From: Ectocarpus siliculosus
Taxonomy: Eukaryota; Sar; Phaeophyceae; Ectocarpales; Ectocarpaceae
NCBI GenBank assembly: GCA_000310025.1
Contig: FN649734.1
Coordinates: forward strand, 958,112-1,022,111
Direction: 5' to 3'
Length of the DNA: 64,000 bases
Shown here: positions 1 through 64,000 of the stretch, one piece after another
Position numbering within the stretch: position 1 is the first letter of the stretch
How the letters are laid out: the number at the start of each line of letters is the position of its first letter
Program-made: the position numbers and the translations under genes
Notes under the pieces: model-generated
Databases searched by the model: none
What the model saw: only the letters and a program-made list of their open reading frames with translations
What the model was told of the DNA's origin: nothing

Positions 1-32
1 GCGTTGAGATCAGTACTGCTGCCACAAAAGCG

Positions 33-895
33 TTGGCGACTACAGTACTGTGCCGAAAGCAAGCAAGAGTACCGCTCATCATGGCTGCCTTATCCGAAAA
101 TCAAATCTCTGCAAAATATTACGTAGTATCCGAGCCTTCGGCGCGGACAGCGTGCTTGGACCCAGCACGGCACCTCCAACCAAAACCTCTGACACGCAGG
201 AAACACATCTTATCCACGATGGTACCCCCTTCATCCTACAACCTCCCCCCCCGAACTGCAACAGAGGATCTACAGCGGTCCAACAAGAAATTGTCGGTTG
301 CCTGTGCCGAGAGAGAAGAACAGAATCTAAGGAAAGAAACCAAGGATACGGAGGGTCTAGAAGTGTACGGAATGTTGAAGAACGTAATAGGGTTCAAGGA
401 TTACCTACATGGACCAATGGACGCAGGGACAAAGCTTAAGGTCAAATTCAGGACCGGGGACATAGGCCTTCGAGAACGTCGACGAAGACATAGGACGGTA
501 GACGACGAAGACGACAAGTTCAGATGTGATTGCGGCTCCGAGTGCGAAGACGGGGTTCATGTAGTCGCGGAATGTCAGTTGTACGAAAAGGAGCGGGAAG
601 TGTACATGACTGAGCTGGGAAAAATAGAAGGGGGGTACAGGGAGATGTTTGAGGCATGGAAAAGAGAGAAGACGGTAGCTGTACTGGGGAGTAGGAAGTG
701 GTTTGAAAAGGCGGGAAGGGATATCGTTAGGATAGACGGACTAGGGAAGATATTTTTGAGCCACCTTTGTCAAAGTAGGAAGGAACGATTGGCTATCGGT
801 GACCGGTCCTGTGGGAACAATGCTCCGTCCTGTCGAGGACGCGTGGTCAATGGTCTAACCGCTAAGGCATGCCAAACACAAGAGTACCCCCCCCC
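33..895 (+). mobile_element. 3' end of a non-LTR (LINE-type) retrotransposon, 5'-truncated
   Basis: Open frame that reads like the C-terminus of a LINE ORF2 protein. After a basic region it contains a Cys/His zinc-knuckle-like motif, CDCGSECEDGVHVVAECQLY (about bases 528-590), of the CxC..EDxxHVxxxCxxY type found after the reverse transcriptase of many LINEs. A charged helical tail follows. No reverse transcriptase or endonuclease domain is present: the copy is 5'-truncated or runs off the left edge. The 3' end is a conserved non-coding-looking tail (about 805-885, core GTGGTCAATGGTCTAAC) followed by a C run at 886-895. The same tail recurs in the short repeats at 10-15, 50 and 55 kb and in a fragment at 23.2 kb. 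The frame stays open across the tail into the first exon of gene A. Family assignment rests on the zinc-knuckle pattern and the position of the tail. Confidence 0.7.
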
Positions 896-932
896 CCTGA
901 ATTTCAAATACCGTCGGGTGTGGCTTCCAGGC

Positions 933-3900
933 ATGATCGAGCATCACTACGAGAGACACCGGAACCCCAGCCCGGCTGAGATGCGCCGCCACGACAGCAA
1001 CGCTAGCGGCTCTAGGAGAAGCACAAGAAGAAGGGCGGCAGCACGACAAGACCACAAGCAGCGTCGAGACAGAAGCGCGACCAGCAGTGGGCGGCGGAGT
1101 GCAAGTGCTCTGGATCGGAGGGTACGGCAAGCGCTCTGGACACCACCGACGCCCCAAGAACGCCGGCAGCAGCAGCAGCGGGAGCAACGGCGGCGGCGCC
1201 AGGCCAGCAGGCGCGAGGTTGCTTCCAGCGGGCAGCAGAACCGAGCCCCTCCCGCTATCCCCCCCCTACCGAAGGTGCTGTTCCGTCCACCTACCGCCGC
1301 CACAGCCACTGGACAACAACAACGACGCCGGCCACAAAAACAGGACCAGCAACAACGGCAGGAACGGCAAGGGTCGGCTCCGAGGAACATCGCTTTCGTT
1401 GTCGCCCCCGGCGGAGAAGAAGACGGCCACGTCGGTAACGGCGGCCGAGTCAGCAGAGGGAAGTCGTGGTCGTTTGCAGGGACTCCAACGAGCACGGTGT
1501 TCTCACCTTCTTCTGCGGTGGCCAACCCCTTAATCTCAACGAGGTGATCTTGTTGTAACATAGTCTATGTTCGTTTTGTTGTTGCCTCCCGTGACATCGT
1601 TGCTGATAGTTGCGTGCAGCCACATTGTCCGACCATCAAGCAGGACGGACAGCTCAGCAGTTGTTTCATCGTGTGGTACGATGACCGACTTGAATTTCTA
1701 CGGTCCCCGAGCGGCATGTGGCGATGTCCCCCCTACTGAATTCTTCATTTCCTGAAGTACACTTTGGAAAAGGCGCATCTTTAAACGGGATCGGTCACAA
1801 CCATACCCTTACATGTAGCCACCCTGTCTTATCCCGAATGCCGACCTTCTCAGGTACACCCAGCGTTCTGCCTATTCGTTTTATAGCAACAGCAACAGCC
1901 CGACCAGCACCAGCAGCGCCGACGACCGAGAAGAAACAAAAACTGCCGACGCGAAAGCCGCACCCGCGAGCACCTCTGGCGGTGGCGACGGCGGTGGCCG
2001 CAGTGATAGCGACAGCGGTGGCCGCGGTGGAGATGTAGGGAAAATGACTCACCCTCTGCCCCGTACCACAAGTGTAACGCACAAGACCGACGGCGAAGGA
2101 GGTCGAAGGTTGGACGCAGACGACGGTGCCCGAGGCAGGGTCACCACCTCCGCCGCCCATGGCGCCCAGAAACAAGGACACGCCGGCACCGATCGGCGCA
2201 CCGCCCGCGTCACCGTTACTGCTAGAGCTACGGGAGGGCTTGCCTCGGACGTGGGGGGCAGCCGTAGAAGGGCCGGCAGCGGCCGCCGCCCGATCTACCG
2301 CACCATGAGCCTGCGCGGGCGGTCTATCTTCTCCGTGGGCGGGGGGAAAGCTGGCACGGCGGAGCGCCGGGCTGTCTCCATGTCTTCCTTCCGCAGCAGG
2401 GGAGAGTCGCTGCGCGAAGACGGCGAGTACTACCGCTCCTACTCCTGGCGCGCGGGAGGGCGAGGCGTGGCGAGCCGCGTGTGCTCGGTGCTGTCCGCGA
2501 GGTGGCTCTTCCCCAGGAACTGGAACAAGAAGGACTGGGGGGCGAAAAAGAGGAAAGGTCGGACCAGAGGGCGGGACGGCAGCAGCAACGTATCCCGACC
2601 GAGCACCTACACCAGCGGAGAAGTGGTCGGCGTCGTCGACGGCGGAGAATTCTCCAGCAACGAGGACGGCAGCGATGGCGAGGACGACGACGACGACGAC
2701 GGCGACGACGTTGTCGATGTCACGAGTTCGATGGATATCCTCGTCGGCGGAGCACCAGGACGGGCCGAGAAAACGCGCGCACTAGGCGGAAGTGGTGGTG
2801 GCCCTCGTGATGAAGGTACCAGCCGTCCTGCCGCCGGCGAGGGAGGGAGTGCGACAGCGGGCAGCGGCAGCGTCGGACCGGGGACAACGGCGGCCAGTGG
2901 AAGGAAGCGGATTAGTTTCCCTCGCTCCGCTTTCCTGGGATTCAGCCGCAGCGCTCAGAGGTTAGAAAAGCTAGACGAGTCAGAAAATCCGGGAATGCCA
3001 GGGAATATCCCCGGGATAGGTACCAAGGGATTTCGGGAGGTGTGCGCGTCATTCACGATAGGTCGTCCACGTGGTCTTTTGCGGTGATTCCATAGCTTCA
3101 CGATAGTCGAGCCTCTACCCCGATCCGGGACTTCGTCCTGCCGGCCAAACATTCCACCAACAGCACCAACGCGGCATGATTGTAGTGCCACTGTGTCTGT
3201 CCTCAAGCAGCTTCTTTCACTCCGACCTCTGATGCCATTTTCTGAGATTCGCATGTAGGCAGCAGGCCACGCTCTGCTCTTAGGTGGTACCCACGAAATG
3301 GGCAGCTAATCTTATCGACAAACAACCAATGATCTCACCCGCTCGTTGGTTTGCCTGGCCGCCCGCTCCCGTGCATCACTCACTCACCCAGATCGATGAG
3401 CAGCTACTCATTTGTTCAGCACGACCCGGCTAGCCGGGCTGGTGGAGTTGGAGGCGGAGATGGCGACGGTGCTGGGGGCGTTCGTGCCTCCCAGTCGACA
3501 CCTGCGGCGGAGGCAGGCCCGGGACTTGCCGTTGATGCGGGCAGGGTGAGCGGAGGCATACGTTCGAATCCTACCACCGTTATTTTTTCAGTTCCACCGA
3601 TGATTGTGGCCGAAAACCTCTGCTTCGGGGAATACACGTGGGTTGGGTCTTTTCATTTGCCGTTGATGATCCCACGACGGAGGGATACGGGCAACGCGTA
3701 CTCCGAGAAACAACCCTTGAGGAAACATCAGCCTATCAACTTCAAGAAAAACAAACAGGCAGCAGGGAGCATACCGTCGTCATTGCTACAAGTAGTTTCG
3801 CAAGGTGATTTGCATATCATCCGGGTTGAGTGTCAGGAATTTTGAACGTTGTGTACGTTTCTCCCTCCTTGGCGTTCTGAAATCAACGTAATGCCATTGC

Positions 3901-6461
3901 CTGATGCCCACTCCGGTTCGTGCTAGATCTAAATAGAAACCAAACAACGTTGCAAACACGACACATCGGCAAGGGCATGGATCGTGTGTCGCCGACATCA
4001 CGCTAGTGGCAGTATTTGCCAGGGGAAGGTTCGAAATTCAGCACCTACTGTTCTCATCGTAGTGTACGTGCAGCCCCACCGAGAAAGCAAATTTGCCTAT
4101 TATCGATCAACTCCACACTCATGGTGATCCCGTTCACCTTTCTCGTACGAGCTCTTCCGTGGCAATGGGGTCTTGAGGGCGCATCTCTAGAGTTCGCTCT
4201 CTTCGAACGCGTCTACTTTGTTTGGAGACTTACTTAGTATTGGGGCATGAGTGCAACGACTTCGTTGTGCATTGCGCAGCACTGGCAACCGCACCGCTCT
4301 CCGCCTCCTGCCCCCACGTATGGCCATCCATGTGAGCATTTCGACCAGCCCTCGTGGTTGTGGCAGCAATCCCCCCGGAGCGCGTACGAGGGGTGGGAAG
4401 CGTTGATCGTCCATTCCCCGTGCGAGGAACAACCGCCCGGCAACAAACGAACCACACGTTAATGAAACCTCACAGACCCTCTAAAGCCGCCAAGTATTTC
4501 TTCGAAGAGACACTTGGTGTAAAACGATCCTGCAGACCCGAGAGTCTCAATCCAAGACCTGGAGGTTACCCTTCAACAGACCATGGGTGCGTTATACAGG
4601 CGTTTTCCCTTTCACTATGTAGTTCCTGCTGCTGCAACGCCAAGTTGCGTCAACGAGATCCCGTCCCCGTCTCTCACGACCCCGGTACATTCTCTGGTCG
4701 GACCTCTCCGACCAGGGGACACTACCGGCGACATCTGTTGACTTCGCCGGCGGCGGCGAGGAAAAGGCGAACGGCAGCCCCAAGGATAATCGAGCAGCAC
4801 CACGTGACAACGGTGGCGACGGTGACGTGCAATACGTCAACTTCAACGGCCATGGCGGCCGGGCCGGCGGCGTTGTTGCCCTCAGGAGGGGGGACGGCGT
4901 CGCTGCAGTGGAGATAGAGGGCGACAGATCGGTGTCCACGACTGGGTAAGACCTACCGGCCATGTACATACCTAGGAAAACATTGCGAGAAAATTTCCAC
5001 AGTCTCGGTCTGATCATGTGGCCTGTGACGCCAACGTGAATCTGCCATGGCATGGTCGAGACGAGGGGCAGCGGTCGCGGTGAAAGCGGTGCGCCGTCTG
5101 AGGCAGGCCGACAGCAAGCATCTTTTGAATCGTATGTTTTTCGTTCGCCGCCTTTGCAAGAGGCTCGTTGCTCGATTGCATCATTTGCTTGCCGTGTACA
5201 AGGTTGTGGGCGGAAAAGTTCATGCTCGACGCCATCTATTATGCCATGGGAGGGTTTGCGAATTTTTCGCCACGTACCTAATCTCGCTTTCCCAATCGAC
5301 GGTTCGCACTTGTCACAACATAGGACTGCCACGCAGCACCTAATGCCATGCACCAATTTTCGCCGCTGCGCGTGCCGCCACGCGATCTGCAAAGATGGGC
5401 AGGCACGCAAGTGTTTGGTAGTGCGTAGCAACAACACAGCAGTGTCGACAAGGACATGTCCCTACCAAGCTGACAACCCCCCGAAAATTGTTCAAGAAAT
5501 GTGATGTCCCTCCCTCCCTACCTCCTGTACTGCCTGCTGTTCGACGTTGCCGTGTTGGGGTGCACCTGATTTCACGCTGGCTTTCACTCAATACTCAGAT
5601 ATTCCTCGTTCTTGAAGCCTTTGCAAGCAGAACAGGACGAAGAAGAAGCGAAGCGGAAAATGGACGCCTTACTGTTGGTAAGTGCAATAGTGAATCCTTC
5701 ACCTAAGTACTTCCTCGTTTCACTAGGGACGAAGCAGTTGAGATCGGTAGCGTCGCACTACGCTGTAAATTGACGTCGCACTGCTGTTGTGCTTGCAATC
5801 GCGGTTGCGACGTTCGTCCACCAATCAAGCCCAAATTTGACAACCTCTATATATTGCGGACAATGACTCGACCCCACAACTGCGCCGATATGTTAATAGA
5901 GCGGGCGGAGGGTGCTGGTTTCAGGTCCTCAATCGGAGCATCGATCCCGTTTGAGATTTTTGTCTAAATAGCGGAACGTTGACACTGTCGGTATTTTTCG
6001 AAAAATATCTTGTCCACAACTGTAACAGTCTGGCAGGTGGAGATAGGGTGGTTCAGCGTTGGAAGAGGGTTATGTCATCCAGTTGGCTTTCAAACTTCGA
6101 CCCCTCCCCGACGATACGAAACACGCCGAGAGTTCATGCATTGTCCTTGAGGCATATCATCGCGTTTATATGCGTGTCATGGCGTATCGGTAGTCCAAGG
6201 GGGGCTTCGTAGGCAGTAACGGAAGAATTGCGTCCTTCAAATTCCTGGCGCAGCGGAATCACATGTTAAATCATTCCGACACGCTCAGCTTCGCTCATAT
6301 CTAAATATTCCCCAAGCAATAAAAGTATCCCGTCCTGGATCAATCTCGTCTCCCTCGCTTGTAGAGGAGCCGCGTGCATACGCATGGGAATCCCGTGGTA
6401 CCGGCGGCAGCCGGCGCAAGTGGAGAGGGAGAAGGAAGAGGAGGAGGAAGCGGAGCAGTAG
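933..6461 (+). CDS. Gene A: spliced gene for a disordered, low-complexity protein of unknown function
   Basis: Proposed exons: 933-1543, 1854-3039, 3420-3545, 4623-4945, 5599-5677, 6411-6461; 791 aa. Phases fit at every junction (2, 0, 0, 2, 0). Donors include AG|GTGATC, GAG|GTGTGC, AGG|GTGAGC, TGG|GTAAGA and TTG|GTAAGT; acceptors include CTTCTCAG, TTTGTTCAG and TACTCAG. The N-terminal half is rich in Arg/Gln/Ser, then Ser/Gly. About residues 460-480 form an acidic run (DGEDDDDDDGDD). A basic stretch lies just before it (KKRKGRTRGR). The C-terminal part has a Gly/Asp/Asn-rich exon and ends in a short charged helix (EQDEEEAKRKM). I recognise no domain. A nuclear or scaffold role would be a guess. 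The ATG at 933 follows a possible acceptor (CTTCCAG at 924-930), so the true first exons may lie outside the window, with the LINE remnant in an intron. The last exon (17 codons) is the least certain; an alternative end is the stop at 3087. Confidence 0.55.
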
Positions 6462-9200
6462 AGGGAGCGGAATAACAATCCATGACGGGAATCATCTCTG
6501 GGATCAGCGGCGCTGTCGGTTGGTTGCAGTGTGCGCGATCGCCACGGGACCACGTAATTGGGAATGGATAGAGAACATCGACAAGTCGTGTGTGGAAAAA
6601 ATCATGGCGTCCGTTATTCATCAGGTACACGTGCTGCGATTACCAGGGTAGATGGCGGTGCGCCACGGAGACCCTCAGGTTCGTTTTGCATCTCCGGGGG
6701 GTATTGACAATCAAGGAGCGTGAACTTCACAAATCTTTCCGTGTTCTCGGGTGCAGATAGTGGTCCACTAGGCCGCACGAGCCCAACCAAGTTTCTTGCT
6801 GTTGTTGGAGTAATTTTCTGTGAAGTACCCAGGCGTTTTGCCTGCAATCCCCAGCAATGACAGACTGAGGCGGATTTCGTCACCGCGTATTCTATTCATT
6901 CCGTAGGCCTTGTTTTCCGATCTCGAACAATTTCAGCCGCTTGGAAAAGCGTTGCCTGTGGACTCCGAAGATGTAGACCGCTTCACTTTACAGCGACGGA
7001 CCCGGCTAATTATAGTTCAGTTTTCGTTGATCGGGACGGCCTGTTGTTATTCGGTTTGAGTTGCCATGGTGTACTGGTACGAACATACTTCTCACCCATC
7101 TGTCATGGGAGGTGGGTGTGTTAGTGAGAGGGAACACCGGATTCCGAGTAGCCTTTCAGTGATGTAGTGCTGTGCTGCTGTGCACAAGGCCTCTGTTTGA
7201 GGCACAAACACCCCGGAACTGCAGCGCCGCATTCATACTGGATCTTCAATTTGGCGGTACTGCTGTGGTGCCGTCGAATGTAATTTTTTTGAGGTGCACT
7301 CATTTGACCTACAGTATGTATGCCCACGTCCATGCAACGGAGGTCTGCATGAAAGGCGCATCGCAACGATTTGCTGTTGTTACCCCCAAGATTCCCTAGG
7401 TGCCCTCCGGGGCTTCGAGGTGGCTTAGTTTTCACAGAGTTAGACAATTGTGCAAGGAACCACAGCACATGTATTACCCAGTATCGCGCCAGGTGTCAGG
7501 TAGTAGTAAACGCTGCCATTCTCCGACCGAGGACGCGGCACAGTAAATGCCGTAGGCCTGTTTTCTGGATCGCCTTGCCGTCGAGCGGGGGGGTGGAATG
7601 CACCCAATCAACAACGTGCAGTTTTGTCTCCTCTCTTTTCTACTTCAACGTGTTGTAGATACTTATCAAGCACCTGTCCTGCCTGTCATTCTTGTGTGTG
7701 AGATGGATGCAGATTGCGTACTGTAGACTACATTTGGCATGCAAAATGCGTGTTGCAGTGCGTAGGGTCGTAGTTCCGCTTGGAGGATGTAGCAGAGAGC
7801 GACGTTCGTTTCTCAAGGCCTATGCACACGGCGCTTTGTATTTTTTAATGTCAGTGTCGTGACCAGTACACTACGTAGTCAATGTGTACTTGAAGAATTT
7901 CTTGGGAGTACAAGAAACGGCGGGGAAATCATGTCACGACTCCTGGCCTGGGATTCCACGAGATGCAGGGGTGCAAGACAGCAGAGCCTAATAGCATCAC
8001 ATGCAAGTTTCTCCTGTGTTCTCGTCCCATCCATTCCTACTACATTAAGCGGAATAATTTCATGCACCTGCGGGGGAAACAGGCCAACGGTTGTCGGAGT
8101 AGACTGCGTATACTTTACATGCCTGCCTGCACTTTCGCACGCAACGAGGGTTCTTCCCTGCCTGTGGATTCACTCCCGGCCATGCGCAGTCAACGTTCTG
8201 GTCTGAAAACTACCGAAGAGAGGACGAGTACATGTAGAGAGTCAGAAGGGAACGGGGTTACACGTTGAACCAGCAGGGCGACCATCCAAAAGATTCACAT
8301 GTGTATCCCCGAAGCAAGTTCACAATCACCAATATCACATGAGGAACGCATATTTTACCATAGAGGAAAACGGAACAGAGAGGTCACCCTTCGCTCTGCT
8401 GTGACTGGATCGAAACCTTCCAATCCGATGGTTTGGATTCAATTGGCAGAAGCTTCCCCACGCGCGTGTTTACTACTGTGAATAGTAGCAACCGATGAGC
8501 CCATGCCCGCAGAGCCTGGGCAGCGGCGCACAACCAACGCGATCGGCGCGTTTGTGCTGCTCCGCTGGGAAAAGGGGTGATGAGTCGACCTGGCGGTGAT
8601 CCAATCGCAAGCCGCCCATACCTCGTACAGAACCACGTGGGGAACTTGCATTTTCCCACCGTCTTCAGTGAACGAGAGACTCGGCGGTCGTTGAAAAGAT
8701 AGGAGAATACAATGCCACGTTGCCTACAGTATGTGTTGTCCTACTTCACGAAACCCTGGATGCGCGTAGGGCGCTAGTAGTCTTCAGGAAGATACAGGAG
8801 CTGTCCATGGGCTGCTTTCCTGATCGGAGAAAGAGAGGAAGACTGGGCGGCTCGGGTCACAAGCAATGACGTGAACTCGGTAGGAAGCCAAGTGAGTTCA
8901 TTCTTGTGCTGAGAAGGTTGGACAAATCTGTAAACGATGATGGAAGTTTGGGGCTACTTGACGCCACATCATAAGGGTGATCTCCCACAAATCAACTCGC
9001 TCGATATCTTGCTTGAAGTACCGCCCTTGCCAGCAATATTTTGTACTGGAGACAGCGCAGTGTACCACTCAATCAATTGGCAAGGGCTTTGCTTGCTGTG
9101 CCATGACCACGAGCAAAAATCGGAGCAATATCGAGAGGGCCACATGAAAATACTGTGTTGCTCTCCACCCTGAAAAATCCAATCTCCCACACTACTGACA
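6462..9200. other. No gene recognised
   Basis: Only short overlapping open frames with no consistent composition, no convincing exon chain on either strand and no recognised repeat. Probably the 3' flank of gene A plus intergenic DNA. Confidence 0.4.
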
Positions 9201-9212
9201 GTTTTCCCAAAT

Positions 9213-9740
9213 GACCCATGGGCGGCCCATGGGTGGGCCGCCCATGGGCACTTCATGGGCTGTCCATGGGTGGCCCATGGGTCCGCCCATGGGCTGCCCA
9301 TGGGCGGCCCATGAAATGCCCGTCATGGGCTTAGCATGAGCATGCTCATCATGGGCTGCCCATGGGCCGCCCATGGGCAATGGGCAGCCCATGGTGAGCA
9401 CTCACGCGACCTCCCACCGTGGGCAGCCCATGGGCAGCCCACCGTGGGCACTCGTACAACTGCCCATCATGGGCTGCCCATGGACGGCCCATGGGCACGG
9501 GCCCATGCATGGGCAGCCCATGATGGGCGCTCACGCGGCTGCCCATGCATGGTGGGCTCGTGCGTTTTGTGGGCAGCCCATGCGCAGCCCATGGTGGACA
9601 CTTACGCAACAGCCCATCATGGGTTTACCCATGGGCTGTCTATGGGCACCCATTGGCACCTTCGAAACCCACGGGCAGTGCCCAGTGCCCCGCATTGGGC
9701 ACTGCCCGTATTGGGCACTGCCAATTGGCAGCCCACGGGC
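9213..9740. repeat. Dense array of GCCCATGGGC-type palindromes
   Basis: About 530 bases made almost entirely of the palindromic word CCCATGGGC and one-base variants (CCATGG, CCCATGCATGGGC, GCCCATGATGGGC), separated by short linkers such as GGC, GCA or ACTCACG. At least ten exact CCCATGGG words are visible. The end of the array (9660-9740) changes to a TGGGCACTGCC / GGCAGTGCCCA palindrome. Because the unit is palindromic, both strands read as similar repeated peptides (WAAHGQPMG-like), so the long open frames here are by-products and not genes. A smaller relative lies at 18.06-18.30 kb. Confidence 0.85.
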
Positions 9741-9744
9741 AACC

Positions 9745-10290
9745 CATGACGGTCACTCGCGAAGTGAAGCAACCGGCGATCGTGGGCAAAAAAAATGTCC
9801 ATGATGATGGGCTGCCCACGGTCTGGCTAGCGTCGTGGGCACCCACGCACATGCCCCGCAAGGGCTGTCCGTAGAACGGCCATGGCGTGTATAGAAATCT
9901 ACGCAGACATACACAAAACCACCCATGCGGACTTAACACGGATACTTCTTAGGGTATTTTGGCCAAAGTACTAGTTCTAGTATGCACAGTGTCAGTAGTA
10001 CTGTAGGCCAGTGGTTAGCCAAAACTGAGTTCGCGGGAAAGCTATCTACTCCTCGAAGAATTGGTAAGTTTTCAAACGGAAAACGGCGTTCTGGCCGCAG
10101 AACAAGCGGCCACAACACTCTGCTGGTCCAGCATTACCATCTTCCCTACAACATACTGAACCAGGAACGCCTAAAACATTTCATAGGGATAATGACCCAA
10201 TGAATTCCTTTCCTGTTCCTGGTCACTACTACATCCTGTATCTCACCGTACATCCGCTTTTATCAAGATCGAAAGAACCCGAATTTTCCT
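9745..10290. other. No gene recognised
   Basis: Unique-looking sequence between the CATGGG array and the composite repeat block. Some residual TGGGC words remain up to about 9870. No exon or RNA gene seen. Confidence 0.4.
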
Positions 10291-10782
10291 TTAATCCCGG
10301 CGAATCTGCTGCAATAGACGGGGTGTGATTCGTCCATGTGTTTCTCGAAATATTCCAAAAGAGAAAAGGAGCGAAATGTTTCCCTGAGTGGTATTTGCAG
10401 TATTTATTTTGGCAATGCTATTTGCTCCAGTGGTGGTGGAGTAACCTCGTATTTGCTCCACCATGCAGATCTCCACCCACAGAGCTTCGATCAACCTCAA
10501 ACGAATTGCATCGTGTAGCTATTGACTACAGCTTCTGCAACGCTACTTGAATGCTAAATCCGACAGGTGTCTGAAGAGATATGCTGAAAGGGGGGCTCCG
10601 CAGCATGTCAGGAAGCAGTGATCGCCCGAACCTCCCTCTACACAGCGTTCATTGGCCTCTAACCTTTTTCGTCGTGTCCACACGGTCTATACCGTTCTTC
10701 CAAGCTATCGGACACTCCCATCTAATTAATATGTTCCCGCAGAGATAAGGTCACCAGAGGGGGTTCCGCAGTATCAAGGGGG

Positions 10783-11330
10783 GGGGTGTTTCATACTCAT
10801 ACTTATTGTCGTGCATGCCGTAGTCGTTAGACCATTGACCTCGCAACCCTACAAAGTCGAGACGGAGCACGTCGGGTTTTGACCGGACCAGGCTCTCACA
10901 TCACCAAGCGCAAAGCGCCGTCAGGTATTCGGCGAGTCGCATGACGGGTGAGCTGCATCCTGCTAAGGGTGTTCGGCATCTTGTGCGTACTTCCTTGCCT
11001 ACGGATGACAGGTGCGTATGACTAAATTTATTTTCTGGTGCTTTGACTTCCAGAGATAGTTGTATGTAGCTGCCTCGAGGTTGCTTGACCATTTTAACAC
11101 AACGTAGTGCGATCACCCCCCTTGCACGGAGTGAGGTTTCTCGACCCCGCACAGCATGATGTACTCGACCACCGTTCATGGTTACCGCAAAAAAAACAAA
11201 AATGCAATAAAAATATATAGCGGTAACTAACCTGGCTGCCGAGCTCACGAAGTGATCGGCTTGTTTTACAACATCGCTGCGAAGCGACGAAAGCCCAACC
11301 CCGATGACAAACACCGGGGGGGGAGAATCT
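10783..11330 (-). mobile_element. Tail-sharing short retroelement, copy 1
   Basis: Read on the minus strand: head with GGTGTTTGTCATCGGGGTTG, then CTCGGCAGCCAGGTTAG, an A/T-rich loop, GCGGTAACCATGAACGG, the body (TTCCGCAC-like linker, CTTCTGGAAGTCAAAGCACC), the CGCTTGGTGATGTGAGAGCC block, and the 3' tail GGTCAATGGTCTAACGACTA followed by a C run. It is SINE-like: about 0.55 kb, non-coding, with a LINE-type 3' tail. No RNA polymerase III promoter is obvious, so the origin of its head is unknown. Confidence 0.75.
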
Positions 11331-11692
11331 TGGGGGGGGAGGTAAATGTCAATTTTCCCGGTATATGTCCCGCCGCATAGTGGAACCATGCCTACCTCTG
11401 CCCGCACTCTGTTGGCACGGCTCACAGCTATCATTCAAGCCATCATGCACTCCAATCGGGCCAGTGGGTGCAGAGAAACGCCCACCCGCGGAGGTTCAGT
11501 GACTCGAAGGGGGGCTCCGCAGCATGTCGGGAAGCAGTGGTCGCCCGAACCTCCCTCTACACAGCGTTCATTGGCCTCAAACCTTTTTCGTCGTGTCCAC
11601 ACGGTCTATACCGTTCTTCCAAGCTATCGGACACTCCCATCTAATATGTTCCCGCAGAGATATGGTCAACAGAGGGGGTTCCGCAGTATCTA

Positions 11693-12321
11693 GGGGGGGG
11701 GGGGTGTTTTCATACTCATACTCATTGTCGTTCATGCCGTAGTCGTTAGACCATTGACCTCGCAACCCTACAAAGCCGGACGGAGCACGCCGGGTTTTCA
11801 CCGGACCAGGCTCTCACATCACCAATCGCGAAGCGCCGTGAGGTATTCGGCAAATCGCATGACGGGTGAGCTGCATCCTGCTAAGGGTGTTCGGCATCTT
11901 GTGCATACTCTTCCTTGCGTACGGATGGCAGCTGTGTATGACTTAATTTATTTTCTGGTGCTTTGACTTCCAGAGACAGTTTTAAGCATTGTGAAACTGC
12001 CTCGAGGGTGCTAATAATACAACGTAGTGCGATCATCCCCCTTGCACGGAGTGAGGTTTCTCCACCCCGCACAACATGATGTACTCGACCACCATTCATG
12101 GTTACCGCAAAAACAAAGCAAAACAGAGGGAAAAAAAACCCGGTAACCTTGGTTGCCGAGTTCACGGAGTGAATAGGCTTGTTTCACAACGTCGTTACCA
12201 AGCGACGAAAAGCCAATCCCGATGGCAAACACAGAGGGGGGGGCTTGTTTCACAACGTCTTTGCCAAGCGACGAAAACCCAAACCCCGATGGCGAACACC
12301 GGGGGGGGGGGGGGGGGGGGG
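11693..12321 (-). mobile_element. Tail-sharing short retroelement, copy 2, head duplicated
   Basis: Same structure as copy 1. The ~60-base head (CGACGAAAACCCAA...GGCGAACACCG on the plus strand) is present twice in tandem (about 12178-12240 and 12241-12305). The outer end is a long G run merging into low-quality sequence. Confidence 0.75.
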
Positions 12322-12763
12322 GGTTTCTTCCCCTAACTAAAAACCTGCCTTTTTTAATATTTTTTCCCCTTTTCCCCCCCCCCCCCAAAACCCGGGACGG
12401 AACCCCCCGTTTTTTTCTTGGACCAGGCTTCCCCCACCCCAATCCCAATTCCCCTTTTGTTTTTTTTCATACTCCATCAAGGTTCCACCCCTCCTCTCCA
12501 AGGGTTTTTTCCATTTTTTCTTTCTTTTTTTTCTTCCGGGAAAACCCCCCCTTAACCTATTTTTTTTTTTCGGCGCTTTCCCTTCCCAAAAAATTTTTTA
12601 TCTCTTTTTAATTCCCCCNNNNNNNNNNNNNNNNNNNNNNNNNNNNNNNNNNNNNNNNNNNNNNNNNNNNNNNNNNNNNNNNNNNNNNNNNNNNNNNNNN
12701 NNNNNNNNNNNNNNNNNNNNNNNNNNNNNNNNNNNNNNNNNNNNNNNNNNNNNNNNNNNNNNN
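12322..12763. other. Low-quality sequence and assembly gap (N run 12619-12763)
   Basis: 12322-12618 is full of stretched homopolymers but still follows the order of the tail-sharing element on the minus strand: CCCGGGACGGA, then TTGGACCAGGCTT, then CATCAAGG-like words, matching GCCGGGACGGA, CCGGACCAGGCTC and CATGAAGGG in good copies. It is therefore a badly read further copy of the repeat, not novel sequence. The 145-base N run follows. 12764-12900 is also degraded and matches R2 at 10.63-10.77 kb. Confidence 0.8.
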
Positions 12764-12906
12764 AGAACCTCCCTTTACAGAGCGTTCATTTGCTTTTAAC
12801 TTTTTTTGTGGTGTCCACACGGTTTATACCGTTTTTCCAAGCTTTTGGACATTCCCATTTAATTAATATGTTCCAGAAAAAATAAGGTCACCAGAGGTGG
12901 TTCGGG

Positions 12907-13745
12907 GGTTGGGGGGGGGGGGGTGTACTCATAGTCGTGCATGCCGTAGTCGTTTGACCATTGACCTCGCATCCCTACAAAGCCGGGACGGAGCACGCCG
13001 GGTTCTCACCGGACCAGGCTCTCACATCACCAAGCGCGAAGCGCCGTGAGGTATTTGGCGAGTCGCATGAAGGGTGAGCTGCATCCTGCTAAGGGTGTTC
13101 GGCATCTTGTGCTTACTTCCTTGCGTACGGATGACAGCTGCGTATGACTTAATTTATTTTCTGGTGCTTTCACTTCCAGAGACAGTTGTAAGCACTGTGT
13201 AACTGCCTCGAGGAAGCTTGACCATTTTAACACAACGTGGGTGCGATCATCCCCCGTTGCGCGGAGAGAGGGTTCTCGACCCCGCACAACATGATCTACT
13301 CGACCACCATTACGGTTACCGCCAAAAAAAAAAACGAGGTAAAAAAAAAAAACGTTAACCTGGTTGCCGAGTTCACGAAGTGAACTGGCTTGTTTTACGA
13401 CGTCGTTGCCAAGCGACGAAAACCCAATCCCGATGGCAAACACCGAGTGGGGGGCTTGTTTTACAACGTCGTTGCCAAGCGACGAAAACCCAAACCCCGA
13501 TGGCAAACACCGGGGGGGGCGGCTTGTTTTACAACGTCGTTGCCAAGCGACGAAAACCCAACCCCGATGGCAAACACCGGGGGGGGACGGGGGGGGCGGC
13601 TTATTTTACAACGTCGTTGCCAAGCGACGAAAACCCAACCCCGACGGCAAACACCGGGGGGGGGGAGGTGGCTTATTTTACGACGTCGTTGCCAATCGAC
13701 GAAAACCCAACCCCGATATCGAACACCGGAGGGGGGGGGGGAACC
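12907..13745 (-). mobile_element. Tail-sharing short retroelement, copy 3, with expanded head
   Basis: Full tail and body (12907-13380) followed by five tandem copies of the head instead of one. Tail core TAGTCGTTTGACCATTGACC (plus strand) at about 12944-12968. See the minisatellite entry for the head array. Confidence 0.75.
13388..13740. repeat. Minisatellite made from the retroelement head, five units of 66-77 bp
   Basis: Units start at 13388, 13454, 13522, 13599 and 13671. Each contains GCTTGTTTTACAACGTCGTT, AAGCGACGAAAACCCAA and GGCAAACACCGG, and ends in a variable G run that accounts for the length differences. The unit reads as a repeated peptide in all three plus-strand frames, which explains the three overlapping open frames here. 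They are not genes. Confidence 0.85.
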
Positions 13746-13753
13746 TCACCACA

Positions 13754-14276
13754 GGGGGGGGTCGAGCATGCCGTAGTCGTTAGACCATTGACCTCGCAAC
13801 CCTACAAAGCCGGGACGTAGCACGCCGGGTTTTCACCGGACCAGGCTCTCACATCACCAAGCGCGAAGCGCTGTGAGGTATTCGGCGAGTCGCATAAAGG
13901 GTGCGCTGTATCCTGCTAAGGGTGTTCGGCATCTTGTGCGCACTTCCTTGCCTACGGATGACAGGTGCGTATGACTAAATTTATTTTCTGGTGCTTTGAC
14001 TTCCAGAGACAGTTGTAGTCATTGCGTAGCTGCCTCGAGGATGCTTGACCATTTTAACACAACGTAGTGCGATCACTCCCCTTGCGCGGAGTGAGGTTTC
14101 TCGACCCCGCACAGCATGATGTAGTCGACCACCATTCATGGTTACCACAAAAAAAAAAGCAACCCCCCCCCCGGTAACCTGGTTGCCGAGTTCACGGAGT
14201 GAATAGGCTTGTTTCACAACGTCGTTGCCAAGGGACGAAAACCCAATCCCGTTGGCGAACACCGGGGGCGGGGGGG
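13754..14276 (-). mobile_element. Tail-sharing short retroelement, copy 4
   Basis: Lies head-to-tail with copy 3. Tail core at about 13770-13795, body at 13850-14140, A-run loop at 14148-14160, head ending in a G-rich tract near 14276. Single head unit. Confidence 0.75.
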
Positions 14277-14800
14277 GGGCGGGTGCCCGTTCGTCCGGGG
14301 GGGGTGCCGGTTGTGGGGGCGTTAGCCCGGGGGAGTGCCCGTGTGAGAAAATATACCCGTATCCAGGGAGTGCTTTTATCCTGCCACGGTTCTTCGTAAG
14401 ACAATCAGCGCCCTAGATAGAGTTTGGCCTGGTGGAGCAGAAGGCCCTTCAGCCACTGAGCCCCCGTAGGTGGGCGTTTCTCTGCATCCACCGGTCCGAT
14501 TGGGGCGCCCGATGGCTTGTATGATAGCTGTGAGCTGTGCCAATGCAACGAAAGCCTTCATAAGACAAATATCGCCCTGTAGATAAAGTTTGGCCTGGTG
14601 GAGCAGAAAAGCATATCCGCTCCACCGGACCGTTAAACCATTGAGCCCCAGTGGGTGGGCGTTTCTCTGCACCAACTAGTTCGATCGGGTTGTGCGATGG
14701 CTTGAATGGTGGCAGTGAGCTGTGGGGCAGATGTAGGCGTAGTTCAGCTACGCGACGGGAGGTAAACCGGGACAATTGACATTTACCCCCCCCCCCTAGA

Positions 14801-15339
14801 CCCCCCCCCCCACCGGGGTTTGCCATCGGGATTGGGTTTTCCTCACTTGGCAACGGGGTTGGAAAAGAAGCCGATTCCCTTAGTGAACTCGGCAACCAGG
14901 TTACCGTTTTTTTTTGACCTTTGATTTTTTTTTGGTGGCAACCATGGTGGTTGAGTACATCATGCTGTGCGGGGTGGAGAAACCTCACTCCGCGCAGCGG
15001 GGGATGATCGCACTACGTTGTGTTAAAATGGTCAAGCGTCCTCGAGGCAGTTACACAATGACTACAACTGTCTCTGGAAGTCAAAACACCAGAAAATAAA
15101 TTTAGTCATACGCACCTGTCATCCGTAGGCAAGGAAGTAGGCACAAGATGCCGAACACCCTTAGCAGGATGCAGCTCACCCTTCATGCGACTCGCCGAAT
15201 ACCTCACAGCGCTTCGCGCTTGGTGATGTGAGAGCCTGGTCCGGTGAGAACCCGGCGCGCTCCGTCCCGGCTTTGTAGGGATGCGAGGTCAATGGTCTAA
15301 CGACTACGGCATGCACGACCATGAGTACCACCCCCCCCA
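14801..15339 (+). mobile_element. Tail-sharing short retroelement, copy 5, inverted relative to copies 1-4
   Basis: Plus-strand copy: head GGGGTTTGCCATCGGGATTG, IR arm AACCAGGTTACCG, T-run loop with a short insertion, body, and tail with GCGAGGTCAATGGTCTAACG, ending ATGAGTACCA. CCCCCTAGA occurs immediately before the head (14792-14800) and after the tail (15340-15348). This fits a target-site duplication within R2. Confidence 0.75.
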
Positions 15340-15499
15340 CCCCCTAGATGCCGCGGAACCCCCTCTGGTGACCATATCTCTGCGGGAACATTCCTCAATT
15401 GGAAGTTGGGGTTTCAGCCAGCGCAATCCCGAAAAAAGCAACAAGGAAATCCGGTCCAAATTTCGATACTTCAACCGAGTTAAAAAAACGACCGAAATC

Positions 15500-15755
15500 C
15501 CTACTGGAATCAAGTAAAAAACTGATCGAAATCCACTCTATAAGCAAGTAAAAAAGTGATCGAAATGGCCTCCGTAGTCAAGTGAAACATGTGACCATTA
15601 ATCAATACTCAAATCAAGTGATTCGTATCACAATTTTCAATACTCAACTCAAGTGAAACATGTGATCATTTTTCAATGCTCAACTGAAATGATTCGTGTC
15701 ACAATTTTCAATACTCAACTCAAGTGATTTGTATCACACACTCAGTTTAAGTGTT
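15500..15755. repeat. Imperfect tandem repeat, units of about 38-40 bp
   Basis: Variants of AATACTCAACTCAAGTGA, each followed by AACATGTGATCA or TTCGTATCACAA, repeat about five times. Shorter related units (AAGTAAAAAAGTGATCGAAA) lie at the left edge. Confidence 0.7.
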
Positions 15756-15904
15756 AGTCTAACGATGACTCTACTGCTGTTTTGTGTCTCACAACCCAAA
15801 GCTGCTGCTGTGTGCCAGCAAGCATGCCCCTTTCGGAGGGTCACGCAGAGCTGTTTTGTCCACCAGCACGGGTGACACACACGGACACAACGACGGCAAG
15901 CATG

Positions 15905-16457
15905 TATTAGATTAAATTTGACCATCTGACCAGTCAACGTCGACTCGTCAGATGGTCTATGTAATTTTTTGTACTAAAATATATGCTCAGAGCTCGTTAG
16001 CACCCAGCTGGATCACGTTTGGGCTAGTGAGTGAGTAGAGATCTCCGGGGCCAGACCCCTCGTCAGACGCTGATTGGGAACCAAATGATGATTATTTTGC
16101 AAGTGGACCACTGGGATTCGGACCCGTGCGTGTAACATTGTGTAAGGTCGCTTTCACCATTAGACCACCTCCGTCCACCGTCCACCGTCAACCGTCCACC
16201 GTCCACCGTCCAAGGTTCCACGCACGGGTTCGAATCCCAGTGGTCCACTTAAAAAAGAATCACCATTTGTTTACCGATCAGCGTCTGGCGAGGGGTCCGG
16301 CCCCGGAGATCTCTACTCACTAACCCAAACGTGATCCCGCCAGGTGCTAACGAGCTCTGAGCATATCTTTTATTAGATAAAGTTAGACCATCTGACCAGT
16401 CAACGCATCCGACCAGTCAACCGTTGACTGGTCAGATGGTCTATTTTTTTTCTAATA
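15905..16457. mobile_element. Foldback / MITE-like element with tRNA-like boxes
   Basis: Terminal inverted repeats: left TATTAGA...GACCATCTGACCAGTCAACG (15905-15940), right CGTTGACTGGTCAGATGGTC...CTAATA (16426-16457). Inside them, 15987-16132 and about 16219-16364 are long inverted arms of about 145 bp. They include AGAGATCTCCGGGGCCAGAC on the left and its counterpart on the right. The ~85-bp spacer carries a CCGTCCA tandem repeat (16171-16210). The arms contain a tRNA-like T-loop/B box (GGGTTCGAATCCC, right arm, perfect) and, on the minus strand of the left part, an A-box-like TGGTCTAATGG. No transposase is encoded. It is non-autonomous, of unknown superfamily. Confidence 0.7.
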
Positions 16458-16990
16458 TCATGCCCCTTTTCTGTAGAGGAGTTTCCCATAGCTTGGGAAG
16501 AATGGTATGGACCGTGCGGACACGAAGAAAACGGTTTGAGGCCAATGTGAGCTGTTTGGACGGAGGTTGGAGACGATTACTGCTTCCTGACATGCACTCG
16601 GATGCGTTGACTGGTCAGATGGTCTAATTTGTTTCTAATAGCATGTCCCTTTTCTGTAGAGGAGTTTCCCATAGCTTGGGAAGAATGGTATGGACCGTGC
16701 GGACACGAAGAAAAAGGTTTGAGGCCAATGGGAGCTGTTTGGACGGAGGTTGGAGACGATTACTGCTTCCTGACATGCTGCGGAGCTCCCCTTTTTCAGC
16801 ATATCTCTGCAGCCACCGGTCGGATTCAGCTTCTAAATAGCATTGCAGATTAATGCAACTGTAGTCCAAAGCTACCCGATGCAATTGGTTTGAGGTCAAT
16901 TGGAGCTCTGCGGATGGAGATCTGCCTTGTGGAGCAAAAAAGAGGTTACTCCACTGGTGGAGTAAACAGCAATGCCGATTATCGGCGTGA
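16458..16990 (+). repeat. Partial R2 copies; a ~185-bp segment in direct repeat with a foldback terminus between
   Basis: The segment CTGTAGAGGAGTTTCCCATA through CTGCTTCCTGACATGC occurs at about 16468-16593 and again at 16651-16779. Between them lies CGTTGACTGGTCAGATGGTC, the terminus of the foldback element. The second copy continues into further R2 sequence to about 16990, including TGGAGCAAAAAAGAGGTTAC, the counterpart of 10.4-10.6 kb on the minus strand. Confidence 0.75.
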
Positions 16991-18055
16991 CGGCACGAGG
17001 CTGAGATCAGAATCCATATGTCGTCTTTTTTGGTTCTTCCATCTATTGTTGTCGCATCGGGAACTGTCACGTTTTACCTCCGGAGCTCATCATAGTTTGC
17101 CTATGCATGCATGTGTTTGTATGTCCTGGGAATTGAGTAAGCGGTGAATCTGATGTTTTCCTATCTCAACCCTTGCCGCAAGTACCGTGACGATTTCCAC
17201 GGACTGACGGATATAATTCTGAAGAGCGAGGTCTTGGCATGCATTCCGAAACGTGTTGTTTTGAATGTTTCATGTTTTTCATTACGCAGTGCCCCGTCTA
17301 CGGGTGATGGGAGGCTGACATTGAGCGTTGTTTGTACGTTGTTTTCAGTCATGCAGTCCCATTTGTGCCAAGCCATTCCCATCTTTCGCGTTTAAACTGC
17401 AGAGAGAGCTCATATTTTGACAGTGCATGAGTTCTTGTCCTGTGAATTTACAGCAGTGGGACTGATGAGTACTTCTTCATAAACGTGGCAAAACGGCAAC
17501 TACCGAGGATCCACCGATGGTGTGTACGAACGCGTTGGGATTTTATCCTCACTCAAAAGTAGCCGTGCTTTCTTTGCGTATATACTCTGGAAGAAGGGTT
17601 TGGCATGGATAGGCAGTTTGAGTATTTGGGTGGTGGGGGACATACATTCATTCCTGCACGGGCGTATTGACCACAATATCCCGAATGAAACCTGTAGTCC
17701 CATCATCCATTTATATGAGGATACAAGGTTGAAATTTCGTGGATACAGGGTAAAGACTTTCCGAGGTTCAATGGGTTTCGGACGATGGGTTTCTGTTGGG
17801 AGATCGACGATTTCGGAAGACAACATCATCTTGGTCGGGTGGATTAGTTCGATTTGGATAGATGGTTTGTAAAAAGGCGATCCCCCTTGTGCCGTGCGTG
17901 GGCCACCGTCCTCCCTTGACTAACAATTGAGTCCTCCAGTGTCAAACTTCCTACTTCCCCAACAACCCTACCAGGTCGTACTCGGCCCCCAACGCTGTTA
18001 TTCTTTCCATGCATCGGCTACCCACTATGAGAATCACCCAGAATGAAAGGGCCCC
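16991..18055. other. No gene recognised
   Basis: Some open frames (for example 17522-17872) but no recognised domain, no exon chain and no repeat. Confidence 0.4.
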
Positions 18056-18059
18056 ATTG

Positions 18060-18310
18060 TGAGCCTACAGTTGGCAGCAACTTTCGCCCTAGATGGGCCG
18101 TCCATGGCCATGCCCATGGGAAACATTCTCTAAATGCTCACCATGTGGGCTCCCAACAACGGTGGGCTGCCGACATTTCACAGCAATTCCGCCTGCTATG
18201 GGCGGCCCATGGTCGACCAAATTGTCGTCCCCAACATGCTCACCGCGGGTTGGCCGCTTTTGATGGTCTGCATTTGGTGGGCTGCCCGTGGGCAACCGTC
18301 TACCCCTTCT
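18060..18310. repeat. Small, diverged cluster of CATGGG palindromes
   Basis: Words such as GTCCATGGCCATGCCCATGG and GGGCGGCCCATGG resemble the array at 9.2 kb, but they are sparse and degraded. Confidence 0.5.
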
Positions 18311-18367
18311 GATCGGAAATGTAAGAACGGATGGCATATTCGGAATATATATCAACTGTTTGTACAT

Positions 18368-18404
18368 AGTTTAGGGTTGGGGTTAGGGTTAGGGTGAGGG
18401 TTAG
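18368..18404 (+). repeat. Short interstitial telomere-like tract
   Basis: TTTAGGGTTGGGGTTAGGGT followed by TAGGGTGAGGGTTAG, about six degenerate TTAGGG-type units. Too short to be a chromosome end; probably an internal telomeric repeat. Confidence 0.6.
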
Positions 18405-20020
18405 TGGCGAGATGTGCCTTTTCTTCAGGATTTGGTTTCGCATTATGCTCGGGTAGGATATAGGCGATGCCTCAGGAAAAAAAAACATGGGTGGCCATGT
18501 TTGATCCCCTCCATGCTGAAATTTGTTCCGGCAGTAATCTCAAGCGAACATTGTTACTGTAGACCCCTGGCAACAGCTCGACAGACAACATTATTTCTTG
18601 ACCCATTTCAGGTTCCTAGCATCGCGGCTAATTTGAAACGTCGAACGAAGGAGTGGCGCGTGGGATCATGACACGGAGGCGCCCGTCGCCTCCACCGACA
18701 TGCCATATGGCCAACAGAGTGCACACTGTTCAGATACCACATATGGCATGCGTGCGTGCGCGGTCTTCTTTGTTTTCATTTTCTTTTTAGATGGGATTGG
18801 GTGGGTTGGGTACGTTACATTCATTAGGTAGACCCGGAAAAGCGACTCCTTGTTTTGGTCGCTTCCCCCTCGAGTCCCGGCGTAGCAACAGTTGTGTCTG
18901 ATAATAAAAAAAAACATGAACCACGTGCTTGAACAAGCACCGGTTCACAATTGGCTCTTGGTCGGTTCAACCTTCGTTCGCGGATGTGGTCGAAAAATGA
19001 GGATGGTTGAGTCCTTCAGGCGTGTATTCTTGACACCCGGGATGCTTCCTTTAACCGATTAGGGAGATGGTGTGGAGGGATAAACAACTTGACACAAAAC
19101 TTCCGTGAATGTTAGTCACCCGAAAACCCTCTTAGTAGGACCGCCAGGCTCACGCCCAGCCTGGTTGAGAGGCTTTAAATTGGCGTCGTCAAACTCGAAT
19201 GAAAACCCAAAAGTGCTCAAACGAACTACCCGCCAACAAGCAGCCAAGGAAAGTGAGGTAGGGTCGTGATTTTCCACGGCAAGGTGCCGACAAATGAACT
19301 AAACTCCTGAAAATCGCCGGAACACGTGTATCAACGGACCCGGACCTCCACTCCACTCCGTATGAACCTCGGCCGAACATCCTGAACAGTCCCTCCACAG
19401 AAACTGACGCGCTCCGATGGTCGTCGCCACACCCGGAAAGGCGGGGTGCGGTCTGCGATAACCCCTCGACCACCTCGTTTGGCTGTGTTGCTTCGGAGAT
19501 GAACACAAGGACAGAGAGAGAAAGGGCGTTTACTGGCATGAAGAAGATGGTCAGGACCAAAATTGCAAGCGATGTTCATAGAGTAGAAACCCACCGCGGA
19601 CCGTCTTGCGTCGCGCAACTATTTCAATATGTCACCATGTCACGGAGCAGAGCGGACCATTTGTTACTAACCTGGGATCACGGAACTGGGCGGAGCGATT
19701 GTTCGAGTAGTTAGATTTTCGAAGTTTCACGGCGTAGGTGCGAAAGCTGCTCACCCTCTGTACCTTGCACGTGTGGACGTCATGACTCTAAACCTGGTGG
19801 GCGATGTGAGAGGTATCCGCTAGCCATAATATTTTATGGGCTTTTTGTCTGATGGTAGTTGGAACGAGCGCATTGTTACATACACCACATCACGCATGCT
19901 ACATATTTTGTTGCTGCCTCGAACTCATGCGCTTTTCAGGAACGTGCAGCTGCCTGAAGCACCGACGACAGTAGCCGCAGCGGCCCGTCGGCGACACCTT
20001 CGTTCGTTGAGGGTCGGAGG
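18405..20020. other. No gene recognised
   Basis: Overlapping open frames at 19.19-19.62 kb are antisense to one another without domain similarity. Nothing supported. Confidence 0.4.
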
Positions 20021-20029
20021 AGTGGACAG

Positions 20030-22045
20030 ATGGTTCGGTGGTCGTCTCGACGGCACGCCGGCCAAGGGCAAGGGCAAGGGCAAGAGGAAGAGAGCCGCTG
20101 GAACTGGAGCCACCAAATTCCACGCCAGCGGTACGATTTGGAATTCAAAGCATCGCCTAAATGTACGAGACCACGCAAAGCCCGGGGGCACAGGGGGGTA
20201 CTGGAACCATCGGCGTGTCGTATGCGCAAAGAGTGCTTGGGATTACCGAGAAGATCACAATCTCAACATGGGAAGAATACAGAAAAAAATACGAGGAGCA
20301 GCTCGAAAACGCGGAAAAGCTCGGGGCCAAAGGCAACAAATAAGCTCGGAGAGTGAAGTCGTTTCTCTACGGGGAGGGTTAGGTCAAACGGGGAGGCCGA
20401 GCTTCAAGTGCTCGACTGGATGAACGATGTTCGTTCGGAAGCCATCTCTGCCCGCGTCTCTGCATGGATGGCTAAGAACAAGTCGGTATCGCTCAACTTG
20501 CTTTGGTTTGGCCCGAGGCCTGCTGCGAACCACCTGGAGGGCAGTAGAAAGTACCGCATCAAGCAGACTCACTGGTGCAAGAGGTTTCTCAACAAGCACA
20601 GGTTGTCCTTCCGGGCGGTTACCAGGCAAGGCCAGAAACTCCTTTCCGGGTGGCCTGCGATTGCCATGAAGTCCGTCAAGGAATGGAGGGCGCTACGTCA
20701 CGGAGGAATCGACGGTGGGGGAGGACGGGGTTCGGGAGGGGCAGCGAGCAGATGCCTTTGAAGCCACCTCTGTTGCTCTCGGAGGAACAGAGCAGCATGC
20801 CGTGTGAATGGAGCTCGCTGCCAAGTCGACCGTGGCGATGAGTACTAACATCTTGTGGTATTTATTCGAATCATGTGCCTTTCTTGTCTTTTCTTGGCCG
20901 TCCGTGCAAACAGTGGGCATCGTGATACCATCTTTCGCCGTGGAACTCAGTGTCCAGCCAGTACGGCTAGACGACATTGGTATTGTATTGTGGTTGTGCA
21001 GCGTTAGAACCTTCTTACCATTCGTTTCCATCATCACTGTACTCAAGATGTTTCTCTATGCGTGAAGAGCTGTCATTTCGTATCTAACACAATCGACTTT
21101 TTTCATCGCCTCTGCTCTCGCTGTTGCGTTTTGCCACTTGCTTTTTCCTTCTTGCTCTTTTTGTCCTTCGCAGCACACCGGTCAGGAAGAGGTGGCCTCA
21201 AAACCGGTGGAAAGTAAAGTTGGGCATCACTGCCGTGCTTGCAGCAAGTATAAAGAGCGGTAAAACTCCCGCCGCAGCTCATCTTTTGAGGGTAAGCCCA
21301 CGGCGCCGGGGAAACCCGCCGCTGCCAACAGCGTCGAACGAGCACCCAAGGCGTACAAGGACAAGAAGGAGGTGTCATCCCCTGGGGGCGTTGTTTACGC
21401 CGCGGACGGCAGGGCGTGGACACGCAGCGCGCCTTCAGGGATGTTTGGCTCCCCCAAGTGTGGAACCGGCGACGGGTCGCGAGGGGGTCTAGGGCGGCTA
21501 CCGTCAGCCGTACACGCTGGAATCATGGGACGATTACATTGTGCACAAGACAGTCGTGTGCAAGAGAGCGATGGACGAGTCCAACACGACGGTGGTTTTC
21601 GTCCCCAGAGGACTGACGCCCAAGATCCAGCCTTGCGATGGACTGTTCAAGTCCAACATGTCCAGGCTGTACGACGACTACATGGCCTCCACCGACGCCG
21701 TGCGCAACGACCGCAGCTAGCCGGACCCCCCATCGAGGGGATTGTTCGTGCGGTGGGTGAGGAAAGTGTGGAATGAAGTGGACCCTGAGAGCATCCGTTC
21801 GAGCTGGAAGAAGGCTGGCATGAGACGGCGACGCGGCCGCTGCTGGCGCGGAGGAGGCTGCCTCATGGGAGAAGGGGGAGACGATGCCCGACTTGTTGGA
21901 GGTGTTGGGAATCGACGACGATGACAGCACGGGAGATGGCGAGGGCAACGATGACCCGGAGGTTGAGATGGTGGCAGACTTGTCGGGGGCGGACGTTGTT
22001 GCATGGACTGAGTCGTATCATCCTAGGTATGTATGTCATGGTCGA
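20030..22045 (+). pseudogene. Decayed pogo/Tigger-type (CENP-B-like) DDE transposase
   Basis: Pieces of one transposase appear in the right order in different frames. (1) 20100-20340: basic N-terminus and a helix-turn-helix region, [20 protein letters not shown]. (2) 20400-20720: a CENP-B-like DNA-binding part with [20 protein letters not shown], then [15 protein letters not shown]. (3) 21400-21460: a short fragment, QRAFRDVWLPQVW. (4) 21520-21720: the end of the DDE domain, TTVVFVPRGLTPKIQPCDG. (5) 21745-21825: the C-terminal WVRKVWNEVDPES...SWKKAG segment. (6) An acidic tail ends near 22045. At least three frame changes are needed to join these pieces, and the middle of the catalytic domain (20.76-21.37 kb) is not recognisable, so it cannot encode an active enzyme. 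Family placement follows from the CENP-B-type HTH and the LTPKIQPCDG motif typical of the pogo group. Confidence 0.8.
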
Positions 22046-22574
22046 GTCAACCAAAGCTGCGATTCGAGCCAATTTGTCCTGTGTGTCATGCGTTTCGGCA
22101 GTCGTTTATCCTCTCTGGTTGTTGTTTATTACTTTGGTTGATACATTGCTGGCACTTGCTGGCATCCTACACAGTTCCAGCTTGAGTGATGAACGCAAGC
22201 CTTGCAAGTCGTTGCGTCGTCCCGGTACCGGTGTGCTGTCGCACTGTCACACATAACACCGGCACAACCGCTATGAGGCATCGATACTACCGCGCCCGCA
22301 ATATAATACCCAGGAATTCAGAGAATGACTTGAGCACCAGTCTTGAGCTCGATTAATGACCTCTGCACCAAAACCTATATGGCGACCATTCGCAGCATTG
22401 CCCTAGGAACTACAGGTTGTTGAGTGCGGGCGCGCTCTGTGCACGTTCGTTGTTTACGCGAAGTATAAGCACTCCAAAGGATACCGCGAAAAAGCACGAG
22501 CGAGAGCGCGTGATGATGTGATGTGTGCCACCCTAGCTAGCACACCCATTTTCATCACGCCCTTTGTAGGTGGG

Positions 22575-22745
22575 CTCCTTCTTTGAGCACACTGCATTAC
22601 TCGGGCGACATTATTACATCCCATCATTGCCACACCCCGGTAGGTATAGTCCTGTGAGCGCACTGCATCACACGGGCGACATCATCACGCCCAGTCCTGT
22701 GACCGCGCTTCACCGCATGGGCGACGTTGTCACACCCCCAATAGC
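22575..22745 (+). repeat. Three imperfect tandem units of about 45-70 bp
   Basis: Each unit has an ACTGCATYAC-like start and a GGGCGACATTATTAC / GGGCGACATCATCAC / GGGCGACGTTGTCAC core followed by a C-rich end. Function unknown. Confidence 0.55.
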
Positions 22746-23174
22746 CCAAATGTTCTAGAGATATTGTCAACGCCCGATTGCTCGGAGCCTTACAAGCATA
22801 CTGAGAACGTCGCACGTACAGTGTTGACTTTTGTTTCTTTTCGTCGGGGTGCTCTTATAACCTTGTCTGCATAGACTCGGTCGTGTCCCCGACGAGACAA
22901 AATCTTGGCTACCGAGGAATTGCTTTCAATCCACCCCATCAGAGCGCAAGGGATCTCTTGGACAACGAGAGCAAACCAATAGTGCTCCCATAGGCCACTT
23001 AGGTAAGTACGTGTCCGGCTTCCACCTTTGGCTCCTGGGAATGACTTGGTGCATGTGATGAAATATAAGAAAACCGTGTACTACCACGTCGATTCAACGA
23101 GCGTTGACCCACGGGCCTTGCACACGGATATCTCATGACGATGTCGGTGTCAGACTGTACCAAACTACACGGGG

Positions 23175-23335
23175 ATATGGAAACGTTGTTGAGCCACCAT
23201 CGACGTAGAAGGGAGGAACAATAGGCCATCGGTGATCGGTCCTGTAATAAAAATGCTCCGTCCTCTCGAGGGCGCGAGGTCATTGGTCTAACAGCTACGG
23301 CATGAAAACCATGGGTACCCCGCTCCCCGGAAGCA
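23175..23335 (+). mobile_element. Severely 5'-truncated LINE fragment (3' tail only)
   Basis: GAGCCACC, GGCCATCGGTGATCGGTCCT, TGCTCCGTCC, GCGAGGTCATTGGTCTAAC and GGGTACCCC follow the order and spacing of the LINE 3' end at 765-895, with only the last few protein codons included. A typical dead-on-arrival insertion. Confidence 0.7.
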
Positions 23336-23739
23336 GACGCCAACCACGTTCGATGAGACAAGTTGCTGCAGCAACTCAGGCCAGTTGAGGCAATTGTAGC
23401 GCGGAAGAAGAAAATGCTCAATTATTTCGCTTCATATATTTCAGCAGGGATATCAACGATTCTTCCTCTTTGTCTAGGGTGGTGTGGGACTTTGGGGTTG
23501 AACCGTCGTTCTGGTCTTCCGTCAAGAGTCAGTATGACGTATCCCTCTCCGGGAAATCCAGCCGCTATGTATCGTAGCCTGCAAAACATTAAAAAAGATC
23601 CGCCATCCATGAAACATTGGCGTAGCGCAATGCGCAGGCGACAAGCCTTCCCGATATACATGAAGCGAACAACGTGTCACCTAGTGTTGAGCTGCGCAGA
23701 GCATGTGGTGTGGCTTGAGACCGGTCATTCGCGAGGGGC

Positions 23740-25400
23740 ATGTACATTTTCGTACAAATTTCATGGAACTCCATGGACATCCACGGAATTCCATGGGACG
23801 TATAATGGGTGTTCATTGCATGCTTTTCGTCCATGGAATGCTATGGAATGTCCAAACGCTTGTTGTGAATGCTCATTGCATATGATGAACGTTCGTGAAC
23901 AGTTCCGCGGACGTTGCTGACATGTATGTCATGAAACGTTTCATGAAAGGGTTTCAGGATGGGCCATGAAATGTTTCATGAGAACTCGTCATGGACGTTT
24001 GCGACATCCATTCATGAACGCCCGTTAACGTTCACACAACACGGTCATGGAACTTGGGCAATGGACACCATTGAAGTGTTCCACGGACACAACATGCTTT
24101 TATGACAACTCGTGAATGCCCCCGGAAAGTTTCATGAACGCCTCGTTCATGAAACATTCCATGAACCTCCGGAACGTTCATCAAGCATCCCGTGGACGTC
24201 CATGAAATGTTTCATGACAGCTCGTGAATGCCCACGGATTCCTTCATGAACGTTCATGAAACGTCTGTTCTCAATAATGATATCCTCGAGAGGAGGGAAA
24301 GGGGCATAGCTCGTGCCTCCTTTCGATATATTTCCAACTCTTGCTTTTGGTGGTTTTCGCGCGGATTTGAAGCCGTGCGCACACCTGAAGTCTTTGCTTA
24401 GTCCAAACCTAACCCAAACCCTAGCCTCTGCTTGTCCACAATGGTCTCGTTCGATTCCTCGCAAGCAGAAAGGGTCAGGGCTGTGAGATAGGACACGGCG
24501 GTGCCGATACGTACGATGCCGTTTGTTCCACCCAATGCAGAGTCGATGAACTGGCTGTGGACGACGTCGAGGTTGTGGTGTCCAGAATTCAGGCTCCACG
24601 TCGCGCACCCGACGGGTACAGCATTGTCTCTCACCACTTTGGCTCGGAGCAGCCGCACCTTGAGTTGGTGGTCGACTCGCCTTCGGTCGTACATCGAGTG
24701 GCCGATCCGCTGGAAGCAATCGTTCATGATTGCGCTCAGACGACAAACATGAAATAATAAAGTTGATCATTACGACAAGTGTCATGGGTGTCCATGAACT
24801 AGCTTCATGCTATGGACTTCCATGGAAATTCCATGAACGTCAAGGAATTTCTGCACGGACGCCCATCGCAGGTTTTAAAATTGTTCAGACAACGTCGATG
24901 AATGTCCTTGAAACGTTTCACGGTAGTTTCATGGAATTCTATCGACTTCGATGAAGTTCCATGAACGCCCATGATATTATTGAGTTTCATGCATGGCACT
25001 CTACACCTTGTCCATAGAATATCATGGGCGTCCATGACACATTTCATGGGCGTTCATGGAAGCCCATGGCATTCCATGATATCGTGTCATGGGCATTAAC
25101 GAACGTTCAACGATGCCCGTCAAGGATGCCCACGAATTGTTGATGGGGCAGTCCCTAGTGATTGGGGGAGGGACTTCGTTTGTCGAACGCATTTCCGTCA
25201 ATTTTTCCCACCATTGTTGCTTCATAGGAACATAAGGTGAACGTTAGTGAAATCTGTCATGGAGTGTCACAATGAAATGTCTCATCGACTCCCTTATATG
25301 TCGTTGGCCTGGCTTAAAAAAGTTCCAGGTATGTCCATGTCACTTGTATTTGCTCCCGCTGACTTCCATGACATGTTCAATGGACATGAATTGTGTCATG
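23740..25400. repeat. Cluster of TTCATGAA / CCATGG-type palindromes
   Basis: From 23750 to 24270 and again from 24780 to 25400 the sequence is dominated by palindromic CATG words with A/T flanks: TTCATGGAACTCCATGGAC, CATGAAACGTTTCATGAA, GAACGTTCATGAAACG, CCATGGCATTCCATGATATC. It differs from the GC-flanked array at 9.2 kb but has the same CATG centre. The interval 24270-24780 is not palindromic and interrupts the cluster. Confidence 0.75.
24400..24770. other. Unrecognised open frames inside the CATG cluster
   Basis: Plus-strand frame (about 24530-24757) reads VDDVEVVVSRIQAPRRAPDG and ends at a TAA. An overlapping minus-strand frame (24727-24398) is equally long. I recognise neither. AACCTAACCCAAACCCTAG (24405-24424) is a telomere-like word. 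Possibly an insertion into the palindromic cluster. Confidence 0.3.
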
Positions 25401-26680
25401 GACAAGTAAAAGCATAGACTATAATGCATATGGATAACTTATTCAAGAGTACTCTATGCTCCGTGTGAGAATACAACTTGGAGAAAGAAAGTGGGTCACG
25501 ATCGTAGCAACGCCAGGTAGATTAAGGCGAACGTACGCGAGATATCGTGGTACGATTGGCTGTGTTGCAAATTATCTCAGCGACACCAGCGGGGAACCTT
25601 CAACAGTAAGTGCGTGTGGGACGAAAACCCGGAAAGGAAAAGGGAATCAAAGCGGTCAGGCGGTCATGCCCACGCCATCGTCACACATCAAGTGGGTCCC
25701 AGAAAAACTGCCTCGCGGCGACCACCTGTGAACGATTCGAACCGCTCTACATCCATATTCTTATGCCTGGCGAACATGGTCAGAGCCCATTCACAGTGTA
25801 AACCTTTTCGAACTTTGTTACACGTCTCCGCAGGCCCACGGCGGCACACAAGGCCGCAAGGGATTGCCCTATTGTTCCGACACTCTGGTGGGTATCCCAC
25901 CGAGATTGCATGATACCATTTGGTCCGAAACTGACCCACTCTTGTCCGCTTCCGAGACTGTTCGATGCTCTGCCGGGCGGTGATGAGGAGGTTGCTTTGC
26001 GCGGCCCACAAGTTTGACAAAAATAGTAACTGTGGTAAATGAAAATGACGGAAAAAAGTCTAGACAAGTGGGTGGTTCAAAGCGACTGCAGTCAGTAACT
26101 TTGCGTGCGTTATTACCCGTTGGGATTTCGGCCAAAAAAGGCCAGTCTGTTGCGGCGTCGTGAGCCGCTGTGGTCTTGGGCCTGGAAATTGATGTCATGC
26201 TGTGCACGGATGCCCGTGTTGTGCAGGCACGAAAAAGAGATTTTCAGTGGCAGGAACCGCCCACGGGCCGGTTTCTCTAGGACCCACGTTTTATCATTTT
26301 TTTTCAATCCACGGAAAGAGACTACCCTGAAATGCAAATGAGATCTTGCAATGGCAGGAATGTCTGCAGGCGAGCTTGAAATATTAAATGCTTATCACTT
26401 CAATTAAACATCCGTGGTGTAACACACACGCGTCCCTCCTATCTAATAGAAGTCGAGCTGCAGACTAGACTTGATAGATGATAGTATGTACTTTGTATGT
26501 ATACAGTAGTGACAGGCACCGGGCAAGCTATTCTTGGTACATAATACATTGTAGACTCCTTTTGTAGCACTTCAAGACCTTCAGAGCAGAGTCCGTGTTG
26601 CCATGAGAATAAATGGGACCTTTCAACTCGAGGATGGGGTGTTGCCATCGTTTTAACCCCGCTAAACCTTGTTTGCCGCT
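25401..26680. other. No gene recognised
   Basis: Opposed open frames at 25.6-26.2 kb without recognisable domains. No splice-supported model. Confidence 0.35.
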
Positions 26681-26685
26681 TCAAG

Positions 26686-27177
26686 GTGCCTTGCACGAAC
26701 TGCTGTCATAGTCATCTACAGAAGCAGCAGCGGGGCAATGTTTGGAAGATCACGCTCTCGCGTTTTGATCAGGCAGCTGCGTTGTCTCGTCGAACACAAC
26801 TACCACCTCTGGGAGCCGTGAACAACAGACATGGAAGACTCGGAGGATTGGAAACAATCGTGCCCTCTGCACCTGTGATCGCCTACACCGTAGCGGGCTC
26901 CGAAGAGGGAGGGCGGAAGACAGCTGTATCTCTCCCAACCTCGCAGCTCGCGCCTCGCGCCCAAGCGTGTACACAAGCCCGCCTGCGAACCATAATTCGA
27001 TTGTGGAAACCCAGGGGTGGCGTGGAACCCTTCCCCCCCAGCAATGACGCCTCCGTGTGTTTATTTTCCGTCAGGAAGGACTCCTTTTTTTTTTTCCAGC
27101 ACCTCAACAAAACGCGGGAAAACGTAGCAACGGAGGAGGGAGGTGGTGTGGTTGAGCACCGGGAGAGAGAGAGCGAG

Positions 27178-27219
<42 letters not shown>

Positions 27220-27237
27220 AGAGAAGAGGAACGCCAG
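26686..27237 (+). other. Possible exon or 5' UTR ending at a strong donor
   Basis: An open frame runs to CGCCAG|GTAAGG at 27237/27238. It passes through a (GA)n microsatellite that would encode an Arg-Glu run. Composition upstream is not clearly coding; a transcribed leader is as likely as protein. No downstream exon could be joined with confidence. 27696-27781 (IELELDSQLQHSLFDVALLL, ended by TTAG|GTGTTT) is a candidate. Confidence 0.3.
27160..27222 (+). repeat. (GA)n microsatellite
   Basis: About 60 bases of GA dinucleotides with two GC interruptions. A shorter GA tract lies at about 37013-37026 in an intron of gene B. Confidence 0.9.
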
Positions 27238-27239
27238 GT

Positions 27240-29600
27240 AAGGTCGTCAGTCTCATTCTCTACTGTGTTGCAGTCAGTACCGCCCCATGCTGTGGCCGCT
27301 CTTGTCGGTGCGAGTTGTTGGCGCCCTACCTAGAACATGTCTGTTACCTGCCGCACCTCCCATCACCGCTGTTGCTCGCTGCACTTGACATACGTAGAAC
27401 AGCGTCACGGCTCGTCAGCGCAGTACCAGCAGCGCATGATTTCTTCCATGCTTGTGCTATTTCCTTGGGCTGCGTTTTTTTGTCCTGTCGACTGCTGTGA
27501 AGAAAAAACCCCAGCGGACCAAGATGAGAGGAGGGACCTTTGAAGAATGGCGTTAGCAGCACACACCAACAGCAAGCAGTAGGTGTGCTTTGCAAGACAC
27601 CTCGAGTACGAAAGCCTGCATCTGTACGTTTTTGACGTTGGATCCCCGGGAAGTGAGATAGAAGGGGAACCTGGTCGTTGCTGCCGGAATGTCAGGACAT
27701 CGAGTTGGAATTGGATTCTCAGCTACAGCATAGCTTGTTTGATGTTGCTCTTCTTTTGCTCCGAGAGGTGGACGCCGTTAGGTGTTTTCCGTTTTTGCCC
27801 GCGGCCGCAGCTGGTTATGTACTCGTTCGTACCAAGATGCGCGTTACTGCTGCAGGTATTGGAGCTTCCTCACGCTTACGCACCACCGAAATCGGATTCA
27901 CCGACCTCGGTATTGTCAGGTCCAAATTGCTGGCTTTACCGTCTTGCGAATCGTCTGTGTACACTGCTGTATGCATGTAAATAGACCCTACATCTATAAC
28001 CTGGATCGCTGAAAAAACAATGCTGCGAAGCCCGCCGCCCTTAAACCCGCTTCGCATCTTCATCTCAAATAGACAAGTCACACACAATACGCTTGGCGAG
28101 ATCCTGAACAACCAGTGTACCGTATTTTCGCTACTACAGTAGTTGCAGACGTTCGCCCACGAGCCTGCGCCAATGGCCCAAACTCTGCTGCGGTGCGCGG
28201 TACCTTTGTCCGTTCGCAAGACTCGAGACCACGGCCAGTTGTCATGGATTTTTTCTCCGATTTGAAATCCGGGGCAGGGGGAGCGATTAATCACGACCCC
28301 CCAAGACCAGGAGTTCCGCTTAGTGGATGTTGCAGCAAACAGGGCGCACCAAGGCACATCGTCATTTCGTCCTTGCCTCACAGACCCTGTTCGTTATCAA
28401 ACCGTCAAGGCTGTACACTCCACTCCTGTGAGCTTGTCGGAGCCAAGTTTGGGCAGCTAGTGAACGTGCGCTGAGTATGCCTCGGATATGAAAGCATTTC
28501 ACCGTTTCCAGTTTACTTTCCAACCAGTTCCCGTTTGGAATTCATGAGGGATTTCAAAGCGGGATCGTCCAACATTTTCAAAGTGGAGGTCCTATTTTAA
28601 CATGCATGATAAACACACGCACCCTCAGTTCCCCAAACTTGGCTCGAAGAGGCTCACAGCACTGCACCTCTGTGCGGCCTCGAAGGTTTGGTTGCAAACG
28701 AGTCTCTACGAGGCGCGTACTGAGTGCCAACGCGCATTTGTTTCCATCGAACGGCGCAGAACTTCTGTGGCCTCACGTGGGTTTGGATGTCAACGGCATT
28801 AAATCAAGATTCCAAAAAAAAAAAAACATTGCAACTGGGCTTGAAATGCATAGAATAGACTATTAGAGATTCGAACGTACAGCAGTTTTATGCGTTTTGT
28901 TGTCGTAAGCGTGTACAACGGAACAAGAAATTTTCATCGCTCTCGACAGAAACACATCAAGCTTTCCCGACACACAAGTGCATTCGGGCAAGGCACGCAT
29001 GTCCCACATTTTGCGGAAATGCCGACAGGGAGTATCAGAAAGTACCCCGCCGGCTCACATCTGCTACTGCTGTGGGCACCTAACGTACGTCGCCCTCCCT
29101 GTAGATGGTGAGCTCCAGCTACATGTTTCTAGGGCGTTCCAACGCTGTACTACCAGCATATATTTGCTCTATTTGAACCGTGGCGTTTTGTCTGTGGCGT
29201 TCCACCACCTTGCAGGAGGGAAGGCGGGACGGGTTGCCGCACCGGGAATCGGTACCATGGGCAGCGTAGACATATCGATAGGATTCGCATATTCGGAACA
29301 AATAAATATCCAGCCCTGGCCATTTACGATAGACGAAATATATGGTATCAGTTCTTCAAGCCAAAAGCGCTGGTCTGTGGCCACCAACCGTTCTATTCTC
29401 TCCCGCTGTGCCTCTCTGTGTCGCGCCCTGCCTTCTGCTCGTTTGAAGGTCGTTATTTTGCGCCCGGAACGGCGCTACAGATTAGAGTTCCTGCGTTAGC
29501 ATCAACGTGCCGCTAGAGTTTGCCGCATGGTTTAGCAGTGCAACAGCTCTCGTTTAGGCTGTGTGCCTGTTGTGGGGGGTGTTCTAAAGAACGGCATTTG
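27240..29600. other. No supported gene apart from candidate exons
   Basis: Scattered open frames (27583-27984, 28115-28474, 28978-29499) without recognised domains. It includes the upstream region of gene B. Confidence 0.35.
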
Positions 29601-29617
29601 TCGGCTTGGGTAGGTAC

Positions 29618-32600
29618 ATGAGCTCAATCGTCGGAGCGGCACTACCCTGGGTTGGAGAAAAGGTGTCTGACTTGCTGGGTCGTCAAAGAGAGGCGAGCAA
29701 CAACATGGTAGCGGGCAGCAGCGGCAAGGCTGGCGTCGTCGATGCTGATATCACTACGGCGACTGCAATGAGGATGGGTGCTTCTTCATCGGCTCGAGCG
29801 CGCGCCGCGCGAGCTGCTGCGTCCATCAGCAGGAGGGCAACGCAACTCAAGAACGGCAGCAACAACAGCAACCGCAGCGGTAGCAATAGTGGCTGTATTT
29901 TGCCCGTCCGGCGCGTTCGCAAAAGAGCAAATACGTCTCCCGTCGCCGGTACTTCCCGGCACGAGGCTAATATCGACGTTGCGGCCGGAGCAGCAGGTCG
30001 CACTAACAACGATTGCGCGCCGCAAGACAAAACGCCCAAGGGGACATCAGTGTGGGAGCCCGAGAACTTTCAGGGTGGCGGCGTCAACAGCAACACGACA
30101 GGTGTGCCGAAAAAACGGCGCTCCACGGACGCCCTCGCCGGTAGCAACGTCAATGGGCTCCCATCTCCCCCGCCAGGAAACGGCAACGGGGCCGTGTCTG
30201 GAAAGGGGCTTCACTGGTCGGGGAAGAGCAGCAATCTGACACACAGCAAGGATGGGGACGCCGCCGTCGCCGGTGGCACGCGGAGCTTAACTAGTGAGGA
30301 TATCGTTAGCGGTAGAAGTGGTGTGGGTGTAAGAGTGTCAGCGGAGACGCGGGTGGGAGAAGGTCGAGCGCGAGGGCCGCCATCATCTACTCTTGATGCG
30401 CGGGTGGTCCTCCCGGCAGCGAGAAGCACCAGGGGAGGCACGACCCCGTCGGCCCTTGGAGAGGGTAACGCTGGGATTAGGAAGAAACGGAAGTCCAGCA
30501 GAGAGGAGGAGGGGCAGAGAGACTTGGGACATTTGACGCCCTACGATGCTGGAATGGATGCAAGCGAGGTGAGTGTTGTTCGTTGTTCCTGGGTTGGTCG
30601 AGTGTCAGTTTTTGCTCTCTTCCAATCCTATGTTTGGTTTTGACGACCACATGATGCTCTTGTTGTACCGACGTGCTGACGTCAGCTTCTTGTGGTCACA
30701 AGACTGGGCCATCATTGCGCGCCGTACCCATCCCGGCTGGCCGTTCTTACGTGTCCCGTAGATCCCGGTGGGTGACCACCGTCGTCCTCAACTTGATGCT
30801 TGCGTTTTCCTGTGCTCGATTGGGATGCGTCTTTGTCGCCGGTCGTACCGGCACTCTCCCTCTATGCCGCAAACATTCGTGTGCGTTTCCCCTCTCGTCG
30901 CGGTGCAGGCCGAGAGCTGCCCGTCGAGCTTGACGCAACAGCGGGCAGAGGAAGCCGGGCGACGGGCACAAACGGAGCGGTTTTTAGCGCCTCTTCCTCC
31001 CGTTGGAGCAGGCGGAGGTGGGGGGGGGAAAGCCGACCTGACCATCTCCAATTGGCCACCTCGGACGGATAGCGTTAGTGCGACCGGTGACGCCCGTGTC
31101 GTCAGCGGCAGTGGCGGTAACGGTGTTGGCAACGGCCATAGGAACGGCAATAGCAGTAAGGCCTGCTGGAAAACATCGTCGGCATCGTACTCTAACTCCT
31201 TAGCTTCCTCCGCCCCTGTATTGAGCAACGGGGTGCTCGCATCTCGACCTTTTTCGTCGACCGGCAGTAAGGGCCGCAGTTTTGACGACGGCGAGGAGAA
31301 GAGTGATAGCTCCGACAATGGCGGGGGTGGGACCTCCGGCGCGGCCAGATCCCTCCGGGCGGTACTGAGAGGGCAAGACGCGGCCTCAAGAGACGTGCAA
31401 TCGTCCTCCTGCTCGTCAACTAATACTCATGCCAAAGAGGATGCCGAACGCGGCGTTGGTGTTGGTGGGGGCGCCGTTTCTGCTGCTCCTGAGGTCGCGC
31501 CGAGAGACGGAGGGCGGTTGGCCTGGTGCGGGGACAGGGGATTGTTGGCGAGGCCACCTGCTACGCTGCAGCCTCGCCAGCACCCCTTTGTAAGGTCGTC
31601 GTCGTTGTCCTACCCAGTTTCCGCCAAAGGCTTGGCTTCCGCCGCCGGCCGAGGTGCCCATGTGGCCGGCAGTTCCTCTGCGTGTGATGCACTTTCGGGA
31701 CGGTGTTCACAACGGCAGTCTACAGCGGCGGCGGCAGCGTGCCTCGGGCGTCTCGATTTCACCGCCGTCAATGTGGATGCCGCCGGCGCGGCGTACCCGA
31801 CCGGTGGTGGGGGAGGTGGTGCCGACCGCCGCGGCGATTTGGCCTGGGGTGGGGGAGTCGCGAATGGCGGTAGCACTGCCGGCGAAGGCCATGGTCGTGG
31901 TGCGGGTGGGATAACATCCGGAGATCGAGAAGCTGGAGATGGTCCCGAGAGTAGGACGCGAGAGAGTGGGGAAGTACGGGTGATGGGTGTTGTGGAAGTT
32001 GGGGCTGATGACGTCGCTACGATGTCATCGTCCGCTCTGTCGGTGACAAGCAGGGAAGACGAGGAGTCTGACACGGAGGACGTGTACATGATGGTGGACG
32101 ACCGCTACGACCCCGACTACCACCCTTTCGCCGAGAGCCTTTTAGACGCAAATTCTGGAGACGAGTCCAGTGTTGACATGAGCGTGTCGATTGGGCATGA
32201 TAACCATCACAACGAAGATGCCGGGAAGGCGAAGAAGACTAGGATGAGGGCTCAAGTGGCGGCGGGAGAAGCGTATCCAACACGGGAGAAGACATCAAGT
32301 CAAGCGACCGTGCTCGGGGATGATAGCGAAGAGTGCGCAGGAGAGTCGTCCATTGCGCCAAATGGTTCCGATTGTGGTACTCTTGCAGGTGGCGATTCCG
32401 GCGGGCACCTGTCCGTCGGAGAAGAAGCCCCTATGACGCGGGGTGGCGGCAGAAAGAAAACGCTCAAGTCCAAGGCGGCGCGGCGTCGTGACAAAGCGAG
32501 CGCCAAGGCAGAACAATGCAATGACATGGATAGCAAGCCGGAGCCTCGCGTCGCCAAGCCTCGGACGCGAACGGTTGTAGAGCCTCTGGTCCCTCCGCAA

Positions 32601-35600
32601 CCGCCTCCGGGGCCGCGACAATGGCCGGCGCGGCCGGCGAATCGCGCGCTGGTGTACGTCGCAGCTGCACAAGCTTCCCGAAGGGCTCGGGGATTCACCG
32701 GGTGGTCGTTCCCCAAGCTGCCCCCCGCTCTCGTACCCCCCACTCCGCCGTTGGCGATAGAGAAGCCGAAAAAGGAGGAGGTAGACGTCGAAGAGGAAGC
32801 GCCGGGTTCCGAAGAACGGGGTGGAATAGAAGAGGGATCCGTGGTGGTGGCGGCTGGTAGAGGGAAGAAGGTGAGGAAGTGTGTGGAGTCTGGTAAGCTG
32901 CACAGTTTCTTGGGCCTCGCGAAGGACAACCCCCTCGGCGTACCGTCGCCAAATGAGCTGGGGTGGATGTCGCTGGGACGGATGCACACACCTGAAGGAA
33001 GGGCTGCCATCAAGCGCCAGGCGCTTGAGAAGAAGCGGCGTGCGCTGGAGGAGATCGCCCAGCGCAAGCGCGAGGAGCTCGAGAGGCGGAGACTGGAGCT
33101 GGAAAGGATTGCTCAGCGGAAGCGCGACGAGCTCGAGAAGCGGAGACTGGAGCTGGAGAGGGTAGCCTACCAGAAGCGGCAAGAGATTCTTGACGCCCTT
33201 CGCATCAAGGTACTTTGCATGCACTCTGGTGGTGTTCTGTAGAGTTTGGCATTGTGCGCTGCTCATGTAACAAATTGCTCAATTTTACATATGCAGATGA
33301 TCGTCGAAACCGCTTGCTACCGGCGGAGCAGATCATTTATCTTGGCGTCAGTGTGCGGGTGTCCTAGTTTGCATGTCACACTCCTTTCGACCAATGCACG
33401 TGAACTTCTTGCTGGGGTCGCCTGTCGCCAAAACCCTCGGGCATGTGTTTGTGTGTGTTCGTTCCATCACTTGTGGGGCCAAGTCTCGCCAACTAACAAG
33501 GTCACAGGACCTTTCGCATGTTGCATTTTGGTGTTGCCCCACCTTTCTCCAGTGGCGTTTACCTTGAATTTCATCGCGATTTTCATCGCGAGGAGGGTGC
33601 AGTGATTCGTTTCTGTCGACTGTGAAGTCGAAGTTAATGACATGTTTAGCTAGCGGCTTCCATTTTTTACTACGCCTTGTCGCTGTGTTTTCTAAGCCTG
33701 CCCACCATGTACTGTGGCGTCCCTCCTTTGCAGGAGGAGATCGCGGAGGCCAGACGTAAACGTCGCCTCAACGTCCTTTTCCTGGGAATGACGAGAGTGG
33801 CTGAGTACGACTCACGGGGCGGGCTTACCAAGGGCATGAAGCGATTTGATCTCGTAGAGAGAATGGTACGAGACGACGTGAACGAAGCCAATATGAATCC
33901 TTTGAGGTGAGAGGGGATGCCATTTCCAAACACGGCAATCACTCTACAACAGGTGTACTCTATTTGCAGGGATATTTGATGAACAGGAAGGCCGTGGTAT
34001 CATCTACAACGCTCATAGTTACGAATGCTTATGATATTGGCTTCATGCTGTTTCATTTGTCACTTTGTCAAATTGGGCTTTTCCGGTGGCCCAGAGGAAG
34101 TTTTGAAGGAATAGGTACACAAAATTCACTCTCTTAATTTTTCTGTGTGTGTTTCTGTATGCGTCAAGCAGATGGATCTCATGATGTTTTAGAACGCGCA
34201 TAGACGTGGACCCCTCCTAGCCATGGCGCTGAGCAATGTGGACGCTTTTCGACCTCCGGCATGGGCACAAAGATTGGTATTGCCAGCTTGGGCCCGGGGT
34301 ACACATGTTGTCTCGCCCCTGGATACCTACGGCCTCTCAGGGCCTGGATCACCGTCCCGCTCTCATGCGTCGTTTTCACTCCCGCGCCGGAGTGAACCAG
34401 CCACGCCAGTCGGGGCAGCGCTGCTGGCTTTGCTCAATGCTGTAGTTTTCTTTGGGACGTCGTACAAGACGGAGAACGTGGTGTGATTGGCTCTGCGACT
34501 GTTCCTCTGCTGCGTTACTCCTGGCGGCCCTTCTACTAGAGGAAATGCGGCAACTGCCTCATGTTCTATTCCGCACGTGCACTTGTTGCCCCTCTCCTGC
34601 ATGTTGGCCTATGTACGTGTGACGACTTTTTCCGTACACCTCGACAGGGACACGGCGAGGGTGCTTGCGATGGAAGCACTAGGGCACGAAGTGCGCTGCA
34701 TCAGCAAGGTTTCCACTCCGGGAGAGTCCGACTGCGAAAACTCTAGAAGGTTCGCCAAGGAAGCCACGATTCCGGTGTTGTCCGTGTTTTCGATGCCCAA
34801 ATCCAACCCGTTGCTGGTTCTCTTGTGTTGAGCTTTTACCTTCGGCGAAGAACCTTATGGGGGGCGTATGTACGGTTGAGCGCATCTTGTGTAGACAGTC
34901 GCCTGCGATTTCTTTTGCGACGAGCCTAGTCACTCCCTGCCACTTTCGTATTTTTTGTTCATTCCAAGTGACAAAGTTGCCTTAGGCAGCCCCCCGTTTC
35001 ATTTCTGCTGGTCCGTGTTGACCGTTGCCGTCCTTTCTAACCAGTGTTACTCGTAATATTTTGCTCCTTCAAAACAACTGCTCGATTCTTCGCATCAGCA
35101 CGAGGGCTCACGGCGGTCCCACAGGACTGGGGCGCTTCCTGGCCACCGACATCACTAACACGGGCGCATCCAGGGGCTTCTTACGGAAAATCGAGGCAAG
35201 CTGTAGTCTTCTGCTAGTCGTAGGACGTATCGCCGTGATCGTCCGCCCCGGGCCCTGCTGCCAACCAATACCGGGAAGCGCTACCCCGGTTTTCCAAAAT
35301 GAACACGATTCAGGCGTAGGGCCCTGAAAAGAAGTGTTGTGATGCGCGAAATTGAACATCGAAGGCAAGCTCAATCTAGGTTTCCAAGAATATGCGCTCG
35401 CTTTCGCATGCCTCCATCCTCTATTGACGGTTTAGGACAAATGGCTTTCTGAACTTACGCAAGTTGCCTCTATCGATCGCGGGCTCTGTTTTTAGCAAAT
35501 GCGGGTTATTCGAGCCAGAGGCAGGGTAGAGGACAAGAGAGAAGTATTTGCTAGAAGGCACTGCGTTGACGGGATGTATCTTGCCTGCTTGGTTTGGGCG

Positions 35601-38600
35601 CTTTGTGCCGACGTCCAGGAAAAGTGGGAGAAGATCACGTTTGACACGGTGTTGCTGGACCACTACTGGCTCCCTGACTCGGTCGTTTGGCTGAACAAGG
35701 GGTACATGGTGAGTTGGAACTGGCGAATTATGGTGGAGCGGCTCGGACAGACGGGTTTCCTTGTCATTACTAGGTCTGTGCATGCGTGATTCGCGTACAC
35801 GACGGTTCTTTCGTATTTCGATTGATTCTCTCGTCCTTGCTTTGATCGACCGCCGTGCAGGTCACTGTGAGACGTTGTTAGTTCATCATCGATGTGTCCA
35901 ATCAGTAGTATCTGAGTGGTGGATGAGCTCCACCCCCTTGAAAATGCGTTTGAGCATGGGTTGGTGTCTCTGGTCCACGAAATTCTGTCTATCAAGAACG
36001 CTCAAGCGTTTGACGCTGTGCCATGTGTACCATCGTCACTTTTGCCTTTTAGGCAAACGACGGAGGTTTGATACAGAACTTGGTTCGGATGACAAAGACG
36101 CAGCTCCTGGGCGACGACTTCGAGATCATGCTCCCGATCAACCAGGTAGGCAACCACCCCGCCTCTTCAGGCTACACTTGCACGCGCTACCCCGTACCAA
36201 CGTGCAGCAATGACGCACCCGAATCCTCAAGGTCGTGTTGTAGAGGTTGATCGCGACACGGAAATTACCATGACCGAACGACAAAACTTCAGAACGCTTT
36301 TGGAGAGATCTCCCGATCACCATCGAACAATCGGACGACACATGTGTGCTTTGTTACCCCTTTTTTCTACCCAGTGAAGAAATGGAGGCTTGCGCAAAGC
36401 AGTTCTGGTTCTTGTTCGACGGCAAGCCTAGAACACGTACAATGATATTTGTTGGATCGACAAAGAAAGATCAGAGACCAGGTTGTGGTTCCTTTCCTCA
36501 TCCTGCTTTCTTCACGCCCAATACCGTGCTCTATGTGCGAGTTGTCGACATGTCTTTTGCGCCACCCTCCCTCACCTTGTTGATCTCGCAGTGCGGTGAC
36601 AGAACTACAAACCGCCCCGGAACATATTTTGGAGTTCCCCACTACCGCAGCGGGCCGAAACATGAGTGGTACCATAGTTGCTTGTGCCCTCGCAACACAC
36701 GAGTATGTATTCGAGGCCATTGGGGTGTTGCGAATGCCCGTTGTGTACTGTATGTTACTGAATTCCGTTGCCCGCTCTTGTCGGCCGGAGCGTGGCTTGC
36801 AGGAATGAAAGCATGCCGCTACGTGTAGCATTTAGACAGCGGGCCAGGGGCCGAGTTTGCTGTACACTGCCTGCACCATAGTCCGAACGCCTTTTGTTTG
36901 TATCGCTTGCTTGCTGTTTATGTTGACCTGCCGCAGGCATTTTTCGAGCTCCTGCTGCCGCACTTCTCGGACCTTGAACGGTGAGAGACAGAGACGGAGA
37001 CATAGACACAGCGAGAGAGAGAGAGAGGAGTGATTCGTGGAAATCACCAGTAAACAGGCCATTAACGTATTATGTTGGCAAACATCATTTGTTTTGTTGA
37101 CTGACAGAAGATAAACGTCGTGTAGAACAGGGCTTAACTCTTCTCTGTGACTTTGTTGCACTATCTGGACTCGAGTTTGCCCCCCACTGCTTTGTCATTT
37201 TGTCCGGTATTGGAGTGTTACAGCGTATGACGTCTTTTCACACGTTTCTTCTTCTCTGGGAGGGAAAGAGGATACCGTTGCGGACTCATCGCTGCTTGCG
37301 CCATGGCGTGAATACTGGAGCGGCGTTTTGGCGGCTTCAGCCTTCGGACTGTCACGAATATTTTCTGGTGATAACCCGTCGTTCTACGCCGATTCTCGCG
37401 GTGGTCAGCTTTTGTCGGCGTTTCAGGTTGTAGGGATGCGTACCTGGTGGTGGACGAAATATTAGTCGTGGTCCTGATTACAAGTGGGGTGTGCCAGCGG
37501 GTGAACGCGTCTTTTTTATTTCTCTCCTCTCGTGGCTTTCGGGTTCGTTCATGACACTTTAGACACTTCACGGTGGAGTTTCTGGTCGGAGAGCGGCTGG
37601 AGCACCTGAAGCGGAGCCATCTTGCCCTAGAAGCGGACGATCTCATTCCCGAGGACGTGATGCAGCACGTGTACGGCAAGGAGCCGGAGCGCCAGGTTAG
37701 ACTCCAGCGGTCTCAATCTATCACGTCTTTTATCAAGAATCAACGTTTGAGCTGGAGCTTGGGACGTGCTCCTGTATAGACCCTGCCATCACGATGACCT
37801 TCGTTTGCTTGTAACCAAGCTGTGGTTGCCGGGCACAGCGTCGAACGCGGAAATAGCGTATGTGTAGAGGTCAGCGTGTTGTGGACATAATGCCGTTGGT
37901 ACCGTGTCGCAAGACTCCCTGTTGTTTGTTCCCGCTGTTGATACATTTTCGAACCGACAAGGGCGGCCAGACACGCGAACGTGTTTCGCGGCGTTGTTTT
38001 GCTGCAGCGAATATCAGATTGCTACTGCAAGCGACAAGGTTTGCCCCATTCCCATCGGATCGCGTGCCAGTGACTTCGATGGGCCCGGTTGGCCATTTTG
38101 TCACTCAAGATTGGTGGCCCGACTAACAGGGAGGAGGTAGACCCAGGCTGTAATTTCAGCCTCCACACCCAGTATTAAGTACTGTTGAACAGAGGGCCCG
38201 CATACAAGTGATGGTACCGACACGAAATGCAGAAACCACATCACCAACGGGTTACGCCTGGTATGGCTTCAGGCAATCAACAAGTACACCCCGCCGACCC
38301 CCGGCCCGACTCTCGTCGCTTCATCGCTTACGTCCATCTCCTACCGAACAGGTTTCCCGGATGCTGGGCGTTAAGCAGCCCACGGCAGACGTGGCGGCAG
38401 TGCTACTCAAGTACGGAGTGGCAGCCGAACACTTTTGCTACGCTCGATTCCTCAAACTGAGCAGGTGCGCACAACCGTCGCAGATCTACAATCGTTTTCC
38501 TACCGGTTGGCGGGTATAAGGGACGCGCCAGCACGAACACGTGCTGCTTGCCCAGTATGTTGACATGCTTGACATGCGCTTCCAATATCTTCTCGGCGAC

Positions 38601-39200
38601 GCTGCGCCGGTTGGGATTGTTCCTGCGTTGGTCCCCGAATTCTACAAGCTTCACGGGGATGGGCGTATTTGCCCCTCGCTTCCGCGTCCCTTTTTTCGTC
38701 TGGTCTTCGCGATGAAGTTTCCCAAGTGGTTGCTCTAACCTGTGATGTTCGTCCTCTTCCACTCATCCCTCACTACCCTTTTCTTGGGTGTTCCATTCAC
38801 ACGAACAGAATGCCTGACATTTGTTCTGATTTCGGGACGACGACATCGCATCCGTCTATGCAGGAATCCACCTCCACATCCCGCGCTAGCGGCCGTTGCC
38901 CTTGCGGCATCGTCCGAGTCAGCCAAGATCGCGGAAGACATGGCCAAAGTTGCGGCGGAGTCGGCCCAAATGGCCGCGGAGTCCGCGATGGCGTTCGAGG
39001 CCGCGGGTCTCTCCGGAGCGTTGTCGCCCACGAGTGTTCTTCCTCAGCAGGAGGCACGTAGCGCTACGTCTGGAGATGGGGACGAATTTCACGCAGCAGC
39101 GGTTGAAAACGAGGAGGGGTCATCGCCAAGATCGAGGTCAAGCGCCGGCGCTTCATGTCCACCGCCGTCGGGGAGTGGAGGAGAAGATGGCGGGACATAG
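29618..39200 (+). CDS. Gene B: large nuclear-type protein with disordered N-terminus, coiled coil and Rossmann-like C-terminal domain
   Basis: Exons: 29618-30568, 30909-33209, 33734-33906, 34648-34749, 35099-35195, 35496-35708, 36053-36145, 36937-36980, 37563-37695, 38352-38464, 38864-39200; 1518 aa. All phases close. Intron 5 uses GC-AG (GAG|GCAAGC at 35195/35196). Residues 1-1000 are Ser/Gly/Asn-rich and disordered with basic patches (KKRKSSREEE; RKKTLKSKAARRRDK). About 1010-1085 form a charged coiled coil with an 18-residue unit repeated about three times (ERIAQRKRDELEKRRLEL). From about 1093 the pattern resembles a Rossmann fold: strand NVLFLGM, ALGHEVRCIS, FLATDI, FDTVLLDHYWLPDS, then FEIMLPINQ, with a HFTVEFLVGERLEHL...MQHVYGKEPE tail. 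I believe similar undescribed proteins occur in stramenopiles, possibly methyltransferase-like, but I see no clear SAM-binding glycine motif. The C-terminal exon is Ala/Glu-rich helix plus a disordered tail. Start: first ATG after a possible acceptor (GGGTAG) at 29613. Confidence 0.75.
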
Positions 39201-41823
39201 GCTGGAATGAAGACATGGTGGTGCTGTGCTATAGGGTTGTTTTGGAAGCAACGAGCAAGAGATAATAGAGACGGGATTCGCCGTTGCTTCGGCACCGGGA
39301 GGATTTCCGTCGCCGGGATATGTGGAGCACACTACTTGTAGGTGGCTACATCCCGGGGGCATTATCATGCGTATCATTAGAGGAGGCGGAGGTGTGTTAT
39401 TTCCACGGTTCTGTACGATTCCTATTTCAGGTATTGTTGTCGTATGTGCAAACCGAGTCTATCCTCCCTTACGAGGGGGGAGACATCGCGCGTGGAGCTT
39501 CCAAGTCCTCCAACAGTTAGTTTCATATTGCCCCGCTCATGGACCCCACGTCCACGGTGAAACGGTGCGACGCCCTGACGATGGAATCCACTCCTTGTGG
39601 ATATACCAGATATTTAGCCGTTCTTCTGGGCCTGGAGTCGGTCAGGGAAAATTTAAGGGTTGCCACAAAGTGCGGCTTTCACCCTCGGTGGAAGTGTCAT
39701 ATGTCTTATTGCACGGCTCGAGGGTGCCTTGATCAGTGTTCGTGGATGTAGCTTGCACGAGCCAAGCTACGAAGGGTGCCCAAGTTTGAGTTGATGGTGC
39801 AGCGGCTCCAAGCCCCTCCCTCGAGCTACCAATGATTGCCGGACGAGAACGAATTGGTCTGTAGCATGAAGCACAAGTTGCAAACACGTTATGATTAGAG
39901 TAAACTTCTTTCGTGGCGTGGCGCAGCCAATTCGTCGGGATGTAGCGACGAGTACCGTTTATCGTGGCACGGCTTACATTCGTGGCTAGTCCAGTTTAAG
40001 CTCGGGCAACGGCGGCTTCAGTTTTCGTGGCGCCTTACAGGGTGTCGGCGTGGATTTTGAGCAGCCAGTCGTTCTGAGCCTGGGCACTGTGCTGGGAACG
40101 GGGTGCGTTGGGCTCAACAGGTAGTGGTGATGGAATCGTGCATCTCCCTTAGCTCTGCACCAAAGCGCCGTGCGTGTTACTTGAGGTTTCTTGCGTCGGG
40201 GCTATACGAGCGACAGGATAATTGTTCTTTCCCCATGATTTCTATTGCTATCAGGCTGTCGGTTCCAGCTGTGGGGTTCGGAAGGTATGCGGCAAGATAT
40301 CTACCCGAACGCCACCCGCGTACGTCAAAGTGAGGCAGGTCGTGGTACAGCCAGTCGGTCGCGCATGAGTTATCCTTAACGTTTGTCCCTCGATGCGGAG
40401 CAGGTGTACTCTATCTGATCGTGGTAAAGGGTGTTACTCGTGGTAATGCGTCATTACGACAGCAAAGTAGGCAGATGCTTGACACTTTCTGGGCGGACTG
40501 AAAGGTTGCGAGGTTGTATCGATAGCAAAGCGGAAGAATAGACTATTGATAAGCTTTGAGCTTGGCACACCCAAGAGATATACTGGAATCAGGCGTATGT
40601 GTCTGTTGTGGGGGTGGTTCATGTGTTGGCCACTATTAACCGCCCCCGTTCGTGAAGTTACCCCGCTGTTATTGCTGGACCGCACGAGAGAGGCACTGTT
40701 ATATTTTTCTTCCAGTGTGATGATGATTCAAGTGCTTGCGATCGGGATACTCTCGCTATTATAGCGGCTTTCACAAGCCAATTTCTTGTCTGTTTCTTGT
40801 GGATTGGTCGACGTGCTACTTCGAGACTAGAGTAGGTAGGCGATAAGCGTTGTTAATCGTGCTTTCCGTTGACTCGGTGATATGAGATGTGGTCGGCTAC
40901 CCCTCTTGCACACGTGAGGAATTGGTGGTCAGCCCGCTTGCATTCGATTCATGAATTCGAACGAACGCCGACTCGATAATATTTTCCTCGTTGCCTGACC
41001 GTATACCATTCATTCCGGAAGGGATAATTTTATTGCCGTTTTGGGCATGCGCAGACTCAACACAGTACGCACGAAGTCAACCGCTGATGAGGTACTCCCT
41101 CTGTGTTCTTTGTGAGACGCCACGTGGCTGATCATTTCACTTGTACTGGAGGATCGCACTTTCTTCGTTCTTTGCACACGAATTCCCATTATTTATGCTA
41201 CCAACACATGACACATGACACGCAGCATCCCGCCGACGCACGGCCAGCTCCAGAGAGCTCACAGATGCATGTGGTGAGTGACACCCTTGAAGGTTTCTTG
41301 GCATTCGAACTATCAGAGAGGAGGGGAAACGCTTGGTAATTGTCTGTGAGGTCGGTCCGTCCTTGTTTTTCTAAGCGGTTGTTGTATAATGATCCCGGTC
41401 TACACATACATCGAATGTTCCCTGCCCTGCTTCGGTGTGTATTTCGTTATTTCAGGTGCCTTAATTCCGCCGCATTTTTTTCGGTGCACTTGTGACCTCA
41501 TGACGTGTACAACAACCGTATCTCCTCGATCTCAGGCGCACCTCTGGTACAACACACAACTAAGGTCCATCGTCACGCACGAGATCGTCGACTTGGGGGT
41601 TTGCTTGACACCCGCCTGGTTTGTTCTAGTGTTGAAAGCAGGTGTCGAAGTCGCTGTCAGCAGCAGGATTGAACTACAGTCTGTACTCAGTCAGCAAGGC
41701 GGCCAGTCCAGCAGGCAGCCCCAGCGTGGACTCTCCCCCTATCTGTGCGGTCAAGCTCTGGTGCAACATTCTGGACTTGGGGCTCTACCGTCGCAGGAGG
41801 GCGGCGGTCAAGAACTGCATCGG
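39201..41823. other. Intergenic region between genes B and C
   Basis: Short open frames only, no repeat family recognised. It contains the 3' flank of gene B and the upstream region of the PPR gene. No TATA-like or other promoter element stands out. Confidence 0.45.
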
Positions 41824-44800
41824 ATGCTCCGATCTCCAACTCTGCTAGCCGCAGCGGCGCTACGGTCAGGGAGCAGGCGGCGCAATTGTCTGCTCTGCGT
41901 TCGCCCCCACCACGCTATTTGGCCAGCACAGCAGCTGAGGCAGCAGCAGAAGCAGCAGCAGCAGGAGCAGAAGAGGCGACAAGGCGCTTTTGTCGCACGC
42001 CGGGGGCTTTGCTCCACGCCTTGGCGGAGTGGTGATACCCAGCGCTCTGCATTTCCCACTCCATCTTCCGCGGCCTTGGGCTCCTCCTCACCACAGGGAG
42101 CAGAACAGAGTCGTGGAAAACACAGCCAGCAGGATGGTGATGGCCAACAGCCACAATGGCACCATCACCGAAGTCGGCACCAGCGGAGAGCAGAACGCCG
42201 GGCGCAAGAAGGACGCACTTACGGTGGGTTTCTTGGGATCACACATTCTGCGCGACACATAAAGCCGTAGTGTGACACTCTTGCTCTTGCATATTTAGCA
42301 GCTCCTGACAACAGAGAGACATGAACAGCAGTAGATGGAGAAACCCCGAAGGTGTGCGTGGAGAAAAGGAGACATCCGCTGTGTCATATTTTTTACCACA
42401 TGCCAACCCGATGGAGACATTTGAGTGTCGCAGTACATATGCATGTGGATTGTCCGGATTCATGACGAAACCCGCTCAGTGACTCCTTCCCGCTGCCGCG
42501 GCTGTCGCCTGTACGCTGATGTTTAACGGCCAACTCAACATGGGCGCCTTCTCTGCAGCATCAAGAGACTCATTGTCGTCGATCCGGTGGCACAAGTTCG
42601 ACGACCGCAACTCGGGGGGGGAGGGACGGAAGCGGGGAGAACAGACGAGCGACCTGGTGAATCCAGCAATCGCCAAACTCTTGACATTACCCCGAAGAAG
42701 AAATGTGAGGTTTGCTGGTGTATCATACGCGCTTGTTCAGTTTTTTTAGTGACGTTGAGAACGATGCTGCTGTTGATCCGCGTTCCGGGCCGTTGGCGTC
42801 GGTTTTGTCCCCACCCTACAATCTCCAAACCACAACCATTGTCGGATCCACACAAAGGACTGGAGGGAGGCTCTCCGGGTGCTTGATGACGTTGAGCAGC
42901 AGGCAGCAGCTCGCGGAGAGGCGTCTTCGAGGTTGTGGTGCCGACAGGGGCTCTCACGGGATGATGGAGAGCGGGCGCGCACGAGGGTATACAACATCGT
43001 CATGGACATCCTGTCGTCGCGAAAAAGGTACGACGTCTGCTGTTGCTGCTGCTGCACATCTGCTATACTTGCTGTTTCTCCTCCAACTCTTTCTATGGTT
43101 GACCAGTTGTCAAGTTTGACTATTTGGGAGGATGATTATTTTTTATTTTGGTCGTGCAGCACCACTTCAAACGGAGTGCCACGCACAACACCAGCGCGGA
43201 AAACTGTCGGAGTAGAAGGTTCGCACGTCGACCGCTGTAGATATATTGTAGTACACGTCTGGTCGACGACAACGTGGTTCCCGTAGTCTATTCGAAATGC
43301 GACGATGTGCACAGGCACTGTACTGTGTGGCCATGGCACGAGAAGGTGCCAACACCTAGCAGGCCTGCCGATAACGGGTTCCACCGGAGGGGGTGCAATG
43401 CATTGCCCTTGAGGGCATGTGCAGGACCCCCGGCCTCCCTCGTCCATTCGGTTCCTCTTCGTACTGTATCCTGAAACTCATTGAGCTTTGTCCTCTGCCT
43501 GTAAACGGAACCGCGACTTTTCCTAGCTCTTCCCGGAATCGTTCTCTACACTCAAGGATGAGTTGTACCACGTCTTGTTTTTTTGTCGTCTCTCCCAAAA
43601 TGATTTTTCACGTGTCATGAATCTCAGAACGTCATTTTGCTGCCCCGGATAAAACGACATGTCCTGTCCTCGACCCTTGCGCGACACGTTTCAAGCTCGA
43701 GGTGGCAAGAGGCGTTTTTGCTGTTGGAGACTATGCAGGAGCGCGGGGTCACTACGGATCTTTACACGCTCAATTCAACGCTCAAGGCTTGCGGCTCTGC
43801 TGGGCAAGTGAAACGTGAGCGCGGAATGGATTTAATGCGTGGCGAACCTCGATCAAGTTTCGCGTTTGAAGACTAGGCGTTTTGTTGCGTTGTTGATATT
43901 GCTTGGTTGAGCGTGTCTAAATTTGTCGCGCAGGTCTTGGGCAATACACAGAGCCTTTAAGCGAATGGCAATGGAACGGCAGCAGTAGCCAGCAGTATTG
44001 GTGGCGGTGGTCTGCCGCTCCTACCACCGCCAATGTCGTGTTTCGTGTGTTGGTTTCAAGAAGACGAAGACGACTCCTGCCCTTGTGAGAGAAAGAAGTG
44101 CGTTGCGGCGATGGCAGCAGCAACAATGTCAACTATGACTACCGCAACCACCACCACCACAACAAGAGACGTTTGGTAAACCTGCACTTATGTGAATCGA
44201 CATTATCTCACACACCCCTTTCTCGATCCGTTTGTCTTTCCCATTCGATTCCGGCATGCACTCTCGCTTCATATTTTCGCAAGTGCTGCTCGCCCTCTTG
44301 AGAGAGATGCGCTCCAGCAGCCGAAGTAACGACGACAGCGGCAGCAATGACAACCAGAGGGGCGACGGGAATGCCGCTACCTTTCTGCTGCCGGCACCGG
44401 ACGTGGTTTCCTTCAACATCGCGATTGGGGCCTGCGCGAGGGCGGGTGAAGCATCGCTCGCTGTATCCTTGTTCGACGAAATGAGAGCGGCGGCTGTCGC
44501 AGAGTGAGTGACGAGAGGAAGGCGGCCTCGGCTGCTAGTTGTGGATATTGCCCAACGTCCCCTTGTAGGCTGACACTAAGAAAGAAGACCGCCTTCGTTC
44601 TCGAGGAGCGTTGCGTGTACGAACCCCTCTTGCTTGGTTGCACGGGAACGCAGCAGTAATATTTTAGGGTGTCCGCAATACGACCGTGTAGGCGTAAGGG
44701 AGCATCGCTCGCAGAAGTCTAACTATCACTCCTGCCGTGTTGGCAGCCAAACCCGACCTGGAATCATGTCCACATACCCTTGTGCTTCCTCTATCAAATC

Positions 44801-47800
44801 TTGCTCGCTGCTATCTCCCATGTGTTTGGTGTGTGTTTGCTCTGGTGTCGTGGACATCAACAATGACAGCAGCCCAACGGCGGGTGATGGCGTGTTGGCT
44901 GTAGGTGAGGGCACCGCGCGCCCGTCTCCGGTCCCATCACCGGACAGGTTGAGCTACAACTCCACCCTCTCAGCCTGCGGGCGTGCGGTCACCGCCGACG
45001 ATGCGGAGTGGCTGCAGAGGGCGTTGGATATTTTGGAGGCGATGAGGACCGGTGAAGATGGTGCTCCGTCCCCGGATATTGTTTCGTACAAGGAGGTCGT
45101 GAATGCATGTGGGCGGTGAGATGAGAGCGTGCTGGTGATATCGACCGGCCGTGTTGTCGTCGTTAGACTGTTGGAATACCTCGCATCTTCATATGGCCGA
45201 GATGGACAGATGCTCCTCATTAGAGGATTGAGTTGCCAAGCATCATTGCAGTACCCAGACGGAGAAGAAGAATGTGCGCTATTATTTCCGTCCCAAATGC
45301 CCAGAGAAATTTGATTGCCGTTTAGTTTGCCTCGCCAACTCAAAACTGATTGCCCTTTAGTTTGCCTCGCCAACTCGATCCGCCATGGGTTCGTCGGGCG
45401 TTGAGATTAAGCGCTAGGGGGAACGCGGGGATGATGAATACAACGTGATTGACGAGGCGGAATGAGAAAGTTACGCTACAAGAGCGATGGTAAGTCCAAG
45501 GATAGACGAAGGCTGAGAGGAAGAGAGAGAACAGCCAGATGCAGAACGAATCACCTCGATCGAGCGGTTCCGCCGGTTGTAACACGCCGCCTTGTTGTCG
45601 GACTCGCCGTAGCGCGAACATGATTCAATGAACGATGGCAGCAGCCTTACAAGCTTCACATGGACAGGTTGTTGAAACAGAGAGCTCATAGGTATTGTAG
45701 TTCCTGATATGAACGTTTGAAGACTGCGAAACTCCCTGAGTGGATGAAATGATGATGGTTTTGAATTGCCCCGCCTTTTCACACGGCCGTCATCGATCGA
45801 TGTTTCCGTCTTCCCTCAACTATGTATTGGATCAGGGCCGGGCGCTGGGATCAGGCGCTGTCCTGGGTGGATGCTGCGGTTGACGCTGGTCTGGAGCTGA
45901 CGGCCTCGGTGTTTTGCGCGATAATAATTGCGTTCGGCCGGGGGCGGGAGTGGCGCCGCTCCTTGTCGGTGGTCTACGACGACATGCCGGCCTATGAGGT
46001 TGATCCGGACAAATTTTGCTACAACATGGCTCTAAGGTCCGGTGGTGTGTACTCGTGTTTCTGTTGTTCAACTTCATCGATCGCGCAAGCGAGCTGACCT
46101 AGCGTCTATGCTCGCCCACTGTTGACCCCAGCTAGAAGCAGCACTTTCTTGGCTTCGTTCGTGCCTTGCCGGGAACGGATACGTCTTCTTTTTTCACCGA
46201 CCACCGACAAAAATATGTGACCCACGGTTTTTTGTTTGTCGTGTGGACGATACCGGCAACTGACTCTTGTGGTTCTGCATGGCCCCGCTGTTTGGCGTTA
46301 GCTCATCAGCTGGCCGTAATAGTTGTTCGTTTCTGGGTTCCGAGTGCCTCCTCGTGCCGTCCTGTTCGTTGGTGTCGGTCACACAAAAAAGCGGAGACAA
46401 GATTTTTTAGTGAACCAACATGAAACGGCGTGTTATTTTGTTTGGTATTCTTCCCTGCTCGGCAGGGCGTGCGCGGATGCGGGCCAGGTGAAGGAGGCCC
46501 TGGACATCCTCGACCAGGATCTTTCCGGACAAAGGGGGGTCAACGCCTTCAGCTACAGCTCCATTATCGACGCGCTCGCACGACAGGTGGCCTCAACCAC
46601 AACCACCCAAATTAATCCCTTTACTTGATTTGTATCCGAACCAACTTTGTTATTTTCTATGCGGAACTCTATGCCTAACCCTGGTCGGGCTTTCAATTGC
46701 CGTAGGGCCAAGTTTTTCCATGCCCTAGGTCTCACGGGTAATCCAGTGACGTCGGGGACGATATGCGTAAAATACCGTTCATCCCGCTAGGGGCTGCAAC
46801 AGCGCAATTCTCTCTCCACTGCCGATCACACGACCATTCTATGTGTTTTGCGCTTACTACAAGCAACGAGCCGCGTTCAACCATCGTTTTGCCATGGTTC
46901 GAGGGAGTCCGTCTAACACGTAGCAGAGCAGACTTGTTTCACTCTGGAGGTAGGTCGAATCACCTTCCAAGGTTGTTTCCTTTTACTCGTTTATCTAAAT
47001 CCACGCTTACCTTGTTGACGCAAATTCCACCCCCAAATTTTTTCCCAGGCAAGAAGGGATGCTCTCACGTGGGTGATGTTTTCAGCACGTAGAACTGGTA
47101 CCGTGAAACTAGGGCAAAAGGGTTGAGGACTCACAGACGAACACAACCAACTACTGCGGCAACCAACACCGCGCTCGATGTCGGACGTCGGCATGAACGT
47201 GTTGCTAATTCGCGCACATGTTGCATCATGTTCTTGTGCTCTAAGACTTCCGAATTCCCGCAATGAAAGGGTGACGCAGAGCTCGGCCTTCGGCTCCTGC
47301 GGGAGATCCACGTGTCTACAGGGTACTCGCCTAACGCCTGGCACTACGGCGGGGTGTTCCTTTCATTCCTCAAGGCTGGGGATGAAACTGGGGCCCTAGC
47401 TATCCAATCGGAGTGGAGAGATATCCAGGTACAGAGCGTGTTCGCCCCCATTGCGTCATTGTGTCCGGAACAAATCAACACGTTGATCTTCAGTAATTGA
47501 AACTGTTCTTTGGGAGGGACAGCGAAGACGAAGATTTACCAAAGTGGTGTTCTTAATAGACGAAATGGGAAAAATTGTGTTTTCAATTACCAGGTTAATG
47601 TACTGGGCATCATTCCGGGGATAGGAAGGACACTCGGCCCCTGGCATTGGAATGTCAAGCCCATTATGGTCGCGGTATGGCTGGACTGGTTTCACAACGT
47701 ACAATCACTGGCAGCGGCAATGTATCCAGTACCTACATCGCGACCATGCTGGACGGAGTCGCATAATCTCCAAGCCGTGCTGGACGGAATCACTGCGCGA

Positions 47801-50800
47801 AATTCTACAATGCGGTCACCATTGGTTCTGCAAAGTGGGTTGAATATGGTTTGGGGATCGCTTTGGCTTGTTCTTGTGTACTTCAGAAGTATATACCTAA
47901 GCCGTAGGTGTGGGTATTTCTTCCCACTGTGTCTGATTCTTGTCACAGGCACGCGAAGCCACGGAGCGAATGCGTCGGGGAGCCGATGGAAGCGGTGGAG
48001 ACGGTGACTGTTCGGAACATCGCTCGCGAAATGGTCGCATCGACCCCAACAGCGATAAAAACGGCGCCAGAACCGCGCATCGCGGTGTAGCAAAACAAGA
48101 TCCAGAGGGACAGCGTGCGGTGGTGGAACTGGCGGCCGCGGCCCCGGGAGACCGTTTCCAGCCTTTGGACTTGCTCTGCTTGGCGGCGTTTCATGCCGAT
48201 AACGGCGCATGGTCGGACTGTTTAGATGTTCTCGGCACGGCGCAGGAGGTACGAAATGCTGTAGACGAACAAGGAGGCGATGCCAGCTGTTTCAATCGAT
48301 CACGCACCGGTGTGCCACGATATTTTCGACAATCAACCGTGGTCCATTTCCGCAGCATGCAGGCGTATGCAAGCTGTACTTTCTGTCAGACAACCCTTTT
48401 TCTCAACACTGACGAAGAGACAAACCCATGAGCATTCCGACGAGGGCCACCGCCACATTTTTCGATTCTGTATCAGACATCAATTGCCCCTATTTTCGGT
48501 GTTTTGGCCAGTCCTAGTCAGTTGCCCCTGTCTTCCTCGTTGTCGCCGACCCATATACAAACAGGTGAGCCGGACCGCCCGAGCGGCAGTTAGAGCCAAA
48601 GCAAACGAGCTGCTGCTCGGCAGGACGGAGCGAGGCGAGGTAGTCGGCAATGTTGGGGCAACGACCGGTGAGGAATGACCCCTATTCTCCGTTCCTTGTG
48701 TGTCTGCCAAGAATCTTCTTCCAATGTTCGATCTCGGTAGACTGAACTTGGAGCATGTTGTCGGCAAGAACCATTCAAAACGGGGCATGTTTAATTGAAT
48801 AGTGGTTGGTTTAGAAAATGCTGCGACAGTGTTCCATGAATCCATTATTCGGTTGTTTGTTGCCGCACAGCCTTTCGTAGGAGCAGGTCTTTTCTTTTCG
48901 CCTTCGGGAATGCGTTGGTTTTTCTCCGGAGTTTCATTCCAACTGCTGGGAGTCCCTTGGCCATGATAGATTCCTTGTCTCCGTCCTCCGTCGCTGTTGT
49001 TCCTTGTGCTCCGTTTTGTGTTGGTCAAACAGCAGATAATGCCTAATCTAGATAGTGTTGCCAACGGGGTACCTTGGGATATCAGTTGCCGTGCCACCTT
49101 GTACCTTGGCCTGGTTGCGCCTGCAAGCGCCGGCTTCGGTCATCTAGATTTTCTACGAACCGTGTATTGGGGACGGGTGAGGCCCGTTCATCGCGCAACC
49201 GCCACATGTATCACGAACGGAAAAATAAGAACGACAACATCAATAACGTCAAGGATATGTGAACGCGGACCGCTGAACATCGAAAGATCAACTGCAACAA
49301 TCGGCAACCATCGTGCGCAGGTGTTGCTGGAGCCGGGCTAGCGTCCTGGCGACAGGTCGCGGCAGAAAACTCCGAGGCTACGGAGCGAGCTGACGAGGCT
49401 TCAAAGGCGTTGAGGGGCTGCTACGAGTCTGCGGTGGAAGCTCTTGGCCGCGCAGGGCGCCACAAGGAGGCCTTACAGGCAAGTTTCGGGAATTAGTTTT
49501 GCCCATCGTTCCAGGTCCCACTGCTGCCGTGGCCAACGATGTAGCCCTTGCCAGTATGCAGGCTCGAGGCAATTTCGTTTTGCTGTTGTGCGCGTCTGTT
49601 GGTCAAGATGACGCCAACTGTAGAGATTGTGCAAAAGACGTAAGCAACGATCTTGTGTTGCGTTTGAGGTTGGACATTTTGCTGTGTTGGCCCTGGTGCG
49701 GTTGAATGTTGAAGAGGTTGTCATGAAGGACTTCAATAGTCCCGTAGAGATGGGGTGAGGATTATTCAATGAGTCAAATATTACGAAATGTTTGTGAGAA
49801 GGGAAATTACTCTTTGCTTGGGTCCCGGTTCGAGCCCGTGGGCATGTTGGCAATTCTTCTCATGGTTCCTGCAACTGTGATTATTTTCTTGAGTACCGGC
49901 ACCGTGAAAAAGCCGACGGGTCGTCCTACGACCCTTTGAGGGCGTCCTTGGGCGTCTTCCATTGAACGCTTTCATATCAGTAGTGTTTTTTCGCCGTATC
50001 CATAGAACATGTGCTTTCGATATGTGTTTCTCAATTACCATCCCAACATCAAATGCCGTGATCAACAACGTGGTCGCTAGGTACTCGAGGAGGGCGCTTC
50101 TGTCACCGTCAAGCACGGGCTTTCCATGGACCCTGCCTGCTTCGTCTCTGCCCTTCGTTCCTGCTGCTGCAACGACACCGATTCCGAAGATTCTGGCTCA
50201 GAGGCAGGGGCTGCTATGCTCGGCGAGATGGAGGCACGAGCTGGGGTAGTGCCGGATTCTTGGTGTACCAACGTCGTCATGGAGGTACCATACAACAGCA
50301 AATGATTGCTTTGTTCTGATCTTCAGCGAACAAAAGAGCCTGCAGCTTTGAGATGTTAGGGGTGAGGAGGCACCTGTGCCAGCATCTCACGTTCGGCTTT
50401 GTTCTATTGCCCCGTCTCGAACTCCCCCCCCCCCCACCCTTGTCCTCTCCGTAGCGCAACGATGTTTGCCATCGGGGTTGGGTTTTCGTCGCTTGGCAGC
50501 GATGTTGTAAAACAAGCCGATCACTTCGTGAGCTCGGCAACCAGGTTACCGCTTTTTTTTTTTTGCGGTAACCATGAATGGTGGTCGAGTAGATTATGTT
50601 GTGCAGGGTCGAGAACCCTCACTCCGCGCAAAGGGGATAATCGCACCACGTTGTGTTAAATTGGTCAAGCACCCTCGAGGCAGTCACACAGCGCTTCCAA
50701 CTGTCTCTGGAAGTGAAAGCACCAGAAAAGAAATGAAGTCATACGCAGCTGTCATCCGTAAGCAAGGAAGTAAGCACAAGATGCCGAATACCCTTAGCAG

Positions 50801-52609
50801 GATGCAGCGCACCCTTCATGCGACTCGCCGAATACCGCACGGCGCTTCGCGCTTGGTGATATGAGAGCCTGGTCCGGTGAGAACCCGGCGTGCTCCGTCC
50901 CGGCTTTGTACGGATGCGAGGTCAATGGTCTAACGACTACGGCATGCACGACTATGAGTACACCCCACCCTTGTCCTGCCCGAAGCTTTTCCTTACGAAC
51001 AATGTTTTCGCCGTCTGCACAGTAGAGCGAGGCGTTCGTGACACAAAGTCAGCCGCGTGTAGCATACTCAAGTTCGTTACTATTTCCCGTACCACGCCTC
51101 TTCTGTCCCGCCCGCGTATCCACCAACTCTTACCCACTCCCCCCATTGATCACTGTTATCATGGCTGGCAGTTCCTCTGAGGACCCCTGTGTACCCCTGG
51201 GGGTGTTGTGACGTCCGCTACCCTAGCCTTCACGTCCGCGTGTATTTTTAAACCTGATTGCATATGCTCTGTTTCTATGCACCCGCCACTAATCACTGAT
51301 CAATCTATCCCTCTCCCCAACGATGTACCTGCGATGGCCTTGCTCATGCTGTCGCTCGTGTTGCAGGCGGCTGTTAGAGACGAGGAGTGGTCCCTAGCAT
51401 CTAGACTCTTCGACGAAGCCGAAAAACGACATATGTCTGGACATCACGATAGGGGTAGAGGCGCGGGTACGAGTGGCGATATCGCTGATGGGGGCAAATC
51501 CCATCGGCTAGCAGGCCCTCCAGGAGCGTCTGATGCCCGGTCATACGACCGCGGGCGTAGAGAGATGAGAAAGACGGCGATCGACACAATGGCCCCGACG
51601 GCTCTGACATACCGCTTAGCTCTGCAGGTAGGCCGAGTAAACTTCATGTTCAGAGCATATGTATAGCACGGCAACGGCTCGGAGACAGTATAGGTTGAGC
51701 TTGTCCTTGTTCGGATCAGAAGCAACCCGGAAGAGACAAATACACTGTTCGGATCAGAAGCAGCCCGGAAGAGACTACCTCGCGTTTTGATTAAATTGTT
51801 GTTTGCCACGTACGCAATGTGCTTTTGTGTTTCGGGGCCACTCATATTCCACACGTGGGCTGAATATACAGAGCAATCACCGCCAAGCAATCACCTACCT
51901 CCCGAGCATTATATATTTCAAGTACGGATCAAGATTGTTGTTGACTATTTTGCTAACCAACACACGATGTTTTGCGTAGGCTGAAAAGCCAACAGCGACG
52001 CTTCGAAGCAACATCAAAGTACTTTGCTTGTGGATTTACCGCTGTCGTATCTCATTTTCTCATTTCCAGGCGTGCGTCGGGGCAGCTCCGTCGGAAGACA
52101 AAATGGCAGAACGAGCGCTTGAGCTAGTCCGGAAGATGGTTTCGGACCTCCATATGGGCCCAAGACGGGAGGCATTTTTGCTGGCACAGCAGGTGACGAT
52201 GCTAAAGTTGTTACTTTTGACGATGGTTTTGCAGTTTGCCGTGTTGCTTCTAACTACGGTGACTCCTCTTCTTGGCGGCAGCTAGGGCTGGAGATTGTGG
52301 TGACATTCTTGATGACTGTGACGCGGAACGGCGATCTATTGAACGCGGTCATTCAAGCTGCATATGAAGATGGCGACAAAGCTTTCTGTCGCATTCTTTA
52401 GGGGATGCGATAACCATCGCATCTTGTGCTCGATCTCTGGCATGCTGGCCCAGGTGTGCGCGAAATCAGCCAAAATGGCTGTTGCGGTCGAAATTCGGCG
52501 GCTGGAGACCGAGGCGCAGGACAGACACGAAAACGAGGACTTTTTGCGGCAATGGAGAGAGCGACGCAGCTATAGGCTAAACTGTGCCCCTTCCACGCTG
52601 GCCGGGTGA
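41824..52609 (+). CDS. Gene C: pentatricopeptide-repeat (PPR) protein, probably mitochondrial
   Basis: Exons: 41824-42223, 42559-42704, 42858-43027, an uncertain exon near 43160,43628-43814, 44284-44503, 44873-45115, 45836-46036, 46466-46586, 47270-47428, 47949-48248, 48565-48667, 49321-49478, 50081-50284, 51367-51627, 52070-52192, then 52282-52401 or 52454-52609. Phases close except between exon 3 (phase 2) and 43628 (phase 0). The N-terminus MLRSPTLLAAAALRSGSRRR is Arg-rich, Ala/Leu-rich and free of acids, as in mitochondrial presequences. PPR helices include DWREALRVLDDV, RWQEAFLLLETMQERGVTTD, LNSTLKACGSAGQVK, DVVSFNIAIGACARAG, LSYNSTLSACGRA, RAGRWDQALSWVDAAVDAG, FSYSSIIDALARQ and HKEALQVLEEG. 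PPR proteins bind organellar RNA one nucleotide per repeat; the target here cannot be read. Intron 49479-50080 is GC-AG (CAG|GCAAGT). A short retroelement lies in intron 50285-51366. Acceptor CAGCAG at 44868-44872 is a NAGNAG site. Confidence 0.85.
45307..45380 (+). repeat. Direct repeat in an intron of gene C
   Basis: GATTGCC(G/C)TTTAGTTTGCCTCGCCAACTC-type unit occurs twice, about 39 bp apart. A recent local duplication. Confidence 0.7.
50432..50977 (+). mobile_element. Tail-sharing short retroelement, copy 6, with perfect 15-bp target-site duplication
   Basis: CCCCACCCTTGTCCT at 50432-50446 is repeated exactly at 50963-50977; the element between them is 516 bp. Order: leader CTCCGTAGCGCAAC, head GTTTGCCATCGGGGTTGG, IR arm AGGTTACCGC, T run, IR arm GCGGTAACC, body, CGCGCTTGGTGATATGAGAG, and tail GCGAGGTCAATGGTCTAACG ending ACTATGAGTACA. 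No coding capacity. It lies in sense orientation in an intron of the PPR gene, so it is tolerated and presumably spliced out. The clean target-site duplication shows retrotransposition of this unit alone, without R2. Confidence 0.9.
51708..51776 (+). repeat. Direct repeat in an intron of gene C
   Basis: TGTTCGGATCAGAAGCARCC followed by CGGAAGAGAC occurs twice in tandem with a short spacer. Confidence 0.75.
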
Positions 52610-53411
52610 AAGTTGAACGGATCAGATTTTGTTGAACAGAGTGCAACAAGGGCGATTGCCAAGGCAGCCCTGCCAAGAGAGAGGAAAACATGCAGCTACA
52701 GGATATGGGAGACTGTAGTACTAACGCCTAGAGGAGAGCATTTGAAGGCAGCACAGGACATGTAGAGCTAGAGCTGTGTACTTCTGGGAGTTTCGGCGGC
52801 CTTCTAGGGATTCCAGCGTTGATTCGCATATGGGAGTGTAAACTAGGCTATTGAACCCCCGGGATCTAGTATGTTGATGCCTTCACATGTGCAATGGTTT
52901 TGGAGGAAATTGTCGAGAACCTAGCTGCTGTGTCGGTTTCGGTTTCTTTGATGTGCCAGCAAGCTGTCGATACATCTCCATTGTGTGATACGGGCAAAGG
53001 AGTGCATTCAGCAATTTCTACAGCTGTGGTGGGATTTTCTGAACAAGTACGCGTTGCATATTCGAAAGAGCATGTTCCCAATATACTTTTTGTGCATTTT
53101 TCTCCTGGCCACTCCGTTGGAGTAAAGCATTGCGGATGGTAGGGGGCAATGAAGCAGGGTGGGGTGTTACATGGTCTACTAATTGTTGCGAAAGGTTGGA
53201 GGAGCCTTTCGGGCCTTTCAGCTCATCTCATAAACATGACCGCAACTTGAAAGGCCTGGCAGACAGTAAGGAAGCTTCCAGTCATGTCCAGTTCACAAAT
53301 CGTTTTCATTTCTACAACACCGTGCGCGGTTCAACAAGAGAACCTAAATCGACTACAGAATAATACGATTTGGTTTAACTACATATTCTTTTTACCACGC
53401 GGTGTACACAT
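52610..53411. other. Convergent intergenic region
   Basis: Between the 3' ends of the PPR gene (+) and the minus-strand acidic gene. No further feature recognised. Confidence 0.4.
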
Positions 53412-54243
53412 TCACATCTCGACATCCTCCAAGTCATCAACGTCGAAGTCGATGTCATCATCGTCGAAGTACCCGTCTCCTCCGCCACTACCATTGCTGC
53501 CGGTCACACCAACACTACCTGGCATGTTGTCCTCCGGCGCTATTTTCTCTCTCGATTCTCTAGACCCACTATGTCGGTCTTCACCCAATTGGTGTGTGTC
53601 TACGTCATCGTTTCTCCCTTTCGTAATCTCTTCCCCTTGTGGGCTTGCATCTTCGTTTGGCCGGCTGTTAGCGAGTTCTTGCGCACGTTCAGTCTCTAGG
53701 TCGATATTTTCATCGCTACTCTGCTCTCGTTCCGGTCTCGCATCAGACGCGGCAATGATCACATCGTCTTCACCTCCGCCACCAATCTTGCGCGCTTTTT
53801 TCTCTCGATCCAGGAAGCTACGTGGTGGGGGATATAAGAAGGGAAGCGTGCGATTCTTTGAGCTCGTTGTGCTTTTGCTTCCGCTAGCATCGACGGTAGC
53901 CCCACACAAAGCAAGCGTCTCAATGAGCGACTACGCCGGTTCAGCATACCGAGGAATTCTTTAGTTGTGTGACTACTATAGATAGATAGAGGCGACGGTT
54001 TCTACTGTTAGGTTTTGGTTTCAATCCACGCTGATGCGTCCATCGCTAATTGTTTGTATTTAGTGTGATACGATCACAACGGGTGGCATACGACTTGGCT
54101 CCTGAGTTCTGAGTATGCGAGGGAACTGAAATACTGGCTGCATTGGATCTGCAGCGGGCACTACCTGACGAAGTCTCCGTCATCTTCACTGTCCCCGTTA
54201 TCAACTCCTGACGGTGTTCTTCTTAACGGCGTCGAAGTCGAAC
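53412..54243 (-). CDS. Gene D: 3' part of a gene with an acidic C-terminus, function unknown
   Basis: Two likely exons on the minus strand: 54243-54165 (acceptor TTACCCACTTCAG, donor GTCAG|GTAGTG; encodes TPSGVDNGDSEDDGDF) and 53930-53412 (acceptor CGGCGTAG), ending at TGA 53414-53412. The last 165 residues are charged, with ERAQELANSR and a strongly acidic end (FDDDDIDFDVDDLEDVEM). The joint is ambiguous. The upstream exon's phase leads into a second open frame (53930-53759, SLRRLLCVGLPSMLAEAKAQ) that stops early, whereas the long acidic frame needs phase 0. Either a splice site is misassigned, a small exon is missing, or one base is wrong. The 5' end of the gene is not identified. Confidence 0.5.
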
Positions 54244-54765
54244 CTGAAGTGGGTAAGCCGCGAGATTGAAATGTTCGATTTTTTGCTGCCAAGACTGTAC
54301 CAGTCAGTTTAAACTACATATTTTTCGGAACGTTTTGGAAACATTCATTCAGTGCTCAGCGAGCACCGTCTGGAGCAACATTAACATAATTCGAAGTTAT
54401 GAGATGGACAATCACCGCAATCGGTGAGGACGCTTGGAAAACATGTTTAGGTATGAAAATAGACTATGCACTTAAGTGGCAAATACTCGCAATACATTTT
54501 GATCGTCATTGTCCATATTTTCACTATAGTATCCAAAGGATCGAAAGGCCAGCCAACCGGGGAACCCTTCGGCCGTATCATGCCTGGAGACTCTAAGCGT
54601 ACCTCTGCCCGCGATAGTCACCCCTTGCTCCTCATTGCGGTCGTCATCAAGCGAAGGGATCTCGGGAAAGTCCTGCTAGAGCAGGGTGTTGAAAGCGTGT
54701 CGGGGTCGGGGCGCTGTGTGATCGTTGGAGTTCTGTACCTCGAAAGACGATACAGGCCTGAATAT
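54244..54765. other. No gene recognised
   Basis: Intergenic or 5' part of gene D. No exon or repeat supported. Confidence 0.35.
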
Positions 54766-54774
54766 TGTGATATG

Positions 54775-55305
54775 CCCCCCCCCCTGGTGTTTGCCGTCGG
54801 GGATGGGGCTTCGTCGCTTGGCAACGACGTTGTAGAACAAGCCGATCATTTCGTGAGCTCGGCAACCAGGTTATTTCCGCTTTTTTTTTTTTTTTGTCTT
54901 GTGTATTTTGTTTTTTGCGGTAACCATGAATGGTGGTCGAGTAGGTTATGCCTTGCTGGGTCGAGAAACCTTACTCCGCGCAAACAGGATAATCGCAAGT
55001 TGTGTTAAATTGGTCAAGCACCCTCGAGCCAGTTACTCAGTCCTCATAACTGTCTCCGGAAATGAAAGCACAAAAAAATAAATCAAGTCATTGGCAGCTG
55101 TCATCCGTATGCAAGGAAGCACAAGATTCCGAACACCCTTAGCAGGATGCAGCGCACCCTTCATGCGACTCGCCGAATACCTCGGGGCGTTTCGCGCTTG
55201 GTGATGTGAGAGCGTGGTCTCGTGAGAACCCGGCGTGCTCTGTCTTGTCCATGTAGGGATGCGAGGTCAATGGTATAACGACTACGGCATGCACGACTAT
55301 GAGTA
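54775..55305 (+). mobile_element. Tail-sharing short retroelement, copy 7
   Basis: Head GGTGTTTGCCGTCGGGGATG after a C run, IR arm CAGGTTATTTCCGC with T-run loop, GCGGTAACC, body, and tail GCGAGGTCAATGGTATAACG ending ATGAGTACCCC. It is more diverged than copy 6. The right end runs into a C homopolymer and poor sequence, so no target-site duplication can be read. Confidence 0.75.
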
Positions 55306-55765
55306 CCCCCCCCCCCCCCCCCCCCCGGTTTGATGGAAAAAAGCGTGGGCCGGTCATCCGTCCGGGGGGGTCGGAATTTAACATCCTCCGGGTTTGGGAA
55401 ATATCGATGCCTCCACCGGGGTATTTTTGGGATTTTTTTGGGACCCTTGGAGCAGTGGGCTGGTTTACTACTGGCCCCCAGGGTTTCGCTGTTACCCAAA
55501 AGTTTTGCCCTGATTGGAAAAATGGCAACCAAAAACGGGGCAATAACGCACCGCCAAAAGGGAAAGGGACCAGGGAGCGTCTTCCTCTTTAGAAGAAATG
55601 GGGGGGGCACGAAGGGGGCGTTTCCGTTTGTGGTGGTCTGATTCGGGAAGCGCTTTTTTTACGTTNNNNNNNNNNNNNNNNNNNNNNNNNNNNNNNNNNN
55701 NNNNNNNNNNNNNNNNNNNNNNNNNNNNNNNNNNNNNNNNNNNNNNNNNNNNNNNNNNNNNNNNN
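55306..55765. other. Low-quality sequence and assembly gap (N run 55666-55765)
   Basis: 55320-55665 has stretched homopolymers and, read in reverse complement, follows the order of 55766-56085. GGTCTGATTCGGGAAGCGC before the gap matches the reverse complement of GCGTGCCGAATCAGACCAGC after it. CGTCTTCCTC and ACGCACCGCC also have counterparts in order. Either a true inverted repeat that blocked sequencing or a misassembled poor read. Confidence 0.75.
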
Positions 55766-55989
55766 GCGTGCCGAATCAGACCAGCAAGAGCATAACCGCG
55801 CCCGTCGTGGCCGCTACAGTTCGTCTGGAGATGAAGACGTGTTCCGGACCTTTGTCGTTCGGCGGTGCGTCGTTCCACCGTTGTCGGTTGGCGTTGTATT
55901 GGTCATGGCGGAGATGTTGGGTTACAGTGGTTGGGGCCAGTGGTGAATGGGGCGGCGCTGACCGTGTCAATGTCAGAGCTTGGCCGGCG

Positions 55990-56130
55990 CACAAGCGCTG
56001 AATATACTTCCTTTTTCTACCAGGCACTCGTCCGGTCGATCGCCCCCGTATCGTCCGAACCCCCGCTCTGCCGGATTCGTTAAAAAATGTGTTCACGATA
56101 TGGTGGAATGGGGAATGATCGACCAATCTC
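55990..56130 (+). pseudogene. Possible short fragment of an LTR-retrotransposon reverse transcriptase
   Basis: PPYRPNPRSAGFVKKCVHDM followed by VEWGMIDQS resembles the pre-fingers segment of Ty3-type reverse transcriptases (PYR..P....KE.DKLLE.GIIEPS). No further RT motif follows. Weak, based on about 30 residues. Confidence 0.25.
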
Positions 56131-56406
56131 ACACCGTTTGCAATACTTGCAATTTTTCTCTTTTATTCTTGGCAGAACGGACCTATCCACGTGGTCCTCG
56201 TGCCCCCACTACCGTTTTCTCGTCAATCATGAATTCGAGTTCTTACAACAGAAAAATCGATGCCTGGACATGAACCGTGATCGAAAAGACAGTTTTCTTT
56301 ACTACACCGAGCGTCGAAGTCCCTTCTCAACGCCGAAGGTTCCGATGTTAACGACTGAACCACCGGGGCGCTCGACGTACATTTTAAAACTGGACCGCAT
56401 TACATT

Positions 56407-59400
56407 TCAGAGGCCACAACAGCGGGTGAGGCAAGGGTAGGAACAAACTGCACGATTTCGGGCAAAAGCGCCATGGGAGCAGACGAACCTGGAGGAGATG
56501 GACAGAATGTCCGCGCGAAGCTGCGAAGACAAGAAAAACGTGAATCTCAACAAGTCTTTGTGGGTCCACAAGGTTCCATTCCCACCAGAACACCGACACA
56601 GGGAGGCCTTGGAGGATCACGCTCAGAAAATATCAACAATAATTTGGTACACGCCTAAACGAGTCGCGGAGGGATCGGACGATATGCGGCATAGTAGACT
56701 ATTTCTAAATGGAAACGTTGGTGGCAGTGCTGCGCACTCCCGAAGGTTTAGAGAACCGTGAAGCCTCCTGGGGATAACCTTTGAACAGTTCTATACACGA
56801 TAAGATGGGAAAACGTCACCTCTTCGTCGCTGTCAACAGTCACCCGCCCATCGTCCCTTCCAGCATCTAGTGTTCCTTTTGGGATCTCCACTCCAATAGC
56901 CGCCGAACCTTCTGCGGTCAGCAGGCTGTTCCTTGTGTTGTCAGCGTCTGCGTCGATCAAGGATAACCAAGACGGAGTCATGATTAACTTTTATGAACCT
57001 GTGCCACGAGTACGAAGGTTAGCTATTAACGGAGAGTGGCATGTTTGAGTATATAACTTGAGGATGTTGAACATTGGGTACCCGACTACATTTATGGAAT
57101 AAAAAATATCTTGGGACATGCTTCTGAAGAATATATACCCTCGTCAACATCAATTACGTTCTCCGGGTAACTTGTCGAATCGTCATTGACGTCGGTCAGA
57201 AGCGGGGAGGCGCCTTAGGCCAACCCCCGAGGGTAACAGCCGCCTCGGTGTACAACGGTGCAAAAAAGGCTTTTGTACCCAATCTATTACTGATACGATA
57301 AACTCACCGGACTCGTCGTCGAGGTCGTCCAAGGCGTACCCCGTGGCATTGTTCAAGGCAACTCGAAGCCTGCCGGCCAAGATCTCCCGCAACCTTGATT
57401 CCAATCTCTCTCGCTAGACCCAGTAAAACATGCATGGCAGGGGTGCGAAGGTGCAAGGATCGGTCCTCGCTGAAAACGTTTTGGTTTAGGCCACCGACTT
57501 GCCTGCAAGAAGCATCGAGATTCAAGCCTCATTCATGGTGGCCACACCGTGACGTCAATATTCGAGAAGTGGACAAGGAGGGTGAGGTGAAAGCCCAAGG
57601 AAACCAACAGCAGTTGACGATACAAATTCGTCGAAAAGCAACCATGAATCATTGGCATGATTGTCGGCGATAAAGTATTTCGTGACCTGGGCGCGTACAC
57701 GCATTCTCCAAGTCTATTCCTCCGTTCGAATTGTTCCTCTTTCCCCAAGTCTATTCCTCAATACCGTTCGGCCTCCGAATGCCTCCAACGTAGACGCCAT
57801 GGGGCTGACTCCACGTAGGCGTGTTCAAACCTTCGTCCAAGACGACCAAACTCACATCTCCTACGGAAACATCCGATAGCTGCGTCTTTTCGTCCCGCCC
57901 CTCGTGCCTCATCAACAGCATCCAGTAGTTTGGCAACTCCAGAATATTGTCGCAAGTATGCGCCGTGGGGACCTGTCCGAGGGACTTTGTTGCCGCCAAC
58001 CTGGCCGTCTCGATGTCCTTGCTTCCTCCAGGAACTTCGAAAGGGATCTTAGTCCAAGAAGCATGGGGTTTGAGTGTTCATGTAAGATGGCAGAGTTGGG
58101 TTTTGACAGAGTTAGGGATGGTATTTGGGATGGGCGCGAAATGTGCTTCGCAAATGTACAACAATACCGAAGAAGAAGCAAACGCAAAAAAAGCAACACA
58201 GAGAGCGCTACAGAAGGTTTACCGTACCCATGAGTGGCGCCATGTTCTGCACTTGGCCGCTATGGCGTTCGGTGGGGTCCCGCAAGAGCGACATACGCAT
58301 CCACACGTTGGGCAGCGGCTGAGGGGCGACAAACCGTACCTCGATCGACAGGGTTTCGCATCCCGCCTCTGGTAGACGGTCCGTTCCCGTGATGAAGAGC
58401 AAGAGACGACGTCGTTCCTCTGGGGAGAGTTCTATCTGGACCACCGACCAGAATGCCTGTCACAACAGATATTTTCGAACGTTGCGTAGACGAATGTTGT
58501 CTGGATTTCTATCTTCGTCGCGTCATTGTCATGGGGAGAACCACCATCGCATCTTTCATCACGACGCCTGCTGAAACCGTTAAAACATTCAGATTGTGCA
58601 GTATATCCAGGGTTGCGTACAAGCTGCAGACATAGTGTGGGGGACCAGACATCATTTAGTGAAACCCTTAAACGACGATGACTGACGAAAGATTCTCATA
58701 GAACTACTGAGCGCATATTGTGCGCTCCCTAGACACCCAAGAGCATGGTAGTTCTGCGATTTTTCTCACCTCGTGCAATGGCACACACGTCACGAGTTCC
58801 CGGTCCTCGTAGACCGAAAACGCCACACGGAAATCGAAATCTTTCCCATCGTGTCGCCATTTGTCCTTCTGTTGCAGTTCCCCTCTTGATCCCTCCGATG
58901 GTGACGGAAAGCGCAAAGACGAATCACCGCCACTACCGCCGCTGCCAGAACAATCTCCGAAAACTGGAGACTTTCCACGGATAATCTCCGCCAGCACCGG
59001 TGGTCGGGGAAGAACATTCAGAAGCGTAGAAGAAGTGGAGCCTAAAACGTGACCTCCTGCGCCGCTAGAAATTTCCTCAAGTTGTCCTTGCGGTGCGCTG
59101 GGAAGAAGGGTACGGAAAAACGCCTCCCGAACTTCGGACATCTGCCACTGCACCGGCTCTAAAAACGTCTGCCTCACCATGTGCGCGATGTAGTCAGCTG
59201 CTGAAGTGTCAGCCGGCAGATCCTCGATTTCCAATAGGCCTTTCAGAGCGTCGTCGGACTGGACAGCGTCTTTCAGAGCCTCAAATGGTCGCTCCAAGGA
59301 CTTATCCAGCGCCACCATGTCCTCCACGGAAGGCTCGAACGAGGGACATGATGGCGACAGCTGTTGCCCATGTTTCTGTTTTACTACTGCACTTTCACCA

Positions 59401-62400
59401 CCAAGCAGGAGCCACCGAAAGAACAGGTCAGGGAGTTCCACCGGAAGCCGGCAGGAGTTCGTCACTGACAGTGCCAGAAGTGCCCCCAGCGTTCTCAAGC
59501 GTTTCCGATGCTCGTCGTTGGAGCGGTCCGCCTTGGCGTCCAACCATTTCGACTGTCGAAGCATTTACCAGGTGTGAAAGATGAGAAAAACGCAAGGGGA
59601 ACACGACAACCAGGGGCTCGGCGGAATCGTCATCATGCACCGGTGACTGCGTGCATTTACTCAAGTGGACCCTGGGAGCTATTGTCAAGCTTTATCAAAG
59701 CAAAGAGCGAGGAACTTGTATCGGTTTGTTCGCCAAACCCGCACCTCGTTTGCATACGCCAACAAGGCAGTACGCAAAAAAAACAATACTTCCGTCAAAC
59801 ATGTTTGCTCACCTCACTGCCCTCTTGGTAGACGAGCACCGGACAGCTTGCCTCCTGCAGGTGCGCCTCCTCCGACTGAAACCCATCTACCCACAGCTTT
59901 GTTACCCTCGCGGAGTACCTTTCAGGCAGTTCGGAAACCAACAAAACATTTTATTGACACACGTGATTCGGCAGCTTGGACAGTAAAGCTACACATGAAG
60001 ATTATATTATTCCTGGTGATATTACCTAAACGGGGTGTGTGGCATTAAGTTCATCCGTTCGAGCACCCAAAGAGTTCAACCATTTCGTGGATTCGTAAAA
60101 CTCTGCCAAATTCAGCGTCTTCCGAACCATTCCCCACCAATCAAACCCTTACAACGACAACCCCCACCTGCTGCTGTCGTCCCCGCCAATGCCTTCTTCG
60201 ACCTTGACGCTTCCGAGGATCCTCGTCTGACTCCCGACCTTAATTCTCCAGCCGGCCTTCACGCGCGAATAGAAGGCCCTCTCCGGGGCATCCGAGGCGG
60301 AGAAACTAATCACAAGGTCCACCTCAGCCGTTCTCCCTCGAGCGGTTGCTTTCATCGGGGACGAGAATAAACCCGTCTGTGGGGACCGCCATCGCTCGCT
60401 AAGCTGCCGCGACGCCAGCTCGAAGAGTTCCTTGCGAGGCCCGAGCCCTTCGCCCTCCTCGACGCACTGCCCGAGAACCTTCTTGTTTCCCCAGGAGGAT
60501 AGGTAGTAAGGGTTAAGAATCAGCGCCTCAGCGAGCGGCGCAACGCCGGAGGTGATCGTATTGCTACCCCCGACGTCCCCTCGCCCGTCACGATCCGGCG
60601 GCGGGAGGTCTCGTTCCAAGGCCCCCTGGATCTGCTCCAGGGCCTCCTCGCGAGTCGTCACGAGGTTGATTCGTCGCTCTCCTCGCTGGGTTAGCGCTGC
60701 CTTCAGCAGGACGGCCTGACCCGCGGGCGACAAGAAATACGAGGACGCAAGGGATGGCGGCCGCAGTGTTTTCCTCGCCAGGCCTTCGTCGAGGCCTAGT
60801 GATGTTGCCACCGATATCAGATTCTCGTCCCTGCGGGAAACGGTAAGGACGAGCAAGAAGGGGAGTATCATGACGCAGCCGCGTGCCACCTCGAGCCCCT
60901 TTGGAAGCACAAGTGTCGATCATGTTGCCATGCATGCTGGAGCTCGCGGCGTCGATGTTGTTGAGGGTAAACGCCTTGGCGTGAACGGTACGAGCATGGA
61001 CACCACCAACAGCAGCTACATATCGATCGGTTACCTTTCGACCTTGGGGCGGTCAGCGTCAAGAATGAACGGAGCCAGCGAGCATACCACCCTCGACAGG
61101 GTTTCTAGCGTTGAAGAGGCGTGGACGATGTCGGCCGTGGCGGAAGATCGCCCTCGATCGGCTGGCATTGCGCAGAGGCACAAGACGCACAACAGCAAGC
61201 ACATGCAAGGGAAAGTTCGTGCCGAAGAAATACTCAACAAAAATGGTTTGTGCTATGGACCAGTGACAAAGCCTGACAGAACCCGTAGACAACTTAGAAA
61301 CACCGTCCTGTTGTTGTCATCGGACGCCTCTTGCACACATTTGCTAAATCTTCCCCTCTTGACCTTTCGGAAAGGGATGCTTGGGCTCTGGTAAACGCCT
61401 GATGACAGCAATACACGCAGAATTCCCCGTCCACTCCTCAGTATCACGCCCGGCCCACCACCCACATGGTACGGGTAGCACTGCTACATGCACCAAAACA
61501 TGCTGCAAGTTTACATGTCTCGCACGTTGATGGGCTGACACACGATAGATTGCATCTTGCTCATTTTGATTACTTATAGAAGCCCCCAGATGGTCTCGTT
61601 ACGCACTGAGTGCGACAAGGGTACGACAAACGGTTACTTTTACCTGCTTCACATAGCGCCGCTAGGAAATCGGCGCAAACTCCTCCAACCCCGTCCACCG
61701 CTCCACGGACACCGCTGTCTCCGCCACCGTCGCCTCCAACGGTGCTGATTTTCGTTTGCCGGATGGGACAACTGCTGTTGAGGTGCTCGGCGCACTCAAG
61801 CAGGGGATCGCCTGTGTGGGCGGGGCGCTTCCCCTGCCTTGCGTGGGCGGCCCAAGCCTGCATTTCGGGAGCGCCACAAACATGTCGGAGGCAACGATTG
61901 TTGTCTTCTTCGATGAAACTGGTTGTCTATTCCGATAGACGAGGACAGCATGGTGTGAACGCTTCCTCGTCAAGCGAATGGAGTAGACTGCACTATAACA
62001 GTTACGAATTCTCAACAAGTTGTCGGGACCTAGAGCCAAAACGTGACTATTGAAAGGCCAAGGACAGCCACCTATTTTCCGTACGTTCACCACCGCAACT
62101 GGCAAGGTAAACGATAGACATGAAAGACGTACCTGACAGGTTTGTGCTGCTTCCTGAAGCTCCCCATCGACGCAACGTGCGAGGCCAGCCGTCAGTCGCG
62201 CTAACCGTGATACTGCCAGGCCTTCTCCCTCCGCCGCCACAGCGGCAGCAGCGAACGCCTCCAGCGCTTTCCCAACACCGTTTGGGGCCGGCACAGCAGC
62301 CTTGTCGCCAGTCTCTGTGCCGTCGGCGGAGGCAAGGTGGCAATGTCAGCGCCGATGCAGTAGTCCATTCTCAATGCTCCGTGAGGCAGTCGAGAAATAA

Positions 62401-64000
62401 AATAAGTCATTCAACACTTCCACGTTCACCAGTGTCGTGCGTTAGGTTTCCGGACCGTGCGGATGCTTGGTTTCACGGGCGAATGCTTCGTGGAGGCTTG
62501 ATGCAACCAATCATACGGCCATTGTTCTGTGATAGACACACACGTACGGGGCGATCGGGGAAAACGATATTTGCCTCAACAACTTCATCGGCTAGTCGGT
62601 TGCACGTAGGGAAACCGCCGGTAGTACACAAAAAAAAATACCTGTCGCGGTGTTGGGTTCTTCAGATGTTGAAGCCGATGCAAAAGCGCGCTCCATCGAC
62701 CGGCGGACGTGTCCTCCCGTTTCCCCCCTCGCTTCTAGAGCTTTCTGGAACAACGCGGTCACCTTTCCATTGTCCTCATAGCCAACGCCAGCGACAGGTG
62801 TCGTGCTACCTCCTGGCGTCAACAAATATTATTTACAGGGAGAATCAACTACCCTCCGGGCAGAAGTTTCGACTCGGATGTACTTGTCATGAACACAAAA
62901 GCAACCATCTCACCAGTATTGGATCGCTGCCAACGGTAGTACATTTAGGCACGTCCTGTCACCCACTGCCGGACTATTCCCGGTCCCCGTCAACAAACCC
63001 GACCTGTTCCAAAGAGAAGCAAGACGAAGTCTCAAACAACACTAACACGGCTGGGCAGCTGGTTGGAGAGACTCCAGGCGAACTGTTCGTTTCCACTTCA
63101 CCTTGGCGCTGCTGCTGTTGGTGTTGCTGGTCCCGCGGCTGCCTCAGCAACCCCTTCACGGCATTCACCGCCATCTCCCCCCAAGGTCCAGACGCCGAAA
63201 GGACACGGAAGGCGCCGGTCACCCGCCAACCGTCACCATTCTCGGCCTCATCCTCTTCCATACCCTTGGTGACTTCTTCTGTCTTCCCCTCGTCGTCCTT
63301 GTCGGCGTCTGGTTTGCTGTTGGAGGCGGTGGCGTCGGCGGTATCCTCGATGTCCACCGCTCGTGGTGCCGCGTGTTGCAGTGACGCTTCCTCTGTTTCG
63401 TCCAAAGAAGCGGCAGCGGTGTTGTCGTTGATACTTTGTGTGATTTCAGACGGCTCCGCCTCCAAAACCGCGTCCACCGCTGCGGAAAGCTCCGGGGGAT
63501 TAGGAAAGAACGAGGTCCGTCCCCCACGGGTGGTCAGCGCGCCTTCTTGGTCTTCCTCGTGTTGCTCGCCCTCGTCGAAGCTATCGCTGCCGTAGTCTTC
63601 GTCACCGAATGACATCACGCCCTTCTGCTCGTTGCCTTTGTTGTCCCCCTCGGCGCTTTTCTCTAGCCCATCGTCTGCGAGGAAGTATCCGTCATCGCTG
63701 TTGTCCGACGTATTCCCCTTCTTCTGGCCCCCTTCTCGGCCCCCCCACCTCTTTGTCTCGCCGTCCTCGTCGCCTACTTCGTCAGCACGAGTGGTATCCA
63801 CCACGCCCTCGGCCGCTTGCGCGGTTGTTTCGCCCTCTACGGTCGCGGATTCAGCTATTCTGGAGTCCAGCGCTGTACTTGGATCTGAAATAGTCCTCGT
63901 TTCGCCGCTACTAGGGGGACTCGTACCCGCAGCGGGCGCACCTTCTGCGCTCCTTTGACCCTGTTCCGTCGGACCACCACCACCCTCACCATTGACCGAG
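56407..64000 (-). CDS. HECT-type E3 ubiquitin ligase, 5' end outside the window
   Basis: Exons on the minus strand: >64000-63102, 62812-62642, 62314-62133, 61857-61644, 61161-61035, 60830-60203, 59552-58770, 58456-58223, 58047-57856, 57413-57308, 57213-57139, 56947-56820, 56520-56407. All phases close; 1283 aa visible. Transfers ubiquitin from an E2 via a catalytic Cys to substrates. The visible N-terminus is acidic and disordered (residues 1-300), then helical (FQKALEARGETGGHVRRSME; LLECAEHL). The HECT N-lobe starts near residue 640 with CVEEGEGLGPRKELFELASR; LGALLALSV...LPVELPDLFFRWLL follows. The C-lobe has AFWSVVQIELSPEERRRLLL and FITGTDRLPEAG, and the active-site Cys lies in VPTAHTCDNILELPNYW (codon 57954-57952). 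Then comes LREILAGRLRVALNNATGYA. A Gly/Ser-rich insert lies between the lobes. About 105 residues follow the usual end of the domain, which is unusual. The substrate is unknown. The last exon is the least certain. Confidence 0.85.

Follow-up and report, generated by a model that had tools for sequence, protein, structure and literature searches.

A LINE and short-element pair of Ectocarpus siliculosus with a common 3′ tail and probable insertion at poly(C) tracts

Analysis of a 64,000-nucleotide stretch of Ectocarpus siliculosus DNA (the window) and of related loci elsewhere in the genome indicates that two LINE lineages, LINE-A and LINE-B, and a non-coding element of ~0.5 kb end in the same tail of ~70 nt with a predicted 6-bp hairpin. 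Judged by their flanks, the elements appear to be inserted at C tracts, and the readable duplicated target sites begin with a C run. The C run which follows the tail, regarded in the earlier note as the element's own unusual tail, is present on both sides of insertions and would largely be duplicated target site instead, though the RNA may add some Cs. We consider it likely that the elements form a stringent-type partnership of a LINE and a non-autonomous element, with poly(C) tracts as the insertion sites and target-primed reverse transcription as the mechanism.

The following features were located in the window; the LINE identity of the pieces was judged against L002, a full-length-looking LINE-A copy.

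260..897, + strand: LINE-A, 5′-truncated, with the C-terminal part of the RT ORF and the tail; 92% identical to L002 over 641 nt
819..886, + strand: LINE-A tail common to the short element, with the hairpin CGTCCT..AGGACG, GGTCAATGGTCTAAC and GAGTAC
10800..11316, - strand: short non-autonomous element, copy 1; consensus match
11719..12232, - strand: short element, copy 2, local duplicate; consensus match and 3′ flank
12905..13445, - strand: short element, copy 3, local duplicate; consensus match and 3′ flank
13453..13740, - strand: four extra 5′ monomers of 59-60 nt before copy 3, with C runs between them (sense strand)
13761..14264, - strand: short element, copy 4; its tail C run adjoins the monomer array of copy 3
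14814..15344, + strand: short element, copy 5; C run and TAGA on either side
23176..23330, + strand: older LINE-A 3′ fragment with the same tail; 81% identical to L002 over 158 nt
50460..50970, + strand: short element, copy 6; 15-nt duplication CCCCACCCTTGTCCT on either side
54786..55326, + strand: short element, copy 7; C10 before and C21 after

The LINE-A piece at 260..897 is flanked by C runs at 245-252, before its 5′ end, and at 887-897, after its 3′ end. The short copies are 86-96% identical to a consensus built from 18 full-length copies elsewhere in the genome, which are themselves 90-96% identical to it. Past the C run, the sequence is identical among the copies at 10.8, 11.7, 12.9 and 15.3 kb, and this common 3′ flank shows that they are local duplications of one insertion. 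All seven short elements of the earlier note were thus found, but they represent about four independent insertions, not seven. The window has 29 C or G runs of at least 8 nt, of which 23 are found no more than 25 nt from one of these elements; the elements and their 25-nt margins together cover at most 8.4% of the window. At 12301-12763 there is a low-quality stretch with an N gap adjoining a run of 23.

The ordered tail blocks that had been described as common to the LINE pieces and the seven short copies were recovered in the copies listed above. The long block GAGGTCAATGGTCTAAC gave 10 window matches with up to 3 mismatches, compared with 0.15 expected in shuffles, and CTACGGCATG with up to 1 mismatch gave 13 compared with 3.2; GCTCCGTCC, also with up to 1 mismatch, matched the window 26 times against 16.7, which is not clearly above chance as 4 shuffles reach 26. 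Exact short-element tails occur at 902 places in the genome (189 Mb) and exact LINE tails at 369, with reversed-pattern controls giving 0 in both cases. The tail had no exact match in IMG/VR, a search that may omit records close to this genome.

Outside the tail, the two kinds of element differ. The LINE pieces match the short-element consensus only at positions 448-528 (76%, 83 nt) and 473-528 (80%, 56 nt). Comparison of the consensus with the LINE loci L001-L005 likewise gave only the tail (448-541) and words of 13-16 nt, mostly C runs, and the LINE 5′ end in L002 differs from the short element. The earlier note had suggested checking for similarity confined to the tail and differing 5′ parts, and this held in the LINE sequence available; about 0.7 kb from the middle of the LINE is masked by N, both in L004 and within the larger L002 gap. 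These comparisons bear on the explanation that the short element arose from the LINE by internal deletion. Such an origin has parallels, as the accessible text of PMC3747384 describes several non-autonomous RTE elements that retain the LINE 5′ end, but with the match restricted to the tail and short words, and with a different 5′ end in L002, we find it very improbable here. It was rejected, as the LINE parts that could be read show no similarity beyond the tail.

The short element is ~520 nt long and non-coding, and consists of a 5′ monomer, an inverted repeat (GGTTACCGC...GCGGTAACC) that surrounds a T run, a body of ~300 nt and the tail. The monomer of ~59 nt starts after a C run and is often repeated: the 37 full copies of the held-out set (see below) have one monomer in 22 cases, two in 10, three in 4 and four in 1, two of these copies having another monomer upstream of the counted ones. 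Both 5′ truncation and target-site duplications were found, the duplications being readable in a minority of loci. Sequences resembling an A box (TGGTCGAGTAG) and a B box (GGGTCGAGAAC) were noted by eye against the box consensus; an internal T run would stop Pol III. Rfam (E up to 10, one short-element copy) gave no tRNA, 5S or 7SL match, and neither ARAGORN (bacterial code) nor Rfam indicated a tRNA-derived head. The proposal that the short element is a SINE-like parasite of a partner LINE is borne out insofar as only its 3′ end is common to a LINE encoding endonuclease and RT, but as a strict SINE with a Pol III promoter it is at most a candidate. From its sequence features it can be classified as a LINE-dependent non-autonomous retroelement, a SINE in the wide sense.

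LINE-A encodes an endonuclease (PF03372, 1.9e-11) and a reverse transcriptase (PF00078, 4.9e-34). The combination of an AP-type endonuclease with RT would place it among the RTE-X clade LINEs, the clade name being taken from PMC12477816. The search for a LINE with this tail, as proposed earlier, led to L002, which looks full-length and covers 4832 nt including an N gap of 2043 nt. Between LINE-A and the second lineage, LINE-B, identity is 66% in the long stretches that match (442-488 nt), 74-76% in a single stretch of 94 nt and 75-79% in the final 80-91 nt, so that conservation of the tail exceeds that of the best internal stretch by little. In LINE-A the ORF stops 7 nt before the C run (L001, L002, L004), and in LINE-B the longest tail frame stops 57 nt past the tail start, leaving GTACG, in 6 of 10 loci. 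The shared tail thus belongs to the coding sequence of the LINEs, whereas in the short element it does not code for protein.

A pattern of the tail hairpin plus core occurs at 2594 places genome-wide, compared with 0 for the reversed control. Among 51 distinct tails, gathered with a pattern fixing part of the left arm, almost all can form the 6-bp stem, the class means being 5.8-6.0 of 6 pairs. For this count the arms were anchored by hand; in a MAFFT alignment of the three kinds of tail, the loop gap was put in the wrong place. The loops are CTCG-like, GAAA or GGCTTTGTA, and the arms are CGTCCT/AGGACG, CGTCTC/GGGACG or CGTCCC/GGGATG depending on the class. Cross-class combinations of arms also form 5-6 of 6 pairs, and the covariation evidence is therefore thin. 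Folding of the whole tail beats shuffles only for LINE-B (z -3.2), with values of -0.6 for LINE-A and -0.4 for the short element. The hairpin corresponds to consensus positions 453-473, with 470-474 as its 3′ foot, and truncated short elements start at 470-474 in 10 of 42 cases (binomial 2e-11 against a uniform spread; 8 from 40 exploratory loci and 2 from 60 held-out loci). These starts look as if reverse transcription often stopped on meeting the hairpin.

The 5′ junctions were scored for a C run of at least 6 in the preceding 30 nt, a criterion that was fixed before the held-out loci were fetched. The short-element loci are the first 100 of the 902 listed places (contigs C1-C3) and not a random sample. 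The LINE-A loci are the best-scoring ones (20 fetched, 11 with a 5′ junction, picked by hand), and the LINE-B loci are the ten of that type listed on C1 and C2. The exploratory set comprises 45 of 51 loci, L007, L011, L018 and L048 having been dropped for an unreadable flank and L015 and L039 for an unparsed 3′ end. The held-out set comprises 59 of 60 loci; its junction finder also walked back across upstream monomers, which the exploratory one did less well.

In the exploratory set, a C run was present at the 5′ junction of 38 of 45 loci, compared with 0/41 control windows 150-180 nt upstream and 2/39 controls 60-90 nt downstream of the tail. By class, these figures are 14/16 for full copies (upstream controls 0/15, downstream 2/14), 15/19 for truncated copies (0/18 and 0/17) and 9/10 for LINEs (0/8 and 0/8). 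The background of the criterion in the window is 27/2123. The held-out loci gave 39/59 against 2/53 upstream controls, composed of 32/37 against 1/31 for full copies and 7/22 against 1/22 for truncated ones. Five rows for full copies lie inside a monomer array (3 exploratory, 2 held-out); when these are left out, the totals become 36/42 and 37/57, and those for full copies 12/13 and 30/35, for the exploratory and held-out set, respectively. In truncated short elements and LINEs with a C run of at least 5 (n=42), the junction lies 0-11 nt beyond the run in 36, and the 25 nt that precede the run show no motif in the 42 loci. The elements are thus inserted at one type of sequence, as expected of a target-specific non-LTR element, although this is weaker for the held-out truncated copies. 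The latter are the weak point of the analysis: they belong to the cleanest class and only 7/22 carry the run, compared with 15/19 in the exploratory set.

The same-locus controls upstream and downstream also argue against the view that the junction C runs are due to assembly or read errors or to a general C-richness near repeats. The low-quality stretch and N gap by the run of 23 in the window illustrate that such errors can be a concern, but unique letters after the run are duplicated as well (see below), and we give this explanation very little weight. A more serious alternative, though still an unlikely one, is that the C run is an ordinary tail, encoded by the element or added by the polymerase, and that the target is random; the 5′ runs would then be either part of the element's own 5′ end or Cs added without a template in second-strand synthesis. 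A C run does belong to the 5′ end of full copies, being found between duplication and body in L082 and L113, and also between monomers. Their 5′ C run is therefore not purely target, and the argument for a target is carried by the truncated copies, the LINEs and the duplications. The ordinary-tail explanation would also fit the 15 of 22 held-out truncated copies that have no 5′ C run of at least 6, but it does not account for the high proportion of C runs in exploratory truncated copies and LINEs, which have internal 5′ ends.

The duplications offer a further distinction between an ordinary tail and insertion at C tracts. With exploratory and held-out loci pooled (105), repeats extending from the C run to at least 10 letters, with runs collapsed, were found in 17/105, compared with a mean of 0.8% and a maximum of 5.9% in 1000 mispaired shuffles. 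A search that made no demand for a C run gave repeats of at least 8 nt in 14/105 loci (200 shuffles: mean 1.4, maximum 5). Of those 14, 12 have their start within a C tract or directly behind one; in L100 there are just four Cs, and the match of L037 lies elsewhere in the flank. These two tests superseded a loose search for the longest shared word by non-C letters, in which 28/45 loci reached at least 3 and were not separated from shuffles (mean 47%, maximum 64%). A C run and the following unique letters are present on both sides of L002, L017, L023, L026, L035, L053 and L064, a doubling that addition of Cs at an end does not give. The LINE L002, for example, has CCCCCCCCCGGGCGAATTC on either side, with 10 Cs before and 9 after, and the duplication of L026 is CCCCCCCCATGGTCGACAT. 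In L091 the repeat follows a C run at the 5′ side but a CA repeat at the 3′ side, and most loci show no duplication that could be read beyond the C run. The 3′ run sometimes exceeds the 5′ run in length, as in L046 (11 versus 6), which agrees with an ordinary tail and suggests that the RNA may also bring Cs.

Nested copies are also at odds with a random target, two loci lying within C runs of known host elements. L064 is a LINE within the C run between two short-element monomers, both halves of which are present, and L023 is a short element whose duplication CCCCCCATCTCACA equals the flank of a LINE-B tail. In L063, L070, L071, L101, L110 and L124, one element adjoins the tail C run of another, and either of the two may have arrived first.

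For insertion at C tracts, the following sequence of events can be proposed. The LINE endonuclease would nick the G-rich strand of a C/G tract, and the exposed 3′ end of the G run could pair with the C-terminated RNA. The RT protein would hold the tail hairpin of the LINE or short-element RNA, after which copying starts. A second-strand cut at the C run, or a few nt beyond it, would leave the C run within the duplications. Each insertion, by doubling the run, would make two landing sites from one. We lean, with less assurance than for insertion at poly(C) as such, to the fuller model of an RTE-X LINE/SINE pair that targets homopolymer C and propagates its own target, in which the C end pairs with the nicked G strand, the C run is doubled, and the hairpin has two roles, coding for protein in the LINE and acting as an RNA signal in both elements. 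If correct, this would account for the presence of these elements within one another's C runs, and it suggests that a TE family which is probably the most abundant in Ectocarpus produces the sites at which it lands. The base-pairing model would be directly testable here, since repeat and target look alike.

Non-LTR retrotransposons that target microsatellites were reportedly described by Kojima and Fujiwara in 2004, and the present pair is similar to these in having a simple-repeat target, in this case a homopolymer C tract. Among the titles and abstract openings listed by a literature search, none was seen to describe non-LTR elements with poly(C) as the target; as a negative result, this is weak. 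The partnership itself was very probably published in 2025 (PMC12477816, Genome Biol), as matched by description. The accessible part of that paper describes RTEX-N1_Ec32 of Ectocarpus, an element of ~600 bp with >6000 copies covering 2.48 Mb, possibly a SINE and with a 5′ part of unknown origin, whose 3′ end is common to the autonomous RTE-X LINEs RTEX-1/RTEX-2_Ec32. Organism, size class, high copy number and the LINE-shared 3′ end all agree with the short element described here, the likeness being one of description. In the same part of PMC12477816, no mention was found of C tracts as targets, nor of a hairpin or coding sequence in the tail.

Similar to the Bov-B LINE/Sauria SINE and plant RTE pairs, as presented in the available text of PMC13295347, the two partners share 3′ ends with simple-repeat tails and have an insertion signature. 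The Bov-B signature is Tn-TA and its targets rarely resemble the 3′ repeat, whereas the target found here resembles the tail (C run), and the present pair is therefore a variant. According to the same text, there is no general consensus on the role of simple repeats at LINE and SINE 3′ ends. The RTEX families of green algae also end in simple 3′ repeats, which in the part of PMC3747384 available are (CA)n, (CAA)n, (CCAT)n, (ACAATG)n and (CTTGTAA)n, in contrast to (C)n here. A hairpin in the 3′ tail is further reminiscent of the stringent-type LINEs ZfL2-1 and ZfL2-2, which bind a 3′ stem-loop (PMC4176376, as far as its accessible text goes); in the present pair, the predicted hairpin lies within LINE coding sequence.

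An exon found with PF00195 has 91/91 residues identical to polyketide synthase III of Ectocarpus siliculosus (PDB 4b0n), in line with the organism of origin.

Full-length copies of the short element, the non-autonomous element of ~0.5 kb whose 3' tail is common to the LINE, are headed by one to four monomers of ~59 nt, and this tandem 5' arrangement recalls monomeric LINE promoters. The repeats concerned, together with two others from the window, are as follows.

Window 13453-13740, and genomic loci L008, L014, L032, L042 and L045: 5' monomers in tandem, ~59 nt each, with C runs between them
Window 50544-50573, with counterparts in other copies: within the short element, an inverted repeat of 9 bp, GGTTACCGC/GCGGTAACC, with a T run between its arms
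Window 15578-15719: tandem pair of an AT-rich unit of 71 nt

The internal inverted repeat and its T run would constitute a hairpin and a Pol III stop. Recurrent insertions of ~50 nt have their start where the hairpin in the tail has its 3' foot (consensus 453-474; L010, L017, L023, L027, L035 and L043), and several of these carry target duplications of their own.

At window 12301-12763, a G23 run is followed by degraded, homopolymer-rich sequence and then by an N gap. The degraded part is faintly similar to the short element (74% over 42 nt) and probably reflects low-quality reading of a further copy rather than genuine sequence. At window 10588-12923 and 15345-15390, a segment of ~0.9-1.2 kb that includes a short element is tandemly duplicated and is also present once as a partial, inverted copy.
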